DNA of 64,000 nucleotides. Source: Luteolibacter luteus. Lineage in GTDB: Bacteria; Verrucomicrobiota; Verrucomicrobiia; Verrucomicrobiales; Akkermansiaceae. Both the position numbers and the translations under genes were made by a program. The notes beneath the pieces are model-generated. The model worked only from the letters and a program-made list of their open reading frames with translations. It ran no database searches and was not told the origin of the DNA. Shown in pieces: positions 1-64,000 of this stretch. The stretch spans positions 2,356,001 through 2,420,000 of the forward strand of contig NZ_CP051774.1 of NCBI RefSeq assembly GCF_012913485.1, written 5' to 3'. Position 1 is the first letter of the stretch; each line of letters opens with the position of its first letter.

Positions 1-660
1 CGGATCTGCGGGCTGGGCCGCCACCGCCGCATGCGGATCGCTGGTCGAGATATTGGCCCGCACTCCCAAGTCACCCGTCCACCAGGCGTAGTGACCGGTG
101 GCGTCCCCATGCTCGTCTTCCAAGGCAAGTTTTTCCACCTGCACGGCGGGCTTTGCGGAATCCACGCTGCCGCTGCCCACCAAGGTCACGTGATCCTTAC
201 CCGGCCGGTCGGACGGCTTGGCCGCGCCGCTGACCAACCAAGCCAACGCCTTGCCCTCCCGGTTGACTCCCTCCGATTGCCGTGTGTCCCTCAGACCGCC
301 GTTGAGATCGTCCCGTTTCAGGACCGGAGTCCCATCGGCAAGGGTCGAACGCCATACACCGGTCCAATGAGGCTGGGCAATTTGGTCACCCAAGATTTCG
401 GCGGTGGCCGTGACCCGCTGATCCGGTCCGGCATGACGCTGGAGTTGGCCGATGGCCTCCGCCAAGGCAAGCCGCGCATTCGCTCGGGCAACCGCCGCAT
501 AACTCTCTCGTCCCGTCCGCTGCAGCTCGATCGAACTGAGGCCCAGAAGTCCAAACACAATAAGGGTCAGGAGCATCAGCAAGATGATGCTCACGACGAG
601 AGCGAATCCCTTATTAGGAAAGACGCCGGGGGGCCTCTTCGGCTGGCCGGGACCAGTCAC
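1..660 (-). CDS. PilX-like pilus assembly protein, N-terminal part (3' end outside window)
   Basis: Read on the minus strand, a GTG at 658-660 opens a frame that runs off the left edge (at least 220 residues). After a short basic leader the protein has 'NKGFALVVSIILLMLLTLIV', a prepilin-type GF cleavage site followed by one hydrophobic helix. Next come 'ARANARLALAEAIGQLQRHA', 'GPDQRVTA' and 'HWTGVW', which I recognise from verrucomicrobial proteins carrying a PilX-like N-terminus. The likely role is a minor pilin or pseudopilin-associated envelope protein. No clear ribosome-binding site precedes the GTG and the next upstream in-frame codon of note is a stop, so the start is uncertain. The C-terminal domain, and any neighbouring pilus genes, lie outside the window. 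Confidence 0.72.
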   Translation of the reverse strand, partial: MTGPGQPKRPPGVFPNKGFALVVSIILLMLLTLIVFGLLGLSSIELQRTGRESYAAVARANARLALAEAIGQLQRHAGPDQRVTATAEILGDQIAQPHWTGVWRSTLADGTPVLKRDDLNGGLRDTRQSEGVNREGKALAWLVSGAAKPSDRPGKDHVTLVGSGSVDSAKPAVQVEKLALEDEHGDATGHYAWWTGDLGVRANISTSDPHAAVAAQPADP

Positions 661-781
661 AATTACGTAGTTACATCGTGACGCCCCGGGACGCTAGCGG
701 GAAATGTCAGCAGAAACCCCTGAAATCGCGTAGGTTGCAAGGTGCCACGCCGCGTGCACGAATACGTAATGACACCATCTC

Positions 782-1663
782 CTAAGACCCTTCCTCTGCC
801 ACCCTAACCAACTCTCGGATAAATACTTCCACAACATTGGAGGCTTCTCTCGCGGTGGAAACTCCAGCCGCGACACAAACCGGCTCGGGAGTTGGATCAA
901 TGGGAAGCATGACCACCCGATCAAAGCGGCTGCCCGAAGCCATCAGCGCGACGCCCAAACCGGCTTCCACTGCTGCGGCGAGGCTGCTGACGCCATCGAA
1001 CTCTCCCGCCACCTTCGCCTGAAGCCCGTTTTCCCGGAACATGCGGGTCACACCCTGCCAATATTCCGGATATTCATTCCGCGAGTAGAGCAGCAAGCGC
1101 TGGCCATCGAGATCTGCCAGCTTGATCTTCTTCTTCGAGGCAAAAGGATGGGAGGCAGGAACGGCGAGGACCATGCCGTGATGACGGATCGGCGTCCATT
1201 TCAAGGCTTGGCTATCGCCTTCCCAGGGAACGGTCACGGCCACATCGATTTTCCCTTGGGCGAGGGCATCCCGCATTTCCGTGCTGGAGAGATCCGAAAG
1301 TTGGACACGGGCGCGGGGGTGCAATTGGGAGAAGCGTTCCAATGCGAGGCCGAGCAGGGGACCCGCCAAAGAAGGCGCGTAGCCGACCCGGAGTGGCTCC
1401 CCTTCAGCACTGGCGCGGACCAGTTTCACCACCCGCTCCGCACGTTCCAGCAGCTTGCTGCCTTCCTCCAGAAGCACGCCGCCAGCCGGAGTGAGCGTGA
1501 CCGAGTGGGCACCACGAGTGAAAAGCTCCACGCCCAGTTCTTCCTCCAAGGCCTTGATCTGGCGGCTCAGCGCCGGCTGCGTCAGATGCATCCGCTTGGC
1601 AGCCGCGGTGATGCTCCCCTCCTCTGCTGCCGCGAGAAACAACTGCAACTGCCGTAATTCCAT
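782..1663 (-). CDS. LysR-family transcriptional regulator
   Basis: 293 residues, the usual LysR length. The N-terminal winged helix-turn-helix (about 1-60) has 'AAAKRMHLTQPALSRQIKALE', the classic LysR recognition region, and the rest is a periplasmic-binding-protein-like effector domain (about 88-290). It is divergent from pirin and yceI (start-to-start 114 bp), an arrangement typical of a LysR protein controlling its divergent neighbour, so pirin/yceI are the inferred targets; the inducer is unknown. A -10-like TAGACC sits 6 nt before the ATG, but no TTG -35 is present at the matching distance. Confidence 0.9.
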   Translation of the reverse strand: MELRQLQLFLAAAEEGSITAAAKRMHLTQPALSRQIKALEEELGVELFTRGAHSVTLTPAGGVLLEEGSKLLERAERVVKLVRASAEGEPLRVGYAPSLAGPLLGLALERFSQLHPRARVQLSDLSSTEMRDALAQGKIDVAVTVPWEGDSQALKWTPIRHHGMVLAVPASHPFASKKKIKLADLDGQRLLLYSRNEYPEYWQGVTRMFRENGLQAKVAGEFDGVSSLAAAVEAGLGVALMASGSRFDRVVMLPIDPTPEPVCVAAGVSTAREASNVVEVFIRELVRVAEEGS

Positions 1664-1776
1664 GCTCGTGGTCTAGCAGAACGAAGCCGGGCTGGCCACA
1701 GGGCAATGACCGCCTGGCATGCTGAGCCTGCGGACACGGCATTAGCCGCGGGCGGAAATCATGGCAGGATGGCGGC

Positions 1777-2493
1777 GTGAAAACGAACACCGACCTCACG
1801 ATCCGCCGCTCCGGCGAACGCGGCCACGTCGATCATGGCTGGCTGGACAGCCGCTTCACTTTTTCTTTCGCCGACTACTACGACCCGTCCCACATGGGCT
1901 TCCGCTCGCTTCGGGTGATCAATGACGACCGTGTCGCCCCCGGCGGCGGCTTTCCGACTCATCCGCATCGCGACATGGAGATTTTCTCCTACGTGCTGGA
2001 CGGGGCTCTCGCCCACCAGGACAGCATGGGCAATGCCCGGACCATCAAGCCGGGTCAGATCCAGGTAATGAGCGCGGGCTCCGGTGTCACACATTCCGAA
2101 TTCAACCCATCCTCCACGGAGATGGTGCATCTGCTCCAGATCTGGATCATCCCGAACCAGCGTGGCCTCACCCCGCGCTACACGGAGTGGGCGCCCAGCG
2201 CCGAGCAGGACAGCGCCTCCAAGGTGCTGGTAATCTCTGCGGACGGCCGCGACGGCTCCGCGACCATCGCTCAGGACGCCGATATCTGGCGTCTGAAGCT
2301 CCAGCCCGGCGAAAGCTCCGCACATACGCTGGCCCCCGGACGCGGCCTCTGGCTCCACCTGATCCGCGGTCAAGCCGACGTGAACGGAGCGGGAATAAGC
2401 CCCGGGGATGCGGCCTCCACCGAGCGCCCCGGCGAGTACATCCTCAGTGCCGGTGACGAAGCCGTCGAAGCGCTGCTGTTTGACCTGCGCTGA
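1777..2493 (+). CDS. Pirin family protein (bicupin)
   Basis: 238 residues with a GTG start. The N-terminal cupin is characteristic of pirins: 'GFPTHPHRDMEIFSYVLDG' supplies the HPH metal-binding pair, followed by 'GQIQVMSAGSGVTHSE'. The C-terminal cupin is shorter (about 150-238). It resembles YhaK/YhhW-type bacterial pirins, some of which have quercetinase activity; in others the role is redox-related. It lies divergent from a LysR regulator and 53 bp upstream of a YceI lipoprotein, a recurring bacterial grouping, so co-regulation in stress or redox response is inferred. Substrate cannot be read from sequence. Confidence 0.88.
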   Translation: MKTNTDLTIRRSGERGHVDHGWLDSRFTFSFADYYDPSHMGFRSLRVINDDRVAPGGGFPTHPHRDMEIFSYVLDGALAHQDSMGNARTIKPGQIQVMSAGSGVTHSEFNPSSTEMVHLLQIWIIPNQRGLTPRYTEWAPSAEQDSASKVLVISADGRDGSATIAQDADIWRLKLQPGESSAHTLAPGRGLWLHLIRGQADVNGAGISPGDAASTERPGEYILSAGDEAVEALLFDLR

Positions 2494-2546
2494 GAACTCT
2501 CCACCTTCTCGAACTTCCTGAAGCCAATCACCAAAATACGACAAAC

Positions 2547-3173
2547 ATGAAAATCGACTACATCGCCTTCCCTGCCGCGATCCTTACCATGGCCCTCGTT
2601 TCTTGCGAAAATCCCGCGGACAAGACGGCCAAGGCCGACGTGAAGGGCGCTGTCGCCAAGACGGAAGACAACGCCGCGGGCACGAAGTATGTATTCACTC
2701 CGGAATCGAAGATCGAATTCACCGGCTCCAAGGTCACCGGCAAGCATGACGGCGGCTTCAAGGCCTTCACCGGACACTTCACCGTGAAGGACGGTGCCCC
2801 GGCGGGCAACGACCACAAGGTGGAGATCGACATGAATTCCACCTTCGCCGACCAGGAAAAGCTGACGGGACACCTCAAATCGCCCGACTTCTTCGACGTG
2901 GAGAAGTATCCGACGACGACCTTCGACGTGACCGAGATCAAGAAAGACTCCGACACCCAATACACGGTCTCTGGCAACTTCAAGCTGCACGGTGTGGAGA
3001 AGAACATCAGCTTCCCTGCCACCGTCAGCCAGAATGGCGATGCGGTGAGCATCAAGTCCGAGTTCAACATCAATCGCAAGGACTTCGGCATCGTCTACGC
3101 TGGCAAAGCCGACGACCTGATCCGTGACGAAGTCGTGATCCGCCTCGATCTTACCGCGAAGCCGGGCGCTTGA
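2547..3173 (+). CDS. YceI-family lipoprotein (polyisoprenoid-binding-like)
   Basis: 208 residues. The N-terminus has a lipoprotein signal with lipobox 'MALVSC' (Cys about 20), so the protein is probably anchored in an envelope membrane. From about residue 48 ('YVFTPESKIEFTGSKVTG') to the end it follows the YceI lipocalin-like beta-barrel pattern: 'HDGGFKAFTGHFTV', 'LTGHLKSPDFFDVEKYPTTT', then 'RKDFGIVYAG'. Family members bind polyisoprenoids or related amphiphiles. It probably forms a transcription unit with pirin and is followed 24 bp later by a strong terminator. Confidence 0.9.
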   Translation: MKIDYIAFPAAILTMALVSCENPADKTAKADVKGAVAKTEDNAAGTKYVFTPESKIEFTGSKVTGKHDGGFKAFTGHFTVKDGAPAGNDHKVEIDMNSTFADQEKLTGHLKSPDFFDVEKYPTTTFDVTEIKKDSDTQYTVSGNFKLHGVEKNISFPATVSQNGDAVSIKSEFNINRKDFGIVYAGKADDLIRDEVVIRLDLTAKPGA

Positions 3174-3196
3174 TCGCATCCCGTCTCATTTCGCAC

Positions 3197-3230
3197 GGCG
3201 GCCGGGAAATCCCGGCCGCCTTTTTGTTTT
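3197..3230 (+). terminator. Rho-independent terminator after yceI
   Basis: A perfect 10-bp GC stem (3197-3206 with 3211-3220) with a 4-nt AAAT loop is followed directly by TTTTTGTTTT. It ends the pirin/yceI unit and isolates it from the exported repeat protein downstream. Confidence 0.93.
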
Positions 3231-3341
3231 ATAATATGACCCGATCAATACCAAGGGGGCTTCATAATCCACATTAGCTTTGTATATCTTTTCATTTTAC
3301 CCATTGCGGAAGTTATAGGGAACGCGGAGGAGTTGGATGCG

Positions 3342-4205
3342 ATGAACCGGATCCTCCTGCCGCTTTTCGTCTCCTCCATCGCCGGTGCCTTGGGCCAATC
3401 GAGCATCTCTCCGGCAGCGCACTTCGCTTATGCCGCAAATGCCGGCTGGATCGATTTCCGGGGAACTGCCAGCGATGGGGTGCGCCTGAGCGAGACCTTC
3501 GTTTCGGGGAAGGCCTACGCGGCGAATTTCGGCTGGATTGATTTCGGCGACGGTTCTCCTTCAAACGGGCACTCCTACTCGAATGCATCGGCCATGGACT
3601 TCGGAGTGAATCTGGCCGCGGACGGGGCACTGAACGGAGCCGCCTACGCCGCGAATCTCGGCTGGATCTCCTTCGAGCAAATCCACGGCAAGCCGCGATT
3701 AGATCTCCTCACCGGCCAGTTGAGCGGACATGTCCATGCCGCGAACGCAGGCTGGATCGAACTCGATACAACGTTCTCCGACCTCGCGACGCTTTTCGTC
3801 GCCCGGCCGGATTCCGACGGCGATGGCATTACCGATGCGTGGGAGATGCTCCACTTCGCCAATCTCAGCATGGCGACCACCATCTCGGATGCTGATGGGG
3901 ATTTGGCAACGGATCTTCAGGAATATGAAGCAGGGACCGATCCACGGGATCCCGGTTCCTCTTTTCGCATCGTAACCCATTCCTTTGCGCCTGGAGGAAC
4001 CAGCGTTGTCGTAACCTTCACCAGCTCGCCCGGGCGCCTGTACCGCATCGAGCACGATACCGACCTACAAGGACCTTGGACCAACAGCACGCTCGGCCTC
4101 TTCACTCCGGATGCCGGTCCTCTAACAAGCAGGGCCGTCACCACCTCCGGCGGCCCCCGTCGCTTCATCCGGGCCGTGTCCGTGAAACCGCTCCTCCAGC
4201 CTTAG
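3342..4205 (+). CDS. Exported protein with AAN-GWI repeats, TSP3-like calcium motif and C-terminal module
   Basis: 287 residues from the ATG at 3342, chosen because GGAGGAG (3327-3333) lies 8 nt upstream; a TTG 9 nt earlier is a weaker option. A signal peptide precedes 'QSSISPAAHF'. Four repeats follow: 'AYAANAGWIDF', 'AYAANFGWIDF', 'AYAANLGWISF' and 'VHAANAGWIEL'. Then comes 'DSDGDGITDAWEM', a thrombospondin type-3-like calcium motif, and a C-terminal module with 'LYRIEHDTDLQGPW' and 'RRFIRAVS', shared with the 1089-residue protein at 49-52 kb. Function is unknown; surface location is inferred. It lies 17 bp upstream of another exported repeat protein. Confidence 0.75.
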   Translation: MNRILLPLFVSSIAGALGQSSISPAAHFAYAANAGWIDFRGTASDGVRLSETFVSGKAYAANFGWIDFGDGSPSNGHSYSNASAMDFGVNLAADGALNGAAYAANLGWISFEQIHGKPRLDLLTGQLSGHVHAANAGWIELDTTFSDLATLFVARPDSDGDGITDAWEMLHFANLSMATTISDADGDLATDLQEYEAGTDPRDPGSSFRIVTHSFAPGGTSVVVTFTSSPGRLYRIEHDTDLQGPWTNSTLGLFTPDAGPLTSRAVTTSGGPRRFIRAVSVKPLLQP

Positions 4206-4222
4206 AACCCCTTCCCTGTCCC

Positions 4223-5458
4223 ATGAAACCCATCGTCGCCTTTCTGCTCCTTCCTTTCCCCTTGTTCGGCCAAGGCCCGCTCACACCACCGGGGCCTCCC
4301 GGACCTACCCAGAAATCGCTCCAAGAGATCTGGGACAGGATCGGCAGCCTTCAGGAAACCGTCGCCTCCCAGCAACAGCAGATCGCGCTACTCCAGCAGC
4401 AGAACTCGGTGCTTCTGGAAAATGCCGGGGTGCCTCTTTCCTGGAAAATCACCCCGGTCACCGCAAACGCCATCGAACTCGCTTCAAGGGCTCTCGCCTT
4501 CTCACCTGCCGGATTTCCAGCGATCGCCTACTATGACTCGGTCACCGATGACCTCGCATACGCGGCTTTCAATGGGTCCTCCTGGCAGATCACGCCGGTG
4601 GACGTCGCCGGAGCAGTCGGCGGCAGCGCCTCTTTGGCATTTTCCCCGACGGGAAATCCTTCGATTGCCTACTACGACAGCACCAATGCCGACCTGAAAT
4701 ATGCGACCTACGTCGGCGGGGCCTGGAACGCGGCGCCGGTGGATAGCACCGGAAGCGTCGGCAACAGCTGCTCCCTGGCCTTCACCGCATCCGGCCAACC
4801 TGCCATCGCCTATCACGACGAAAGCGAGAGCGATCTCAAGTATGCGGTTTTCAACGGCACAAGCTGGCAGATCCAACAGGTAAGTGTCGTCACCGCGGAG
4901 GATTGCCACCCCTCTCTCGCCTTCAACAGCTCCGGCAAAGCGGGGATCGCCTTTCAAGACGGCGACCAATCTGCGATCAAGCTCGCCTTGCTCGAACAAA
5001 GCGGCTGGTTCGTAGAGACGGTGGAGAGCCGGCCGGTGGACGGGGATCAGGAGTATGCCAATCCTTCACTCGCCTTCGGCCCATCAGGAAAGGCCGCCAT
5101 CGCCTATGATCACTACGGCAGCACCGGAATCCTGAGAGTGGCCATCGACGAGGGCGGGTGGATTCTGGACGACGCCGCCACAGCGGGAGACTGGGGCTTC
5201 CGGCCTTCACTTGCCTTTTCCCCGTTGGGACGCCCCTCGGTGAGCTACGCCTATGACCCCTTCGGTGACGCGGGCCCCTTGGGCTTCGCCCAAAAAAGCG
5301 GCGACGACTGGATCCATAGCGAGGTGGGGGCGGCCGACAACGTGGCGGAGGCCAGTTCTCTGGCCTTCGGGCCGGGTGGACAGGCGGCGATCGCCTATCA
5401 GGACCGGGCTTCGGGCGGCTTGAAATTCGCGGTCCGGGTGCCCTTCGGAAGCCGTTAG
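4223..5458 (+). CDS. Exported coiled-coil/seven-repeat beta-propeller-like protein
   Basis: 411 residues from ATG 4223; an open frame extends further upstream but overlaps the preceding gene and lacks a signal peptide. The order is signal peptide, a short collagen-like 'PPGPPGPTQ', a Gln-rich coiled coil ('SLQETVASQQQQIALLQQQ', about 34-65), then seven repeats of the type 'SLAFSPTGNPSIAYYDS' alternating with 'LKYA...NGTSWQI' segments. Seven such units would fit a seven-bladed propeller with an N-terminal trimerising stalk. It probably is co-transcribed with the upstream gene. No enzyme motif is visible; an adhesive or binding role is inferred. Confidence 0.72.
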   Translation: MKPIVAFLLLPFPLFGQGPLTPPGPPGPTQKSLQEIWDRIGSLQETVASQQQQIALLQQQNSVLLENAGVPLSWKITPVTANAIELASRALAFSPAGFPAIAYYDSVTDDLAYAAFNGSSWQITPVDVAGAVGGSASLAFSPTGNPSIAYYDSTNADLKYATYVGGAWNAAPVDSTGSVGNSCSLAFTASGQPAIAYHDESESDLKYAVFNGTSWQIQQVSVVTAEDCHPSLAFNSSGKAGIAFQDGDQSAIKLALLEQSGWFVETVESRPVDGDQEYANPSLAFGPSGKAAIAYDHYGSTGILRVAIDEGGWILDDAATAGDWGFRPSLAFSPLGRPSVSYAYDPFGDAGPLGFAQKSGDDWIHSEVGAADNVAEASSLAFGPGGQAAIAYQDRASGGLKFAVRVPFGSR

Positions 5459-5545
5459 GGGGGGACTGGAACCAAGGTAGAATAAAGCGACACTTGGCCA
5501 GCGGCGCGAATCGTGCTAACAATTCCGCGCGAGTCCACTTGTCCC

Positions 5546-6130
5546 ATGGTTCCGTTTCAATCGTATCTGCTCCGTTGCCTCCCGGTGATGCTGGGGATGG
5601 CTCTGATTTCCTGCGCAGCGCCGCCTCGTATCATCGACAAAAAGCGGCCGCCCCAGAAGGCGGACTATGTGATGTACGAATGGTACGACGACACGGGGCC
5701 GGGCAAGGTAGCGATCAACATCAACCTCTCCGAACAGCGGGCACGCTATACCCGCGGCGGCCGGGATATCGGCTGGTCCTACGTGGCCACCGGCAAGGAA
5801 GGCTACGGCACGCCCTCAGGCCGCTACAGCATCACCGAAAAGATCGTGGACAAGCACTCGAACCGGTACGGCTGGATCGAGGATGAATGGGGCAATGTGA
5901 CCAATGGTGATGCCAAGCCGAGCACGGCGGTACCCGCAGGCGAACGTTACGTTCCCGCGCCGATGCCCTACTGGATGCGCCTGACCTCCTACGGAATCGG
6001 GATGCACGCCGGGATCATCCCGAAGCCGGGCGAGGCGGCCTCCCATGGCTGCATCCGCCTGCCGAAGGAGCTGGCTCCGGTGCTCTTCGAGTCGGTAAAC
6101 GTCGGCACCCCGGTGACGATTACGCATTGA
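5546..6130 (+). CDS. L,D-transpeptidase (ErfK/YbiS/YcfS/YnhG) lipoprotein
   Basis: 194 residues from ATG 5546. A signal peptide ends in lipobox 'ALISC', placing the enzyme on an envelope membrane. The YkuD catalytic signature 'SHGCIRLP' lies near the C-terminus with the nucleophilic Cys, and an upstream 'GIGMHAG' supplies the conserved His region. Such enzymes form 3-3 peptidoglycan cross-links or attach proteins to peptidoglycan. An in-frame GTG at 5513 would lengthen the protein, but the lipoprotein signal reads better from 5546. TTGGCC (5494) with CTAACA/TAACAA 16-17 nt later is a possible promoter with a short leader. Confidence 0.9.
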   Translation: MVPFQSYLLRCLPVMLGMALISCAAPPRIIDKKRPPQKADYVMYEWYDDTGPGKVAININLSEQRARYTRGGRDIGWSYVATGKEGYGTPSGRYSITEKIVDKHSNRYGWIEDEWGNVTNGDAKPSTAVPAGERYVPAPMPYWMRLTSYGIGMHAGIIPKPGEAASHGCIRLPKELAPVLFESVNVGTPVTITH

Positions 6131-6180
6131 GCGGCTCCCGCTTCGTTGCAAATCTCACGATCGGGTTTAGGGAGGCGGGA

Positions 6181-7011
6181 ATGATCGCACGCATCCTCAC
6201 CGCCACGGCTGTTCTTTTCGCCTCTCCGGTTTTCGCCCAAGAGGCGAAAGCAGCGCCGAAAAAGCCCATCCTGCTGGTGCTGACCAACCACGCGAAGCTG
6301 GGCAATAGCGGGAAGAGGACCGGATTCTTCCTCTCCGAGGCGGCCCATCCTTGGGAAGTTTTCAGCAAGGCGGGCTATCCGGTGACCTTGGCCAGTCCAG
6401 TGGGCGGCTTCGCGCCTCTCGACCCGAAAAGCTATGACCTGAAGGATGAGGCGAACGCGGCCTTTTGGAAAAAGGTCGGTTCCGGCGAGGAGAAAAACAA
6501 CACGCTGGGAGTGCGGGATACCAAGGCTGTGATGGATCTGAACCCGGCGGATTTCTCCGCGGTCTTCTTCGCGGGCGGTCATGGCACCATGTGGGATTTC
6601 CGCCAGGACAAGGCGATCCAGCGCTTCACGGCCACGGTCTACGAGGATGGGGGTGCCGTGGGAGCAGTGTGCCACGGTCCCGCAGCCCTGATCGACGTGA
6701 AGCTCACGGACGGAACTCCGCTGGTGAAGGGCAAGAAGGTGGCGGGCTTCACCAACGCCGAGGAGGAGGCAGTAGGCCTAACAACGACAGTCCCCTACCT
6801 GCTGCAGTCTGAACTGGAAGCAGCAGGTGCCACCCACGTCCCGGGGGAGAATTTCAAGGAAAACGCGGTGCTCGATGGACGACTGGCGACCGGCCAAAAC
6901 CCGGCATCTGCCAAGAAGGCCGCCGAATTGCTGGTAGAAGCGCTGGCAAGTGACGAAACCGACTCCGCGCCCAAGGCCGAAAAAGTCGAGGAGCCGAAAG
7001 AGAGTGAGTGA
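6181..7011 (+). CDS. Exported DJ-1/PfpI family protein (Hsp31-like)
   Basis: 276 residues from ATG 6181, preceded by AGGGAGG at good spacing. The first 20 residues form a signal peptide ending 'VFAQ', unusual for this normally cytosolic superfamily. The core contains 'GFFLSEAAHPWEVF' (acidic residue region), 'FFAGGHGTMWDF' and the nucleophile elbow 'AVCHGPAAL' with Cys near residue 163, the layout of Hsp31/YDR533C-type members, some of which act as glutathione-independent glyoxalases or deglycases. The C-terminus is a charged tail. Neighbours (VOC, Kef pair, WrbA) suggest defence against reactive carbonyls or quinones. The reaction itself is inferred. Confidence 0.83.
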   Translation: MIARILTATAVLFASPVFAQEAKAAPKKPILLVLTNHAKLGNSGKRTGFFLSEAAHPWEVFSKAGYPVTLASPVGGFAPLDPKSYDLKDEANAAFWKKVGSGEEKNNTLGVRDTKAVMDLNPADFSAVFFAGGHGTMWDFRQDKAIQRFTATVYEDGGAVGAVCHGPAALIDVKLTDGTPLVKGKKVAGFTNAEEEAVGLTTTVPYLLQSELEAAGATHVPGENFKENAVLDGRLATGQNPASAKKAAELLVEALASDETDSAPKAEKVEEPKESE

Positions 7012-7064
7012 AGCTTGATCTCTGCTCGCCAAGAGCGGATCCGCCGCCCATTCTCCGTGACGCA

Positions 7065-7523
7065 ATGAGTCTCTCTCACATCCCGGAAGGCTATCATTCG
7101 GTCACGCCCTCGCTGACTGCACGCGACGCCCGCGCGGCGCTCGACTTCTACTCCCGCGCCTTGGGTGCGGAAGTGCTGTATACGCTGGACGAACCCTCGG
7201 GCAAGGTGGCCCATGGCGAATTCGTGATCGGCAACTCCCGGATCATGATCTCCGACGAATATCCGGACTTCGGAGCCATCCAGCCGGAAATCGGAAAGGG
7301 AGCAACCTTCATGATCTACGTGGCCGACGTGGATGCCGCCTATGCGCAGGCGGTGAAGGAAGGCGGCACCGGAAAGCAGGAGCCTACGGACATGTTCTGG
7401 GGCGATCGCATCGCGCGCATCTTCGATCCCTATGGCTACCGTTGGACACTCGCCACACGGAAACGCGAAGTCTCCGTGGACGAGATGAAGGAAGCCATGA
7501 AGAGCTGGGGCCAGGAAAGCTGA
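7065..7523 (+). CDS. VOC-family (glyoxalase/PhnB-like) protein
   Basis: 152 residues starting at ATG 7065. The sequence 'PSLTARDARAALDFYSRALGAE', later 'ISDEYPDFG', 'ATFMIYVADVDAAYAQAV' and 'WGDRIARIFDPYGYRWTLAT' follows the paired beta-alpha-beta-beta-beta modules of the vicinal oxygen chelate superfamily, closest to PhnB/YdcJ-like 'DUF1338-free' glyoxalase-related proteins. The metal ligands are not obviously those of glyoxalase I, so substrate is open. It ends 3 nt before the KefF-like gene, implying one operon. Confidence 0.85.
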   Translation: MSLSHIPEGYHSVTPSLTARDARAALDFYSRALGAEVLYTLDEPSGKVAHGEFVIGNSRIMISDEYPDFGAIQPEIGKGATFMIYVADVDAAYAQAVKEGGTGKQEPTDMFWGDRIARIFDPYGYRWTLATRKREVSVDEMKEAMKSWGQES

Positions 7524-7526
7524 GCG

Positions 7527-8087
7527 ATGGGACAGGTGCTGGTGATCTTTGCTCATCCGGCCTTCCAAAGGTCGCGGGTGAACCGTGCCCTCGTGGCTGC
7601 CGCCCGCCGCACCGAGGGCGTGACGGTTCACGACCTCTACGAAACCTATCCCGACTTCCTCATCGATGTCCGGGATGAGCAGGTCTTGTTAGAGAACCAC
7701 CATTCGGTGGTCTTCCAACATCCCTTCTTCTGGTATAGCAGTCCGGCGCTGGTCAAAGAGTGGCTGGATCTCGTGCTTCAGTACCGCTGGGCCTATGGCG
7801 AAGGTGGCACCGCGCTGCGCGGGAAAATCATGGCTCAGGCGATCTCCGCCGGCGGCCCGGAAGATGCTTATCACCGGGGTGGCTACAATCATTTCTCCGT
7901 CCGCGAGCTGCTGGCCCCCTTCGAACAGACCGCTCGGCTCTGCGGGATGGGCTATGCCGAAGCTTTCACGGTCCATGCTTCCAACCAGCTCGACGACCCT
8001 TCGCTTGCTGATGTTGCCCACCGTTACTCCGCGTGGCTCGGATCGCTGCGCGATGGCACCCTTCCCCTTTGGCTTCCTCCTCCCTGA
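7527..8087 (+). CDS. KefF/KefG-like NAD(P)H:quinone oxidoreductase (ancillary subunit of Kef)
   Basis: 186 residues, flavodoxin-like fold. 'VLVIFAHPAFQRSRVNRAL' opens the FMN-binding region and 'VTVHDLYETYPDF', 'HPFFWYSSPALVKEWLDLVL' and 'GKIMAQAISAGGPEDAYHRG' are strongly like KefF/KefG/YheR. Such subunits bind the KefC/KefB antiporter and reduce quinones. The gene lies 10 bp upstream of a KefC-type antiporter, supporting a physical pair. AGGAAAG upstream serves as ribosome-binding site. Confidence 0.88.
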   Translation: MGQVLVIFAHPAFQRSRVNRALVAAARRTEGVTVHDLYETYPDFLIDVRDEQVLLENHHSVVFQHPFFWYSSPALVKEWLDLVLQYRWAYGEGGTALRGKIMAQAISAGGPEDAYHRGGYNHFSVRELLAPFEQTARLCGMGYAEAFTVHASNQLDDPSLADVAHRYSAWLGSLRDGTLPLWLPPP

Positions 8088-8097
8088 CTGACTCGCC

Positions 8098-9984
8098 GTG
8101 GCATTCGAAAGCTTCTTCGCTCAGGCCTTCCTGTATCTCTCCGCGGCACTGGTCGCGGTACTTGTTGGAAAGCGCCTCGGCATGGGCGCGGTGCTCGGCT
8201 ACCTGATTGCCGGTGCCTTGATCGGACCGTGGGGCCTGGGCTGGGTCGGAGGAGAGAGTGAAGAGATCACACACTTCGCCGAGTTCGGGGTGGTGATGAT
8301 GCTTTTCCTGGTGGGCCTGGAACTTGAGCCTTCACACCTGTGGCGGATGAAGCGCCAGATCTTCGGGCTCGGCACGGCGCAGGTGGTCTGCTCGGCGCTC
8401 GCGATCGCCGGTCTGGCGATGGCCTTCGGCATCGGATGGAAGCCGGCTCTGGGTATCGGCCTGATCCTCGCAATGTCGAGCACGGCGATCGTGCTGCAGT
8501 GCCTTTCGGAGAAGAACCTGATGCGCACGGAGGCGGGGCAAAATTCCTTCGCGGTGCTGCTCTTCCAAGACCTCGCCGTGATCCCGATCATGGCACTACT
8601 GCCGCTGCTGGGCGCGCATCAGGCGAAGGCGGGTGACCACGAGGCTCATGGGAAAGCGGCGGAATGGATGGCCCATCTCCCGGGTTGGGCGCAGGCACTA
8701 CTGACCATCGGCGCAGTGGCGCTGATCGTGATTGTGGGGCGGCTCGCGGTACGGCCGATCTTCCGCGCCATCGCGAAGACCCGCCAGCGCGAGGCCTTCA
8801 CGGCGGCGGCGCTGCTGCTGATCATCAGCGTGGCACTGCTGATGACGAAGGTGGGGCTTTCCGCGGCGCTAGGCACTTTCGTGGCGGGCGTGGTCTTGGC
8901 GAACAGCGAGTACCGCCATGAATTGGAAAGCGACCTCGAGCCCTTCAAGGGGCTCCTGCTAGGCCTGTTCTTCCTCGGCGTGGGAACCGGCATCGACTTC
9001 GGCCACATCTCGGCGAATTGGCCGACGGTGCTGGGCTGTGCCTTGGGCTTGCTGCTGGTAAAAGGCGGCGTGATTTTCGGCTTGGCCCGCGTGCGGCAGG
9101 CGACCTGTGGTTCGGCGCTGGTCTTCGCTTCGGCGCTGGCAGCAGGCGGGGAGTTTGCCTTCGTGCTGATCGCACTCGCCTCCGGAGCCGGGGTTTTCGG
9201 AGAGGAGATTTCGAGGACCTTGGTCGCCGTGGTTGCCTTGACCATGGCAGCGACGCCGCTGCTGATCCTGGCAAGCTACCGCTTCACGGCGCGATCGATG
9301 CAGCCGAAGCACACAGTCGAGCGCGCAAGCGATGTGCGCGACGAAGGCAATCCGGTCATCATCTGCGGATTCGGGCGCTTCGGCCACGCCATCGGTCGTC
9401 TGCTGGCGACCCAAGGGGTGAATTCCACCGTCCTCGACAACGATCCCGACCAAGTGGACACGCTGCGGGCGATCGGTTTCCCGGTTTTCTTCGGGGATGC
9501 AGGGCGCCCGGACTTGCTCATGACGGCAGGCGCAGCACGGGCACGGGCCTTGGTGATCGCCCTAAAGGATACCGAGACCACGATGAAGATCGTCGGGGTG
9601 GCCAAGAAGCACTTCCCGCATCTTCAGATTTTCCTGCGGGCACACAGCCGCGTGGAGGCCTATGAGTATCTGGAGGCGGGCGAGGAAAGGATCTATCGCG
9701 AGACGCTGGATACCTCCCTGCGGCTTGGCACCGATGTCCTGCGCTCGCTGGGGATGCCGGGATACACGGCTTACCGGGCGGCAAAACTTTACCGCCGCGC
9801 GGACGAGACCTTCCTGCGAAAGATGGTGGAGCACCGGAAGAAAGACCGTGCGGCCTTCCTCACGGCAGCTCGGGAATCGCAGGCGATCTTCGAGTCCGTG
9901 ATGCGTGCCGACCCGCTCGGAACGGAGGACGAAGCCTGGACGCCGCCCCCCGGAGGAGGGGTCAAGGAGAAGGCGGAGGATTGA
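8098..9984 (+). CDS. KefB/KefC-type CPA2 potassium:proton antiporter
   Basis: 628 residues from a GTG start. Residues about 1-400 are a multi-span CPA2 membrane domain ('MMLFLVGLELEPSHLW', 'GIGLILAMSSTAIVLQ', 'QNSFAVLLFQDLAVIP'). Residues about 417-530 are a TrkA-N/RCK nucleotide-binding domain ('VIICGFGRFGHAIGRLLATQ', 'VLDNDPDQVDTLR', 'VFFGDAGRPDLL'). In Escherichia coli this transporter is held closed by glutathione and opened by glutathione adducts, acidifying the cytoplasm to protect from electrophiles. Whether this host uses glutathione cannot be told here. The adjacent KefF-like subunit supports the call. Confidence 0.92.
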   Translation: MAFESFFAQAFLYLSAALVAVLVGKRLGMGAVLGYLIAGALIGPWGLGWVGGESEEITHFAEFGVVMMLFLVGLELEPSHLWRMKRQIFGLGTAQVVCSALAIAGLAMAFGIGWKPALGIGLILAMSSTAIVLQCLSEKNLMRTEAGQNSFAVLLFQDLAVIPIMALLPLLGAHQAKAGDHEAHGKAAEWMAHLPGWAQALLTIGAVALIVIVGRLAVRPIFRAIAKTRQREAFTAAALLLIISVALLMTKVGLSAALGTFVAGVVLANSEYRHELESDLEPFKGLLLGLFFLGVGTGIDFGHISANWPTVLGCALGLLLVKGGVIFGLARVRQATCGSALVFASALAAGGEFAFVLIALASGAGVFGEEISRTLVAVVALTMAATPLLILASYRFTARSMQPKHTVERASDVRDEGNPVIICGFGRFGHAIGRLLATQGVNSTVLDNDPDQVDTLRAIGFPVFFGDAGRPDLLMTAGAARARALVIALKDTETTMKIVGVAKKHFPHLQIFLRAHSRVEAYEYLEAGEERIYRETLDTSLRLGTDVLRSLGMPGYTAYRAAKLYRRADETFLRKMVEHRKKDRAAFLTAARESQAIFESVMRADPLGTEDEAWTPPPGGGVKEKAED

Positions 9985-10081
9985 GCATGCCTCTGCTGCA
10001 TGCTGAGCCCACCGACACGATATTTCCCGGATTCCGCGGAATCTGTCACGCTCCGTGCCGATATCCCATTATTACTACGCC

Positions 10082-10681
10082 ATGAGCAAACTCCTCGTTC
10101 TTTACTACTCCACCTACGGCCACATCGAGACGATGGCCAATGCCGTCGCTGAAGGCGCACGCTCCGTCGAGGGCGTGGAAGTCACCCTCAAGCGCGTGCC
10201 CGAAACCATGCCAGAGGATGTCGCGCGGAAATACGGCGCGAAGCTCGATCAGGCCGCTCCCGTCGCCGAGCCCGGCGAACTCGCCGACTACGATGCGATC
10301 ATCTTCGGCACGCCGACCCGCTTCGGAAACATGGCCGCGCAGATGCGGAACTTCCTCGACCAAACCGGCCAGCTCTGGATGAAGGGCGCACTGGTCGGAA
10401 AGGTCGGTAGCGTTTTCGCCAGTACCGGCACCGGTGGCGGCAACGAGTCCACGATCCTGACTTTCATCCCGACCCTGCTACACCATGGCATGATCTACGT
10501 CGGCCTGCCCTATGCGGCCCCGGAACTCACCGACATTAGCGAAGTGCGGGGCGGCAGTCCCTACGGCGCGGCAACCATCGCCGGCCCCGACGGCTCGCGC
10601 CAACCGAGCGAGAAGGAGCTTTCCTTGGCCCGCTTCCAAGGCAAGCACGTCGCGGGAATCACCGCGCAGTTGAAGAAGTGA
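10082..10681 (+). CDS. wrbA: WrbA-type NAD(P)H:quinone oxidoreductase
   Basis: 199 residues. Flavodoxin-like FMN-binding loop '[19 protein letters not shown]', then '[20 protein letters not shown]', '[15 protein letters not shown]', '[11 protein letters not shown]' and '[17 protein letters not shown]' match WrbA closely. WrbA proteins are tetrameric two-electron quinone reductases that avoid semiquinone formation. It follows the Kef pair by about 100 bp and precedes a lipoprotein hydrolase by 13 bp. ATG 10082 gives the standard N-terminus. Confidence 0.94.
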
Positions 10682-10694
10682 GAAGGCTACGGTC

Positions 10695-12203
10695 GTGAGA
10701 ATCCTCGCGGCATCCCTGTTGATCTTCAGCCTCGCTGTGGCGGCATGCGCCCCGGCGAGGCTACAACGTGTCCGGGAACGCCGCGAATCAGTCGCCGCAG
10801 CGAGCGATCTGGAGCGGGCATTCACAGGGGCCAATGATGCTGCCGCAACGAAGGCCCTCGGAAACTGGATCGAGCAGGCACACCGCAGCGGAGCTCTCGT
10901 CCAAGAGGTCGGCGGATATCGCGTAAAATTCCAGACGAAGGGCAAAGGCGTTTACGCACCTGTTTATTTCGACCGTATCGAGCGGGCTTCCCGCTATGCG
11001 CCGGTGGGCCTCGATTCGCATCGCGAAGCGGGAGCCGGTGTCCCGATGATCGGCCATCGCGACAACCAACGGCGCGAGGCGATCGAGAAATGGTATCCAC
11101 CCGAGGCCATCACCCGAGCCGTGACAGCGGTGGCCATCCCCGGGCCAGTTCGCGGTGGCAAGCGGGACGTGGAGATCCGGCTCTACGACAGGCTACAAAC
11201 GGAAACGGTGGCAATCGGAGGCCGACGTCAAACCTTGGCCGCGGACTTCACGGCACCATGGGCCGGGCTCCTGGGAGAAACACGAGCTCTCGCCACGACC
11301 GGCTTAACATCGGTCCTTCGCCAGCAAACAGGCAGGGAGCCGGGCTTCGCGCTCATGGAGGCCTACGATCCCAACAAGACGCCTCTCATCCTGATCCACG
11401 GCCTCTTCTCGACGCCGCTTGCATGGGCAGAGCTGACGAATGAGCTATGGGCGGATCCCGCGGTTAGGACCCGCTATCAGATCTGGCACTACCTTTACCC
11501 GACGAATGCGCCACCGCTTTATTCGGCCCGGGTCATGCGAAAGCAGCTCGACGAAATGCGCTCGACGCTCGATCCGGATGGACGTGATCCCGCGATGCAA
11601 CGCACCGTCGTCATCGCTCACAGCATGGGTGGCATCCTCACGAAATCGCTGGTGGTCGATCCTCGCGATGCATTCTGGGATGCGATCTTCACGCGGCCGA
11701 TCGGCACCATGAATCTCACGCGTGAAGAACGCGCGACTCTTGACGAAGCTTTTTTCTGGAAGCCGCGGAAGCATGTCGACCGCGTGATCTTCTGTTCGGT
11801 CCCCTTTGGCGGCAGCACCTTCGCCGCCTCGTGGGTCGGGCTGCTCGGTCGACGCTTCGTGGCTCCGAGCAAAGGCTTCAGCGACTTCTTCGACAGCTTG
11901 GAGAAGAAGAATCCCGGCATTTGGGGTCCAGCCTACCGCAATCTGCCGGGGAACAGCGTGAACAGTGTCTCGAGCCTTTCGCCACAGCAGCTCTCGATGG
12001 AGATCTTCCACAGGCTGCCGATTGTCCCGACCACGGCGGCACATGTGATCACCGGCTCGCGGGATTTCTTCGTTTCATCGACAAGCTCCGCAGTCCCGGG
12101 AGCGGAATCGTCGTTGGAAGTTCCTTCCGGCCACGGCTCGTTCCATCACCCGAAGGCGATCGCGGAGATCAAGCGCATCCTGGCACTGCCACCGCATCAC
12201 TGA
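10695..12203 (+). CDS. Lipoprotein alpha/beta hydrolase (lipase-like)
   Basis: 502 residues from a GTG start. A signal sequence with lipobox 'LAVAAC' suggests membrane anchoring outside the cytoplasm. A variable region (about 20-215) precedes the hydrolase core: 'TPLILIHGLFSTPLAWAEL' (oxyanion-hole HG), 'VIAHSMGGILTKSL' with the nucleophilic Ser in a GxSxG-like 'AHSMGG' elbow, and a late 'SGHGSFHHPKAI' that offers the catalytic His. It resembles PGAP1/lipase-class serine hydrolases; substrate unknown. Its 13-bp distance from wrbA suggests co-transcription, though a functional link is not obvious. Confidence 0.82.
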   Translation: MRILAASLLIFSLAVAACAPARLQRVRERRESVAAASDLERAFTGANDAAATKALGNWIEQAHRSGALVQEVGGYRVKFQTKGKGVYAPVYFDRIERASRYAPVGLDSHREAGAGVPMIGHRDNQRREAIEKWYPPEAITRAVTAVAIPGPVRGGKRDVEIRLYDRLQTETVAIGGRRQTLAADFTAPWAGLLGETRALATTGLTSVLRQQTGREPGFALMEAYDPNKTPLILIHGLFSTPLAWAELTNELWADPAVRTRYQIWHYLYPTNAPPLYSARVMRKQLDEMRSTLDPDGRDPAMQRTVVIAHSMGGILTKSLVVDPRDAFWDAIFTRPIGTMNLTREERATLDEAFFWKPRKHVDRVIFCSVPFGGSTFAASWVGLLGRRFVAPSKGFSDFFDSLEKKNPGIWGPAYRNLPGNSVNSVSSLSPQQLSMEIFHRLPIVPTTAAHVITGSRDFFVSSTSSAVPGAESSLEVPSGHGSFHHPKAIAEIKRILALPPHH

Positions 12204-12212
12204 AGGAAAGGC

Positions 12213-12241
12213 TTGGACGCCGGGGCGGGCGCGAGGATGTT
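12213..12241 (+). promoter_or_regulatory. Candidate leaderless promoter of rhomboid gene
   Basis: TTGGAC (12213-12218), 17-nt spacer, GATGTT (12236-12241), then 6 nt to the GTG at 12248. The -10 is weak, but the layout matches the recurrent pattern of this window. Confidence 0.4.
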
Positions 12242-12247
12242 AGCCGC

Positions 12248-13021
12248 GTGATCTTTCCCATCAGCGACGACGACCGGCATCTGATGAGCCCGGCATGGAT
12301 TACCATCCTCCTCCTAGCGGCCAATGTGGTGGTGTTCGCAATGCAGCTGCTCGATCCCGGCCTGACCTATGGCTGGAGCGTGATCCCCAAGGAAATCGTC
12401 ACAGGCGTCGATCTCACCGACCCAGTGCTCATCAAGGTAGGCCAGCAAGTCGGCCAAATTCCGCAGCTTCCCGGTCCGGTTCCGATCTACCTCACGATCT
12501 TCTCCGCCATGTTCATGCACGGTGGTTGGGCGCACATCGGCGGAAACATGCTCTACCTTTGGATCTTCGGCGACAACGTGGAGCACCGCTTCGGCAGCTT
12601 GAAATTCCTGCTCTTTTATCTGATTAGCGGCATCGTCGCGACCTTCGCACAGATCGCCACGAATCCGGATAGCGTGATTCCGAATCTCGGTGCCTCCGGA
12701 GCGATCTCCGGAGTGTTGGGTGCTTACATGGTGCTCTTTCCGCGGAACATGGTGAACGCCATCTTCTTTTTCCGGATCGTCTCGCTGCCCGCGATCTTCG
12801 TGATCGGGATGTGGATCTTCCTGCAACTCGTCAATGGTGCGGGCTCGATCGCGCCGACTGCGGAAACAGGTGGTGGCGTGGCTTATGCCGCACACATCGG
12901 CGGCTTTGTTGCGGGCGTCGCGATGGGTTTCTTTGCGCGGATGGGCATGAAGAACCACGAGCCGCCCTCGGTCTTCCGGAGGATCTACGAGGACGAGCCG
13001 AAGGTGCGACGCTACTGGTGA
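12248..13021 (+). CDS. Rhomboid-family intramembrane serine protease
   Basis: 257 residues from GTG 12248; an open frame continues upstream inside the previous gene and is not used. Six or so hydrophobic helices are visible. 'SAMFMHGGWAHIGGNMLYLW' is the conserved loop-1/TM2 signature, 'GASGAISGVLGAYM' carries the catalytic Ser (about residue 148) and 'AYAAHIGGFVAGV' the catalytic His (about 215). Rhomboids cleave transmembrane helices; the substrate here is unknown. It stands alone between a hydrolase and a small secreted protein, with its own candidate promoter. Confidence 0.92.
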   Translation: MIFPISDDDRHLMSPAWITILLLAANVVVFAMQLLDPGLTYGWSVIPKEIVTGVDLTDPVLIKVGQQVGQIPQLPGPVPIYLTIFSAMFMHGGWAHIGGNMLYLWIFGDNVEHRFGSLKFLLFYLISGIVATFAQIATNPDSVIPNLGASGAISGVLGAYMVLFPRNMVNAIFFFRIVSLPAIFVIGMWIFLQLVNGAGSIAPTAETGGGVAYAAHIGGFVAGVAMGFFARMGMKNHEPPSVFRRIYEDEPKVRRYW

Positions 13022-13025
13022 GAAC

Positions 13026-13053
13026 TTGCGCAGCAGAGGCGAGCTGTCAGTCT
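13026..13053 (+). promoter_or_regulatory. Candidate leaderless promoter of 13061 gene
   Basis: TTGCGC (13026-13031), 16-nt spacer, CAGTCT (13048-13053), 7 nt, then ATG 13061. No Shine-Dalgarno sequence is present. Confidence 0.5.
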
Positions 13054-13060
13054 GGCTGAC

Positions 13061-13525
13061 ATGATCAAGCTCCTGCCCTTCCTGTTAGTCGCCTTCCTCG
13101 CAAGTCTCCCTCAAGGCCGCGCGGAAAGTGACAACCGCATCCGCGTGGAGGAGCTCAAGACGCAGCTTCCTATTGGCCTGCTCAAGATGCCGCTCGGAAC
13201 CGTAGTGACCGTGAAATGCCGGAGTTTCTTACCCACGGAAGAGGAGAGCCGGAACAAGGACGCTTTCTGGAAACGTCAGGTAGAAATCACCGAAATCGAC
13301 GGAAAAGCATTGGAGCCGCCGGTCAGGATCGAATGGGACACCTCTTCTCCGCTTCTCAAGAAGCCGCCGGTTGGCACCACGATTGAAGCCATCGGATACG
13401 AGTCGGGAAGCTTCCACGGCATCCCCGATGCAGCAGGTAAGGATTTGCCCCTCGCCTCAGGCATCCCCTTTGCCTTTCACAGCGGGTTTGTTCCCATGCA
13501 AGAAGTGAGACGGCCCGCCAACTAG
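13061..13525 (+). CDS. Small exported protein of unknown function
   Basis: 154 residues. The first 21 residues form a signal peptide ending near 'GRAES'. The mature part is a compact, probably beta-rich domain ('GTVVTVKCRSFLP', 'RQVEITEIDGKALEPPVRIE', 'GTTIEAIGYESGSF') suggestive of an OB-like or beta-barrel fold, but I recognise no family. It converges on the vsr gene 5 bp away. Confidence 0.7.
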   Translation: MIKLLPFLLVAFLASLPQGRAESDNRIRVEELKTQLPIGLLKMPLGTVVTVKCRSFLPTEEESRNKDAFWKRQVEITEIDGKALEPPVRIEWDTSSPLLKKPPVGTTIEAIGYESGSFHGIPDAAGKDLPLASGIPFAFHSGFVPMQEVRRPAN

Positions 13526-13530
13526 GCGAG

Positions 13531-14028
13531 TCACTCGGATTCCGCCACCTTGGAGGAAAAGGAGCGACGGGTTGTTGCCGGAGCTCCTACGACTCCAAGC
13601 GGCCGACCGATCAGCACCGGCAACCTCGCTTCCAACCACTCCCGCGCTCCCTTTGTCTTTAGCGCGCATGCCCAGAGCGTGACCACGTGCCAACCGAGGT
13701 TCCTCAGTTCACGCTCGACCCGGGCATCGCGAGCCTTGTTTCCCCCGATCTTCGCCTGCCACCACTCCGTCTTCGACTGCGGCATCTTGAAGTCCGGGCA
13801 GTGCTCGTGGCCGTGCCAGAAGCAACCGTGAACAAAGATCACCACGCCATACTTCGGCAGGACGAGATCCGGGCGGCCCGGCAACGATTTATTCTTCGGG
13901 CCATGGACCGTGAAGCGATAGCCCAGCCGGTGAAGCATCGAACGGACCGCCAGCTCCGGCTTGGTATTCCCGCCACGGATGCGTGACATCACCTCGGATC
14001 TCTTTTCCGCTGACCAGATGTCCGCCAT
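13531..14028 (-). CDS. vsr: Very short patch repair (Vsr) endonuclease
   Basis: 165 residues. Typical Vsr start 'DIWSAEKRSEVMSRIRGGNT' then 'ELAVRSMLHRLGYRF', the catalytic 'PGRPDLVLPKYGVVIFVHGC' with the active-site Asp, and the Zn/His-Cys region 'FWHGHEHC'. Vsr nicks 5' of T in T:G mismatches that arise from deamination of 5-methylcytosine. It normally accompanies a cytosine-C5 methyltransferase; none is next to it here, nor elsewhere in the window. TTGCTC 35 nt upstream of the start with CGCTAT after 16 nt is a weak leaderless promoter. Confidence 0.93.
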   Translation of the reverse strand: MADIWSAEKRSEVMSRIRGGNTKPELAVRSMLHRLGYRFTVHGPKNKSLPGRPDLVLPKYGVVIFVHGCFWHGHEHCPDFKMPQSKTEWWQAKIGGNKARDARVERELRNLGWHVVTLWACALKTKGAREWLEARLPVLIGRPLGVVGAPATTRRSFSSKVAESE

Positions 14029-14131
14029 AAGCCAAATAGCGTGGAGCCGTGACCTTGGAGCAAGGAGTTAGATGCTGGATGCCATGCGGAATTTCTGCCA
14101 GCCTCCTCCACTCCCACCGGAACCCAAGCCC

Positions 14132-14788
14132 ATGAACATCCTGCCCTCTTCCCGACGCCGCTTTTTGCGGAACTTCTCCCTGAGCGCTGCCGGCCTCTGG
14201 GTCCCCGGCGCCTTCGCGGAGGCGCTCACCCTCACGCCGAAGCAAACCGAGGGCCCCTTCTATCCGGTGGACCTGCCGCTGGATACCGACAACGATTTGA
14301 TCATCCTGAACGATGGCCTGACGCCCGCCCTCGGCAGTGTGACGCATCTCAGCGGTCGCGTGACCGACGCGAAGGGCGAGCCGATCCGCAACGCATTGGT
14401 CGAGATCTGGCAGGTCGATCACCACGGCGTCTATCTCCACAAGGGCAGCAGCGACCACGAAAAGCGCGACGCGAATTTCCAAGGCTTCGGCCGCTTCATG
14501 ACCGGCTCCAGCGGCGAGTATTACTTCCGCACCATCAAGCCGGTCGCTTATCCCGGCCGTACGCCCCACATCCATTTCGCCGTAAAGATGAAGGGCCGCG
14601 AGAAGTGGACGACCCAATGCTACATCAAGGGTGAGAAGCAGAATGAAGCGGACGGCGTGATCAAGGCGATCAAGGACGAGAAGCAACGCGCCTCGGTAAT
14701 CGTCGATTTCGCCCCGATCCCCGGCCTTGCCACCGGCGAGCTGGCGGCACGGTTCGACATCGTGATGGGATTCACCCCGGCGGGTTGA
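14132..14788 (+). CDS. Tat-exported intradiol ring-cleavage dioxygenase-like protein
   Basis: 218 residues from ATG 14132. The N-terminus 'SSRRRFLRNFSLSAAGLW' is a twin-arginine signal, so the folded metalloprotein is predicted to be exported. The core 'KQTEGPFYPVDLPLD', 'SGRVTDAKGEPIRNALVEIW', 'YYFRTIKPVAYPGRTPHIHF' matches protocatechuate/catechol 1,2-dioxygenase-type beta sandwiches; the 'AYPGRTPHIHF' Tyr and two His are the Fe(III) ligands, with a further Tyr in 'GVYLHKG'. Extracellular homologues exist with unclear substrates. It stops 4 nt from the convergent CDF gene. Confidence 0.87.
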   Translation: MNILPSSRRRFLRNFSLSAAGLWVPGAFAEALTLTPKQTEGPFYPVDLPLDTDNDLIILNDGLTPALGSVTHLSGRVTDAKGEPIRNALVEIWQVDHHGVYLHKGSSDHEKRDANFQGFGRFMTGSSGEYYFRTIKPVAYPGRTPHIHFAVKMKGREKWTTQCYIKGEKQNEADGVIKAIKDEKQRASVIVDFAPIPGLATGELAARFDIVMGFTPAG

Positions 14789-14792
14789 GCGC

Positions 14793-15701
14793 TCAGCGGA
14801 TCTCCCACTGCTCCTCGTGATCTTCCGCGGAGCGCGGCTCCAAATGAGAAATCACGCGGACATCCGGACCCAGCAGCGCCGCGACCCGCCCCTCCATGTC
14901 CGTGGCCACCTCATGGGCTTCCCGTACCGCCGTGCTATCCGGGAAAACCAGATGAAATTCCACCCAATGGGTCCGGCCCGAGTGGCGGTGCCGGAGATTG
15001 TGATAGGACAGTCCGTGCTCCGCGCAGTCGGCATCCAGGCACTCGCGGAGATTCTTTTCCACCGCCAGGTCGGCTTCATCCATCAGACCGCCGAGACTTT
15101 CCTTCATCAATCGTCCACCGGTCCAGATCAGCTTGATGGCCGCGATCACGGCAAAGATCGGATCCCACCACTTCCAGCCCGTGAAGTAGATCAGCGCCAG
15201 CGCGACAAGCAGCGCACCACTGGTCCAGACATCAGCCAGCACGTGCTCACCATTCGCGCGCAGCACCGCGGAGTTCCGCTTTTTTCCCACCCGCAGGAGG
15301 GCCGCACCCAGCACGAGATTCACCAGCGCGGCGGCAGCAGTGATGATCACGCCGATCCCCATGTTTGCAATCTGGCCGCCGACAAAGACCTGGCGGGCTG
15401 CCTCGTAGATGATGAGGAGACCGGCGGCGCTGATCATGGCCCCCTCGAAGCCGGAGGAAATGAACGCCACCTTGTCGTGGCCGAAATGATGGGTCTCGTC
15501 CGAAGGCTTGTGAGCGAGTCGCAGCGCCCACGCGGCGAATGCTACCGCCAGAACATGGGTCACGGATTCCGCGGCATCCGAATAAATCGCCGAGGAGCCC
15601 GTCAGACCGGCAGCCACAATCTTCGCGAAGAGCAGGACAACCGCCACCCCGAGCGAGAGGTTCATCACCTTCGATTGGTCTTCGGACAAACTCGCGCTCA
15701 C
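14793..15701 (-). CDS. Cation diffusion facilitator (CDF) metal transporter
   Basis: 302 residues from GTG 15701. The frame is open to 15785, but the shorter start gives the normal CDF length and lies 7 nt after a well-placed promoter. TM2 carries 'SSAIYSDAAESVTHVLAVAF' with the metal-binding DxxxS/D-type site, and TM5 'NGEHVLADVWTSGALLVALA' carries the second HxxxD. A cytosolic C-terminal domain follows ('YHNLRHRHSGRTHWVEFHLV', 'REAHEVATDMEGRVAALLG'). Family members exchange Zn, Fe, Mn or Co for protons; the ion cannot be assigned here. Confidence 0.88.
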   Translation of the reverse strand: MSASLSEDQSKVMNLSLGVAVVLLFAKIVAAGLTGSSAIYSDAAESVTHVLAVAFAAWALRLAHKPSDETHHFGHDKVAFISSGFEGAMISAAGLLIIYEAARQVFVGGQIANMGIGVIITAAAALVNLVLGAALLRVGKKRNSAVLRANGEHVLADVWTSGALLVALALIYFTGWKWWDPIFAVIAAIKLIWTGGRLMKESLGGLMDEADLAVEKNLRECLDADCAEHGLSYHNLRHRHSGRTHWVEFHLVFPDSTAVREAHEVATDMEGRVAALLGPDVRVISHLEPRSAEDHEEQWEIR

Positions 15702-15708
15702 GACGCAG

Positions 15709-15736
15709 AGCGTGGGAATTTCGCCCGCTCTGGCAA
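15709..15736 (-). promoter_or_regulatory. Candidate leaderless promoter of CDF gene
   Basis: Minus strand: TTGCCA (15736-15731), 16-nt spacer, CACGCT (15714-15709), 7 nt, then GTG 15701. It supports the shorter start. Confidence 0.48.
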
Positions 15737-15794
15737 CCCCTTCAAAAAGCCCTTCGCAGGGGGCGACATAACTGATTGAATCCACGGAGCCCCA

Positions 15795-16598
15795 GTGAAG
15801 CGCCTCGCCCTAACTTTCTTAGCCTTGGCTGCAATTCTTTGCGCTGTCTGCTGGCATTACCGCGGACAGATCGCCATGGCGCTGCGTGAACTGGACACCC
15901 CGCTGAGCCTTTCCGAAAGCCATCTGCCAAAACCGGACGCGGAGCGCTATGCGACCATGAAGGAAGATGTGGAGCGCTGGCGGAAAAATCTGGCCACAAA
16001 GCATGCCAAGGCAAAGACCGCAGCGGAAAAGGACAAGGTACTCGCGGAGGCCCGCGGCTTTCTGGAATCCGTGCTCCCGGAAATGATGCGCTGCTGGCTG
16101 GGCACACGCTGGGATTTCCACGGCACCAGCGAGGTGCCTGGCGAGGGAAAGATCGCCTGCGGCTACTTCGTCGCGACCGTGCTCCGGGATGCGGGATTCC
16201 GCGTCGATCGCTACAAGCTCGCACAACAGTCCTCGCAGAGCATCCTCCGCAGTTTCCTGCCACGGGAGGCTCTGAGCCTGCAGGTAGGCGTCCCCTATGA
16301 AAGCTATGCCGCCGGGCTGAAGAAGGCGGAGCACGGCATCCGTATCGTGGGCCTCGACAGCCATGTCGCCTTTCTCGTGACGGGAAATGACGATTTCCGC
16401 TTCATCCACTCCTCCGGCTCGAAGCCGTGGTGCGTGGTGGATGAAGGGGAAAACGATGCCGATGTCCTGCGCCGCTCAAACTACCGCGTGCAGGGGTGCC
16501 TGACTGCGGACAAGGAAGTGCTCCGCCGCTGGCTGGCGGGCAAGACCATCGAAGTCCGCGAAGATTCCTCCGCGACGGCGTCGGCGGCCCGCAATTGA
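15795..16598 (+). CDS. Membrane-anchored protein with papain-like (NlpC/P60-like) features
   Basis: 267 residues from GTG 15795. An N-terminal hydrophobic helix (about 1-25) serves as signal or anchor, followed by a charged helical stretch. The later part has 'GEGKIACGYFVATVLRDAGF' with a Cys at the start of a helix, then 'GLDSHVAFLVT' with a His before a strand and 'FRFIHSSG', the spacing of Cys and His seen in NlpC/P60 or CHAP-type hydrolases. The enzyme assignment is inference from these motifs only; it could act on peptidoglycan or be inactive. Confidence 0.55.
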   Translation: MKRLALTFLALAAILCAVCWHYRGQIAMALRELDTPLSLSESHLPKPDAERYATMKEDVERWRKNLATKHAKAKTAAEKDKVLAEARGFLESVLPEMMRCWLGTRWDFHGTSEVPGEGKIACGYFVATVLRDAGFRVDRYKLAQQSSQSILRSFLPREALSLQVGVPYESYAAGLKKAEHGIRIVGLDSHVAFLVTGNDDFRFIHSSGSKPWCVVDEGENDADVLRRSNYRVQGCLTADKEVLRRWLAGKTIEVREDSSATASAARN

Positions 16599-16639
16599 GG
16601 CGAAAGCGGAGGTCTCCCCGATCTCGGTAAGAGGGGTGG

Positions 16640-16688
16640 AAAGAAAAAGGATTGGAAATCGACGGTTTCCCATCAACTGCCAATCCTT
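16640..16688 (-). terminator. Probable terminator after TPR gene
   Basis: On the minus strand AAGGATTGG (16688-16680) pairs with CCAATCCTT (16655-16647), enclosing a smaller GGAAA/TTTCC hairpin; TTTTTCTTTCC follows. It is placed 40 nt after the TPR stop and could also slow transcription from the plus-strand side. Confidence 0.6.
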
Positions 16689-16727
16689 GTTATCCTAGCG
16701 TTTCGCTAAGCCTTGTATCGGCCGGTC

Positions 16728-17627
16728 CTAGCCAGCCACCGCACTCGCTCCGGCGCCGTGAAGGCGCGAGGAGATCGCGTCGGCATGGGCGTAGTCGCCC
16801 TCCGCACGAAGGACCGCGCAATAGTTGTCGGCCACCGCTTCAAGGTCGGATGCGTATTCGATGCCAAGAGCCTCGAAGCCGCTGATCGCCTTCTCGAAGT
16901 GGCGGCGTGCCCAAGCGCTGTCTCCCGTGCTAAGCAGGGCCAGCGCGAGGTTGTTGTGCGACTGGGCGGTGTCCGGGTGGATGTCCCCGAAGAGCTTGCG
17001 GCGAGCTTCCAGCGCCATCATGTGCATCTCCCGGGCCTGCTCGTGAAGGCCGGCCGATTGATAGAGAGCCCCGATGTTGTTGGAAACCGCGGCGGTTTCC
17101 TCATGATCCTGACCCAGCTCGCGATGGAGGATTTCCAGTGCGCGCAGGTATTCCGCCTCGGCACCTTCGGTATCACCGGCATTCCGCTTCAACACCGCCA
17201 GGTTGTTGCACATCGCGGCAATATCGAGGTCTGCCGGTGGATCGTTGGTTTCGAAGTAGTGGATTGCCTTCGACCAGAGTTCGGCAGCGCGCTCCGTATT
17301 TCCGAGTTGGTCGTGCACCGAGCCGTAGCCGGCATGCAGGCGACCGAGCTGGAGCAAGCGGTCCGGGCGATTGTCGAGCTGGTCGATGGCCTGCTTGTAA
17401 TCATCCCGGGCTTCTTCAAAGCGGCCGAGCAAACGATAAACGTCACCACGGACCTCCAGCGAGCTGGCGAACTCATCGATGCTCTCGAGGTCGCTGCTGA
17501 GGGTTTGCTGCGCCTTCAGGACGGCAGCGGTGGCGGCGTGGACGGCCTCGTCGAGGTCGCCCGCGGCAACCAGTTCATCGACGCGGCTGCGCAGAATGTG
17601 AATGAGTGTGGTGGTAGGTGAGTCCAT
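16728..17627 (-). CDS. Tetratricopeptide repeat protein
   Basis: 299 residues built from TPR units: 'RGDVYRLLGRFEEARDDYKQ', 'HAGYGSVHDQLGNTERAAEL', 'CNNLAVLKRNAGDTEGAEAE', 'SNNIGALYQSAGLHEQAREM', 'HNNLALALLSTGDSAWARRH'. The pattern is that of kinesin-light-chain-like TPRs. No signal peptide is visible, so it is a cytosolic scaffold. It starts 10 nt after recO ends and is probably transcribed with it, although TTGCAG-N16-TTTAAA inside the end of recO could act as a separate promoter. Partner unknown. Confidence 0.85.
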   Translation of the reverse strand: MDSPTTTLIHILRSRVDELVAAGDLDEAVHAATAAVLKAQQTLSSDLESIDEFASSLEVRGDVYRLLGRFEEARDDYKQAIDQLDNRPDRLLQLGRLHAGYGSVHDQLGNTERAAELWSKAIHYFETNDPPADLDIAAMCNNLAVLKRNAGDTEGAEAEYLRALEILHRELGQDHEETAAVSNNIGALYQSAGLHEQAREMHMMALEARRKLFGDIHPDTAQSHNNLALALLSTGDSAWARRHFEKAISGFEALGIEYASDLEAVADNYCAVLRAEGDYAHADAISSRLHGAGASAVAG

Positions 17628-17636
17628 GGCTTGTAT

Positions 17637-18215
17637 TTACTTTAAATCACCGCTTTGGGTTTCTGCAACGGGGAATTCCGCCGCAGGTGAAAGTCTTTCC
17701 AACAATTGAGCGCGCTGGGGGGGAAGAGAACCGAGGGCATCCCGCAGGGAGGTCGTGGCTTGGCGCCGCTCCTTGGAAATGCCGAGTTTACGCGCCATTT
17801 CCTGCTCGAAATGCTGCATCGCCTTGACCGAAGCACCACGAGTCGAGACGTAATCAAGGGCCCGCCGCAACAGATCGCTCAATTCCGGCTCGGGGTGATC
17901 ACGCTCAACGGCAAGCTCCAACAGGCGGCAGCAATAACCCGACAAAAGCATTGCATTGTAATCACCTCGGATCGATTCCCGGGTGTTCATGACGCTCACT
18001 TCCCGGAGGCTATGGAGTTCGCCGCTGCGAGCCCTTGCCCAGGTTATTTCCGCGTCAAAGAAGAGATCCAGCTTCCCCGCAAAGGGGCTTTTAGGGCTCC
18101 TCGCGCCCTTTGCCACCGTTTTGATCAGACCATGGCCGTCCGTGAACCAGTGGACGATCCAACTGGTATCGGTCAGCTTGGTGAGCCGGATCAGCGTGCC
18201 GTGGCAATGCTCCAT
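17637..18215 (-). CDS. recO: DNA repair protein RecO
   Basis: 192 residues, shorter than the usual 230-250. N-terminal OB fold: 'GTLIRLTKLTDTSWIVHWFT', 'GLIKTVAKGARSPKSPFAGK', 'LDLFFDAEI', 'LHSLREVSVM'. The helical C-terminal domain is present but truncated, without the four-Cys zinc finger of some members. RecO loads RecA with RecR in the RecFOR pathway. No obvious ribosome-binding site precedes the ATG. Confidence 0.86.
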   Translation of the reverse strand: MEHCHGTLIRLTKLTDTSWIVHWFTDGHGLIKTVAKGARSPKSPFAGKLDLFFDAEITWARARSGELHSLREVSVMNTRESIRGDYNAMLLSGYCCRLLELAVERDHPEPELSDLLRRALDYVSTRGASVKAMQHFEQEMARKLGISKERRQATTSLRDALGSLPPQRAQLLERLSPAAEFPVAETQSGDLK

Positions 18216-18354
18216 GCGAGGTTAAAAACCCGGCGACGCCCTATTGGTTTCACCGAATGCCCGCCAACTTGCGCAGAATCGGACACCGCGCAAGTCAACC
18301 CTTCCAAGAAACTTCGCCGAAATTCTCATGCCCGAGCCGCAAAGCTCGGATCCG

Positions 18355-19446
18355 CTAGAATAGCTCGGCTTTCTCTTTCTCTTCGGAAACCGCAACGGGA
18401 GCAGGTGCCGGGGCATCAAAAACGGCCAGTGGCGCGACGAGATTCGCTGGAAGCGGGAACTGTTTCTCATAGATCCCATCCACGATCTCATTCGCCTGCG
18501 CATAGGCATCCCGCATCATCTCCAGCTTCGCATCCAGGTTGTCGATGTAATGCAGCGCAATCGCTTCCGGCGTCCGGGGCAAGGTCGGCGAGCCGAATTG
18601 ATACTCGCCGTGATGGCTTGCGATCAGGTGCAGGAGATGCAGGCGAACGGTCTCGCTCGCAGGCTCGAGCGTCAGCCAGTCTTTGGCCACCGGGCTCTCC
18701 GCGACATCGCGCCACAACTTGTTCACCAATTCGATGCCGAGCGGAATATGGCCCAGCATTTCGCCATGAAGGGTGTAGCCTTGGGCAAAGCCTTTCTCCG
18801 GATATTGGTTTTCCCAAAGCTTCCCACAGTCATGAAAGAGCACACCGGAGATCATCAGGTCCCGGTTCAGCTCCGGATAGATCGAGGAAATGAGATCGGC
18901 GGAGCGCATCATCTGCGCGACGTGCTCGGTGAGGCCGCCTCGGCGCGCGTGGTGATTTTTCCGGGCCGCCGCCGCACGACGGAACCGCGGACCGAAATCC
19001 TTGATGAAGCGATCCGTCAACGCATGCAGTCGCGGATCCACGATCCCGGCGCACAACGTGCAAATGGTTTCCCAATCGCGGCGTTGCTTCTCCATGGTCG
19101 CGGCGTCGCCCGTGAAGAAGGCTTCGAGGGCATCCCCCAAAAGGCGCTCCCACGCGATGTTCGCGGCATTGAGGCCATACTGGTTCTGGGTCCACTCCGC
19201 ATTGAGCCGCAACACCGTGCCGTCAGACATGCCCACGGCGGCCTCGAAAAGCGGTGCGTCGGACCACGCGTTCAGGTTGAAGCTGCCGGTCCCGTCAGAG
19301 AAAGTGATCACCAGATACGGCTTTCCCGCCTTCGTCTGCCGCTGGCTGCGCGACTGGAGTTCGCAATCGACCGCAACCGCCAGGGGTTGCTCGCCCGCTT
19401 GCTCTTTCAGGGAGGAAATCGTCAGGAAATTCACGGCGGGAAGCAT
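18355..19446 (-). CDS. OB-fold/HD-domain 3'-5' exoribonuclease YhaM-like protein
   Basis: 363 residues from ATG 19446 (a GTG at 19470 is an alternative). An N-terminal OB-fold nucleic-acid-binding domain (about 10-110: 'KAGKPYLVITFSDGTGSFNL') precedes an HD domain (about 165-320) with 'GGLTEHVAQMM', the metal-binding 'VLFHDCGKLWE', 'HGEMLGHI' and 'HLIASHHGEYQFGSP'. This is the domain order of YhaM/CBF1, a Mn-dependent 3'-5' exoribonuclease of Gram-positives. RNase activity is inferred by family. The C-terminus is Ala/Pro-rich. Confidence 0.82.
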   Translation of the reverse strand: MLPAVNFLTISSLKEQAGEQPLAVAVDCELQSRSQRQTKAGKPYLVITFSDGTGSFNLNAWSDAPLFEAAVGMSDGTVLRLNAEWTQNQYGLNAANIAWERLLGDALEAFFTGDAATMEKQRRDWETICTLCAGIVDPRLHALTDRFIKDFGPRFRRAAAARKNHHARRGGLTEHVAQMMRSADLISSIYPELNRDLMISGVLFHDCGKLWENQYPEKGFAQGYTLHGEMLGHIPLGIELVNKLWRDVAESPVAKDWLTLEPASETVRLHLLHLIASHHGEYQFGSPTLPRTPEAIALHYIDNLDAKLEMMRDAYAQANEIVDGIYEKQFPLPANLVAPLAVFDAPAPAPVAVSEEKEKAELF

Positions 19447-19502
19447 CCACGGCCCCGCCCCCGGTGTCACGAACGATGCACCGGGACGAGGCCAGCACGC
19501 AC

Positions 19503-19946
19503 CTAACCGATATCCCAGACTTCCGCCGACCTCGACGAAGGCTCGGCCACGGTCGCGGCTTCCTGCGCTTCTTCGAGATGCTTCTCAATGCAGCTGAGGA
19601 TCGTGCCGAATTCCGAAGTCTTGCTCACAAAAGGCAGCCCGCCCGTCAGCGTCTCGCCATCGGATGTATCGGGATTTTCCTCCACCAAGGCGGTGAGCAT
19701 CAGAATAGGCACTGTCTGCAGATCCGGCTCCGCTTTCAACTGCGCTACCACATCACCACCATCCAGGCCCGGCATCACCACGTCGATCACGCAGAGGTCC
19801 GGTTTGAACTCCTTTGCTGCTTTTAAGGCGAGGGCGGAATCATTCACATCCATCACCTCGAAATTCCCCACCTCTTCGAGATTCGCTTTCAGGAGGGCGG
19901 TGAAATCCGGTTCGTCATCCACGATCAAAATCCGGGTGGTATCCAT
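19503..19946 (-). CDS. Single-domain response regulator
   Basis: 147 residues from ATG 19946, with AGGTGG upstream. CheY-like receiver: 'RILIVDDEPDF' supplies the acidic pair, 'LCVIDVVMPGLDGGDVVAQL' the phospho-acceptor Asp, 'VPILMLTAL' the conserved Thr and 'LPFVSKTSEFG' the Lys. It has no output domain, only a short tail. It lies about 90 nt downstream of a histidine kinase in the same direction, so the two probably form a phosphorelay whose output acts through protein contact. Confidence 0.88.
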   Translation of the reverse strand: MDTTRILIVDDEPDFTALLKANLEEVGNFEVMDVNDSALALKAAKEFKPDLCVIDVVMPGLDGGDVVAQLKAEPDLQTVPILMLTALVEENPDTSDGETLTGGLPFVSKTSEFGTILSCIEKHLEEAQEAATVAEPSSRSAEVWDIG

Positions 19947-20036
19947 AGTCCCACCTCTACTCCGGATGGCGACAAATCGCAAGGAATCGCGGGAGCCCGC
20001 GGCGAAGTTTTTTTGATAGAGCGGGACCATTCACCC

Positions 20037-22253
20037 TCACACCTTCAGGGTGATGGAAGCGCGCACTCCGCCTTCCAGACGGTTCTCGATCTCAAGCACC
20101 CCATTGTGGAGCTCGACGATTTTCCGGCACACCGCGAGCCCCAGACCGGTGCCCGTTCCCGTCGGCTTGGTCGTGAAAAACGGATCAAAGATCTTCGAGA
20201 GATTCGTCTCGTCGATGCCTGTCCCGGTATCATCAAGTTCCACGCGGACAACGGGATCCCCTTCCCTCAGATGCCCTGCCGTGCGCACGCCTTCATCCCG
20301 GCGCACACCGGTGATCACTTCGGCATAGGCACGCACCGTCAGCGTCCCCCCTTCCGGCATGGCGTGCATGGCATTGATCATGAGATTGACCAAGACCTGC
20401 TCCATCTTCGTCGAGTCCACGCTCACCTTCGGTAGATCCGGCGAGAGATCCTTCACCAGCTTCACATGGGCTTGTCGCAAGGGATACTCCACCAGCGCTA
20501 GGGAATCGCTGATCACCTCGGAGAGATCCTTCGGCTCCATCGAAAGCTGCCGCGCGGAGGAATAGTCCACCAGCCCCTTCACGATCTTCTTCGCACGGTC
20601 GATCCCGCGCTTCATCCGTTCGATCGTCTCCGTACCCTGCACATCCTCCGCCGGCACGCGGCGGGCCAGCAACTCGATGCCCATCCCGATCATCGCCAGC
20701 GGGTTCTTCACCTCGTGCGCGACCCCTGCCGCAAGTCTCCCCACCGACTCCATCTTCTCCGCCTGGATGAGTTGCTCCTGCGCCCTGCGCAGATCCTCAT
20801 TCGCCTTCACTAGGTCCTCATTGAGGCGGTGCATCGATTGCTCCGCAGCCTTGCGATCCGTGATGTCCGTCGAAATCGAGCCGATCGCCTTGATCTCTCC
20901 GCGCAAGTCGCGCAGCGGGAACTTCATGGACACATAGGTGCGCGGCTCGTTGTCCACATACAGCTCCTCATCCATCTGCAAGGCGTCGCCGCCCTCCGCC
21001 ACCAGCAAGTCATGCTTGCGGAACTTGTCCGCCGCTTCCTTGTCCGCGATCAGCTGGTGATCGGAAAAGCCAAGGATGTCCTTCCGCTGCATCCCGTAGA
21101 GATCTTCGAAGCCGCGGTTCACCATCACATAGCGGCCCTTCAAGTCCTTCATCGAGATTACCGCAGGACTGTTGTCGATCATCTCCTGCATCCGCTGTTC
21201 CGCTTGGATCGCCTTCTCCTGGGCGCGACGCTGTTCTGTGACATCGCGGTCCATGCCCACGATTCCCCACGGCTTTCCATCCACATCATGAAGGAGCACC
21301 TTCGTGGTGACGAAGTAGTGGAGATCACCCTTCCGCAGTTCCAGATGCCACTCGCGGTTCAGCACCGGATCGCCGGTTTCGATCATGCGCATGTCCTCTT
21401 CCTTGCCCGTGCGCACCACCAGTTCCGGAAAGTAATCCGCGGGAGTCTTGCCGATCATCTCCTCCGGGGACTTGGCACCCACCCACTCTGCCATCGCCTT
21501 GTTCACCACCAGGTAGCGGCGGTTCAGATCGCGCGCGAAAATCTTGTCGGGGAAGCCATCGATCAGCGAGCGCAGCATATTCCGCTCCCGCTCGAATTTC
21601 TGCTGGGTGTCCACCAGTTCGCTGACATCGCTCGACATCCCGAAGGTCCCGATGATGTGGCCTTCCCGGTCGCGAAAGGGCATCTTGTTGGTCAGCACCC
21701 AACCCGTCTTCCCATCGGGAAAAATCTCTTTCTCCACCAAGCCGGTGATCGAGACGCCGGACTTCACGATCTGCATCTCGTCTGCCCGCGCCTGATCGGC
21801 ATGCTCGGGACCGAAGAGATCATGGTCGGTCTTCCCGATCAGATCTTCGGGGTGCCCCCGCCCCACCCACGTGGCCATGCTCTGGTTCACCCGCAGGAAG
21901 CGGGACTCCGTATCCTTGAAGTAGATGTTCGCCGGCACGTTCGCCATCAGCATCTCGAAGAAATGCTCCAGCTTGCGGTGCGATTCCCGTCCCTCCTCCA
22001 GCTTCTGTTCCAGATCCCGGTTGATCTCCACCAGACGATCCGATTGAGGCGACTCCCCCGAAATAGGAGCAGCCGAACGCCGGCCCAGCAGTATACCCGC
22101 TGCGAGAAGAATCGCCGCCCCTGCGGCCATCCGTCCGATCGCCGCGGAAGGCCCTGTCATCAACCAGACGGTCCCGCCAAAGATCACCGCAGTAGCTAGC
22201 AGGCTCACAAATCCGGACCAACCCCCAGCCGATAAAGGATGGATTTTCACCAT
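20037..22253 (-). CDS. Membrane histidine kinase with three PAS domains
   Basis: 738 residues. Two N-terminal hydrophobic helices (about 14-56), then three PAS/PAC units (about 88-205, 225-345, 352-470) with near-identical cores such as 'ANIYFKDTESRFLRVNQSMA' and 'KIFARDLNRRYLVVNKAMAE', a HisKA dimer helix with phospho-acceptor His in 'GVAHEVKNPLAMIGMG' (about 508), and a HATPase_c domain (about 600-738; 'NLMINAMHAMP', 'DDTGTGIDETNLSKIFDPFF', 'GTGLGLAVCRKI'). The repeated PAS units suggest internal duplication and cytosolic ligand or redox sensing. The downstream receiver is the likely partner. Confidence 0.93.
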   Translation of the reverse strand: MVKIHPLSAGGWSGFVSLLATAVIFGGTVWLMTGPSAAIGRMAAGAAILLAAGILLGRRSAAPISGESPQSDRLVEINRDLEQKLEEGRESHRKLEHFFEMLMANVPANIYFKDTESRFLRVNQSMATWVGRGHPEDLIGKTDHDLFGPEHADQARADEMQIVKSGVSITGLVEKEIFPDGKTGWVLTNKMPFRDREGHIIGTFGMSSDVSELVDTQQKFERERNMLRSLIDGFPDKIFARDLNRRYLVVNKAMAEWVGAKSPEEMIGKTPADYFPELVVRTGKEEDMRMIETGDPVLNREWHLELRKGDLHYFVTTKVLLHDVDGKPWGIVGMDRDVTEQRRAQEKAIQAEQRMQEMIDNSPAVISMKDLKGRYVMVNRGFEDLYGMQRKDILGFSDHQLIADKEAADKFRKHDLLVAEGGDALQMDEELYVDNEPRTYVSMKFPLRDLRGEIKAIGSISTDITDRKAAEQSMHRLNEDLVKANEDLRRAQEQLIQAEKMESVGRLAAGVAHEVKNPLAMIGMGIELLARRVPAEDVQGTETIERMKRGIDRAKKIVKGLVDYSSARQLSMEPKDLSEVISDSLALVEYPLRQAHVKLVKDLSPDLPKVSVDSTKMEQVLVNLMINAMHAMPEGGTLTVRAYAEVITGVRRDEGVRTAGHLREGDPVVRVELDDTGTGIDETNLSKIFDPFFTTKPTGTGTGLGLAVCRKIVELHNGVLEIENRLEGGVRASITLKV

Positions 22254-22316
22254 CTCTATCAGAACACGAAGTAGGGCCCGTGTAAATGGGCTTCGTCGTT
22301 CCGAGAGCGCCCGGGC

Positions 22317-23138
22317 TCAGCAAAGCCGGACCATGTCCTTCACGAACTGGCCCCACAGGAAAAGGAGACCTCGGAAGGAATACTCGAAATGGCCGTCCCC
22401 GGTCTCCCGGATGATCCCGGCTTCGAGATTGTGCCGGATCTGGCTCTGCATCTCGGTCTCGATCGAATCCTCGATCTCATCGGGATCGGGCATCAAAAGG
22501 GTATCCGGGTCGACATTCGAGCGGCGGAGAAATTCGTGATGATCCTTCAGGATCTGGTGGAAGCAGGCGCGCTCGCAGGGCACGTGATTCCACTTCATCT
22601 GAGGCGGGCACTTCAGGGTCGCGGAGAAGGGAAAATTCGTGGTGCGCCAAATCCGGCCTTTCTTGTCCCGGGAAGTCACGGAGATGAAGGCGAAGGCCAC
22701 TTCTCCCTGTTCGCAGAGGCAGACAGCCCCCACCGCCCGCTCCTCCGGATGCCAGAAAAGCCGGAAGAACTGCTTCATCCCGCCCCACTCCCAGCCGCAA
22801 TCGTCCACGTGGTCGAAGCCTGCATCCTCCATCGCACCCGCAGCCTCCACCGCATTCGGAAAAAAGGACGGATCCGGCACCTCCTTCTGTTTCAGACGGT
22901 TCTCCATCGGCAGCCGCATCCGGCGGATCCGGGTGAGCAGCTCGACCCAAGGCAGGAAAAACCAAAGCGCCACCCCGATCAGGCCCACCCACCAGCAGCC
23001 GCTGCTCAGGTAAAAGAAGGCCATGAAGCTCGCCGCCAGGAAAACCAGCGCGCCCAATTTGCGCACCAAGGCCTTCCTCGCGGAGCGAAGGGCGATGGCG
23101 AGGACAAAAAGTCCGACAACAATAAGGCAGGAACGCAT
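22317..23138 (-). CDS. Membrane protein of unknown function
   Basis: 273 residues from ATG 23138; the frame is open further upstream but lacks a better start. Two or three hydrophobic segments lie in the first 75 residues ('LIVVGLFVLAIAL', 'LGALVFLAASFMAFFYLSSG', 'WVGLIGVALWFFLPWVELL'). The soluble remainder has several Cys and Trp and the motifs 'CGWEWGGMKQFFRLFWHPEE' and 'WRTTNFPFSATLKCPPQM'. I do not recognise a family. TTGACG-N16-TTGGTT ends 19 nt upstream of the start and may be its promoter. Confidence 0.68.
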   Translation of the reverse strand: MRSCLIVVGLFVLAIALRSARKALVRKLGALVFLAASFMAFFYLSSGCWWVGLIGVALWFFLPWVELLTRIRRMRLPMENRLKQKEVPDPSFFPNAVEAAGAMEDAGFDHVDDCGWEWGGMKQFFRLFWHPEERAVGAVCLCEQGEVAFAFISVTSRDKKGRIWRTTNFPFSATLKCPPQMKWNHVPCERACFHQILKDHHEFLRRSNVDPDTLLMPDPDEIEDSIETEMQSQIRHNLEAGIIRETGDGHFEYSFRGLLFLWGQFVKDMVRLC

Positions 23139-23270
23139 GGAATACGAGGAGGGCGGAAACCAAACGCCCCCTGACTCTTCGTCAAGGTGGGAACTCGCAG
23201 GGCGGGTGATTGCCGACTCCCGACTTCTCAGCGCGATCCGCTCCGCTGTCCAGCGATTCGTCACCGGGCC

Positions 23271-23301
23271 AAAAAAGCCGCACCGACGGACCGGTGCGGC
23301 T
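23271..23301 (-). terminator. Second rho-independent terminator after giant protein gene
   Basis: Minus strand: AGCCGCACCG pairs with CGGTGCGGCT around a 5-6 nt loop (23301-23276), followed by a run of T (23276-23271). Confidence 0.85.
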
Positions 23302-23434
23302 CCTCCGGGGAAGGGAGAGGTGGAAAAGCTGGTTTCAACGATGCGCGGCAACGCCGAAAGCCAGCCAACCTCCCGCACAGCGTGAGGGGAAAGCCCAAGC
23401 TCCGCGACCGCGCCGTGGTGACGCTCCGGACAAG

Positions 23435-23470
23435 AAAAAGGGACGACCCCCGCCTCGCGAGGGTCGTCCC
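23435..23470 (-). terminator. First rho-independent terminator after giant protein gene
   Basis: Minus strand: GGGACGACCC (23470-23461) pairs perfectly with GGGTCGTCCC (23449-23440), then TTTTTCTTG. It lies 37 nt after the stop codon. Confidence 0.9.
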
Positions 23471-23506
23471 GAAGTGCCATGGCAGGCTTTCAGGCCAGGG
23501 AATCGA

Positions 23507-26500
23507 TCAGTTCTCCGGATTCAGTCGGAAGAAGCGGGAACCCACATCCAGCGTGATGCGATAGGCAAAGAACATCGCATCGTTGGTGACCGGGCCGTTG
23601 CCGGCATTCGAGCGGGCATCGCCTTGGCTCACCAGCGCTCCGTTACCATCCACCATCATGACGTTGGAGGCTTGGAAGTCGTTGTCGTTTGCCACGAAGA
23701 GGAAGAAGTCGTTCGGCGCTTCGGTGGAAAGATCCGGCACCAACGACATGCCCTCCCACTTTTCATTAATCGTGTTCGAATCCGGAGTTGTATTGTTGGT
23801 GTTGAAACCGAATTTCGCGAGGTCGGCTGGTGCCAGCATGTTCACTACTTCCGCGGAGGCTGCCGCCTTGATCGCGGGATCCAGCACCCCCGCCGGGCTG
23901 ATGGCATTCCCCAGGGCATCGTAGCTGCCAAGGATGTTCGAAGCACCGGAGAAATCCACAAGGCGCACCGACTTCAGAACAGTCGGAGCCGGGGGATTTC
24001 CCGTATTGATACCCGTCCCGAGGCCATTGCCATCCCGCGGCAGCATCAGGAACGCCGAGCCGCCAACGGCCACGATTTCAGACTGGGCCGCCGTGCGGTC
24101 CAGCGCGGAGCCATCGCCATTCGAGTCGAAGCGCGGAAGCTTTACCACATACTCGCCGATCAGCTCGGGCGCCTCGCGCTTCTCGCCGACGATGTCGAAG
24201 ACAAACAGCCGGGTATTGTCGCGCGTCTGCTGCTGGCTGCCATTGGTGTCCTGCACCAGCGCGCTCTGCATCAGGGCGAAGAGGCGGGTGCCATCCGGAG
24301 TGACCGACATGCCTTCCAGGCCCTGGTTGTTGCGGCGACCATTGCTCGGCGCAGCAATCGAATCGAAGTTCAAGCCGCCGGATGAATTGTGCGGACGGGC
24401 CGACTCCGGCAACTGCGTGATACCGGTGATCTTCTTCGCCGCATCGAAGCGTGCGATGTAGGTGCCATACTCGTCCGAGACATAGCCGCTGCCATCGGCG
24501 AAGAGGTAGACTGCTTCCGCATCAAAGCTAAGCAGGCTTTCCTGTGCCCCGCCGGGGCCGTTCGCCGTGGTGACCGTGCCCACCGTTTGGCCGAAGAGCG
24601 AGCTCGTGCCCGTAGGGTTGAAGCCGGTAGTGAATTTCACCGTCGCTCCATCCTGATAGGTGAACTTCGTGGTCGAGTCATAGGTCGGAACGATCTGGCC
24701 CTGTGCGACCGGATCCGTTCCGTAGTATGGCTCGAAGGTGAAGTCCAGCTTGTGAAGGCGGGCCGCATAGTTCGAGAAGATCGTGCCCGAATTGAAGCCG
24801 CGGTCAGGGAGCACGTTGAAGGTGCCGTTGAAGCGGCTGCCATCGAAGCCCCAGCCCGTGATGAAGAGACCGGAGGAAGCACCCATCGTTTCGCCGAAGC
24901 TATCGAGGCTTTCGCCGCTCAATCGGCCGGTGCCGACCAGCCCGTGGTTCACCACCCGGACGCCGCCGAGCGAAGCACCCGCGGCAGCCGTGGTGTTCGG
25001 CGTGCCAAAGGCCGGAGAAGTTCCCGGGGCGGATGGACCGGCACCAAGAACCGTCAGCGTGTAGTCCGTGGCCAAGCCGTTCGCGGCTTGAGCGGAGACG
25101 GTGTAATCAATGCCCGCGATGGCGGCAGTCCAATCCTCGAGGTCCGAGGAAATCTGCAGGACCGAGGCAAGATCGAGCTCACCCGTGAGAAGCCTGGCCT
25201 TCAGTTCAAGACCGGCGCTTCCCGGAACAGAAACCAAGGCGCTGTTCGCGTCGCTGGAGTTGTTCGGGTTCAGATTGAGCAGGAATTCCATCCCGTCGCT
25301 CAGGCCGTCACCATCGCTATCCGTGTCCGGACCGCCGGAAACAAAGCCGTTCACTTCCACCCACAGGGCGAAATCGAGCGGGCCGCTATTCACGATGCGG
25401 CCCGGAGAGCCGATCTCGCTTGCGTCGGTCTTCGCGACAAAGGCGCCGTTCACGCCGGGCAGGCTCAACTTGGATATGAAGGACGCATCAGTCCCAGCCG
25501 CATTGTCAAAGCTGGCGAACGGCGCCGTGTTGTCGGAAACCGCGAAATAAACGCTGGCACGGAGCCGGTCGGTTGGATCGTAGATATTGACCTGGTCGCC
25601 ACCTGTACTGAGACCGATGCTCGAACCGGAGTAATTGCCAACCTGCAGCGAGGAAGGACGATTGGCTCCGAACCAAGTTTGCAGGAAGGTCTCCGTCGTC
25701 GCCGCTGGCGTGGAGGTCTCCATGAAGATCACGGATTCCCCCGGAGCGACTTCGTTCACGCCATTCAGCGGAAGAGCACCGCCCAGCGGGGAAGCCGAGC
25801 TATCATCGACCTTCCAGCCCACGAGGTTGATGGTGCGGGCACCGAGGTTGGTGAGCTCGAACCAGTCAGCCGCGGCAGGGCTATTGCCACTGCCCCAAGC
25901 CGCCACTTCGGAAATGATCAGCTCGCCGGTGCTGCCCGGGGAACCGATCTCGTTCGGGTTGCCGGGAGCCTTGAAGGCACCATAGACACCTTCTTGGCTC
26001 AGAAGTGAAACGGCGGCCGCATCGAGGCCCGCACCATTGTCAAAGCTCGCGAATACCGGACCCGCAGGAGAAGCACCGAAGCTGACATTGGTCTGAGGAG
26101 TGCCGGCGGCGTCATAAAGGTTCACGATGTCTCCACCGGAACCCAGCCCAAGGCCGGAGGCATCCGCGTAGCCGATCTGCAGGTCGGCCGGGGCGACACC
26201 ACCGAACCAAGTGGCGATAAAGGCGGTCTTCTTCGCTTCGATCTCCTCGGCATTGACTTCAAGAAGCACGATCACCGACTCGCCCGGCTTGATCAACGTG
26301 ATCCCGCTGATTGCTCCGCCCGCGGCCGAGGAGTTCGAATTATCGTCCACCCGCCAATTGGTGATATCGATGGCTGAGTTGGTGGTGTTCGTGAGTTCGA
26401 TCCAGTCTTCCGCCACGGCGCTGTTGCCGCTGGACCACGGAGCGATCTCCGAAATGATCACCGGTGGATAGGACAAGGTCTCGGGATCGAGGTCGATCAC

Positions 26501-29194
26501 CTCAAGCGTATAACTGGTCGTCGCGTCCGGCGTGGCGCCCACGCTGCTGTCATCCACGCTGAGGGTGATGCTGTAGCTGGTCTTCGCCTCGAAATCGAGG
26601 ACGGTGCCTGCCTTGATATAAAGGCTGGTGCCGGTGACCTGGAAGAAGGCCGCATCCGGTCCTCCGATGGTCACGACATTGGCACCGAGGCCGTCATCGC
26701 TCACCACCACGTCGCCCACCTTCAGCGGCGTGCCCGTTGGAGTATTTTCCTGGATGGAGGTCATCGCATTGGTCACCGCGATCTCCGTCGGAGCTGTGTT
26801 CGGCGCGGTGGCAGGAGCGTAGACCCAGAGTTCGGGGTGATTGATATTGCCACCGCCGTTCTCGTTCACCACGTAGATGAGACCGTTGTGGTCCATCGTC
26901 AGGCCCTCGTGCTGCTGCTCCGCCACGGAGAGCACGTCACCCGGATCCGCCGTGATGTTGAGCGTGCTCGAAATGCTGCCGCTGCGGCTGATGTTCACGA
27001 TCTTGCCGTCTTCCTGGCTGATCACCAGCAGGCGCTGGTCGGGCAGCGTGAAGACGTCCGCCACGTCCGTCATGCCCAGCAAGGCAGGATCGAACAGATT
27101 GATCGAATTGGCCGTGGTGGCGGAACCGTTGGTAGCCGTGCTCGCGGCGAAGTCGACGTGAGTGGCAAAGATGCCGATGGGATTGATTTCCTTCAGCGCG
27201 ACGAATCCGCCGCCCTGGGGATCATAGCAAAGGCCTTCGGTGCCTTCGTTGTCATTGAAGGTGCCGATCGCCACCGTCTGCGTGTTCGCGCGGGTCAAGG
27301 TGGTGCCGGCTGCATAGGTGAACTTCACGAGCTGGCGGTTGCGCTCCTCGCTGAAAACAAACTGGCCGCCGCCAAGATAGGTGATGCCTTCCGGATCGTA
27401 GAAGTCGGTGCCTTGCGGGCTGCTCCCGAGCGCCAGTGTCATCGTATCGACAAGGACACCGGTCTTGGTGACCTGCGTGACCGACTTGCCGCCGTCACCC
27501 ACGATGAACAGCGTGTCCGTATCCCAATTGTAGGCGACACCGGATGCTTCCTGACCGAGCAGGTTGTGGGCCGGAGTGCCAGCCGGAAGAGCCGTATTCG
27601 AAGGCTCCGGCAGGGGGTAGCGGCCCACGCGCACGTAAGTGGAAAGATCCACCCCCTTGTCGATGCGGCCCGGTGAGCCGAGATCAGCACCGCTGGTCGC
27701 TTGGAAGGTCCCGAAGGTGGCGCCCGTGGCGAAGGTGTAGCGCGGTGCGCTCTTCGGCGAGCTCGGATCGTAGATCAGGGCTTGGGTATCGGCGGAGCCA
27801 CCGGCGGAAAGACCCGCGTGGTCACCCGTGGAATCCAAGCCGTCGGACTTGACGAACTTGTTTGCGTCGTAGCTGAAGAAGAAGAGCTCGAAGCCGTTGT
27901 TATTGAAAAACGAGATGCCATCTCCCTTGCCAAGGCCAGGCCCCGTCGGAGATTGGAAGACTTGGACCGTGCTTGGAATGCCCCACCAGGCGCGGAAGTC
28001 GGCGGGCAGCGCCGAGGTGAAAATAACCGACTCACCGGGAGCGATGCTGCTACCCGCGGGCAGTGCCCATGCCTGCGCGGTGGAATAGGAGCGGCCGGAG
28101 TCATGCCAGGTATAGCCTTCCAAGGAAACGGCAGTATCGCCGAAATTGGTGAGTTCCCAGTAGTCCTCGGTCCCCGCTGCGGCGGATGATTGGTTGGACT
28201 GGATTTCCGTGAGCCGGAGATCGGTATCCAGCACGTCACCGTCGTCTTGGACGGTGATGGTGGCGAGGCCGGCAGTGGCATCCACCGCATTCGCGGTAAT
28301 GTTCACGGTCTGGTTGCCATCGGGCGAGCTGTCGTTGACAGCCGTCACGCTGAAGGTGGCGGAAGCTTCATTCTCCGGGATGGTCACGGTGGCCGGAACC
28401 GTGGCCTCGGTGGTGTCGCTGGAGCTAAGATTCACCACGACGCTGGAAGCCGTGCTGCCAGTACGGGTCACCGTCGCGGTCGCAGCAGGATTGGCGGCGC
28501 TTTCGGAGAAGGCTGCCGGGATGACTTCCACGGAAAGGGCGAAGGAAGGGCCGTCGTTATCGAAGCCGCTGTAGCCCGGTGAGCCGATATCCGCCGCGTT
28601 GAGGGCGGAGGCGAAGCTTCCAAAGTTCGTCCCGTTGGCGTTCGTGTAGCGCGGCGTCGTGGTGCCGAAAGTGGGATCCCAGATCAACGATTGGGTGGCC
28701 GTGCCACCCGCGGAGAGACCGGCGTGGCCACCGGCGGAAGTGCCGCCATCCGATTTCGTATAACCGCTCGCCGCGTAGCTCAAATGCGTCACTTCCACGC
28801 CGCTGGCATCAAACAGGTAGACGGCATCCCCGCCACCAAGTCCGGGAGAGGCGACGCTAACTACTTGAACCGTGGAGGAAATGTTCCACCAGGTCCGGAA
28901 GCTCTCCGCGGCGACTCCCGTGAAGATGATCGACTCGCCCGGTGCGATGCTCGTCCCCACCGGAATGGTGACCGCAGCGGCATCGTTCGGGTTAGCGCTG
29001 TCGTCGTCCCACTTGTAGCCATCGAGGACCACGGCGCTCGTGCCGACATTGGTAAGTTCCCAAAAGTCGTTCACGCCGGCAGCGGCCTGATTCGACTGGA
29101 TTTCGGTAATGAGGAGGGAGCCCGCAAAGGCATAAGGAGAGGCCAGACTGGCCAAGCCGGGAAGAACCACGGCAAGGGGGAAAGAATACTTCAT
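23507..29194 (-). CDS. Giant secreted protein: lamin-tail, Calx-beta-like, cadherin and phytase-like domains
   Basis: 1895 residues. Signal peptide ('SLASPYAFAG'), lamin-tail domain 1 (about 26-215, 'LLITEIQSNQ', 'DFWELTNVG'), a Calx-beta-like module (about 218-318), lamin-tail 2 (about 325-510), an SdiA-regulated/phytase-like propeller (about 520-790, 'PEGITYLGGGQFVFSEERNR'), a cadherin-like module (about 797-905), lamin-tails 3 and 4 (about 909-1078, 1088-1268), a TSP3-like 'DTDSDGDGLSDGMEFLL' (about 1288), and a C-terminal esterase-like phytase domain (about 1403-1895, 'NVLPDRGFNSG', 'GLEGMSVTPDGTRLFALMQS'). Lamin-tail domains often accompany extracellular nucleases or phosphatases in bacteria. 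A role in phosphate-ester hydrolysis at the surface is inferred. No PEP-CTERM or LPXTG tail is present. Confidence 0.82.
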   Translation of the reverse strand: MKYSFPLAVVLPGLASLASPYAFAGSLLITEIQSNQAAAGVNDFWELTNVGTSAVVLDGYKWDDDSANPNDAAAVTIPVGTSIAPGESIIFTGVAAESFRTWWNISSTVQVVSVASPGLGGGDAVYLFDASGVEVTHLSYAASGYTKSDGGTSAGGHAGLSAGGTATQSLIWDPTFGTTTPRYTNANGTNFGSFASALNAADIGSPGYSGFDNDGPSFALSVEVIPAAFSESAANPAATATVTRTGSTASSVVVNLSSSDTTEATVPATVTIPENEASATFSVTAVNDSSPDGNQTVNITANAVDATAGLATITVQDDGDVLDTDLRLTEIQSNQSSAAAGTEDYWELTNFGDTAVSLEGYTWHDSGRSYSTAQAWALPAGSSIAPGESVIFTSALPADFRAWWGIPSTVQVFQSPTGPGLGKGDGISFFNNNGFELFFFSYDANKFVKSDGLDSTGDHAGLSAGGSADTQALIYDPSSPKSAPRYTFATGATFGTFQATSGADLGSPGRIDKGVDLSTYVRVGRYPLPEPSNTALPAGTPAHNLLGQEASGVAYNWDTDTLFIVGDGGKSVTQVTKTGVLVDTMTLALGSSPQGTDFYDPEGITYLGGGQFVFSEERNRQLVKFTYAAGTTLTRANTQTVAIGTFNDNEGTEGLCYDPQGGGFVALKEINPIGIFATHVDFAASTATNGSATTANSINLFDPALLGMTDVADVFTLPDQRLLVISQEDGKIVNISRSGSISSTLNITADPGDVLSVAEQQHEGLTMDHNGLIYVVNENGGGNINHPELWVYAPATAPNTAPTEIAVTNAMTSIQENTPTGTPLKVGDVVVSDDGLGANVVTIGGPDAAFFQVTGTSLYIKAGTVLDFEAKTSYSITLSVDDSSVGATPDATTSYTLEVIDLDPETLSYPPVIISEIAPWSSGNSAVAEDWIELTNTTNSAIDITNWRVDDNSNSSAAGGAISGITLIKPGESVIVLLEVNAEEIEAKKTAFIATWFGGVAPADLQIGYADASGLGLGSGGDIVNLYDAAGTPQTNVSFGASPAGPVFASFDNGAGLDAAAVSLLSQEGVYGAFKAPGNPNEIGSPGSTGELIISEVAAWGSGNSPAAADWFELTNLGARTINLVGWKVDDSSASPLGGALPLNGVNEVAPGESVIFMETSTPAATTETFLQTWFGANRPSSLQVGNYSGSSIGLSTGGDQVNIYDPTDRLRASVYFAVSDNTAPFASFDNAAGTDASFISKLSLPGVNGAFVAKTDASEIGSPGRIVNSGPLDFALWVEVNGFVSGGPDTDSDGDGLSDGMEFLLNLNPNNSSDANSALVSVPGSAGLELKARLLTGELDLASVLQISSDLEDWTAAIAGIDYTVSAQAANGLATDYTLTVLGAGPSAPGTSPAFGTPNTTAAAGASLGGVRVVNHGLVGTGRLSGESLDSFGETMGASSGLFITGWGFDGSRFNGTFNVLPDRGFNSGTIFSNYAARLHKLDFTFEPYYGTDPVAQGQIVPTYDSTTKFTYQDGATVKFTTGFNPTGTSSLFGQTVGTVTTANGPGGAQESLLSFDAEAVYLFADGSGYVSDEYGTYIARFDAAKKITGITQLPESARPHNSSGGLNFDSIAAPSNGRRNNQGLEGMSVTPDGTRLFALMQSALVQDTNGSQQQTRDNTRLFVFDIVGEKREAPELIGEYVVKLPRFDSNGDGSALDRTAAQSEIVAVGGSAFLMLPRDGNGLGTGINTGNPPAPTVLKSVRLVDFSGASNILGSYDALGNAISPAGVLDPAIKAAASAEVVNMLAPADLAKFGFNTNNTTPDSNTINEKWEGMSLVPDLSTEAPNDFFLFVANDNDFQASNVMMVDGNGALVSQGDARSNAGNGPVTNDAMFFAYRITLDVGSRFFRLNPEN

Positions 29195-29320
29195 GGCGAG
29201 GATCGCAGCACGCTATGGCTCAGCTTCCCCGCGTCGCGCGTTCTTCAGTGTCGCTTCCGTCAAATTGAGAGGGGATCGCACTGGCCACCCTGCCGCGGCG
29301 GGTCCATCATCCCCCTCGTC

Positions 29321-29833
29321 ATGGCCATCGAACGCTACGAATCCTTCACCCCGTCCATCCATCCCAGCGCTTATCTCGCGGCCAGCGCCGACGTGATCGG
29401 CCGCGTGAGATTCGCGGAGGAAAGCAGCGCGTGGTACAACGCCACCATTCGCGGAGACATCAATGAGATCGTGATCGGCCCGCGCTCGAACGTCCAGGAC
29501 AGCGCGGTGATCCACGTTTCGGATGACCTCGGAACGTATCTTGGCGAATTTGTCACCGTGGGCCACTCCGCGATCCTGCATGCCTGCACGGTGAAAGACG
29601 AGGTGCTGGTGGGCATGGGTTCCATCGTGCTGGATGGAGCCGTGATCGGGGAGAGATCGATCATTGGTGCAGGAGCCCTGGTGACGGGTGGCACGGTCAT
29701 CCCGCCCGGCTCGCTGGTCATCGGCTCACCCGCGAAGGTGGTACGGACGCTCTCGCTTGATGAACAAGCGAAGGTAAAGGACTGGGCGGAGAAATACGTC
29801 GCGCAGTCGAAGAAGTATCTCGCACGCGACTGA
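29321..29833 (+). CDS. Gamma-carbonic anhydrase-like hexapeptide protein
   Basis: 170 residues from ATG 29321; the long frame upstream lies antisense to the giant gene and is not used. Left-handed beta-helix repeats: 'SADVIGRVRFAEESSAWYNA', 'IRGDINEIVIGPRSNVQDSA', 'IHVS', 'VTVGHSAILHACTVKDEVLV'. The His residues in 'VIHV', 'VGHSAILHACTV' correspond to the three Zn ligands of YrdA/CaiE-type gamma-carbonic anhydrases. Activity is uncertain because many members lack the proton-shuttle residue. Confidence 0.9.
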   Translation: MAIERYESFTPSIHPSAYLAASADVIGRVRFAEESSAWYNATIRGDINEIVIGPRSNVQDSAVIHVSDDLGTYLGEFVTVGHSAILHACTVKDEVLVGMGSIVLDGAVIGERSIIGAGALVTGGTVIPPGSLVIGSPAKVVRTLSLDEQAKVKDWAEKYVAQSKKYLARD

Positions 29834-29851
29834 AACAGCGTCCGTCTCTTC

Positions 29852-30886
29852 TCAAAGCAGCTCCATCTGTAGCCGCTCCTGTGGATCCTTGAAGCGGATG
29901 CCCACCCCTAACAGCCGCACCGGCTTGTTCTCCCCGCGCTGCCATGCTTCGGCGAGAAGTTCCTCGAAGATCGAGTGATCCAGCACGCCATGCGCTTTCT
30001 CCGCGGTCGTACGGGTGAAGTCCGCAAACTTCAACTTTACCACGAGTGAACGGATCTCCCTTTCCTCATAACGCACAAGATCGCTCGCCAGTTCATCGAG
30101 CATCGAGTGCATCGGCGGTCGCAGGTCCTCCAAGCAGCTCAGGTTCTCGCGGAAGGTATTCTCCGTGCTGATCGACTTGCGGATCCGGTGTGGCTGGACT
30201 TCGCGCGTGTCGATTCCCCGGCACAGCTCCCAAAGCTCGAGGCCCCATTTCCCGAAACGCCGCGCCATCTCCAACTTGTCGAACTGCTGGAGATCGCCAC
30301 AGCTGTGGATGCCCATCCCCTGGAACTTGGCCGTCATCTTTCCGCCCACACCCCAGATGCGTCCGATCGGCAGGTCCTTCATGAAGGCCTCCACCTGATC
30401 CTCACGGACCTCGTGCTGGCCATCCGGCTTGTTCCAATCGCTCGCGATCTTCGCGATCATCTTGTTCGGCGCGATCCCCGCTGAAGCGGTGATTCCCGTT
30501 TCCTCCCGGATCTGGTTCCGGATCTCACGAGCCAGCGCGGCTCCCGAAGTGTTGAGATGGGAAAGATCGAGGTAGGCCTCATCCAGCGACAGCGGCTCGA
30601 TCCGCTCTGTAAAGCGGCCGAAGATCGCGCGAATCTGCGCGCTCACCCCCCGGTAGAGCTCGAAACGGGTGGGGACCAGAATGAGCTGGGGGCAAAGCTG
30701 GAGCGCCTTGAAGACCGGCATCGCGGAGCGGCAGCCATACTTCCGGGCTTCGTAGTTCGCGGTGGTCAGCACTCCGCGCATCGTCCGCCCACCCACGCCG
30801 ACGGGCTTGCCACGCAGGGCAGGATTCTCGCGTTCCTCGATCGCCGCGTAGAAGCAATCCATGTCGATGTGGACGATCTTGCGCAT
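29852..30886 (-). CDS. dinB: DNA polymerase IV (Y-family)
   Basis: 344 residues from ATG 30886. 'IVHIDMDCFYAAIEERENPA' holds the first catalytic Asp, 'YEARKYGCRSAMPVFKA' the finger region, 'SLDEAYLDLSH' the catalytic Asp-Glu pair, and 'TASAGIAPNKMIAKIASDWN' the Y-family signature; little-finger domain to the C-terminus. It performs translesion synthesis and -1 frameshift-prone extension. The upstream region is occupied by a copy of the dispersed element. TTGCCG-N17-GAAAGT may be its promoter with a leader of about 15 nt. Confidence 0.95.
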   Translation of the reverse strand: MRKIVHIDMDCFYAAIEERENPALRGKPVGVGGRTMRGVLTTANYEARKYGCRSAMPVFKALQLCPQLILVPTRFELYRGVSAQIRAIFGRFTERIEPLSLDEAYLDLSHLNTSGAALAREIRNQIREETGITASAGIAPNKMIAKIASDWNKPDGQHEVREDQVEAFMKDLPIGRIWGVGGKMTAKFQGMGIHSCGDLQQFDKLEMARRFGKWGLELWELCRGIDTREVQPHRIRKSISTENTFRENLSCLEDLRPPMHSMLDELASDLVRYEEREIRSLVVKLKFADFTRTTAEKAHGVLDHSIFEELLAEAWQRGENKPVRLLGVGIRFKDPQERLQMELL

Positions 30887-30987
30887 CGCGGGTCGGGGGA
30901 GACTTTCCCGCGGACACGCCGGATCGGCAAGCGCGGGACGATCCGCTTTTTTACCCAGGAGCCCATCCCCCGGCGACAATAAGCACC

Positions 30988-31190
30988 CGGTGGCAGTAGA
31001 AGCTCGCGCCCGCGATTTCCGAGACTCGGCGATCCTATGCGCCAAACCGGCAATTTCGGAACCCGCCCGGACACTTCCCGCAACCCCGCTCGCAGGCCGT
31101 CACTCACCGCCATTGCGCGACTCCCCGGAAGATATCGCCTGTTAATTTCCCTGTTTTATCAGGCGGAACAGGCGGCCGGGAGCCTCCAAG
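30988..31190 (-). repeat. Dispersed structured element, copy C
   Basis: Read on the minus strand: 'GCCTGTTCCGCCTGATAAAA' then 'CAGGGAAATTAACAGGCG' (31165-31136 core), 23 nt, TGGCGGT (31112-31106), and at the far end 'TTCTACTGCCACCGG' (about 31001-30987). TGGCGGT pairs with ACTGCCA, allowing one G-U. Same order and spacing as copies A and B. Confidence 0.8.
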
Positions 31191-31256
31191 GAAATGGCAA
31201 GGCTAGCCCCGGTAGCCGCACTGCGCCAACGCTTTCGCGCGAGACGCCATTTCCCC

Positions 31257-31284
31257 TTGGAAAGCCCGAATAATGCGGCAGAAA
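31257..31284 (+). promoter_or_regulatory. Candidate leaderless promoter of BFN gene
   Basis: TTGGAA (31257-31262), 16-nt spacer, CAGAAA (31279-31284), 7 nt, then GTG 31292. It lies just outside the dispersed element. Confidence 0.42.
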
Positions 31285-31291
31285 CGATCTC

Positions 31292-31747
31292 GTGCCCGAT
31301 CTCGTCCGCGTCGAACCCATCGCCCTCCTCCCTACTCCTGCCGGCTGCGCCGTTTTCCTCGGCGACGGCCAGAAATCGATCGTGTTCTACATCGACTTGG
31401 CCATCGGTGCTTCGATCAACGCCGCACTGTCCGGCGAGGCCCCGGCACGCCCGCTCACACACGATCTGTACTTGCTGACGATGGAGGCATTCGGGGCGAA
31501 GGTCAGCCGTGCGGTGATCGTGGCGCTGGAAAAAGAGATTTACTACGCCCGCCTCATTCTCGAGGCGGAGAACGAGATCATGGAGCGCAAGATCGTGGAA
31601 CTGGATGCCCGGCCGAGCGATTGCATCGCGATCGCGGTGCGGGCAGGAGCCCCGATCTTCGTGCTTCGCGAGCTCTGGGAGCGGCTCGACGACATGTCCA
31701 CCGTGCTTCAGGAAATGAAGGACAAGGGCATGGACTTGGGCGGCTGA
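31292..31747 (+). CDS. Bifunctional nuclease domain (DUF151/BFN) protein
   Basis: 151 residues with a GTG start. 'GCAVFLGDGQKSIVFYIDLA', 'RPLTHDLYLLTMEAFGAKVS', 'IYYARLILE', 'ELDARPSDCIAIAVRAGAPI' follow the BFN/DUF151 pattern throughout; 'DARPSDCIALA' is diagnostic. Homologues bind or cleave nucleic acids; in many bacteria the role is unknown. It stands alone between dinB and a peptidase-like gene. Confidence 0.9.
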   Translation: MPDLVRVEPIALLPTPAGCAVFLGDGQKSIVFYIDLAIGASINAALSGEAPARPLTHDLYLLTMEAFGAKVSRAVIVALEKEIYYARLILEAENEIMERKIVELDARPSDCIAIAVRAGAPIFVLRELWERLDDMSTVLQEMKDKGMDLGG

Positions 31748-31845
31748 AAAGAACTCCGGATTTGAAACAGCCCGACCGCCTGTGAGGGTTTTCATGACGC
31801 GATTTGACGGAAGATTTTTTCCGCGCTTCCATTGCAAAACTCCCC

Positions 31846-31873
31846 TTGCGCCATGGGTGAGCACTCCTAGCTT
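31846..31873 (+). promoter_or_regulatory. Candidate leaderless promoter of M29-like gene
   Basis: TTGCGC (31846-31851), 16-nt spacer, TAGCTT (31868-31873), 8 nt, then ATG 31882. Confidence 0.55.
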
Positions 31874-31881
31874 GGGGGGCC

Positions 31882-33093
31882 ATGCCAACCGCCAGCCTCC
31901 CCTCTTATCTCGCCGAGGAAATCCTGCTTCACCCGGAAAACCGCAAGTTTCCGGCCTTCGATCTCGTCCGCCTGCTAGGCACCGTCTTCAAGCCGACCCA
32001 AGGGTGTCGCGTCTGCATCCTCACTGACTTCGAGGAACCCGCGGGACTGATCAAGGACTTTGCCTTCCTGAGCCGGCCCGGCTTCCCGGTGCAGAAGAAG
32101 GCCCATGAAGCTTTCTATCAGGGCCTTAAAAACGGCGCGCTGGAAGAGCTCGGAATGACCGGCGGCGAGATGTTCGCCTACAAGACCACCCACGGATCGA
32201 ACCTCGATCTGGAAGACGAGGTCTGGGACACCGCCGGTCGCCAGCTGTCCCTCGATAAGGACATCTATCCGAGCTACGATCTGATCCTCTGTATCTCCAC
32301 CTTCTCTGCGACCGCTCCGCTGACTGCGAAGTGCAAGATCTTCGGCTTCCGCGGCGCGACGCTTCACGGCTTGAACGACATCATCCTCGGCTCCGGCCTG
32401 GCGGTTGATTACGAGGAAGTCTCCACGGACGCGGAAAAGATGCGCCTCGCCATGACCAAGGCGGACGAAGTGGAAATCGATTTCGAACTCGAAGACGGCC
32501 GCATCCTCACCGCCTGGCTCGGCCTCGGAGGCCAGGAAGCGCAGAAGTCGCATGGCCTTTGCCAAGGCAACAAGCCGGACATCGCGAACCTGCCCGCCGG
32601 TGAAGTTTACTTCGTGCCCCAGGACGCCCGCGGCCATTTCCCGATGAAGTATGAGGATGGCACCCTCGGCGTGCTAACCGTGGACAATCGCTGCATCCTG
32701 AAGTCCGAACTCATCGCCGGAAACCAGGAAACCATCGATCGCCACAATGCCCGCCTGCAGGACGATCCGATGACGGGCACGCTCGGCGAGCTGGGCTTCG
32801 GCACCCAGGTGCTGCCGGTTTCCTACGCGGATATTCAGGACGAAAAAGTGCTCGGCACCTGCCACCTCGCCACGGGCCGCGATGACCATCTCGGCGGCGA
32901 CATCGTGCCGGAGATGTTCAAGAAGCACGAGAACTCGACGCACGACGACATCCTCTTCGCCCCGCACAAAACCCCGAATTTCAACATCAAGCAGGTCCGC
33001 ATGAAGCGCGGCAACCAGCGCGAAGTCCTGATCGAGAACTTCCGCCCCGCCCGCTACCTGATGGACGCACTGGCCGGTAGCCAGGGAGCGTAA
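31882..33093 (+). CDS. M29 aminopeptidase-like metalloprotein
   Basis: 403 residues, the length of M29 aminopeptidases (AmpS/PepS, about 410). The N-terminal half is divergent, but in the second half all five expected metal-ligand positions can be found in order: Glu in 'NLPAGEVYFVP' (about 240), Glu in 'GELGFGT' (about 303), His in 'GTCHLATG' (about 327), and His plus Asp in 'STHDDILF' (about 353-355). I therefore infer a co-catalytic di-metal peptidase or a relative such as the 2,5-dihydroxypyridine dioxygenase branch. No signal peptide; cytosolic. Confidence 0.7.
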   Translation: MPTASLPSYLAEEILLHPENRKFPAFDLVRLLGTVFKPTQGCRVCILTDFEEPAGLIKDFAFLSRPGFPVQKKAHEAFYQGLKNGALEELGMTGGEMFAYKTTHGSNLDLEDEVWDTAGRQLSLDKDIYPSYDLILCISTFSATAPLTAKCKIFGFRGATLHGLNDIILGSGLAVDYEEVSTDAEKMRLAMTKADEVEIDFELEDGRILTAWLGLGGQEAQKSHGLCQGNKPDIANLPAGEVYFVPQDARGHFPMKYEDGTLGVLTVDNRCILKSELIAGNQETIDRHNARLQDDPMTGTLGELGFGTQVLPVSYADIQDEKVLGTCHLATGRDDHLGGDIVPEMFKKHENSTHDDILFAPHKTPNFNIKQVRMKRGNQREVLIENFRPARYLMDALAGSQGA

Positions 33094-33101
33094 GACAGTT
33101 T

Positions 33102-33218
33102 TTCACCGCCAAGGCGCGGAGTCGTCCGGTTCACACAAAAAAGCCCAAGGTCCTGACTCGCCTGTCAGATTTTCATCGAGCTTTTTGAACTTGGCGCACT
33201 TGGCATCTTGGCGGTGAA
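33102..33218. repeat. Inverted-repeat intergenic element (CTTGGCGGTGAA ends)
   Basis: TTCACCGCCAAG (33102-33113) and CTTGGCGGTGAA (33207-33218) are perfect 12-nt inverted ends 93 nt apart. The right end also contains three direct CTTGGC copies ('AACTTGGCGCACTTGGCATC'). Repeats of this wording are scattered in many bacterial genomes as non-coding MITE-like elements (general recollection, not searched). It fills the space between the M29-like gene and the cupin gene and supplies a TTGGCA 34 nt before the cupin start. Confidence 0.7.
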
Positions 33219-33233
33219 CTCTTTTCCCTCCCC

Positions 33234-33611
33234 ATGAAGCGTTACCATCACGTCGAGTTCAGTGAACTCCCGCCGGTCGAATGCTGCTGTGGCACCACCC
33301 GGCGGGCCTTCGTGGACCAGCCGGACGCACCGGCCTCCGCTCACTACCTCGAGGTAAAAGATGAGCCGACCAGTCACTACCACCTCAAGACGACGGAGAT
33401 CTACGTGGTGCTCGAGGGTGAAGGATTTCTCGAACTGGATGGGGAAATGGTTCCGGTAAAGCCGCTCAGCGCCGTGATGATCCGGCCAGGTTGCCGCCAT
33501 CGAGCGATCGGAAAGCTGAAGATCCTGAACATCCCCGTGCCGAAACACAACGACGCCGACTTTTACTACGACGAAAGCGCCGTGAAACCCGGAGACACCC
33601 CTGTCCATTGA
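33234..33611 (+). CDS. Cupin-fold protein
   Basis: 125 residues, a single cupin barrel: 'TSHYHLKTTEIYVVLEGEGF' is motif 1 with HxH and Glu, 'VMIRPGCRHRAIG' is motif 2 with His. An N-terminal 'VECCCGTTRRAF' is Cys-rich. The stop overlaps the start of the methyltransferase (TTGA at 33608-33611), so translation is coupled and a joint pathway is likely; a thiol-histidine substrate or regulator role is inferred. TTGGCA-N16-TTTTCC-N6-ATG fits the leaderless layout, but the -10 is poor. Confidence 0.83.
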   Translation: MKRYHHVEFSELPPVECCCGTTRRAFVDQPDAPASAHYLEVKDEPTSHYHLKTTEIYVVLEGEGFLELDGEMVPVKPLSAVMIRPGCRHRAIGKLKILNIPVPKHNDADFYYDESAVKPGDTPVH

Positions 33612-34375
33612 GCGCGAATCCCTACGAGAGCGAGCGGCTGCTCGCCGAATACCTGCTCTTTCACTACGGCTCGCCAGAGGAAATCCTCCCTGCCGGAGCT
33701 CCCGCCGGCATGCGGGATGCCCTCGACTTCGCCGTGCGAACCACGCGGCACTTTTCCTTGGGCGGAGTCGATCGGACCTTGGACTTGGGCTGCGCCGTCG
33801 GAAGGTCCACCTACGAGCTTTCCCGCGACAGTGCCGAGACCTTGGGCATCGATTTTTCCAGCAGCTTTGTCCGGGCGGCTGCAGCGATCGCCGATGGGCC
33901 GCAGGCCTATCAGCGGCTGGATGAAGCACACCGCAGGACGGAATTGTTAGCCCGCTTGCCAGCCGGCTCGCACTTCAAGGGCGTCTTTTTCGAAACCGGA
34001 GACGCCATGGATCTTCGAGCGGACCTCGGAGACTTCGATCGCGTCCACGCCGCCAACCTGCTCTGCCGTTTGACGGAACCCCGGAAGCTTCTGGAGCGAC
34101 TGCCGACGCTTGTTAGGCCGGGCGGTGAACTGGTTCTCGCGACGCCTTGTACCTGGCTTGGGGAATTCACGCCTCCGGAAAATTGGCCGGCAGGCAGCAC
34201 TCTGGAATGGCTGAAAGAAGCGCTCGGCGCGGACTTCGAACTGATCAAGGTGGCAGACGAGCCTTTCCTGATCCGGGAGACCGCACGGAAATTCCAGTGG
34301 ACCAGCTCGATGGTGACAACTTGGCGACGCCGCCTTACTTCCGCAGCAGCGGATGCCCCGGCTTCGCTTCCGTGA
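33608..34375 (+). CDS. OvoA C-terminal-type methyltransferase (putative 4-mercaptohistidine N1-methyltransferase)
   Basis: 255 residues with a TTG start at 33608 that overlaps the cupin stop. The N-terminus 'YESERLLAEYLLFHYGSPEE', then SAM motif I 'TLDLGCAVGRSTYELSRDSA', 'VHAANLLCRLTEPRKLLERL', 'TWLGEFTPPENW' and 'RKFQWTSSMVTTWRR' reproduce the C-terminal methyltransferase domain of the ovothiol enzyme OvoA, here as a separate protein. It would methylate a 4/5-thiohistidine ring nitrogen. No sulfoxide synthase or C-S lyase gene occurs in the window, so substrate supply must come from elsewhere. Its last 41 nt overlap the convergent tsaB. Confidence 0.83.
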   Translation: MSANPYESERLLAEYLLFHYGSPEEILPAGAPAGMRDALDFAVRTTRHFSLGGVDRTLDLGCAVGRSTYELSRDSAETLGIDFSSSFVRAAAAIADGPQAYQRLDEAHRRTELLARLPAGSHFKGVFFETGDAMDLRADLGDFDRVHAANLLCRLTEPRKLLERLPTLVRPGGELVLATPCTWLGEFTPPENWPAGSTLEWLKEALGADFELIKVADEPFLIRETARKFQWTSSMVTTWRRRLTSAAADAPASLP

Positions 34376-35021
34376 CGTGCGGTGGCCGCAGATAGGCAGG
34401 CTGGGGTGGCAATTCGGAGATGCGTCCGCGCTCGCTGGACGGCAAATTCCGCCAAGCCCTGGCGAGATGCAGGGCGTCCGGATGTTCCGGCACGATCGTA
34501 GCCGCCATTTCCGCGGGCAGGCCGATGCGAGCCACGGATTCGAGCGAGAAAACGGTCAGGCCTTTCTCCTGAAAACCGCGGATCTCTTCGGTGAGCTCCT
34601 CCAGGCTGCATAACGCGGGCTCGGCCCCCGCATCCCGAACATCATCGGTAGCCACTCGCCAAACCGCTCCCCGGCGGGCGTCTCCCACCGCCAAGGCATT
34701 TCCTCCGAAAGCGGAAGGCACGGCTAACAGGGTGCTCAGCCCCACGGCCGGGCAGCCGTGCACCATCGCGATCCCCTGCCCGGCCGCGATGCCCACGCGC
34801 GTACCGCTATAGCTTCCGGGGCCGGTACCGATCACCACGCCAGCCAAGCTTTCACCGGCGGTCAGGCAATTCAGCGCCCGCTCCAACGGGGCGAAGAGCA
34901 GCGCATTGTGGCTCCGGTCGCCCGTAAACGACTCTTCAAACAGCACCTCGCTGCCACGCAGCAGGGCCAACGAGGCACGGGGCGTGCTACTTTCAATGAA
35001 CAGTCTCGCGGCGTCCGGCAC
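34335..35021 (-). CDS. tsaB: tRNA threonylcarbamoyladenosine biosynthesis protein TsaB
   Basis: 228 residues from GTG 35021; the open frame extends to 35186 but only from here does the fold begin ('ARLFIESSTPRASLALL'). 'VVIGTGPGSYSGTRVGIAAG' is the TsaB signature, 'AVGDARRGAVW' follows. TsaB is the ASKHA-fold partner of TsaD and TsaE in t6A37 formation. TATATT on the minus strand about 15 nt upstream of the GTG is a likely -10. The window also contains tsaC, which makes the threonylcarbamoyl-AMP used by this complex. Confidence 0.9.
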   Translation of the reverse strand: MPDAARLFIESSTPRASLALLRGSEVLFEESFTGDRSHNALLFAPLERALNCLTAGESLAGVVIGTGPGSYSGTRVGIAAGQGIAMVHGCPAVGLSTLLAVPSAFGGNALAVGDARRGAVWRVATDDVRDAGAEPALCSLEELTEEIRGFQEKGLTVFSLESVARIGLPAEMAATIVPEHPDALHLARAWRNLPSSERGRISELPPQPAYLRPPHVTEAKPGHPLLRK

Positions 35022-35184
35022 CCCTCGAGCATCCGAAATATAAACCGATCCGCAACCCCTCAATCCCGCCAAATCCTTGGTTTGTCGCGGCTTTGCACCG
35101 CCTACGGGATTCTCCCCTTGCAGCCATCCGCCCGACCCGCTTTCTTCCGTGCAAATTCCAGCACCCGGAACCCATTTTAACCCC

Positions 35185-36315
35185 ATGACAGACTACGCCA
35201 AAGGCCTCGAAGGAGTGATCGCCAATGAATCCGCCCTCAGCAATGTGGAGGGTGCCGAAGGCCGTCTGAGCTATCTGGGTTACTCGATCGACGATCTCGT
35301 CGAAAACTGTTGCTACGAGGAAGTCATCTTCCTTCTTCACAAGGGCCGCCTGCCGAAACAGGACGAACTGACGGCACTGGAAAAACGGCTGCGCGGCGAC
35401 CGGGAACTGCCGCAAGGGGTGATCGATTTCCTGAAAAACGCGCCAAAGGACTCGAATCCGATGGATGTGCTCCGCACCGCTGTCTCGATGCTGGGCCTCT
35501 ACGACAAACGCGCCACCATCGGCGAGCCGAAGCTGGATCTCGTCGAAGAAGTCGGCCTCTCCCTGGTCGCAAAGGTGCCGGTGATCGTCGCGGCCTTCCA
35601 CCGCTTCCGCAAGGGCCTGGAACTTCCGGCCGCCCGTGAAGACCTCTCCGAAGCCGGAAACTTCATCTATCAGGCGACTGGCAACGAGCCGACCGAGAAC
35701 GCCATCAAAATTCTGGATGTGGCTTACATCCTCCATGCCGACCACGGCATGAATGCCTCCACGTTCTCCGCCCGCGTGACCATCGCCACGCTGTCCGATG
35801 TTTACTCCGCGGTCACATCCGCAGTCGGCACACTCAAGGGTCCGCTTCACGGCGGCGCAAACGAAGGCGTGATTCACATGCTCCAAGAGATCGGCGATCT
35901 CTCGAAGGTGGACGAATACATCGAAGGGAAGCTGACCCGCAAGGAGAAGGTCATGGGCATCGGCCACCGCGTTTACAAGGTGCTCGATCCACGCGCCCCG
36001 CATCTTCAGAAGCTCGCAACGAAGCTCAGCGCCGAACTCGGCGAGCCCAAGTGGATCCAAATGTCCGAGCGCATCGCCGAGATCATGCGCGAACGCAAGG
36101 GTCTCAACGCAAACGTCGATTTCTATTCCGCCACCGTTTACTATTCGCTCGGCATCCCGACCGATCTCTTCACGCCGATCTTCGCGATCGCCCGTACCTC
36201 CGGCTGGACCGCGCAAGTTCTCGAGCAGCTGCGGGATAGCCGTCTCTACCGCCCGCTCACCCTCTACGTGGGACCGAAGGTGCTTTCGAAGGTGCCGCCG
36301 ATCAGCGAGCGTTGA
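35185..36315 (+). CDS. gltA: Citrate synthase
   Basis: 376 residues from ATG 35185, the length of short type II/'Si-like' or methylcitrate-type enzymes. 'YILHADHGMNASTFSARVT' has the conserved His, 'LKGPLHGGANEGVI' the second catalytic His, 'MGIGHRVYKVLDPRAPHL' the third, and 'NVDFYSATVYYSLGIP' the catalytic Asp. It condenses oxaloacetate with acetyl-CoA (or propionyl-CoA). It is divergent from tsaB and followed by a terminator. The choice between citrate and 2-methylcitrate synthase cannot be made here. Confidence 0.93.
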   Translation: MTDYAKGLEGVIANESALSNVEGAEGRLSYLGYSIDDLVENCCYEEVIFLLHKGRLPKQDELTALEKRLRGDRELPQGVIDFLKNAPKDSNPMDVLRTAVSMLGLYDKRATIGEPKLDLVEEVGLSLVAKVPVIVAAFHRFRKGLELPAAREDLSEAGNFIYQATGNEPTENAIKILDVAYILHADHGMNASTFSARVTIATLSDVYSAVTSAVGTLKGPLHGGANEGVIHMLQEIGDLSKVDEYIEGKLTRKEKVMGIGHRVYKVLDPRAPHLQKLATKLSAELGEPKWIQMSERIAEIMRERKGLNANVDFYSATVYYSLGIPTDLFTPIFAIARTSGWTAQVLEQLRDSRLYRPLTLYVGPKVLSKVPPISER

Positions 36316-36342
36316 GATCGGTCAATCCGATCGTTTGCAAAG

Positions 36343-36374
36343 ACCGTCTCTGGAGAATCCGGAGGCGGTTTTTT
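36343..36374 (+). terminator. Rho-independent terminator after gltA
   Basis: ACCGTCTC (36343-36350) pairs with GAGGCGGT (36362-36369; one G-U), followed by TTTTTTG. It lies 27 nt after the gltA stop. Confidence 0.78.
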
Positions 36375-36412
36375 GTTGGGAGAGTTTCGATTTCCCGATC
36401 ACAGCCACCCGT

Positions 36413-37438
36413 TCAAGCCACTCGGCCAGGAAGGCGTCCCTTGATCTTCGCGATTGCCCACTGGGCATGCTCAACCACCAGAGGGTCCGGATCTTCGGTA
36501 GCTTTTTCCAAAGCAGGCAGGTCCTCCGCTGTTCCGGTATTCCCGAGGACAACGCAGGCATTGCGCAGGAAGCGCGGGCGCTTGATGCGTTTGATCGGTG
36601 ACTTCGAAAAAAGAGCACGGAACTCCTCGTCCGTTAGTGCGAGGAAATCGCGGGTCTTCATCTTGAAGACCGCTTCACGAGCATGAAAACGCGACTCGCG
36701 GGAAAGCTGGGCGAACTTGTTCCAAGGGCAGACCTCGAGGCATTCGTCGCAGCCGTAGAGGCGGTCACCGATCGCTTCGCGGAATTCCTCCGGGATAGGT
36801 CCCTTGTGCTCGATGGTGAGGTATGAAATGCAGCGCCGGGCATCGACGCGATGCGGCGCGGTAATTGCCTTCGTCGGGCAGGCATTGATACAGCGGGTGC
36901 ATTTGCCGCAATGATCGCCGAAGGGTTGGTCCGCAGGCAGCTCAAGGGTGGTGAGCAACTCGGCGAGAAAGAACCAGGTGCCGAGGTGGCGGTGGATCTG
37001 CACGGTCGATTTGCCATTCCAGCCAAGGCCGGCAGCACTGGCATGATCCCGCTCCAGCACCGGTCCGGTATCGACATAGAAACGCTGGGTTCCGCCAAGG
37101 GCCTGCATCCCCTCATCCATGCGGCGGAGCATCTTCTCGATGATGTCGTGGTAATCGTCATTCCACGCGTAGCGGGCGATCCGGTAGCCGTCGGCGGGAT
37201 TACTACCCGGATAGTAGTTCATCGCCAGCGTCACGACGGCGCGGCACCCCTGAAGCACCTCGCGCGGATCGCAGCGGCGCTCCGGCGTGCGCTCCATCCA
37301 GGCCATCTCCCCATGACAACCCTCCGCGATCCATTCGCGGAAGGAATCCGCGTGCTCGGCCTCCGCCGCCGCGGCAATGCGGCAGTCATCGAAGCCGACC
37401 TCGCGTGCGAGGGCTTTGATGGCGTCGGCGGGTTGCAT
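36413..37438 (-). CDS. queG: Epoxyqueuosine reductase QueG
   Basis: 341 residues from ATG 37438. 'VLERDHASAAGLGWNGKST' contains the conserved catalytic Asp region; two 4Fe-4S motifs follow, 'CGKCTRCINACPTKAI' and 'CDECLEVCPWNKF', with a HEAT-like C-terminus ('LPALEKATEDPDPLVVEHAQ'). QueG reduces epoxyqueuosine to queuosine in tRNA using cobalamin. TTGGCG (37473-37468), 17 nt, CATGGT, 6 nt, then ATG fits the leaderless layout. Confidence 0.94.
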   Translation of the reverse strand: MQPADAIKALAREVGFDDCRIAAAAEAEHADSFREWIAEGCHGEMAWMERTPERRCDPREVLQGCRAVVTLAMNYYPGSNPADGYRIARYAWNDDYHDIIEKMLRRMDEGMQALGGTQRFYVDTGPVLERDHASAAGLGWNGKSTVQIHRHLGTWFFLAELLTTLELPADQPFGDHCGKCTRCINACPTKAITAPHRVDARRCISYLTIEHKGPIPEEFREAIGDRLYGCDECLEVCPWNKFAQLSRESRFHAREAVFKMKTRDFLALTDEEFRALFSKSPIKRIKRPRFLRNACVVLGNTGTAEDLPALEKATEDPDPLVVEHAQWAIAKIKGRLPGRVA

Positions 37439-37444
37439 GCCGGG

Positions 37445-37473
37445 ACCATGCACGCGGGAAGCTGGCTCGCCAA
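37445..37473 (-). promoter_or_regulatory. Candidate leaderless promoter of queG
   Basis: Minus strand: TTGGCG (37473-37468), 17-nt spacer, CATGGT (37450-37445), 6 nt to the ATG. Confidence 0.45.
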
Positions 37474-37488
37474 GCCGCGCCGCCGGGT

Positions 37489-37516
37489 TTGACAGGGGAG
37501 GATGCCGGGATTTCGC
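37489..37516 (+). promoter_or_regulatory. Candidate leaderless promoter of EEP hydrolase
   Basis: Consensus TTGACA (37489-37494), 16-nt spacer, TTTCGC (37511-37516), 8 nt, then ATG 37525. It lies back to back with the queG promoter. Confidence 0.5.
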
Positions 37517-37524
37517 TCGGCGGC

Positions 37525-38436
37525 ATGAAATTCCGGAACGCAGCACGCCTGCTCGCCTGCCTCTCCTGTGTCACGGCGGCCTCCGCCACGATCGTCGGGT
37601 CCTACAATATCCGCTACGACAATCCGGGAGACGAAAAGGCAGGAAACGGCTGGAAGCAGCGCGCTCCGGTCATCGCCTCCCTGATCCGCTTCCACGATTT
37701 CGACGTGCTGGGGACACAGGAAGGGTTTCATCACCAGATGGAGGATCTGTGCCGTGAAATGCCGGAATACGGCTGTTCCATGCACGGCCGGGATGACGGG
37801 AAGGAAAAGGGCGAGCATATCGGGATCTTCTTCAAAAGAGACAAATACGAGCTTCAGGAGGATGGCTTCTTCTGGCTCTCCGAACATCCCGATCAAGCGG
37901 GCCCCGGCTGGGATGCCTCGCTGCCGCGGATCTGCGGCTGGGCAAAACTCCTTAGGAAGGCGGACCAGAAGACCTTCTACGTTTTCAGCCTGCATCTGGA
38001 TCACCGCGGCCCGATCTCGCGAAAGGAAGGAATCGCCCTCGTGCTGCGAAAGATCGACGAGATGGCCAAGGACGCCCCGGTTTACCTGATGGGAGACTTC
38101 AACACCGACCAGAACAGCGAGAGCTACAAGGAGATCGAGGATTCACCGCATTTCGCCGACACCTACAACACGGCCACGGTACGCTTCGCCCTGAACGGCA
38201 CGCCGAACAAGTTCGATCCTGACGCGAAGACCGAGAACCGGATCGATCACATCTTCGTCCGCGAGGGCGTGCCGGTGCGGCGCTATGGGGTGCTGACGGA
38301 CTCCTACCGCATCCCCAAAAACCCGGCACCAGAGGAGAGCAAGTCGGGTAATTTCCCGAAGGAGGTCACCTTTCAGGACTTCGAATCCCGCCTGCCGTCG
38401 GACCACTTTCCGGTGCTGGCGGAGGTCATGGATTAA
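37525..38436 (+). CDS. Exported endonuclease/exonuclease/phosphatase family protein
   Basis: 303 residues. A signal peptide (about 1-21) precedes the EEP fold: 'VGSYNIRYDNPGDEKAGN' (metal-binding Asn), 'FDVLGTQEGFHHQMEDL' (Glu), 'FSLHLDHRG', 'YLMGDFNTDQNSESYKEI' (GDFN), 'NRIDHIFVREG' and 'LPSDHFPVLAEV' (SDH catalytic His). Secreted members act as phosphodiesterases or nucleases; some are sphingomyelinase- or inositol-phosphatase-like. The substrate is open. No partner gene is adjacent. Confidence 0.9.
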   Translation: MKFRNAARLLACLSCVTAASATIVGSYNIRYDNPGDEKAGNGWKQRAPVIASLIRFHDFDVLGTQEGFHHQMEDLCREMPEYGCSMHGRDDGKEKGEHIGIFFKRDKYELQEDGFFWLSEHPDQAGPGWDASLPRICGWAKLLRKADQKTFYVFSLHLDHRGPISRKEGIALVLRKIDEMAKDAPVYLMGDFNTDQNSESYKEIEDSPHFADTYNTATVRFALNGTPNKFDPDAKTENRIDHIFVREGVPVRRYGVLTDSYRIPKNPAPEESKSGNFPKEVTFQDFESRLPSDHFPVLAEVMD

Positions 38437-38455
38437 GCGGCAACCGCCCTACCCT

Positions 38456-39007
38456 TCAAGGTTTCGCGGCGAAGTGGTAGCGGGCGCTTTCGAGAATCCC
38501 GCAGGCGATTTCCTCGGTCTCGAGTCCAGCGGTCTCCAATTCAAGGTCAGCGATCTGGTGATAGAGCGGGCTTCGCTCGATCAGCAGTTTTTCGATCTTC
38601 TCCCTGGGATTGTCGGTCTGAAGCAGAGGCCGGTCACGATTGCGGGCTGTGCGCTGCAGGATCACATCCACCGGCGCCTGGAGCCAGACCACGTAGCCGA
38701 GACTGGAGAGAAGGCGGCGGTTGTGCTTCCGGCCGATGATTCCTCCGCCGGTGGCGATGATGCGGCGCGGGGCATTCGGCGCGGAGAGCTCATTGAGCAC
38801 GGCGCTTTCGAGTTCCCGGAAGGACTGTTCGCCCCTTCTGGCAAAGATCTCCGGGATGGTCATGCCCGCCTTTTCCTCGATCAGTTGGTCGGTATCGACC
38901 ATCGGGTAACCGAGCATTCCTTGGAGCTTGCGCCCGATCGTGGTCTTCCCGCAGCCCATCAAGCCGATCAGCACGATGTTCTTGGGGAGCCCGTCAGGGG
39001 ATTGCAT
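38456..39007 (-). CDS. aroK: Shikimate kinase
   Basis: 183 residues. Walker A 'LIGLMGCGKTTIGRKL', shikimate-binding 'MVDTDQLIEEKAGMTIPEIF', 'RGEQSFRELESAVLNEL', 'IIATGGGIIG' and the LID arginine in 'RNRDRPLL' complete the family pattern. It phosphorylates shikimate in the chorismate pathway; aroE lies 14 kb away in the same window. A TTGCGT/TAGGGT promoter sits immediately upstream of the ATG. Confidence 0.94.
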   Translation of the reverse strand: MQSPDGLPKNIVLIGLMGCGKTTIGRKLQGMLGYPMVDTDQLIEEKAGMTIPEIFARRGEQSFRELESAVLNELSAPNAPRRIIATGGGIIGRKHNRRLLSSLGYVVWLQAPVDVILQRTARNRDRPLLQTDNPREKIEKLLIERSPLYHQIADLELETAGLETEEIACGILESARYHFAAKP

Positions 39008-39013
39008 GGGCGG

Positions 39014-39041
39014 ACCCTAGCGACGAGCAGGCACAACGCAA
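39014..39041 (-). promoter_or_regulatory. Candidate leaderless promoter of aroK
   Basis: Minus strand: TTGCGT (39041-39036), 16-nt spacer, TAGGGT (39019-39014), 6 nt, then ATG 39007. Confidence 0.55.
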
Positions 39042-39130
39042 AGATTCAAGTATGCATTTGTAAATACCTGTCGCCGCAGCCCGGTAAATACGGGCTCGCC
39101 GGGGCGGCTCCCTGACGCTAAGCCTGCGGC

Positions 39131-40159
39131 GTGCCTGAGACCCGCATCCTTTCCGCCCACGAAGACGACATGAAAGCCGCCATCCGCGAGGCCGCCGCCT
39201 TGCTGGAAGCCGGCGAGATCGTGGCGGTGCCCACCGAGACCGTTTACGGGTTGGCGGCGGACGCCTTCAATGCGGATGCGGTGGCAAAGGTTTTCGCTGC
39301 CAAAGAGCGTCCCGCCTTCGATCCGCTGATCGTCCACATCTCCTCTTTCAAGGAACTGGCGGACGTCGCCGAAGTGCCGGAGGACATCGCGCCGGTGGTG
39401 AAAAGCCTCGCCGGCGCCTTCTGGCCGGGACCGCTGACCATCGTGCTGCCGAAGACCGCCAAAGTGCCGGATCTGGTGACGAGCGGCCTGCCGACGGTGG
39501 CGGTGCGCCAGAGTGGAAACGTGATCTTCCGGAACATCGGCAAGGCCCTCGGCCGCCCGATCGCCGCCCCGAGCGCAAACCGCTTCGGCCGGATTTCCCC
39601 GACCTCCGCCAGCGCGGTGGACAAGGAGCTGGGTGGCCGCATCCCGCTGATCATCGATGGCGGTGCCTGCCGCGACGGCTTGGAAAGCACCATCGTCACG
39701 ATCGAGGACCGCGGCGAACAAAGGCCGCTGATCCGGGTGCTGCGTGCCGGTCCGATCACCAAAGAGGAGCTTCAGAAGTTCGGCAAGGTGATCATCGAAA
39801 AGAAGATCGCCGAGCGACCGGACGTGCCGGGACAGCTGGAGAGCCACTACGCGCCACGGACTCCCCTGCTGATGTTCGAGAAGCCGGAAGATTTCGTCCC
39901 CGAGCCCGGCAAGAAATACGGCCTGCTGAGCTACCGGGGTGACCCGAAGGCCGGCTACATCGACCGCCATGACTGGGAGACCGTTGAGGAGCTCAGCCCG
40001 GGCAGCGGAAAGCTGATCGAAGCGGCGGTGCGTCTGTTCTTCGTGATGCGGCTGATGGACGAGGCCGGGCTCGACGCGATCGTGGCGGAGCCGGTCAGCG
40101 AGACCGGCCTGGGGGTGGCCATCATGGATCGCCTGCGGAGAGCCGCGACCAAGGACTGA
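39131..40159 (+). CDS. tsaC: L-threonylcarbamoyladenylate synthase (Sua5/TsaC)
   Basis: 342 residues with GTG start. N-terminal YrdC domain: 'GEIVAVPTETVYGLAADAFN', 'VFAAKERPAFDPLIVHI', 'PGPLTIVLPKTAKVP', 'VAVRQSGNVIFR', 'PIAAPSANRFGRISPTSASA'. The C-terminal Sua5 domain (about 210-342) is present ('PGQLESHYAPRTPLLMF'), so this is the long Sua5 form. It makes threonylcarbamoyl-AMP for t6A37. TAAGCC 6 nt before the GTG resembles the -10 of other genes here. Confidence 0.94.
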   Translation: MPETRILSAHEDDMKAAIREAAALLEAGEIVAVPTETVYGLAADAFNADAVAKVFAAKERPAFDPLIVHISSFKELADVAEVPEDIAPVVKSLAGAFWPGPLTIVLPKTAKVPDLVTSGLPTVAVRQSGNVIFRNIGKALGRPIAAPSANRFGRISPTSASAVDKELGGRIPLIIDGGACRDGLESTIVTIEDRGEQRPLIRVLRAGPITKEELQKFGKVIIEKKIAERPDVPGQLESHYAPRTPLLMFEKPEDFVPEPGKKYGLLSYRGDPKAGYIDRHDWETVEELSPGSGKLIEAAVRLFFVMRLMDEAGLDAIVAEPVSETGLGVAIMDRLRRAATKD

Positions 40160-40187
40160 GGAAGGTCTTCAATGGTCCGATAGGGCT

Positions 40188-40385
40188 CCGGGGACCTCTG
40201 GAATCCGGCGCCTGTTCCGCCTGTTAAAACAAGAAAATTAACAGGCGGCGTCAGCCTGTGAGTGCGCTGGCAGTTGACTGGTTTGGTCAGTGGTTTCGCG
40301 GATCGATTTTGCGAGAGCTCCGATGCAGGCGGGAAAGGCATGAGGGGAAGCATCGCCCAGGTAGAGGGTGGGTTTCTACTGCCAC
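40188..40385 (+). repeat. Dispersed structured element, copy B
   Basis: Starts with CCGGGGACCT (40188-40197), then 'GCCTGTTCCGCCTGTTAAAA', a variant 'CAAGAAAATTAACAGGCG', 20 nt, TGGCAGT (40268-40274), about 100 variable nt, and 'TTTCTACTGCCAC' ending about 40385. The TGGCAGT and ACTGCCA blocks are exact reverse complements. Plus orientation, intergenic. Confidence 0.85.
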
Positions 40386-40444
40386 TGGTGATTGATGGAA
40401 GATTGGCGATTTTCCCGCGGCGGGTGACGAGTTTGTCCGGCAAC

Positions 40445-40472
40445 TTGCATGTGTTAGAATCCCGCCTAGGTT
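40445..40472 (+). promoter_or_regulatory. Candidate leaderless promoter of 40483 gene
   Basis: TTGCAT (40445-40450), 16-nt spacer, TAGGTT (40467-40472), 10 nt, then ATG 40483. A second TAGAAT at 40455 with TTGTCC 16 nt upstream could give a longer leader. Confidence 0.45.
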
Positions 40473-40482
40473 CGGGGTTGCC

Positions 40483-41118
40483 ATGCGCCGGAACCGTGTC
40501 CTTCTCCAATCGCTGCTCGCTCTCGCCCTGATCTGGGGGCTGGTGGCGGGAATCCGGGCGCTTGCGGGCTCCAAGCGGATCACGGCGGAAAAGGTGGCCT
40601 CGGAAATTGCGGAGGCAGGATTCGAGGATTGGTCCACCTACAATGAAGCACCGGACGTGGCGGCGGCAAAGCGCCGGGACGAGAAGCTCCGGGAGGTGGC
40701 GGGGCTAGTGAACCGCCTCGATTTCGCGGAGCGTGAGAAGAACCGTGACGACCGGGCGACCGAGGCTTTTTTCCGGAAGATGAGCGCGGACGAGAAACGG
40801 CTGTTCGTGGACCTCACCATCAAGGAATCGATGGGAAGGTTCATGGAGGCGATCGATGCTTTGCCGCCCGAGAAGCGGAAGGAGTTCGTGAAGAAGGGCC
40901 TGGAGGAGATCGAAAGCGGGAAGACCGCGGACGAGATGGCCCGAGCCCAGGAACTCGGCGAAGATCTCCTCGAGCGGATCGCGAGCGAAGGGATGCAGGC
41001 CTATTTCAAGAACGCCAGTGCGGACACCAAGCTCGACCTGGCACCGCTGATGGAATCGATGAACGAGGTCATGCAGGGTCTGCGCGGCCAGGACTTCGGC
41101 GGCCCAACCCCGCGATGA
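40483..41118 (+). CDS. Membrane-anchored helical protein of unknown function
   Basis: 211 residues. One N-terminal hydrophobic helix ('LLALALIWGLVAGIRALAG') anchors a highly charged, probably all-helical region ('REKNRDDRATEAFFRKMSAD', 'PPEKRKEFVKKGLEEIESG'). I do not recognise the family. Its stop overlaps the start of a pseudopilin gene (ATGA), so the two are translationally coupled, suggesting an envelope partner of the pseudopilin. Confidence 0.75.
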   Translation: MRRNRVLLQSLLALALIWGLVAGIRALAGSKRITAEKVASEIAEAGFEDWSTYNEAPDVAAAKRRDEKLREVAGLVNRLDFAEREKNRDDRATEAFFRKMSADEKRLFVDLTIKESMGRFMEAIDALPPEKRKEFVKKGLEEIESGKTADEMARAQELGEDLLERIASEGMQAYFKNASADTKLDLAPLMESMNEVMQGLRGQDFGGPTPR

Positions 41119-41657
41119 AAAGGTTCCTCCCAAAGAGGCACGCGATGCCGGGCGGGTTCACCATGACGGAGCTCATGGTGACCGTGTTGATCATCGTCGC
41201 CTTGGCGGCGATAGCCTTTCCGGTGGGGCGCTCGGTGCTGGGGAAATCGCGGAGCGCGGCCTGCCTTTCGAACCTGCGGCAAATCGGAACCGGACTTGAG
41301 GGATACTTGCAGGATCATAACCAGATGATGCCTGATTGGGTGGCGGGGAGAAAAACCAAGGCCGAGGAGGTGCCGGTACTGGAGACGGAGCTGGCCAGCT
41401 ATCTGCCGAACCCCGAGGTCTTCCATTGCCCGGCGGATCATGAGCAATTCGAGCGCAGCGGCTGCAGCTACATCTGGAACACCAGCCAGAACGGCCGGCA
41501 TCGCAGCAAGCTCGAGTTCTTCGGGAAAAGCGGCAACGATCAGCGTATCCCGCTGGTGATCGACAAGGAAGATTGGCACGGGGGCGACCCGGGCGTGAAT
41601 TTCCTCTACGCCGATCTTTCTGCATCCAGCAAAGTGCAATTCGGAGTGAACCGCTAG
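41115..41657 (+). CDS. Type II secretion/type IV pilin-like pseudopilin
   Basis: 180 residues. 'PGGFTMTELMVTVLIIVALA' is a class III prepilin signal (cleavage after Gly, Glu at +5) followed by the hydrophobic spine. The globular part 'SACLSNLRQIGTGLEGYLQD', 'FHCPADHEQ' and 'FLYADLSASS' resembles the DUF1559-type pseudopilins that are abundant in Planctomycetota and Verrucomicrobiota. Overlaps the preceding gene by 4 nt. Assembly machinery is not in the window. Confidence 0.87.
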   Translation: MKRFLPKRHAMPGGFTMTELMVTVLIIVALAAIAFPVGRSVLGKSRSAACLSNLRQIGTGLEGYLQDHNQMMPDWVAGRKTKAEEVPVLETELASYLPNPEVFHCPADHEQFERSGCSYIWNTSQNGRHRSKLEFFGKSGNDQRIPLVIDKEDWHGGDPGVNFLYADLSASSKVQFGVNR

Positions 41658-41667
41658 CCTCCCCGCC

Positions 41668-42591
41668 ATGCTCACCGTCACCGGACTCGTCAAAAATTTC
41701 CGCGGGAAGCCCGCGCTACAGGACGTCTCATTCAATGTGGAGCGCGGCGAGATCCACGGGCTGCTGGGGCATAACGGTGCCGGAAAAAGCACCACCTTGG
41801 GAATCATTCTCGGCATGGTGGAACCGGACGCGGGGGAAGCCAGCATCGGGGGAATTTCCGTGCAGCGCGACCAAGCTTCTGCGCTGAGGCAAGTCGGTGC
41901 GATTTTCGAAAGCCCCGCCTTTTACGAATATCTGAGCGGCTGGGAGAACCTGAAGATCCTGGCTGGCTACTCCGGTGTCTTCAATGAACGCGCGGCACTG
42001 AAAACCGTCGCCCGGGTCGGCCTGATGAAGGCGATCAAGAACAAGGTCGGCACCTACTCGCACGGCATGCGGCAGCGGCTGGCGCTGGCCCAAGCGCTCT
42101 TGCCCGAGCCCCAAGTCCTCCTTCTGGACGAACCAACCGACGGCCTCGATCCGGAGGGGATCAAATGGTTCCGCGACTTCATCCTGAACCTGCGTGAAGA
42201 GCGCGGGATGACGGTGCTCTTCAATTCCCACCTGCTCGCGGAGGTGGAGCAGATGTGCGACCGGGTGACGATCCTGCGCGAAGGGAAGCTTGTCTATGAA
42301 GGCACGCTGAACTCCCTGAGAGAGGAAGCTCCTGTCTATGAGGTGAGCTTGGAGCCATGGGAAGGAGCCAGGGAGTTTTTGGAGCTGAACGGCGTCCAGA
42401 TCCTTGGCCCGGGACGGATCGCGCTGCCGCCGGAAATGGATCCGGCGATTATCGTCGCGGCCCTCGTCGGCAGCGGCATCCGCGTCTCCGCCTTCGCGCC
42501 GGTGCGCCGGTCCTTGGAAGACCTTTACCTCGAAATCACCAGCTCCAAGCCATCCAAGGAAGAACCTCTCCCCTTCCTGCCCATCGCATGA
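41668..42591 (+). CDS. ABC transporter ATP-binding protein
   Basis: 307 residues. Walker A 'LLGHNGAGKSTTLGIILGM', Q-loop region 'VGAIFESPAFYEYLSGWENL', signature 'YSHGMRQRLALAQALL' and Walker B 'VLLLDEPTDGLDPEG' are all intact. The C-terminal extension matches CcmA/ABC-2-type export ATPases. It overlaps the permease gene by 4 nt. TAGCCT 7 nt before the ATG resembles the local -10 motif. Confidence 0.95.
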   Translation: MLTVTGLVKNFRGKPALQDVSFNVERGEIHGLLGHNGAGKSTTLGIILGMVEPDAGEASIGGISVQRDQASALRQVGAIFESPAFYEYLSGWENLKILAGYSGVFNERAALKTVARVGLMKAIKNKVGTYSHGMRQRLALAQALLPEPQVLLLDEPTDGLDPEGIKWFRDFILNLREERGMTVLFNSHLLAEVEQMCDRVTILREGKLVYEGTLNSLREEAPVYEVSLEPWEGAREFLELNGVQILGPGRIALPPEMDPAIIVAALVGSGIRVSAFAPVRRSLEDLYLEITSSKPSKEEPLPFLPIA

Positions 42592-43436
42592 ATTTCCTCC
42601 GCCAGCTCAAGGGCGAACTCCGCAAGCTCTTCGCCCGCCGCCGCACCTACATTGGTTACGGGGTGTTCCTGGCGATGGAGCTCATCATCCTGTGGGTCTT
42701 CAAACTGGAGCGCAGCCAGCGGGCGATGCGGGAACTGGTGGAGCGGAACGGCCTTGGTTTCGACGAATACTACAGCTCCCTGACAATCACCCACTGGATC
42801 ATGAGCCTGAGCATGTTCTTGCTGGGCTCGATCTACTTCGCCCTCGTCGCCGGGGATATCGTGGCGAAGGAGTCGGAAGACGGGAATTTGCGGCTGGTCC
42901 TGGCCCGCCCGGTTTCGCGCCTGCGGATCCTTCTTCTGAAGTACGTGGCGATCGCGCTCTACACGATCACCTTCGTGCTCTTCGTGGGGGTCACCGGCTA
43001 TGCCATGGCCGTGGCGGCGCTGGGTGTGGATGGCGGGCTCTTCGTGTGGAATTACGAGATGAAGGTCTTCGCCTTCTATCCGACATGGGGCGAGGGAATC
43101 ACCCGCGTGGCCATGGAAGGCCTGGCGATGGGAATCAGCATGGTCACCCTGTCCTCGATCGCCTTCATGTTTTCCTGCTTCAAGATGAAGCCGGCGGCGG
43201 CGACGATCATGGCGCTGAGCGTCCTGTTCGTGGACTTCGTGCTGCTGCGCTTTCCCTTCTTCCAGCCGTATCAGGAGTACTTCGTGACGTGGCGGATGTC
43301 CTGCTGCATCTACGTGATGGAGAACACGATCTCTTGGGCGAAGCTGGCAATGTCCTACGGCTTCCTTTTCGGGCTGAATGCGACGCTGTTCCTGATCGGC
43401 TACACGGCCTTCCGGCTGCGGGATTTCAAAACCTGA
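42588..43436 (+). CDS. ABC-2 type permease
   Basis: 282 residues with about six hydrophobic helices: 'YIGYGVFLAMELIILWVF', 'WIMSLSMFLLGSIYFALVAG', 'YVAIALYTITFVLFVGVTGY', 'GLAMGISMVTLSSIAFMFSC', 'IMALSVLFVDFVLLRF', 'YGFLFGLNATLFLIGYTAF'. 'GDIVAKESEDGNLRLVLARP' is typical of ABC-2 permeases of the NatB/YhaP kind. Together with the upstream ATPase it forms an exporter of unknown substrate. Confidence 0.9.
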   Translation: MNFLRQLKGELRKLFARRRTYIGYGVFLAMELIILWVFKLERSQRAMRELVERNGLGFDEYYSSLTITHWIMSLSMFLLGSIYFALVAGDIVAKESEDGNLRLVLARPVSRLRILLLKYVAIALYTITFVLFVGVTGYAMAVAALGVDGGLFVWNYEMKVFAFYPTWGEGITRVAMEGLAMGISMVTLSSIAFMFSCFKMKPAAATIMALSVLFVDFVLLRFPFFQPYQEYFVTWRMSCCIYVMENTISWAKLAMSYGFLFGLNATLFLIGYTAFRLRDFKT

Positions 43437-43660
43437 AAAAGGAAGCGGGCGATCAGTGAGACCGGGGGTCGCCTTCCCCAGAATCGCCGACCGCCCGCAG
43501 AGAGGGAGATCTGATCTTGTGTTTTTGGAGCACCCTTGCGGGAACAGGTGCAGAATGCCACGAAGGAGCGGAACTTCGTATTCCATGATCGCGTAGGGGT
43601 CCCACGCTTTCCCGATTTTCACCGTTTTCAGGTGCCGCGGCAGGGGTGAGACTGGCGGCG

Positions 43661-44962
43661 ATGCGCGAGGACACCCGACGCTGGATCGAGGCCGACAAGG
43701 CACACTGCTGGCACCCCTTCACGCCCCAAGCGGCGTGGGAGGCGGGCGAGCCGCTGGTGCTGGTGCGCGGCGAGGGGGCGTGGTTGTGGGACTCGGAGGG
43801 GCGGAAATATCTCGATGGGAACTCCTCCATCTGGACGAACATCCATGGCCACAACCATCCGGCCCTGAACGAGGCCCTGACCCGGCAGCTGACAGAGGTG
43901 GCACACGTCTCCTACCTCGGCTTCGCAAATCCCCGGGCGAGCGAACTGGCGGCGCGGCTGAGCGGGCTCTTCCCGCCCGGGACCTTGGAGCGGGTTTTCT
44001 TCTCCGACGACGGATCCACCGCGATCGAGTGCGCGATGAAGATGGCGATCCAGTACCGCCAGCTCACGGGCGAGCCCGAGCGCACCGGCTTCATCGCCTT
44101 CGACCAAGCCTACCATGGCGACACATTGGGTGCGGCATCGCTTGGCGGTGTTTCCCGCTTTCACGACCGCTTCCGGAAACACGGGGCGACCGTGACCTTT
44201 GTCAGCGGCATGGAGGCGCTGCGGGAGCTGCCATGGGAGGCGGTGAAAGGATGCGCGGCCGTGGTGATCGAGCCGCTGATGCAAGGCGTGAACGAGATGC
44301 GTCCGTGGCCTGCCGGCATGCTCCGCGAGCTGCGCGAGTGGTGCGACGCCCACGACGTGCACCTGATGCTGGACGAGGTGATGACGGGCTTCGGCCGCAC
44401 GGGGAAAATGTTCGCCTGCCTGCACGAGGAGGTGACACCGGATTACCTCTGCGTGGCGAAGGGGATCACCGGCGGCTACCTGCCGATGGCGGCAACGCTG
44501 ACCACAGGCCATGTTTACGAGGCTTTCCTCGGGGAGGATGACCGGGCTTTCTACTACGGTCATAGTTACACGGCAAACCCCCTGGGCTGCGCTCTCGCAC
44601 TGGCGAGCCTCGATATCTTCGAAGCAGAGAAGACGCTGGAGAATCTCCAGCCGAAGATCGCGCGGATGGCGGAGCTGCTGGCAGGACTGAAGGCGGAGTC
44701 GCGCTTCGTTCACGAGATCCGCCAATGCGGCTTCGTCGCAGGCATCGAGCTTCGGCAAGCGGATGGCACGCGCTTTCCGGTACAACTTCAAACCGGCAGC
44801 AAGGTGTGCCTTGCGGCACGCGAACACGGACTGCTGACCCGGCCGGTCCGCGATACGATCGTGCTGATGCCACCGCTGAGCATCAGCACCGCGGAACTGG
44901 TTCACGCGGTGGATGCGATCTCCGCTGCAATCAATGCCGTCTCAACGGGTCAAGCCGAGTAG
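43661..44962 (+). CDS. bioA: Adenosylmethionine-8-amino-7-oxononanoate aminotransferase
   Basis: 433 residues from ATG 43661 (an in-frame GTG at 43646 is possible). 'KAHCWHPFTPQAAWEAGEPL', 'YLDGNSSIWTNIHGHNHPAL' and 'QAYHGDTLGAASLGGVSRFH' are typical BioA blocks. 'LMLDEVMTGFGRTGKMF' holds the PLP Asp, 'VAKGITGGYLPMAATL' the Schiff-base Lys, and 'YGHSYTANPLGCALALAS' follows. It makes 7,8-diaminopelargonate in biotin synthesis. No other bio genes are next to it. Confidence 0.94.
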   Translation: MREDTRRWIEADKAHCWHPFTPQAAWEAGEPLVLVRGEGAWLWDSEGRKYLDGNSSIWTNIHGHNHPALNEALTRQLTEVAHVSYLGFANPRASELAARLSGLFPPGTLERVFFSDDGSTAIECAMKMAIQYRQLTGEPERTGFIAFDQAYHGDTLGAASLGGVSRFHDRFRKHGATVTFVSGMEALRELPWEAVKGCAAVVIEPLMQGVNEMRPWPAGMLRELREWCDAHDVHLMLDEVMTGFGRTGKMFACLHEEVTPDYLCVAKGITGGYLPMAATLTTGHVYEAFLGEDDRAFYYGHSYTANPLGCALALASLDIFEAEKTLENLQPKIARMAELLAGLKAESRFVHEIRQCGFVAGIELRQADGTRFPVQLQTGSKVCLAAREHGLLTRPVRDTIVLMPPLSISTAELVHAVDAISAAINAVSTGQAE

Positions 44963-44969
44963 GGCGGCT

Positions 44970-45524
44970 TCATGCCGCAGCAAGGATATCCGAGAGCGTC
45001 CTTCCAATTCTCACCTTCTTCTTGAGAACGAAGCGCTTCTCACCGCTGCTACCGGAGGGAGGGATTTGGTAGTAAATCGTCATGATCACCGCCGAGCCCG
45101 CCAAGACGCGATCCGCTCCCGGTAGCCCTTTGAAATCCACGCGGATCGCTCCCCTATGGAAATCCGAATGTTCATCCACCGAGGAGATCTCCACCTTCTT
45201 GCGGATCATGAGCGTGGCAGAAGCGCCAGACTTCTCATCGGAGATCTCGACGCGATCCATCCAGATGCCAGCCTTCCTCCTGGCGTAGAAGAAGACGGCC
45301 CCGCTTTGGTCAGACTGCCATGCCAATTCCCTCACCCTCGGCAGGAAGAGGATGCCCGAGTCAACGAGTTTGGGACTTTCTTCAAATACCCCATCGGGTA
45401 ACTCCGGACCCCAATATCCTTGGTATTTGTGGGTTTCGGGGTGTTCGAAATGTTGAAACCCAGAGACGCAGCCAGAAAGAACACCCAAGGCCAAGAGGCA
45501 ACAAGTGGCTCTGATCAATCTCAT
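44970..45524 (-). CDS. Lipoprotein of unknown function
   Basis: 184 residues from ATG 45524, with GGAG 5 nt upstream. Signal with lipobox 'LSGC'. The mature part is beta-rich ('GIWMDRVEISDEKSGASATL', 'HRGAIRVDFKGLPGADRVLA', 'MTIYYQIPPSG') and may be a small sandwich domain. I recognise no family. It follows the HAD gene by 11 nt on the same strand, so they share a transcript. Confidence 0.75.
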   Translation of the reverse strand: MRLIRATCCLLALGVLSGCVSGFQHFEHPETHKYQGYWGPELPDGVFEESPKLVDSGILFLPRVRELAWQSDQSGAVFFYARRKAGIWMDRVEISDEKSGASATLMIRKKVEISSVDEHSDFHRGAIRVDFKGLPGADRVLAGSAVIMTIYYQIPPSGSSGEKRFVLKKKVRIGRTLSDILAAA

Positions 45525-45535
45525 CTGCACTCCAA

Positions 45536-46198
45536 CTACCAGAGATCCCGTAGATAGGAAACGTTGATCTCCTCCAGGGAGCTAACGATACGGTCCGGAT
45601 TTTCCGGAGCGAGGGCCTCGGCAGGATGAGTGGTGGTGACGGCGATGGATTTCATGCCGCCGGCACGCGCCGCACGGATGCCGACCTGGGCGTCCTCGAT
45701 CACGACGCAGGAAGCGGGATCCGCGCCGAGCTTTGCCGCGGCCTTCAGGAATACCTCGGGGTCCGGCTTGCCACGACTGACGTCTTCGGAGGCGGCGATG
45801 TCATTGAAGTAAGCGGCAAGACCGGTGAGCTCGAGCACGCACTCGACATTCGGACGTGGGGTCGAGGTGCCAATCGCGCAAGGGATACCATTCGCTTTCA
45901 GGTCTTCCAGAAGAGCAACCACACCGGGAAGCGGCTCGATGCCTTCCGCCTTCAGAATATCCCGATACAAGCTCTCCTTGCGATCCCCCAAAAGTTGGAT
46001 GCGTTCCTTGTCTCCTTCCTGAGCCCAGCCCAGGAAAGGCAGGATGCTTTCGTTCCGCTGGCCGAAGGTGGAATGGAATGTTTCCTGGCTAAGCTCCTGC
46101 CCCAGCTCCGCAGCAAGCGCGAACCAGGAACGTCCGTGCGCTTCGTGGGAGTCGATCACCACGCCATCGAAATCAAAGAGGACCGCTGCAAGAGGCAT
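45536..46198 (-). CDS. HAD-family phosphatase (beta-phosphoglucomutase/phosphoglycolate phosphatase-like)
   Basis: 220 residues. HAD motif I 'VLFDFDGVVIDSHEAH' (DxD), motif II 'AIGTSTPRPNVE' (Ser/Thr), motif III Lys in 'VSRGKPDPEVFLKAAAKLG', motif IV 'VVIEDAQVGIRAARAGGMKS'. The helical cap is of C1 type. Substrate could be a sugar phosphate; not determinable. A TTGCCA/CAATCA promoter lies upstream. Confidence 0.92.
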   Translation of the reverse strand: MPLAAVLFDFDGVVIDSHEAHGRSWFALAAELGQELSQETFHSTFGQRNESILPFLGWAQEGDKERIQLLGDRKESLYRDILKAEGIEPLPGVVALLEDLKANGIPCAIGTSTPRPNVECVLELTGLAAYFNDIAASEDVSRGKPDPEVFLKAAAKLGADPASCVVIEDAQVGIRAARAGGMKSIAVTTTHPAEALAPENPDRIVSSLEEINVSYLRDLW

Positions 46199-46204
46199 GC
46201 GGGA

Positions 46205-46232
46205 TGATTGGAGCGGACGGGGCTTCTGGCAA
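46205..46232 (-). promoter_or_regulatory. Candidate leaderless promoter of HAD gene
   Basis: Minus strand: TTGCCA (46232-46227), 16-nt spacer, CAATCA (46210-46205), 6 nt, ATG 46198. Confidence 0.48.
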
Positions 46233-46236
46233 GCGG

Positions 46237-46953
46237 TCACGCTTTCGCCCCCGATTGGCCCGGCTCTTCCTTCAAGATCCGCTGCAAAAGCTCGGTCTGG
46301 TACTGCTGGATCTCCATCAGCCGCTCCGAGTGCGTGAGCAGGAGATGATCGATTTTCTCATGCAGGTGCCGGATCTCGAGCTCCGCCTTCAAGTTGATCT
46401 GGTAGTCCTGCACCGCGCGCTTCCGGTCATGAGTCTCCTGGCGGTTCTGGCTCATCATGATGATGGGAGCCTGCAGGGCCGCGACGCAGGAGAGCAGGAG
46501 ATTAAGCAGGATGAAGGGATAGGGATCGACGGCCTTGCCACCGAAGAGCTGCAGGGCATTCGCGCTGATCCACAGCACGAGGAAGCCGGTGAAGATGAGG
46601 ATGAAGGCCCAGCTCCCGCCGAAGTCGGCGATCTTGTCCGAAAGCCGCTCCCCGAAGGTGGAGGCTTCGTCTTCCTCGTCCTCGCTCTGGGGGCGCTCGG
46701 TGAGCAGCTCCCGGCCGCGCAGGCTATCGATCACCTCGCGCTCGAGTTCGGTGATTTCCCCGATCTCGCTTTCCAGTGCCGTCTCGATGTACCCCGACCT
46801 CAAGTCATCTAGGGCGGTGCGGGAGATCCAGGCGTCCTCCGGCAGTTCGGGGTAGCGGTGGCGGATGTAGCCGTGCAGGAGCGGCCGCAGCACCCGCATC
46901 GGCACGGCGGCATTGTCCGGCACTTCCTGGCCGGTGATGGCACATTTTTTCAT
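46237..46953 (-). CDS. DUF1003 membrane protein
   Basis: 238 residues from ATG 46953. A short Cys motif at the N-terminus ('MKKCAITGQEV'), a helical region, then 'LSDKIADFGGSWAFILIFTG' and two helices ('FLVLWISANALQLF', 'FILLNLLLSCVAALQAPIIM') with 'MSQNRQETHDRKRAVQDYQI', the DUF1003 hallmark, and a long C-terminal coiled coil. Function unknown. Divergent from gltX, with both candidate promoters between the two starts. Confidence 0.92.
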   Translation of the reverse strand: MKKCAITGQEVPDNAAVPMRVLRPLLHGYIRHRYPELPEDAWISRTALDDLRSGYIETALESEIGEITELEREVIDSLRGRELLTERPQSEDEEDEASTFGERLSDKIADFGGSWAFILIFTGFLVLWISANALQLFGGKAVDPYPFILLNLLLSCVAALQAPIIMMSQNRQETHDRKRAVQDYQINLKAELEIRHLHEKIDHLLLTHSERLMEIQQYQTELLQRILKEEPGQSGAKA

Positions 46954-46961
46954 GCGGATGT

Positions 46962-46989
46962 ATCCTGCCGGGTGGATTCCGGCGGTCAA
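46962..46989 (-). promoter_or_regulatory. Candidate leaderless promoter of DUF1003 gene
   Basis: Minus strand: TTGACC (46989-46984), 16-nt spacer, CAGGAT (46967-46962), 8 nt, ATG 46953. Confidence 0.55.
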
Positions 46990-47018
46990 GGCGGCGGGAT
47001 TTTCCCCTGTCTCCGCCC

Positions 47019-47046
47019 TTGGCGAGCGGCGCGGCGCCCCTACACT
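47019..47046 (+). promoter_or_regulatory. Candidate leaderless promoter of gltX
   Basis: TTGGCG (47019-47024), 16-nt spacer, TACACT (47041-47046), 9 nt, ATG 47056. No Shine-Dalgarno sequence. Confidence 0.55.
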
Positions 47047-47055
47047 GCGCCTCCC

Positions 47056-48369
47056 ATGTCCGTCCGCACGCGATTCGCACCTTCGCCCACCGGCTATCTC
47101 CACGTCGGCGGGGCACGCACCGCCCTCTTCAATTACCTCTTCGCCCGGAAGCACGACGGCACCTTCGTGCTGCGCGTAGAGGACACGGATGAGGCCCGCA
47201 ACACCCAAGCCGCGCGTGATGCGATCTTTTCCGGCATGAGCTGGCTCGGTCTGGATTGGGACGAGGGCGAGGGCAAGGGTGGCGACTACGGTCCATACAA
47301 CCAGAGCGAGCGGAAGGAAAACTATGACCGTTGGTTCGAAGTGCTGCGCGAAAAAGGCCGTGTCTACGAGGACGGCGGCGCATGGCGTTTCCGTTTCGAG
47401 CGCAAGCCGGTGACGATGAACGATCTGGTCTGCGGCGAAGTAACGATCGACTACCGCGACGAATCCAACACGCCGGACATGGTGATCCGTCGCTCGGACG
47501 GATCTTACGTGTTCCACTTCGTGAACGTGGTGGATGACCTCGAAATGAAGATCAGCCATGTGATCCGCGGCGAGGACCACCTGATGAACACGCCGAAGCA
47601 CCTGCAGCTTTTCGAGGCTTTCGGTGCCCAGGCGCCGCAGTACGGGCACATCCCGCTGATCATGAATCCGAACGGGTCCAAAATGTCGAAGCGCGATGTG
47701 GGAGCGGCAGTGGCCGACTATCCACGCCAAGGCTTCCTGCCGCTGGCGGTGGTGAATTTCATCGCACTGCTGGGCTGGTCGTCGAAGTCGGATGAGGAGA
47801 TTTTCACCTTGGAGGAACTGGTGGAGCGTTTCTCGCTAGAGGCGGTGAACCGTGCGCCGGCGCGCTTCGACGCGGAGAAGTGCGCGTGGGTCAACCAACA
47901 GCACCTGCTGAAGCTGGATGGCCCCGCCTTCGCGGAAGCAGCGAAGCCCTTCGTGGAGCAAGCCGGACTGCCGGTAAATGGGAACTACCCGGCAATCGCC
48001 GCGGTGGTGCGAGAAAAGGTGCGCCTCCTTTCCGAAGTGCCGGATGCGATCGGCTTCCTGCTTCAGGATGATTTCGGCTATGATGCGGATGCCCTCGAGA
48101 AGGTTCGTGGCAATGCCGCGGCGAAGGACCTGCTCAGTGCCTTGGCCACGGATTTCGAGAGCCTCTCCGAGTGGTCGGCCGATGCGGCGAAGCAGCAGAT
48201 CGGGGAGACGGCCAAGGCTGCCGGAGCCAAGCCCGGTCAGCTGATGTTCCCGGTGCGGGTGGCTCTGAGCGGCAAGGCCGGAGGGCCCGATCTGGGCGAC
48301 ATCCTCGGACTTCTCGGGAAGGAACGGAGTGTGGCACGACTGCGCCGCTGCGTCGCCGAACTCGGGTAA
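47056..48369 (+). CDS. gltX: Glutamate--tRNA ligase
   Basis: 437 residues from ATG 47056, a little shorter than many (about 470). Class I signature 'FAPSPTGYLHVGGARTALFN' (HVGG variant of HIGH), 'LRVEDTDEARNTQAARDAIF', 'DYRDESNTPDMVIRRSDGSY', 'VIRGEDHLMNTPKHLQL' and 'SKMSKRDVGAAV' (KMSKS loop). The C-terminal anticodon-binding region is present. It charges tRNA-Glu. Followed by a terminator. Confidence 0.96.
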   Translation: MSVRTRFAPSPTGYLHVGGARTALFNYLFARKHDGTFVLRVEDTDEARNTQAARDAIFSGMSWLGLDWDEGEGKGGDYGPYNQSERKENYDRWFEVLREKGRVYEDGGAWRFRFERKPVTMNDLVCGEVTIDYRDESNTPDMVIRRSDGSYVFHFVNVVDDLEMKISHVIRGEDHLMNTPKHLQLFEAFGAQAPQYGHIPLIMNPNGSKMSKRDVGAAVADYPRQGFLPLAVVNFIALLGWSSKSDEEIFTLEELVERFSLEAVNRAPARFDAEKCAWVNQQHLLKLDGPAFAEAAKPFVEQAGLPVNGNYPAIAAVVREKVRLLSEVPDAIGFLLQDDFGYDADALEKVRGNAAAKDLLSALATDFESLSEWSADAAKQQIGETAKAAGAKPGQLMFPVRVALSGKAGGPDLGDILGLLGKERSVARLRRCVAELG

Positions 48370-48407
48370 TTCCCTTTTGGCCCGGGCTAACCCGCAGCCC
48401 TCTTTTT

Positions 48408-48451
48408 ACAGCCGGATTTCCCGCCAAGGAGAGATCTGGCTGTGCCTTTTT
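48408..48451 (+). terminator. Rho-independent terminator after gltX
   Basis: ACAGCCGGAT (48408-48417) pairs with ATCTGGCTGT (48434-48443; one G-U); GCC and TTTTT follow. A T run also precedes the stem, so it may work in both directions. Confidence 0.75.
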
Positions 48452-48452
48452 A

Positions 48453-48905
48453 AGGGTGTGTAGGGAAGCGACATCCCCCGGAATTGTATTTCCGAAGCTT
48501 TCGCGTCAGATCCGGTCGATCCGGGGATCTCTTCAGGTCAACGAAGTTTGTCAGTCACCGTGTCGCTACCTCACTACTAGTGTGCAATTGAAACTCACCC
48601 GAAACGGGGACAAGCGCCCGCCGAGCGGCAGAAGCGGGAGCACGAGTCCATGCTCACAGAGACGACTAGGAAGAGGGTGGACGCCCAGCCCCTGCCACCC
48701 TGCAAGCCACCCAGTTTCAATCAATTGGTGACGCGCTTCATGCGGACTCTGGAGTCAGACGATGTGCTCCTTTTCCGGCGAAGGCTGCGGGATCCGCCAA
48801 ATCGGAGGGCTCAAAGTTCCGAAATCGTCACATTTTCAATGCTGTCTGACAGCCTGAGATGGCTTGGCAAAAGGATACCAAAAGCGTTTGAAAGGATAAA
48901 TTGGC
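48453..48905. other. Long intergenic region without recognisable gene
   Basis: About 450 nt. CAATTGAAAC near 48584 is matched about 130 nt later by an interrupted inverted copy, GTTTCAAT plus CAATTG (about 48714-48727). A short open frame at 48650-48913 has no recognisable protein features. Could hold a leader RNA or a decayed element. Confidence 0.4.
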
Positions 48906-48909
48906 GGGC

Positions 48910-48937
48910 TTGACACCCTAATTGCTTGGGGTTGGGT
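48910..48937 (+). promoter_or_regulatory. Candidate promoter of 1089-residue protein
   Basis: Consensus TTGACA (48910-48915), 16-nt spacer, TTGGGT (48932-48937), about 50 nt before the GTG. Unlike most promoters listed here it would give a leader. Confidence 0.4.
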
Positions 48938-48987
48938 GCTAGTCACGACGTTACCCACGTCGGAACCCAAGACTAACCCAAGAAACC

Positions 48988-51900
48988 GTGAAAATTCCTC
49001 ATTCATGGCGGAGCTGTGTCCGGACGCCCCTGTCCCGACTCGGCCTTCTCCTCCTCGCATCCAATGCGCAAGCGGGCCTCGTAGCCCAATGGCTAGCCGA
49101 CGACTACACGGCTGGCGACTGGACCTCGACGGCCGGAACCGGAAGCATCGTGGCCACTGTCCAAGGCTCGCCAGCTTTGGTCGATGGCGTGACCGATCCG
49201 TTCTTCAACGGTCATGACATGGTCGACTTCCCGGGCGGCAGCTACTTCGTGGTGCCCGGTGCGAGCAACCCGCTTGCCGGCAAGCAAAAGATCACCCTCG
49301 TGGCGGTCTTCAGACCCGCAGCCAGCGGATCCCAAACGGACGGTAGCTGGTGGCAAGCCCAAGGCCTGATCGGCATGGAGCAAGGTGGCTCCGTGGCGGA
49401 CTGGGGCTTAGGCTACCTCGGTGATCGCATCGCCGCCGGTTCCGGTGGCCCGGACGTCACTACATTCTCCCTCGCCCAGCCGCTCAGTCAGTTCACCGTC
49501 GCCATGTTCACTTGGGACGGCACGACCCAGGTCCAAAAGATTTACCGCAACGGCAAGCTGGCGGACACGGACGTGCTGGTGGCTTCTGCCCCGCGCAACG
49601 GAGGCGACTTCGCCCTGGGAGCTATGACCACAGGCGGTGGCACTCCCTTCAACGGCTACATCACCGAACTCCAGATGTTCGATACGGATGAGTCCGCGAA
49701 TGCCGCGACAATCTTCGAGGCACTGAAGAACAAGTACCAAGGAGGAGTTTCGCTCGACTATGCGAAGCTGAACACGCGCGGCGGCACCTTCGTCATCAAC
49801 GATACCAGCGGCGCTACGACAAATGTCTCCAATCCGGCGGCCTTTGACATCTTCCTGGATAACTCGGCCACGCCCCTGCCGGACAGCGATGTCACCGTCA
49901 CCAAGGCGGGTGGCGTGACGACGGTCCGCTTTGTCGCACCTCTGACGATCGACATTGGCTATCCTTATTCGATCAGCGTTCCCAGGACCGCAGGCGGGGC
50001 GCAAGTCTTCGAGGGGAACTTCCTTCCCTTCTCGATGCCAGCGGGAAGCACCATGGCCGGTCCGGCCGGAGCAGTGAACCGTTGGGGTATCCGCGAATAC
50101 ATCGGCACACCGGCCAGCGGCACCCTTGATGGCGCTGTGGCGATCGCCCAACCGGCAACGGCCGCCTTCACGGACGATACCGATGCCCCGGTCCTCAACC
50201 ATGCGGACCCGGAGACGAACGGAGGACCAGGCAGCCAAGGTAACTTCAACAACGACCTTCCGATCGTCGGCAACACCGGCGCGGATGACAACTGGGTGGT
50301 GCTGGGACGGACCCAGATCACGGTCCCTGCGGAAACGACCCGCACCTTCTCGATCCACAGCGATGACGGCTTTGCCCTTCGCATCACGGGTCCGGCAGGC
50401 AGCGGCTTCGTTGCCACCGGTGGCAGCGGTCGCGTCGATCCGGGTGATGACGAAACGGTGATCCGCGATGGAGGCACCGGCGACTCGGACACCCGTGCCG
50501 TGTATCACTTCGCCACAGCGGGCACCTATGAGGTACTCTACATCGGCTGGGATGGCGGCTCCGGCGGCTATCACGAAGTCGCATGGGCGGAAGGCACCCA
50601 GCGCGAAGACCGCCTCACCAACACATGGCAACTGCTCGGCACACCGACCGATCCGGAAGTACCCGCCCTGCGCGAGCGCTGGGTGACGAACGTTCCCGGT
50701 CCGGCCGGCACTGACGGCAACTGGGGTGTCCGCACCTACCTGACGGTCACCACGGCAGCCGGCAACCCTGTGGAAGCCAACGGCAGCCTGACCAATGCGA
50801 GCAACTTCCTCGCCCAAACGACACGCCAGCCGTCCGATCCGGATGGCCTGACGATCGACACGCAAATGGCATATCTGAACCGCCGCGACCCGAACAACGG
50901 TGGCGGTGGTGGATTGATCCCCGGCGACACGCCTTTCCCAGGCGATACCGGAGCGGATGACAACAACGTGGTCACCACCGGCAAGAGCCGGATCAACATC
51001 ACGAGCGCTGGTCCATACACCTTCGTCTATGCGGGTGATGATACCTTCCTCGTCCGCGTGAAGGGCGTGAATGGTAACCCTGACCCAAGCTGGAGAATTG
51101 CCAGCGGCCAAGGTGGCTTCCAGATGTCGAATCCGAACGAGTGGTTCTACGAGCCAGCCGGCGAAATCAACGGCCGCGGGGTGATCGACCTCCCGGTGGG
51201 CCAATATGACATCGAGTTCGTCACCAGCGAAGGTGGCGGTGGCTTCTACTACGAGCTGTCGACTGCTGCTGGCGTGTGGATCAATGCGAATCCTCCGAAT
51301 GGCTTCCGTCCTATCGGCTACTCCACCCAAAACACCTCGGTCTTGATTCCCAAGATCGACAGCCCCGGCTGGTCGGTGCTCACCGGTGACCCGAACACCA
51401 ACACCTGGGGTGCCACGATCTCCGGGGCCGAGGCTCGCATCACCAACACCGCTGGTGCTCCGACCATTTGGGACGAGCTGAACTTCGATGACCCGCAGAA
51501 TGGTGGCGGCGGAAACTTCGCGCCGAACAATCCGTTCCCGAAGAATACGCCCGCAGACGACAATGACTATTCGATGAAGGCCGAAGGCATCCTGAACATC
51601 ACCGTCGCCGGTGATTACAACCTGGGCTACCAGGGGGATGACGGTGGCTACATGTATATCTACGGCAACGCGGGAACCACCGATCCGGACATCACCAGCA
51701 TCTATTCGACCAACCTTCCGGATGCGGCCCAGCTGATCTCGGCACCGGGTTCCACCGCTATCAACGGTATCAAGACCGAAGCGGGCACCGGCAACAGCCG
51801 TACGATCGTCACGGTGCCACTGGCAGTCGGGAAGTATCGCATCGTCACCCTCGTTTACGAAGGCGGCGGTGGTTCCTGGTGGGAAGTGATCGGTGCGAAG

Positions 51901-52257
51901 GCTGACTTCGACGAGACCTTCGTGGTTCCGCTGCTCTCCCGCACCGGTGCGACGACGATCCCTGTGACCAACGGTCTTCCGATCGTGGCCCAGCCGATCA
52001 TTGCGGATGACTCGAACTTCAAGCTGACGAGCGTGTCCGTGACGGGCAATCCTGTGACCTCGGTTGCATTCAACATCGGGACGCAGGAAGGCTTCACTTA
52101 CACGATCCAAGGCTCGACCGACCTGGTGACCTGGAGCGTGGTGGATGCAAACGTGCCGGCTACCGGCAGCAGCACTCCCTACACGGTGAACCTCGCCGAC
52201 CACCCGACCTTGAATGGTCAGGCCAAGGTGTTCTTCCGCGCCGTGCGGAACCCATAA
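48988..52257 (+). CDS. Secreted LamG/PA14-like multidomain protein
   Basis: 1089 residues with GTG start. Signal peptide ending 'ASNAQAG', a LamG/concanavalin-like domain (about 30-255, 'GLVAQWLADDYTAGDWTSTA', 'RNGKLADTDVLVASAPRNGG'), then three related PA14-like modules (about 362-536, 577-766, 794-972). Each has a 'DDN' plus 'GDDGG/GDDTFL' stretch and a 'GGSGGYHEVAW/GGGFYYELS/GGGSWWEVIG' ending. The C-terminal module (about 1011-1089) has 'FTYTIQGSTDLVTWSVVD' and 'KVFFRAVRNP', like the protein at 3342. Carbohydrate binding at the surface is inferred. No sorting tail of known type. Confidence 0.8.
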   Translation: MKIPHSWRSCVRTPLSRLGLLLLASNAQAGLVAQWLADDYTAGDWTSTAGTGSIVATVQGSPALVDGVTDPFFNGHDMVDFPGGSYFVVPGASNPLAGKQKITLVAVFRPAASGSQTDGSWWQAQGLIGMEQGGSVADWGLGYLGDRIAAGSGGPDVTTFSLAQPLSQFTVAMFTWDGTTQVQKIYRNGKLADTDVLVASAPRNGGDFALGAMTTGGGTPFNGYITELQMFDTDESANAATIFEALKNKYQGGVSLDYAKLNTRGGTFVINDTSGATTNVSNPAAFDIFLDNSATPLPDSDVTVTKAGGVTTVRFVAPLTIDIGYPYSISVPRTAGGAQVFEGNFLPFSMPAGSTMAGPAGAVNRWGIREYIGTPASGTLDGAVAIAQPATAAFTDDTDAPVLNHADPETNGGPGSQGNFNNDLPIVGNTGADDNWVVLGRTQITVPAETTRTFSIHSDDGFALRITGPAGSGFVATGGSGRVDPGDDETVIRDGGTGDSDTRAVYHFATAGTYEVLYIGWDGGSGGYHEVAWAEGTQREDRLTNTWQLLGTPTDPEVPALRERWVTNVPGPAGTDGNWGVRTYLTVTTAAGNPVEANGSLTNASNFLAQTTRQPSDPDGLTIDTQMAYLNRRDPNNGGGGGLIPGDTPFPGDTGADDNNVVTTGKSRINITSAGPYTFVYAGDDTFLVRVKGVNGNPDPSWRIASGQGGFQMSNPNEWFYEPAGEINGRGVIDLPVGQYDIEFVTSEGGGGFYYELSTAAGVWINANPPNGFRPIGYSTQNTSVLIPKIDSPGWSVLTGDPNTNTWGATISGAEARITNTAGAPTIWDELNFDDPQNGGGGNFAPNNPFPKNTPADDNDYSMKAEGILNITVAGDYNLGYQGDDGGYMYIYGNAGTTDPDITSIYSTNLPDAAQLISAPGSTAINGIKTEAGTGNSRTIVTVPLAVGKYRIVTLVYEGGGGSWWEVIGAKADFDETFVVPLLSRTGATTIPVTNGLPIVAQPIIADDSNFKLTSVSVTGNPVTSVAFNIGTQEGFTYTIQGSTDLVTWSVVDANVPATGSSTPYTVNLADHPTLNGQAKVFFRAVRNP

Positions 52258-52285
52258 GGTCAGCCAATCAAACGACCAATCCCAT

Positions 52286-52320
52286 GGCCGCCGCCGGAAT
52301 TCCGGCGGCGGCCTTTTTTA
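52286..52320 (+). terminator. Rho-independent terminator after 1089-residue protein
   Basis: Palindrome 52286-52313 (GGCCGCCGCCGGAA with its exact complement) followed by TTTTTTATT. It touches the stop codon of the convergent kinase gene and may serve both genes. Confidence 0.9.
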
Positions 52321-52911
52321 TTCCGGTCCCTGCCGGAGTTGGCGAAGGACCTCCGCGGCCTCAGACGGAGAGCCAATCCGGATGAAGCGATGAGCGGCGC
52401 CATTTTCCCGGGCCATCAGCTTGAGATAGCGTTCACGATTCTTCCGGTACGTGGTCAGGGTCCAAAGGATGATGGAATCCTTGCTGAGGAAACTCTTGCG
52501 GAAGCTCTCACGATTTCCCGTCCCCGGCCATAGTTCCTCGCGGGTGAGGGAGCGGCGGAAAGCACGCGATACCGCCTGCCGGAAGGTCCTGAAAAAGGGA
52601 TAGTCCAGCCAGACCACACAATCGACCGAGGCCCATTTGATGTCTTGGGTGCGGTTGTAGTTTCCGTCCAAGATCCAGCGCTCACCGGAAATCGCCTCGC
52701 GAACCTTGGCAAGGAACAACGCTTCTTCCGGATCCTTCCAATCCGGCAGCCAATAGAGGCGATCCATCTCCTGAAGCGGGAGGCGCAGCACCTCCGCCAA
52801 CGAACGGCTGAAGGTCGTCTTCCCCGTTCCACTGGTGCCGATCACGTTGATCCGCTTGGCGGTGCGTAATGCCAAAACCGCCGCTGAGACCGGATCCTTT
52901 CCATCGTTCAT
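52318..52911 (-). CDS. P-loop kinase-like protein (adenylate kinase-related/topology modulation)
   Basis: 197 residues from ATG 52911. Walker A 'INVIGTSGTGKTTFSRSLAE', then 'LQEMDRLYWLPDWKDPEEAL', 'ISGERWILDGNYNRTQD' and 'DCVVWLDYPFFRTFRQAVSR' (Walker B-like) match the FlaR-type adenylate-kinase-like family in which 'DG-NY' binds substrate. Substrate unknown. The divergent aroE starts 109 nt away. Confidence 0.88.
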   Translation of the reverse strand: MNDGKDPVSAAVLALRTAKRINVIGTSGTGKTTFSRSLAEVLRLPLQEMDRLYWLPDWKDPEEALFLAKVREAISGERWILDGNYNRTQDIKWASVDCVVWLDYPFFRTFRQAVSRAFRRSLTREELWPGTGNRESFRKSFLSKDSIILWTLTTYRKNRERYLKLMARENGAAHRFIRIGSPSEAAEVLRQLRQGPE

Positions 52912-53019
52912 GATCGTGTGGAAAGAGCCTACCGACTTACCCCGGAGAATCCCATGCCGATTTGAATGCCGGCCTGTTGACGCGCTGCAAGGGACCTGCA
53001 AGCTGAGCGCCGTTCCGCG

Positions 53020-53922
53020 ATGACCGAAGACCTCCACAAGCTCGACCAGCTTTCTTCCCGTGACCTTCTGGATGCAGGCCAAGCCCGGCCCGCAAAGCTC
53101 GCGGTCATCGGTTTCCCGGTGGCCCACTCCCTGTCGCCACGGATGCACCAGCCTGCGCTCGACGAAGCCGGGATCGATTGCCGCTACATCAAACTGGAAG
53201 TGGATCCCGGATGCGTGTCGATGGCCTTCGACCGGATGCGTGCACTCGGTTTCATCGGTTGCAATGTGACCGTGCCTCATAAATTCGAGGCGCTTGCCGC
53301 TTGCGACGAAATTGATCCCGGTGCGGCCGAGATGGGGGCAGTAAACACGGTGCGATTCGATTCCGATGCCACCCGGGGCTTCAACACGGACGGCTACGGC
53401 TTCGAGGAGGCCGTAAAGGAAACTCTGGGGCTTTCGCTTGCCGGTGCGAGTGTCTTGATCGCCGGAGCAGGCGGTGGGGCCGGCGGTGCGATTGCGGTGC
53501 ATTGCGCCCGGCAAGGAGTGGCGCGTCTCATCCTGGCAAATCGAAGCCTCGACAAGATCGAGGAACTCGCGAGCCGCATCCATCGTGAACACGGGAGCGT
53601 TGAGATCGAGGCCAGAAGCTTGTTGGACCCCGGACTCACGAAGTTGGCGGTTGGTGCAGACCTGCTGGTGAATACCTCCTCCCTCGGGCTCAAGGAAACG
53701 GACCCTTCGCCGCTGCCTGTAGAATGCTTCGCCCCGCATCACGCGGTCTACGACACGATCTACAAGCCGGGAACCGCCTTTCAAAAGGCCGCGATGGCGG
53801 CCGGAGCCCGTGTGGGTATCGGCAAGGCCATGCTGCTTCACCAAGGAGCCATGGCCTTCCGCATCTGGTTCCCAGGGAGCGATCCGGTAGCGGCCATGCG
53901 CCGCGGACTGGAAGGCACCTGA
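53020..53922 (+). CDS. aroE: Shikimate dehydrogenase (NADP+)
   Basis: 300 residues. 'AVIGFPVAHSLSPRMHQPAL' (shikimate-binding SxS), 'GCNVTVPHKFEALAACDEID' (catalytic Lys), 'GAVNTVRFDSDATRGFNTDG' (Asn/Asp), nucleotide fold 'VLIAGAGGGAGGAIAVHCAR' and 'LVNTSSLGLKETDPSPLP', 'GKAMLLHQGAMAFRIWF' are all present. TTGACG-N16-CAAGCT lies upstream with a leader of about 15 nt. Reduces 3-dehydroshikimate. Confidence 0.95.
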   Translation: MTEDLHKLDQLSSRDLLDAGQARPAKLAVIGFPVAHSLSPRMHQPALDEAGIDCRYIKLEVDPGCVSMAFDRMRALGFIGCNVTVPHKFEALAACDEIDPGAAEMGAVNTVRFDSDATRGFNTDGYGFEEAVKETLGLSLAGASVLIAGAGGGAGGAIAVHCARQGVARLILANRSLDKIEELASRIHREHGSVEIEARSLLDPGLTKLAVGADLLVNTSSLGLKETDPSPLPVECFAPHHAVYDTIYKPGTAFQKAAMAAGARVGIGKAMLLHQGAMAFRIWFPGSDPVAAMRRGLEGT

Positions 53923-53932
53923 ACGAGGATTC

Positions 53933-55042
53933 TCACTCGGCCTTCACCACCGGCTCTTCGATCTCCATCCAGTGGGTGGCGAGCAGCTCGGTAATCTTGT
54001 AAGACCTCTCCTCGCCCTCCACACGGGCCATACGGACGCGCAGCCGGATCATTTCGCCAGGGTCATCTTGAACAGCGATACTTCCGAAGGCTCCGCGTCC
54101 TTGCTCACGGGCACGAAAAGCTTCCTCGATCCGCCGACCTATTTCGGAGGCACGCTTCACGCGGATCTCCGGTGAAGGCGAAACCACTTCTTCCGGATGG
54201 CCCAGACGCGGGGCACCCACGACCAATCCGATGTACTCCTCGTCTCTCCCCGCAGCTCCGATCCGCTCGCGAGCCAACACGCGGAAAACGCCCTCGGTCG
54301 GCCCTTGGGCCGAGAGGAAAAGGGCCCAAGGTTCGCTGCTGAAGCGGACAAAGGCATCCCAATCCATCTTCCAATCGTCGCCATCTTCGAAAAACACGAC
54401 ATCGAGCTGCTGCTCGTTATTCAGGTTCCATCCGGTCTCGATTGCGGTCCCCGCAGGAGTATGGATCACGTGGTGGTAACGGTTCCTGATCTCCCCGGCA
54501 AAGGGAATGGCAGAATTGGCCGCGTAGTATCGAACCATCCGCGGAACCGTTTTGTCCGGATTGATAATGTGCAGGGCACGGGAGGCGAGATCCGACGCGC
54601 TCACGAACTCTTGGAAATGCTGCGCGCAACCATTCAGTTTGGCGTTGAGAAGCTCGATATCCTCCGGCTTTGGCTGCTCATTCTTCTCCGCGTAACCTGG
54701 GGCAGGAGTCGTCGTATCGCCGCCAGAGCCCTTCATTTTGATCACGAGCAGGGCGACAAGGCTGATCCAAACCGCCACGAAGATCATGAGAGCGCGGGCT
54801 TTCCGGCGGCCGTGACGGCTACGCTGACGCGGTTGAGACGGAGTCGGCCTCCTGACCCTCCGGCGCACGCGGGTCCGTTCTTGCACGGCGGCGATGCCGG
54901 ATGACGACGCCTCCACCGCATGTCCTGCCGCTGGATCCTTACCGCAATCAGGGCAATTTCCACGCGCCTCCGCTTCCGCCGCGGCCTTAAAAAGCGCACC
55001 GCAATGACGGCAATGGAACCAAGCTCCTGATTGATCACTCAC
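53933..55042 (-). CDS. Zinc-ribbon membrane protein of unknown function (pair member 1)
   Basis: 369 residues with a GTG start. An N-terminal zinc ribbon ('WFHCRHCGALFK', 'GNCPDCGKDPA'), a very basic linker ('RTRVRRRVRRPTPSQPRQRS'), one transmembrane helix ('ALMIFVAVWISLVALLVI'), then a large extracytoplasmic domain (about 130-369) with 'LDVVFFEDGDDWKMDWDAFV' and 'KITELLATHWMEIEEP'. The end resembles that of the next upstream gene ('YLITEMLHKGW'), so the two are distant paralogues. They share a strand with 9 nt between them. Confidence 0.72.
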   Translation of the reverse strand: MSDQSGAWFHCRHCGALFKAAAEAEARGNCPDCGKDPAAGHAVEASSSGIAAVQERTRVRRRVRRPTPSQPRQRSRHGRRKARALMIFVAVWISLVALLVIKMKGSGGDTTTPAPGYAEKNEQPKPEDIELLNAKLNGCAQHFQEFVSASDLASRALHIINPDKTVPRMVRYYAANSAIPFAGEIRNRYHHVIHTPAGTAIETGWNLNNEQQLDVVFFEDGDDWKMDWDAFVRFSSEPWALFLSAQGPTEGVFRVLARERIGAAGRDEEYIGLVVGAPRLGHPEEVVSPSPEIRVKRASEIGRRIEEAFRAREQGRGAFGSIAVQDDPGEMIRLRVRMARVEGEERSYKITELLATHWMEIEEPVVKAE

Positions 55043-55051
55043 GGCCCTTTG

Positions 55052-56182
55052 CTACGGGCTCACCCAGCCTTTGTGAAGCATCTCCGTGATCAGATATTGA
55101 TTTGAGCCGGGGCGTGCCGGCCCCTTGACCTTCAGGGTAAAGAAGATCTTGGAATTCTTCTGCATCAGGAAGGATCCCTCGTTCAGTTCGAGATGAAGCG
55201 CCTTGGCTGCGGGAGACCCATTCTCCACATAGGCCCATGCGGCTTCTTCGCCGGATCCGGAGCTGAGACGATAAGAGGCATATCTGGCCTCCGGGAAATC
55301 GGGGGTGAAGAAAGCCGCGGGGCTAACCACAGCACGCAACACCGCGTCCGACGCTTCTTTGCCCTCCGCCAAGTCGCTCACGCTGAGATCGCCGACTCCG
55401 GCGGTCGCCTCCCAGTCCAAGAGCATTTTGTCTCCTTGGCGCACGAAGGTCGCCCGGAAGGGCGTGAAGTCCCCTTTCACGCCTGAAATCACGATCATCG
55501 GCCGGACCCCGCTGGTATCGACTTCCCACTCGAAAGTCTGGCCATCCGCAAATGCCGGTTCCGCACTCCAAACTTTCCATTGGCGCAGGAAGGCTGGCTT
55601 CACCCGCTCTGCATCCCGCAGCAGCGGAAGGCCTTCTTCAGGCGTCTTTGCCGCGGCGAAACGGCGAATCAAATTCTCCGACTCCGCGAGGAGCTGCGCC
55701 GAATCGGAGACAAAGCGATCACGCTCCAGCGTCGCCGTATCCACGGGAGCGGCCGGGGCTTGCGATGCGGTTTGAGGTTTCGGGGAATCATCTCCCCGAC
55801 GAGCCAGAAGCGCACCCACCGCGACAATGGCGATGCCGCATACGCCGCCCGCCATCCACAGGGTGACCTGATGCAGGCGATCGCGCTTCTTCTTCCGCGA
55901 TCCCTCCCGTGGAACCGCAGGACCAACCTCGCTCATGGAACGGGCTTTCACCTGATCGCCCTGATCTTCCACCTCGAGGCGAAGCACCGGACCGTCCTCT
56001 GGAAGCAATTGGCGACGCCCCCGGGGGTTGCTTGTGCCGATTACCACGCCAACTTCCACGCCGGAGCGGTTTTGCTCTGTAAGTTCCACGGCAGCAGGCG
56101 CAGATCCGCCGATTACACGGACTTCAAAGCCTCCGCGGCCGCCTTCGGATTCGCCAAGGTCTCGTTTTCGCTCGGGGAGCAT
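55052..56182 (-). CDS. Membrane protein of unknown function (pair member 2)
   Basis: About 376 residues from ATG 56182; a TTG 12 nt earlier and an ATG at 55936 are alternatives. An N-terminal cytosolic region of about 105 residues, a basic patch ('REGSRKKKRDRLHQ'), a TM helix ('VTLWMAGGVCGIAIVAVGAL'), then an outer domain with 'FAAAKTPEEGLPLLRDAERV', 'QGDKMLLDWEATAGVGDLS' and 'SNQYLITEMLHKGWVSP'. The domain plan and ending parallel the downstream gene, but it has no zinc ribbon. Function unknown; a shared complex is inferred. Confidence 0.65.
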   Translation of the reverse strand: MLPERKRDLGESEGGRGGFEVRVIGGSAPAAVELTEQNRSGVEVGVVIGTSNPRGRRQLLPEDGPVLRLEVEDQGDQVKARSMSEVGPAVPREGSRKKKRDRLHQVTLWMAGGVCGIAIVAVGALLARRGDDSPKPQTASQAPAAPVDTATLERDRFVSDSAQLLAESENLIRRFAAAKTPEEGLPLLRDAERVKPAFLRQWKVWSAEPAFADGQTFEWEVDTSGVRPMIVISGVKGDFTPFRATFVRQGDKMLLDWEATAGVGDLSVSDLAEGKEASDAVLRAVVSPAAFFTPDFPEARYASYRLSSGSGEEAAWAYVENGSPAAKALHLELNEGSFLMQKNSKIFFTLKVKGPARPGSNQYLITEMLHKGWVSP

Positions 56183-56295
56183 CGTAGAGGTCAAAACGTG
56201 GCACTGATGGTCGGAGGGGGCAAGGCTTTCGGAGAGGCTTCCATCCGCTCCGATTCCCCGTGGCAGGCGACGAAAAGCCGTGTTAGAGAGGGATC

Positions 56296-57129
56296 ATGAC
56301 ACCGCCCGACTGCCCCGACCTGCCGCAGCCGACCCCCGAACACGCGATCAGTGCCGAGGCCATCCGCGAGGAGGAGCGCTTCGAGCTAGAGAATCCGGAC
56401 CGGGGTTTCCTAGCCGGTCCGCGCTCGCGTTTCCACGATTTGGGAACAGTTTTCCGGGTGGGGGCGGATTTCGTGAGAGCCTTCCGTACGCTGCATTTCG
56501 TGGGGCCAGCGGTCACCGTTTTTGGTTCCGCGAGAACCCAGCCGGGCACGACTTACTATGAGATGGCCCGGCAGATCGGCGCGGAGATTGCGAAACTGGG
56601 CTTCACGGTCGTGACCGGGGGCGGCCCCGGGATCATGGAAGCGGCCAACCGCGGTGCGCATGAGGCCGGAGGCCGTTCGATCGGCGTGAATATCGAGCTC
56701 CCCTTCGAGCAACACCTGAATCCCTACGTGGATCGCTCGGTCACCATGCGCTACTTCTTCACGCGCAAGACGATCCTTATCAAATACTCCTATGCCTTCG
56801 TGGTTTTGCCGGGCGGGGCCGGAACCTTGGACGAGATGTTCGAGACCATGACGCTGATCCAAACCGGAAAGATCCGGAATTTCCCAATCATTTTGATGGG
56901 CAAGGACTACTGGCAGCCACTCATGGATTTCGTTTACCACATGGCCGAAGCCGGAACGATCAGCCCGGGAGATCCGGATTTGATCTTCTTTACGGATGAC
57001 ATCGCGGACGCGACGGCCCATCTCCAGCGGCATGCCGTGAGGCAATTCGGCCTGAGGCGCCACAAGCTTCCGAAACCCCATCCGTCTCTGGGCGAAAAGG
57101 GCGTCGACCCTGCGACAGCTAAAGGATGA
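56296..57129 (+). CDS. TIGR00730/LOG-family Rossmann-fold protein
   Basis: 277 residues. 'VTVFGSARTQPGTTYYEMAR', 'VVTGGGPGIMEAANRGAHEA' and 'VVLPGGAGTLDEMFETMTLI' hold the PGGxGTxxE signature of the LONELY GUY family, phosphoribohydrolases releasing adenine or cytokinin-like bases from nucleoside 5'-monophosphates. An N-terminal extension of about 60 residues is present. A GGGATC box and TTAGAG precede the ATG. Ends 11 nt inside the convergent GNAT gene. Confidence 0.92.
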   Translation: MTPPDCPDLPQPTPEHAISAEAIREEERFELENPDRGFLAGPRSRFHDLGTVFRVGADFVRAFRTLHFVGPAVTVFGSARTQPGTTYYEMARQIGAEIAKLGFTVVTGGGPGIMEAANRGAHEAGGRSIGVNIELPFEQHLNPYVDRSVTMRYFFTRKTILIKYSYAFVVLPGGAGTLDEMFETMTLIQTGKIRNFPIILMGKDYWQPLMDFVYHMAEAGTISPGDPDLIFFTDDIADATAHLQRHAVRQFGLRRHKLPKPHPSLGEKGVDPATAKG

Positions 57130-57712
57130 GGGGCGAGAGATCCGCAAGCCGCCCGGCGAGGTCGGCTCCGGCGGGGGTAGCGGGTATGGCGTCGAGATCG
57201 CCCAATTTCCAGCGGAAGATGGCGTTGTAGCCGTCCCATTCCCCTTGGGCACCCGTTTCCCGCATCCAGCGGAGGGCTCCCCGATTCTCGGGCATGGTAT
57301 AGCCGGTAAAGGTCTCGATTCCACAACGGTAGGCGACGAGCCAAAGGATCGAAAGCAAGAGCGTGCCGACGCCGCGGCCTTGGTCGCGATCGAGAACGGT
57401 GGCGGAAATCTCCGCGTCCGTAGGATCGGTCTTGGAACGCCAGAAGCTGGCGGCACCGAGGCCGGGGAAACCCTCGCGGGTGGGATCGAAGACGGTCCAG
57501 ATGGCGTGGTTCGGGAGATCCCCGGTGAGCAAACGATCGAGCATCGCATCCCCGATGATCTCGCCATCCCGGACCCAGAAGCGCTGGTAGCGGGCATCCG
57601 GAGAGAGCATCCGGTAACCTTCCGCGACGTAGCTGCGATCCGCCGGGGTCAGTGGCTTGGCCACGACCGGGGTGCCATCGCGGAGCAGGAGTTCCAGCCG
57701 ATCAGGAATCAT
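57119..57712 (-). CDS. GNAT-family N-acetyltransferase
   Basis: 197 residues. 'LTPADRSYVAEGYRMLSPDA' opens the fold, 'AEISATVLDRDQGRGVGTLL' carries the acetyl-CoA-binding Q/RxxGxG/A loop, and 'GIETFTGYTMPENRGALRWM' is motif B. It resembles acetyltransferases that follow the 'LSPESRYQRF' pattern (lysine acetyltransferase-like). Target unknown. Overlaps the LOG gene by 11 nt tail to tail. Confidence 0.87.
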   Translation of the reverse strand: MIPDRLELLLRDGTPVVAKPLTPADRSYVAEGYRMLSPDARYQRFWVRDGEIIGDAMLDRLLTGDLPNHAIWTVFDPTREGFPGLGAASFWRSKTDPTDAEISATVLDRDQGRGVGTLLLSILWLVAYRCGIETFTGYTMPENRGALRWMRETGAQGEWDGYNAIFRWKLGDLDAIPATPAGADLAGRLADLSPLIL

Positions 57713-57795
57713 TCGCCCGAATGGAAACCCTGATCCGGGGTTGGGGTGGAGAAAAATTTCATCGTGTGGCCGCGCGGGACAGGCAGGCTGCTGGC

Positions 57796-58533
57796 ATGCT
57801 TCTGGAAATCTGTGTGGACTCGCTCGATTCGGTCATCGCTTGTGCGGAAGGCGGCGTCGATCGCATCGAACTCTGTACCTCGCTCACCGAGGGTGGGCTC
57901 ACGCCGAGTGCCGGGATGCTGGCTCAGGCGCGTGACATTTTCCCCGGTGAGATCGCGATGATGATCCGGCCGCGAGGCGGTGATTTCGTTTATAGCCCGG
58001 TGGAGGTTGTTGCGATGTCCGCGGACATCGAGCTGGCGCGCGATCTAGGTGCAGATGCCGTAGTCTTCGGCTGCTTGGCGCCGGATGGTTCGATCGATAT
58101 CGCGGCAGTGGAGACCTTGCTGGAAGTTTGCAGCGGGATGCCGGCGGTGTTCCACCGTGCCTTTGATGTGAGCAGGGATTTGTTGGAGTCCTTGGAGACG
58201 ATCATCGAGCTTGGCTTCGAGCGCATCCTCACCAGCGGTGGGAAGCCTTACGTCATGCAAGCGCTGGATACGATCGCAGGGCTTGTGACGAAGGCAGGCG
58301 ACCGCATCGAGATCCTTCCGGGCGGAGGGATCAAGGCCGAGCAGATCGCGGAGATCGTCACGGCAACCAAGGTCGAGCAGATCCATCTTTCCGCGCGCAG
58401 CCTGCAGGAAAGCGCGATGAGCTTCCGGAAGCCTGAGATTCCGATGGGCGCGAGTTCGGTACCCGGAGAATACGAGCGGCTGATTGCGGATGCAGCCTTG
58501 ATCGCGAAGGCGCGGGAGATGCTGCACGCGTGA
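57796..58533 (+). CDS. cutC: Copper homeostasis protein CutC-like
   Basis: 245 residues from ATG 57796. 'LLEICVDSLDSVIACAEGGV', 'DRIELCTSLTEGGLTPSAGM', 'MIRPRGGDFVYS', 'VFHRAFDVSRDLLESLETII', 'GFERILTSGGKPYVMQAL' and 'EILPGGGIKAEQI' follow the CutC TIM-barrel throughout. The link to copper is historical and the biochemical role is unsettled. Its stop codon abuts the stop of the convergent MFS gene. Confidence 0.94.
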   Translation: MLLEICVDSLDSVIACAEGGVDRIELCTSLTEGGLTPSAGMLAQARDIFPGEIAMMIRPRGGDFVYSPVEVVAMSADIELARDLGADAVVFGCLAPDGSIDIAAVETLLEVCSGMPAVFHRAFDVSRDLLESLETIIELGFERILTSGGKPYVMQALDTIAGLVTKAGDRIEILPGGGIKAEQIAEIVTATKVEQIHLSARSLQESAMSFRKPEIPMGASSVPGEYERLIADAALIAKAREMLHA

Positions 58534-59817
58534 TCAGGCGGCCCTGCCGACCTTCTCCCGGAGCGCGAGTGGAAGGAGGATGGCGCTGGAGATCACTCCG
58601 AGAATAATGAAGCAGACAAAGACGCCATCCCAGCCCCAACGATCCTTGATGGCGATGGGTAGCATGCCGGCAAAGAGCATGGAGGTGGAGCCAATGCCAT
58701 TGATGATCCCCGCCGCGGAGGCGGCGCTACCGCTGCCGCCGATGTCTTGAGCGGCCGTGCCCGAGATAATGGCGTCCGCGATGTAGAGGAAGAAGCCGAT
58801 CACTGCCAGCCCGGCAACATTTCCCCACAGGCCGCTGGAAGCGCTACTCATGCGGTAGACCACCAGCGCCGCAACCATGCCGATCAGGGCAAGAAAGGCC
58901 AGGCGGCAGCGGTTGTTCGGGAAGAAGCGGTCTGCCACGATACCGCCGATCAAGAGACCAAGCACGCCACCGATCTCGAAGCCATTCGAGACGTAAGCCG
59001 AGTTCCCATCGCTCATCCCCACGGCGGTCGCGAGGTAGTATGGGAGCCAAGCGAAGAACGCATAGCGCACGAATTTCAAACCGGTGTAGCTGAAGCCGAG
59101 AAGCAGCACGGCGGGCTCCCGGATCATGTGGGAGAACCCTTCTCCCCTTCCCCTCTCGACAGCGATCTCCGGAGCATCCTCACCGAAAGAGTATCCGGCA
59201 TCCTCAGGCGTGTTGATGAGGAAGAGCCCTTGGATGATACCCACCAGCAATACCGTCACCCCTGTGAAGAGGAAGACTTGGCGCCAGCCGTAGTGCTCCA
59301 GGATGTAACCGGCGATCATGTTCGCAGCGAGGCTTCCGAAGATGTAACAGGTCAGCCAGAAACCCATCACGCGGCCGCGTTTCGCATGGCTCACCCAGAG
59401 GGTGACCACCTTGCAGCAATTCGGCCAGCCGGTCGCTTGGAATAGGCCGTTCAGCGTGAAGCAAATCGCCAGTACCGCGACGAAGGGGAAGATCCCGAAA
59501 GCAAGCGTGGCGATGGCGGAAAGAATCATGCCCAGCGAAAGGCCGATACGCGGGCCAATCCGATCACCCAGCGCACCGCTCATGAACTGACCGATGGCAT
59601 AGCAGGCACCATAACCGGTCTGCACGGCGGCAATGAGCTTCTCCGAAAAGCCATCTTCCGTCAGGGCGTGGGTCGCGACACCCAGGTGCTTTCTCGTGAG
59701 GTAGTAAAAAAAATACGCAAGATAGGTCAGCACCACCATGCGCGTCTGCAAGGAGAACGGCGGAGGCGAAGCGGCGATGGTATCAGGGTTATGGCCAATC
59801 GTCCGCTTTGCTTCCAT
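58534..59817 (-). CDS. MFS transporter, OPA (organophosphate:phosphate antiporter) type
   Basis: 427 residues with about twelve helices. 'YLAYFFYYLTRKHLGVATHA', 'GYGACYAIGQFMSGALGDRI', 'LFQATGWPNCCKVVTLWVSH' and 'KRGRVMGFWLTCYIFGSLAA' are typical of GlpT/UhpT-like proteins, including the Arg-rich substrate site. It follows phnY by 13 nt in the phosphonate locus, so uptake of a phosphonate such as 2-aminoethylphosphonate or phosphonoacetate by exchange is inferred. An ABC-type phosphonate importer is absent from the window. Confidence 0.88.
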   Translation of the reverse strand: MEAKRTIGHNPDTIAASPPPFSLQTRMVVLTYLAYFFYYLTRKHLGVATHALTEDGFSEKLIAAVQTGYGACYAIGQFMSGALGDRIGPRIGLSLGMILSAIATLAFGIFPFVAVLAICFTLNGLFQATGWPNCCKVVTLWVSHAKRGRVMGFWLTCYIFGSLAANMIAGYILEHYGWRQVFLFTGVTVLLVGIIQGLFLINTPEDAGYSFGEDAPEIAVERGRGEGFSHMIREPAVLLLGFSYTGLKFVRYAFFAWLPYYLATAVGMSDGNSAYVSNGFEIGGVLGLLIGGIVADRFFPNNRCRLAFLALIGMVAALVVYRMSSASSGLWGNVAGLAVIGFFLYIADAIISGTAAQDIGGSGSAASAAGIINGIGSTSMLFAGMLPIAIKDRWGWDGVFVCFIILGVISSAILLPLALREKVGRAA

Positions 59818-59830
59818 CGTCGTCCTTAAA

Positions 59831-61282
59831 TTACCATGGCAGCGACCAGGTCTTTTCGTGAGTGAAAAATTTGATCGCCTCGATCACCCCTTCCTTCACC
59901 CCGAGGCCTGAATCCCTGGTCCCCCCGAAAGGCGTCAGTTCGAGCCGGTAACCGGGGACCTCGTTGACGTTCGTCGTGCCGGTCTTCAGCTCCTTGCATG
60001 CCTTCAATGCGAGCGAGAGGTCATTGGTGACAATGCCGCTACTCAGGCCGAAGTTGCCCGAGTTGTAGTAGGAAATCGCGTCGTCGAGATCGCGGATCGG
60101 GATGATGGGGGCCAAGGGACCGAAGCTCTCGAGTGCCACCATTTCCGCATCACGCGGGACATTGGCGATGATGGTCGGCTCCAGGAGGGAACCGCGCCTT
60201 GCGCCACCGAGCAGCACCTCGGCACCCATGCCCACACTGGCTTCGACACGACGCTGGAGCTCTGCGGCTGCCTGGGCGTGGATCATGGTTCCTACCACCG
60301 TGGCGGGATCTTCGGGATCGCCGCAGGAGTATTCCTCGCGGACGAGCTTCACGAAGCGATCCGTAAAGGCATCGACGACTCCTTCTTGAACGAGGATACG
60401 CTTCACCGCGGTGCAGCGTTGGCCGGAATTCCGGAATGAGCCCTCCGCGGCAAGCTTGGCAGCGAGATCGAGATCCGCGTCGTTCAGGATGATCAGCGGA
60501 GAGTTGCCCCCCAGCTCGAGGCAGAGGCGCTTGTAGCCGCAGGTGCGGGCGATGCTTTTCCCGATTTCGACCGAGCCGGTGAAGGTGACGATCTCCACGC
60601 GATCATCCGTGATCATCGGGATGACGATGTCATCGATACCGCCGACGAAGAGACTGAGCATGGGCCCCGGAAGGCCCGCCTCATAGAGAATCTTCGCAAA
60701 CTTGAGCGCGGTCAGCGGGGTGCGGTCGGAAGGCTTGAGCAATACCGGAGCACCAGCCGCAATGGCCGGGGCGAGCTTGTGGACGACCTGGTTGAGCGGG
60801 TGATTGAAAGGGGTGATCGCTCCAACCAAACGGACGGGATAGCGGGAGGTGAAAATCTTCCGCGGGCGACCGTTCGGCGTGATGTCGCAGGAGAAGATGC
60901 GGCCATCGTCGCGAAGGGCCTCCATGGCCGCAAATTCCAGGACATCCGAACTACGAGTCGTCTCGTACTTGGCTTCGCGGATGGCCAGGCCGGTTTCACG
61001 GGTGATCAGCGCGGCGAATTCATCGCGGCGTTCCGCCAGCATAGCGGCAGCTTTCCGCAAGATGTCGTGGCGGTCGCGGCGGGTCAGGGATTCGCTCGGA
61101 AAGGCCAGCGCCTTGATGATCGCCTGCTCCAGATGCTCCGGCCCGATGAGGGCTGCGGTACCGGTCAGCGAATCGTCCCAAGGATAGCGGACCTCCAGCG
61201 AAGAACCGGTGGTAACGGGCTCGCCCGCGATGAAGGACGGAAGATGGACGGTTGACCAAGTCACGGACTCGCGATCAGACAT
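59831..61282 (-). CDS. phnY: Phosphonoacetaldehyde dehydrogenase
   Basis: 483 residues from ATG 61282. Aldehyde dehydrogenase superfamily: 'SRYPVRLVGAITPFNHPLNQ', 'LKPSDRTPLTALKFAKIL', 'VTFTGSVEIGKSIARTCGYK', 'CLELGGNSPLIIL' (Glu) and 'SFRNSGQRCTAVKRILVQEG' (catalytic Cys). The assignment to phosphonoacetaldehyde rests on the adjacent phnA, which it overlaps by 8 nt, and on sequence resemblance. It oxidises phosphonoacetaldehyde to phosphonoacetate with NAD+. Confidence 0.9.
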   Translation of the reverse strand: MSDRESVTWSTVHLPSFIAGEPVTTGSSLEVRYPWDDSLTGTAALIGPEHLEQAIIKALAFPSESLTRRDRHDILRKAAAMLAERRDEFAALITRETGLAIREAKYETTRSSDVLEFAAMEALRDDGRIFSCDITPNGRPRKIFTSRYPVRLVGAITPFNHPLNQVVHKLAPAIAAGAPVLLKPSDRTPLTALKFAKILYEAGLPGPMLSLFVGGIDDIVIPMITDDRVEIVTFTGSVEIGKSIARTCGYKRLCLELGGNSPLIILNDADLDLAAKLAAEGSFRNSGQRCTAVKRILVQEGVVDAFTDRFVKLVREEYSCGDPEDPATVVGTMIHAQAAAELQRRVEASVGMGAEVLLGGARRGSLLEPTIIANVPRDAEMVALESFGPLAPIIPIRDLDDAISYYNSGNFGLSSGIVTNDLSLALKACKELKTGTTNVNEVPGYRLELTPFGGTRDSGLGVKEGVIEAIKFFTHEKTWSLPW

Positions 61283-62504
61283 GGCAGGCAAAATGGAAGA
61301 CGTCAAAGTTCCTCGGATCCCCTTCGGCAATCCGCTGGAGTTCCGGGGTGAGCGGCTTGGAAATCACGAGGGGGACCATTTCCTCGTAGCGCCCGCCATG
61401 GGAACGGAGCCCGCCCTTGAGCACGGAGAGATCATGATGCTCCGGAGACTTGCCGACCACGACATCGCGGCCGGAAAGGACGACAAGATCGCCAATGCGG
61501 TCGGGAGCCAGCTCCAGCTTTTCCACAGCTTGCTCACGGGTGAGCACTTCGGTGATGCCTGGCTGGCTGAAGAGGAAGTCCGCGACCCCGGCACGAGTGG
61601 ATGGATCCTCCAAGTGCACCATCACGAGGGAGCCAAGCGCGCCATGATGGACCACGTAAGGATCGGTGATCGGGCAGATCACGCGGAGGGCCTTGCCGAA
61701 TTTCCCGTGCAGCAAGGACTCGACGAAGATGACCTTCGGATTTCCCGCGAGGTCATTTTTCGCATTCATGCCGTGATCGGCGGTGAGGGCAACGGTGCAG
61801 CCGGCGTCCAAGAGACGACCGATGGCTCCATCAATGCGCGCATGGAAATCGAGAATCTCCGGTGCTTCCGGCGCGAACTTGTGCTGCATGAAATCCGTGG
61901 TGGAGAGGTAGAGGAAGTCCGCCTTCCCCTGCTCCGCCAGCGCGGCACCCGCCTCAAGCACGTAGATGGAGGCATCCCCCGAGTAGATCTCGGGGCGGGG
62001 CTTGCCGATGATCGCGGTGGCGTCATCGATCCCGTGGGTGGCGAGCTTGGCTTCGTCCACCTTCTCCGAAGAGAAGACGATGCCTCCGCGCTCGACCACG
62101 CCATCGCCGAGGACAGTGCGCAGTTTCTCCTTCGCGGTGATGAAGGCGACCTTTCGTCCGGCATCGGCGGCGGCGGTCAGGATGGTGCCGCAGCGGCGGA
62201 ACTCCGGGCCATTCATCATGACCTCCTCGCCGGTGTCAGGATTCAGGAAGAAGTTTCCGCAGATGCCATGGACCCGCGGCGACACGCCGGTAACGATCGA
62301 GGTGTTGTTAACGTTCGTGAAGGAAGGCAGGGCGCCGCGCACCATACCGCGCCAACCATCGCGGGCCATCGCAGCCAAACGGGGCATCTTGCCACGGGCA
62401 ATCGCGACACTGAGGTATTCGTCCGCGCAACCATCGAGGCAGATGACAGCGATGGGATTTGCGGGCAGGGCGTAGGAGCGGCCGTTCGTTTCGAAGGAAC
62501 TCAT
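61275..62504 (-). CDS. phnA: Phosphonoacetate hydrolase
   Basis: 409 residues. Alkaline-phosphatase-fold enzyme: 'IAVICLDGCADEYLSVAIAR' (first metal Asp), 'LPSFTNVNNTSIVTGVSPRV' (nucleophilic Thr), 'HGICGNFFLNPDTGEEVMMN', 'FLYLSTTDFMQHKFAP' (Asp/His) and 'VALTADHGMNAKNDL' (Asp/His) and 'GGLRSHGGRYEEMVPLVI' (His). It cleaves phosphonoacetate to acetate and phosphate, the last step of the AEP route encoded here. Confidence 0.95.
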   Translation of the reverse strand: MSSFETNGRSYALPANPIAVICLDGCADEYLSVAIARGKMPRLAAMARDGWRGMVRGALPSFTNVNNTSIVTGVSPRVHGICGNFFLNPDTGEEVMMNGPEFRRCGTILTAAADAGRKVAFITAKEKLRTVLGDGVVERGGIVFSSEKVDEAKLATHGIDDATAIIGKPRPEIYSGDASIYVLEAGAALAEQGKADFLYLSTTDFMQHKFAPEAPEILDFHARIDGAIGRLLDAGCTVALTADHGMNAKNDLAGNPKVIFVESLLHGKFGKALRVICPITDPYVVHHGALGSLVMVHLEDPSTRAGVADFLFSQPGITEVLTREQAVEKLELAPDRIGDLVVLSGRDVVVGKSPEHHDLSVLKGGLRSHGGRYEEMVPLVISKPLTPELQRIAEGDPRNFDVFHFACHV

Positions 62505-62840
62505 GGGATGTCGATGAAGGGTGGAAGAGTGCCGGGGACCTTTGAAAAAGGCAGCCTGTTCCGCCTGTTAAAACAGGGAAATTAACAGGCGAGATGCCGG
62601 TCCTCGTAAGATGGCAGTTGAAAAGTTCTTGGCCGCTTCGTGCGGGATCGGGGTTTTGCGAGACTTTCGATTCATTCGGGAAGAGCATCGCGCGGATCCG
62701 GGTTAGCTTTCTACTGCCACGGAGTGGAGCTGGCTGCTCATGAGATTGAATTGTGCCGTCCGGAGCCCGGCGGGGCGATCCTGCTGAATAACCGATAAAA
62801 ATTGCAACAAAGTTTCTTTCAGGAAACGTGACAGATTTGT
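62505..62840 (-). other. Intergenic region between phnA and FAD oxidoreductase
   Basis: 336 nt inside an otherwise tightly packed minus-strand locus. It holds element copy A and an AT-rich remainder (62750-62840); no coding potential recognised. Confidence 0.6.
62533..62720 (+). repeat. Dispersed structured element, copy A
   Basis: CCGGGGACCT (62533-62542), 'GCCTGTTCCGCCTGTTAAAA', 'CAGGGAAATTAACAGGCG', 20 nt, TGGCAGT (62612-62618), about 95 nt, and 'TTTCTACTGCCAC' ending 62720. TGGCAGT and ACTGCCA (62713-62719) are exact complements. Orientation is opposite to the flanking phosphonate genes. Confidence 0.85.
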
Positions 62841-63980
62841 TTAAACCGTTGCCTCACGTTTGGCAAAGAAACGATCGGCCAAGCCGAAGGACATGGTCAT
62901 GCCGGAACCACTGGTGCCAGTGGCGATCTGAACGCCTGGCAGCGCCTGGACGCGGAACTCCGGGCCATCGTAGTGCTTTGCATAGATGCCGTGCCAGCGC
63001 TCGGCGATGGTCCAATCGGGAAAATCAAAGAGCTTCCGGAGTTCACGGAGCATGAGTTCATCAATCTCCGCCTTGTCGAAAATCTCGATGTGATCGCCGT
63101 ACTCGTGCGAGTCCCCCAAGACGATCGCGCCGAAGCGGTCCTGCGAGGCCATGACATGGATGCCGTAGCGATCCAGCTCCGGCATGTCCCAAGCGACGCG
63201 CGCCTTTACCTCCGACAAGCTGGGACAGATCGAGAAATTCCCGTACTGCCGGAGCGAGAGGCCGCTGGCGAGCATGGGGCCCAGATTCCAGCCTTTCGGC
63301 TGTGGAACCGTGCGCAACATCTGGAGCTTGCAGGGCCGCAGGGGGCTCGCCGCGAGGATCTCCGGGAAGAGGGTTTCGAAGTCGTGGCCGGAACAAACAA
63401 AGGCCTCGTCAAAGGTGTGGGTTTCGCCGGATGCGGTGACCAGCTTGCCTTCCCTGACCTGCGTGACCGCGGTGCGCCAATGGAAGGCGACGCCATGCTT
63501 TTCACCGAGGAAGGCCGGAAGCAGTGCCAAGGCCTGGCGGGGATCCACATTGATTTCGGTACGGCTGAGCAGGCCGGCCCTTGCGACACCGCGACGAACA
63601 CCTGGACAGCTTTCCTCGACTTGCGCACGGGTGAGAAGTTCGACCTGATAGCCGAGGTCGGGCGCGGCCTTGGCAAACTCCTCAAGCACGGAGGCTTCGT
63701 CCTCATGCTCCACGACATGCACGCTGCCGGTCGGGCGGGAGTAAGCCCCGGACTCGCGTACGAATTCCTGCCAGAGTTCGCGGCTGCGGAGGGCGGCCGC
63801 AAAGTATTCCGGTGCCTGACCAATGGGCCAGCACATGCCGAAGTTTCTTACGGAAGCACCGCGTGCCTTGTCGCTGCGCTCAAAGACGGTCACGCGATGT
63901 CCTGCACGGGCGGCGGCCCAGGCATGGGCGAGACCAACGATACCTGCTCCGATGATCGCGGTATGCGGCTGGGTAGACAT
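62841..63980 (-). CDS. FAD-dependent oxidoreductase of the phosphonate-associated TIGR03364 type
   Basis: 379 residues. FAD-binding 'AIIGAGIVGLAHAWAAARAG' and 'VTVFERSDKARGASVRNFGM' start the DAO-type fold. 'RTEINVDPRQALALLPAFLG', 'FVCSGHDFETLFPEI' and 'ATGTSGSGMTMSFGLADRFF' continue it. This subfamily is known to occur with phosphonate genes, and members oxidise 2-aminoethylphosphonate-type amines to phosphonoacetaldehyde (my recollection). That product is the substrate of the neighbouring PhnY. The start is close to the window edge. Confidence 0.87.
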   Translation of the reverse strand: MSTQPHTAIIGAGIVGLAHAWAAARAGHRVTVFERSDKARGASVRNFGMCWPIGQAPEYFAAALRSRELWQEFVRESGAYSRPTGSVHVVEHEDEASVLEEFAKAAPDLGYQVELLTRAQVEESCPGVRRGVARAGLLSRTEINVDPRQALALLPAFLGEKHGVAFHWRTAVTQVREGKLVTASGETHTFDEAFVCSGHDFETLFPEILAASPLRPCKLQMLRTVPQPKGWNLGPMLASGLSLRQYGNFSICPSLSEVKARVAWDMPELDRYGIHVMASQDRFGAIVLGDSHEYGDHIEIFDKAEIDELMLRELRKLFDFPDWTIAERWHGIYAKHYDGPEFRVQALPGVQIATGTSGSGMTMSFGLADRFFAKREATV

Positions 63981-63986
63981 TTGGAA

Positions 63987-63992
63987 ATCGTA
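63987..63992 (-). promoter_or_regulatory. Possible -10 of FAD oxidoreductase gene
   Basis: TACGAT on the minus strand, 6 nt before the ATG at 63980. The matching -35 would lie outside the window. Confidence 0.35.
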
Positions 63993-64000
63993 GGAAGAAC

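Follow-up and report, generated by a model that had tools for sequence, protein, structure and literature searches.

Leaderless genes are already known in other bacteria, Akkermansia included. In a Cappable-seq report on Akkermansia muciniphila, leaderless starts, located at start codons, made up 10% of the high-confidence transcription start sites (PMC4782308). A. muciniphila belongs to the same phylum as the host of the DNA analyzed here and, judging by the gltX relatives, apparently to the same or a neighbouring family; the closest gltX relatives of the host were Akkermansiaceae. The starts of A. muciniphila are experimental, whereas those of the host are computed, and the host value of ∼28% given below counts leading genes with a promoter at −20 to −11, a different quantity from the 10%.

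'TA-led' leaderless genes have been described in Actinobacteria and Deinococcus-Thermus (PMC3160421); in the main text of that paper, the words Verrucomicrobia and Akkermansia had 0 occurrences. The host resembles these genes in having a TANNNT −10 element ∼12 nt before the start, significant over dinucleotide shuffles, in a high-GC variant with uninformative middle positions. It differs from them in that the tested genes showed no Shine-Dalgarno (SD) excess and the first −10 base was C as often as T.

SD-less initiation with an intact anti-SD has been reported for Bacteroidetes (PMC6847099), and Akkermansia has been termed 'SD-scarce' (PMC10783764). The host is similar in having mRNAs without SD excess and CCTCC in its 16S rRNA, but it departs from the Bacteroidetes type in lacking A at −3 and having C at −1/−2 instead. 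Enrichment of C directly 5′ of the start has been reported in a further paper for SD-poor Chlorobi, Deinococcus-Thermus, Bacteroidetes, Cyanobacteria and some Proteobacteria, and the host shares it, its level being ∼70% C at −1; the word Verrucomicrobia had 0 occurrences in that paper.

Layout at the start codons of the window

The window is the whole 64-kb stretch of DNA analyzed. The original prediction held that 14 of its starts (13 plus vsr as a weak fit) carry a TTG at −34 to −38 and, after a 16–17 nt spacer, a −10-like hexamer ending 6–10 nt before the codon. TTG was indeed present at all 14 (Table 1). The full arrangement TTG-N3-N16/17-YANNNT-N6–10-start, referred to as the joint pattern, was found at 8/14 (13061, 15701, 31882, 37438, 39007, 40483, 46953 and 47056) and was missing at 6/14. 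No strict YANNNT occurred at the required distance at five of these (12248, 31292, 33234, 37525 and 46198), and vsr did fit weakly, with the −10 part present and a spacer of 14 nt by eye. The −10 parts claimed for LysR and tsaC were both located, beginning at −12. The proposed gene names agreed with Pfam for rhomboid, CDF, BFN, cupin, QueG, EEP, shikimate kinase, HAD, DUF1003, Vsr, LysR and Sua5/TsaC; the Pfam search gave zero matches for 13061, 31882 (M29-like) and 40483.

Table 1. Promoter elements at the named starts, with window coordinates
Feature	Coordinates	Strand	−35	Spacer	−10	Start codon	Posterior	Remarks
gltX promoter	47019..47046	+	TTGGCG (47019-47024)	N16	TACACT (47041-47046)	ATG 47056	0.96	joint pattern
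DUF1003 gene promoter	46962..46989	-	TTGACC	N16	CAGGAT	ATG 46953		joint pattern; Pfam DUF1003
HAD gene	46205..46232	-	TTGCCA	N16	CAATCA (imperfect)	ATG 46198	0.94	TTG only, no strict YANNNT
gene 40483	40445..40472	+	TTGCAT	N16	TAGGTT		0.98	joint pattern
aroK	39014..39041	-	TTGCGT	N16	TAGGGT	ATG 39007	0.97	joint pattern; Pfam SKI
tsaC/Sua5	39096..39124	+	TCGCCG (weak)	N17	TAAGCC	GTG 39131	0.88	
EEP gene	37489..37517	+	TTGACA	N17	TTCGCT	ATG 37525	0.92	TTG only, no strict YANNNT
queG	37445..37473	-	TTGGCG	N17	CATGGT	ATG 37438	0.97	joint pattern
cupin gene	33200..33205	+	TTGGCA at −34			ATG 33234		no YANNNT at right distance; weak
gene 31882 (M29-like)	31846..31873	+	TTGCGC	N16	TAGCTT		0.86	joint pattern
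BFN gene	31257..31284	+	TTGGAA	N16	CAGAAA (weak)	GTG 31292	0.40	weak
CDF transporter	15709..15736	-	TTGCCA	N16	CACGCT	GTG 15701	0.99	joint pattern; Pfam Cation_efflux
vsr	14038..14063	-	TTG at −35	14 (too short; by eye)	CACGCT at −15	ATG 14028		no joint pattern; weak
gene 13061	13026..13053	+	TTGCGC	N16	CAGTCT			joint pattern
rhomboid gene	12213..12241	+	TTGGAC	N17	GATGTT (weak; by eye)	GTG 12248		TTG only
LysR gene	1670..1698	-	TGGCCA (weak)	N17	TAGACC	ATG 1663	0.98	Pfam LysR

The need to exclude chance had been raised with the prediction. Within the window, 6/34 leading genes (score >35) carried the joint pattern, against a mean of 0.1 and a maximum of 3 in 100 dinucleotide shuffles, which excluded chance there. 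The layout was denser in the window than in the rest of the sample (18/449).

Recurrence and position of the motif in the genome sample

Leading genes outside the window were drawn from 1.2 Mb, one fifth of the 6.4-Mb host genome. Start choice in the gene calls used codon score and start-codon type alone, and not upstream sequence. Followers were defined by a same-strand gap of <25 nt; genes with same-strand gaps of 25–59 nt, and from the A(−3) count onward also those with divergent gaps of <40 nt, were placed in neither class, and the start counts omit genes adjoining stretch ends. The gene-score cut was >40 for the location-blind expectation-maximization (EM) motif search and its shuffled-set comparison, and 35 for the joint-pattern counts, per-site posteriors, SD 5-mer and wide scans, held-out mixture and the EM runs on relative loci and pooled congeners. 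The cross-genome survey (SD 4-mers, strict TANNNT and peak ratios), outside which L205 and L206 stand, used a cut of 20 and a length of at least 240 nt, and base counts at −3 and in unambiguous-start genes had no score cut. The positive control for the leaderless layout came from the literature only. Some starts were misplaced by the caller, which also missed RecO (17637–18215) and the DUF1003 gene; because gene 16728–17627, counted as leading (posterior 0.90), sits directly downstream of the missed recO, some leading genes are misfiled.

The promoter layout close to start codons was confirmed as genuine, and it recurred throughout the genome sample. An excess of TTG at −34 to −38 over shuffled controls, the absence of which was to count against the prediction, was found in 85/449 leading genes outside the window versus 38.9 (sd 4.7). 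YANNNT ending 6–10 nt before the start was present in 89/449 versus 39.1 (sd 5.8) in shuffled sequence, and the joint pattern in the above 18 versus a shuffled mean of 1.4 (sd 1.3, max 5); the same 449 upstream regions shifted by 30 nt gave 4. The signal was concentrated in transcript-leading genes. The joint pattern was found in 0/146 operon followers and at 1/856 internal ATGs; in followers, TTG alone reached 8/146 (9.1 shuffled) and the −10 part alone 17/146 (9.5 shuffled, sd 3.1). Strict TANNNT ending 5–12 nt before the start had a frequency of 0.10 among 561 starts, compared with 0.03 in shifted windows.

The EM search was blind to location and covered 453 leading genes. An order-3 background was adopted because a first search with a zero-order background had drifted to low-complexity GAA/TTC. 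Three of four seeds yielded one bipartite motif, TTGcCa-N16/17/18-YAngCT, with a loose −35 half; spacers of 16–18 nt, as in sigma-70-type promoters, held 0.86. A seed with an empty −35 led to a different, weaker solution (log-likelihood 27.2 versus 63.0), and shuffled sets (n = 20) reached at most 27.5. The −10 hexamer peaked 12–18 nt before the start codon, with posterior mass at −18 to −11 of 60.5 out of 199.3, compared with 4.0–18.1 in 20 shuffled sets. The maximum was at −12/−13 and was followed by a sharp drop at −10, as expected if transcription started on the codon or a few nt upstream; the predicted start on or near the start codon was supported computationally, for roughly one in four to one in three leading genes.

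In a held-out mixture, 0.285 (0.224–0.361) of leading genes had a promoter at −20 to −11, and 18% had one further upstream; the near fraction was 0.067 (0–0.147) in followers and 0 at internal ATGs. Training on half of the stretches produced a poorer motif (TTGana/CnngaT) and 0.147 near in the test half, with 0.389 for the other half. A 330-nt scan found further promoters at −75 to −51 and −35 to −20, and the view that almost every promoter abuts a start was accordingly abandoned; in the wide scan, the best site with LLR >6 lay upstream of −20 in 25/36 genes.

Sigma-70-like promoters are very probably set against the start codons of ∼28% of leading genes, from which leaderless or near-leaderless mRNAs are predicted. 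In the proposed mechanism, in which the exact transcription start, the activity of the sites and the sigma factor used are putative, the −10 hexamer of promoters of the form TTGcCa, 16–18 nt, YAnnnT would begin 11–20 nt upstream of the start codon. Transcription by RNA polymerase would then start on the purine of the ATG/GTG or up to ∼8 nt upstream, the product would be a leaderless or near-leaderless mRNA, and ribosomes would load at its 5′-terminal AUG. Leadered and operon-internal genes would also be translated without SD, with C at −1/−2 as a likely, putative aid.

SD words, C context and alternative readings

The original prediction had set the leaderless starts against a few genes bearing an SD. 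This contrast did not hold up. SD-like 5-mers at −18 to −5 were found in 27/729 genes, compared with 33–41 in four control windows; since this does not exceed the controls, the SD-like runs at a few starts are at chance level. SD-like 4-mers showed no excess either (105/853, 0.12, versus 0.15 background), and an SD excess was seen in none of the tested gene sets of this genome. SD as the mechanism for the remaining genes was rejected. The anti-SD, checked in the window's genome, was intact: both 16S copies end GGATCACCTCCTTT, with CCTCC kept, so that SD absence and an intact anti-SD coexist as in Bacteroidetes.

At starts without a competing start codon, C was found at −1 in 70% and at −2 in 49%, and the C(−1) context was as strong in operon followers as in leading genes. 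A Kozak-like A at −3 was not enriched (0.16 in 593 leading genes, 0.18 in 184 followers; 0.17 in 132 and 0.29 in 63, respectively, for unambiguous starts). C(−1) was present in 38/52 genes with the predicted transcription start exactly on the codon versus 180/320 (p 0.023), which fits a pyrimidine-purine initiator. Extended pairing of CC(−2,−1) with G37 G38 of the initiator tRNA was rejected: the loop was CTCATAA in the one match found, and its positions 37–38, by the numbering we assume, are AA. A loose tRNA pattern with 418 matches (198 forward, 220 reverse) was of no use.

The absence of SD means that another translation signal is needed, and TTG/YANNNT might be that signal (for example pyrimidine-rich S1 sites) rather than a promoter. 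This reading is very unlikely, because followers need translation and not a promoter, yet lack the joint pattern, while C(−1), a plausible translation signal, is equally strong in both classes; furthermore, the 16–18 nt between the halves is sigma-70 promoter spacing. A chance or start-calling artefact, in which hindsight would have given meaning to a loose TTG within short upstream regions, has even less in its favour: the starts were first picked with the pattern in view, the −35 is degenerate and the caller misplaces or misses some genes, but starts were called without upstream sequence, and the layout is not reproduced in shuffled or shifted sequence, in followers or at internal ATGs, so that this account is statistically refuted.

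Ordinary promoters with short functional leaders of 5–20 nt, through a shorter discriminator or a true start codon further downstream, are a somewhat more serious, though still improbable, explanation. Near sites are spread over −20 to −11, and 33.1 of the 60.5 near mass lies at −18 to −14 (leader of ∼1–6 nt), with 27.4 at −13 to −11 (no leader). C(−2) occurred in 51/91 genes with the −10 at −13 to −20 versus 20/52 at −12/−11 (p 0.056), as if −2 were within the RNA in the former class. Against this, the maximum at −12/−13 and the sharp drop at −10 fit starts on the codon itself.

The host, a relative of Akkermansia with a large genome, would be a further case of leaderless promoter placement, and one fifth of its genome provided the estimate of how common this is. 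Start annotation and expression design in Verrucomicrobiota would benefit from a start rule of C at −1/−2 and a promoter at −12/−35, and the host offers a testable case of SD-free start selection.

The layout in relatives

∼70% C at −1 was seen in samples of two families, f1 (the family of the window) and f4. It is possible, though we regard it as rather doubtful, that both have rebuilt start selection without SD in spite of an intact anti-SD, with promoters abutting many leading-gene starts and with C(−2)C(−1)-AUG, a context equally present in operon followers, read by the ribosome as a Kozak-like determinant that replaces SD. Loss of SD appears to be wider than the C context, extending to the f2 and f5 samples, which suggests that SD use was lost in several families of the verrucomicrobial class.

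Some orthologues conserved the layout. At the DUF1003 gene, L144 and L156 both retained TTGACC-N16-CAGGAT, which lies 8 nt (L144) and 7 nt (L156) from the ATG; in the HAD orthologues of the same loci, TTGCC was kept and YANNNT was absent. The gltX layout was kept in L156, L144 and L160, with a weaker −35 in L147, L004 and L005. Among gltX orthologues with the start codon at the aligned place (34 distinct of 54 matches), 5/34 had the strict joint pattern and 15/34 the −10 part, and for gene 53020 (12 of 36 matches) the strict joint pattern was found in 1/12.

Training on 278 leading genes from 51 relative loci gave a similar motif and peak (−12: 12.4; −15: 9.2); because these loci share the gltX region, the genes are partly orthologous repeats, many being gltX orthologues. 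The peak of the G000 model was absent in E. coli, f3 G072 and other-class G036, and not clear in f4 G075, f2 G031 and f6 G066 (ratios 1.0, 1.2 and 1.0); other-class G076, an SD user, gave a ratio of 2.0 (29 genes). It was present in five congeners, two same-family genomes, f4 G048 and f5 G043. In the pooled congeners, an EM run of their own led to another motif without a peak, whereas the G000 model does show the peak there.

Probable promoter elements abutting start codons

It had been claimed for 14 window genes (only weakly for vsr) that a TTG at −34 to −38 and, after a 16–17 nt spacer, a YANNNT hexamer ending 6–10 nt before the start codon recur. The TTG was found at all 14 starts, and the joint pattern at 8 of them. 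As a hindsight control, 60 stretches of 20 kb were taken from the same genome (6,412,079 bases in a single contig, with a GC content of 0.610, about 61%, in the sample), 59 evenly spaced and one around rpsB. Genes were called by codon score and start-codon type only, ignoring upstream sequence, which gave 965 genes including those of the window. The predicted TTG excess was borne out in 85 of 449 leading genes (those beginning a transcript) outside the window, compared with 38.9 ± 4.7 in shuffled upstreams and 33 when the same upstreams were shifted by 30 nt. YANNNT was present in 89 (shuffled, 39.1 ± 5.8; shifted, 36) and the joint pattern in 18 (shuffled, 1.4 ± 1.3; shifted, 4). Among operon followers (same-strand gaps <25 nt), the joint pattern was found in 0/146, TTG in 8/146 against 9.1 expected, and YANNNT in mild excess (17/146 against 9.5 ± 3.1); among internal ATGs, the joint pattern occurred in 1/856. 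The observation is correct and statistically strong.

An EM motif search blind to position was run on 453 leading genes with an order-3 Markov background; three of its four seeds led to the same motif, TTGcCa and YAngCT separated by 16, 17 or 18 nt. By start of the −10 hexamer, the posterior mass was 12.3 at −12, 10.9 at −13 and 8.5 at −14, down to 4.8 at −18, and on the codon-proximal side 4.2 at −11 and 1.1 at −10, with a mean of about 2.2 elsewhere. Positions −18 to −11 held 60.5 of 199.3, compared with 4.0–18.1 in 20 shuffled data sets. As 6 nt usually separate the −10 hexamer from the transcription start, a hexamer at −12 would place the start exactly on the codon, and one at −18 would give a 6-nt leader.

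By a held-out two-fold test with bootstrap ranges, a promoter at −20 to −11 was assigned to 0.285 (0.224–0.361) of leading genes, the two halves being unequal (0.147 and 0.389) and one having yielded a poorer motif. A promoter elsewhere within −75 was obtained for 0.182 (0.106–0.267); the near-promoter share was 0.067 (0–0.147) for followers and 0 for internal ATGs. Where noncoding DNA extended at least 150 nt upstream (257 genes), a scan showed further excess at −35 to −20 and −75 to −51, indicating that leadered promoters exist. The start-abutting layout is therefore frequent but not universal, and the interpretation that transcription begins at or close to the start codon is very probably correct for between a quarter and a third of the leading genes.

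Coordinates of individual features
Feature	Location	Position	Strand	Remark
Starts cited for SD sequences	window	3342, 6181, 7527, 19946
Gene directly after RecO	window	16728–17627		near-promoter score 0.90: internal promoter or false positive
RecO gene	window	17637–18215	−	missed by codon-score caller
DUF1003 gene	window	46237–46953	−	Pfam match on this strand only
Long open frame antisense to DUF1003	window	46255–46812	+	good codon-use score, misled caller; no Pfam match
Start preceded by TGTTAGA	window	56296	+
Initiator tRNA	locus L207	1471–1547	−

Conservation and occurrence in relatives

The gene named gltX in the original prediction is 82–86% identical to its four best-listed relatives, including Haloferula sp. 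BvORR071 and Akkermansiaceae/Verrucomicrobiaceae MAGs, and on this basis the host was assigned to the Verrucomicrobiota, in or near Akkermansiaceae. The gltX layout was retained in relative loci L144, L156 and L160; L147, L004 and L005 also have it, but their −35 is weaker. Of 34 distinct gltX orthologues, 5 carried the strict joint pattern (0.4 on average after shuffling) and 15 the −10 part (6.3); for 12 orthologues of window gene 53020, these numbers were 1 (0.2) and 4 (2.3). Upstream of the DUF1003 gene, L144 and L156 have diverged widely from the window, yet they retain TTGACC-N16-CAGGAT at 8 and 7 nt from the ATG. HAD orthologues retained TTGCC and lacked YANNNT. The TGTTAGA ahead of the start at 56296 was retained in two congeners (L155 and L143) at a changed distance from the ATG (11 nt in both, 8 nt in the window, counted by eye), and might represent a promoter with changing leader length.

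Training on 51 relative loci (278 leading genes) gave a similar motif and peak. Genomes were also compared, with one caller throughout, by promoter mass at −18 to −11 divided by that at −75 to −25, the Verrucomicrobiota samples outside the window's family (f1) comprising only 25–98 leading genes each. The frequency of TTG at −33 to −38 exceeded that further upstream in f5 (0.25 versus 0.05) and in f2 (0.26 versus 0.06) as well.

Survey of the window's family (f1), other families of the class (f2–f6) and genomes outside the class
Group	Mass ratio	SD-like words/background	C at −1, unambiguous starts
f1	own 3.4; five congeners 2.8; two same-family genomes 2.1	0.12/0.15, 0.10/0.15, 0.20/0.19 (near background)	0.65–0.74 (high)
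f4	G048 3.4; G075 1.0	0.13/0.08, 0.15/0.15 (near background)	0.70 of 33, 0.79 of 14 (high)
f5 (G043)	2.2	0.12/0.10 (near background)	0.33 of 18 (not clearly raised)
f2 (G031)	1.2	0.07/0.12 (near background)	0.33 of 27 (not clearly raised)
f3 (G072)	0.6	0.30/0.14 (SD present)	0.17 of 23 (not clearly raised)
f6 (G066)	1.0	0.15/0.15 (near background)	0.40 of 10 (not clearly raised)
Outside, G036	0.7	0.54/0.20 (SD present)	0.40 of 5 (not clearly raised)
Outside, G076 (29 genes, GC 0.38)	2.0	0.29/0.10 (SD present)	0.15 of 13 (not clearly raised)
Outside, E. coli	0.7		0.32 of 59 (not clearly raised)

The phenomenon is already known, with Akkermansia as precedent: by Cappable-seq, 10% of high-confidence TSS of Akkermansia muciniphila are reported at start codons (PMC4782308), and leaderless genes with TANNNT about 12 nt before the start are reported for many bacteria (PMC3160421). 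Among the papers listed by searches for leaderless genes in Verrucomicrobia or Akkermansia, judged by title and opening abstract lines, none reported further genome-wide leaderless-promoter work for the group.

Shine-Dalgarno loss and the C context

The less expected part of the results is a C(−2)C(−1) context together with loss of the Shine-Dalgarno (SD) sequence. Of 853 own genes, 105 (0.12) had SD-like 4-mers at −18 to −4, the control-window value being 0.15; with the same caller, the E. coli figure was 99/173 (0.57, control 0.10). Stricter SD-like 5-mers showed no excess in the own genome (27/729 against 33–41 in four control windows). The original prediction had set four window genes apart as having an SD; since such words are at background in own genes, these sites are no more than chance gives, and the contrast was not upheld. 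Both 16S copies (L138, L139) end GGCTGGATCACCTCCTTTCT, so that the anti-SD is intact. The anti-SD CACCTCCTTT is preserved in both rRNA copies though the tested own gene sets have no SD excess. One bS21 gene is present. Akkermansia is described as SD-scarce with conserved CCUCC (PMC10783764), and in other phyla non-SD genes are reported to have C immediately ahead of the start codon (PMC5397173).

At 196 unambiguous starts (no competing start codon), C occupied −1 in 0.72 and −2 in 0.50; at 227 such starts from the window and loci L078–L137, the values were 0.70 and 0.49, against a background of 0.31 (p = 5.5e-33 for −1). Followers were as C-rich as leads, both for all starts (0.59/0.47 in 146 followers, 0.59/0.50 in 483 leads) and for unambiguous ones (0.70/0.57 in 63, 0.70/0.51 in 132). 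Internal ATGs were lower (0.42 at −1 and 0.29 at −2, a level arising from codon use), and CC preceded 0.11 of 856 of them compared with 0.38–0.43 of unambiguous starts. The C context therefore does not belong to the promoter. Where transcription was predicted to begin right on the codon, C(−1) was present in 38/52 genes and C(−2) in only 20/52, compared with C(−2) in 51/91 genes with the −10 at −13 to −20 (p = 0.056), which gives a hint, no more, that base −2 matters only when inside the RNA.

Pairing of CC with the initiator tRNA was ruled out as an explanation by the loop CTCATAA. In work on kasugamycin, −1 and −2 were located in the E-site mRNA channel and the −1 base was reported as decisive for that drug (PMC8794815), so the ribosome might read both bases. 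In the initiator tRNA, whose anticodon stem is TCAGG/CCTGA, an A-U pair replaces one of the three conserved G-C pairs adjoining the loop (29–41).
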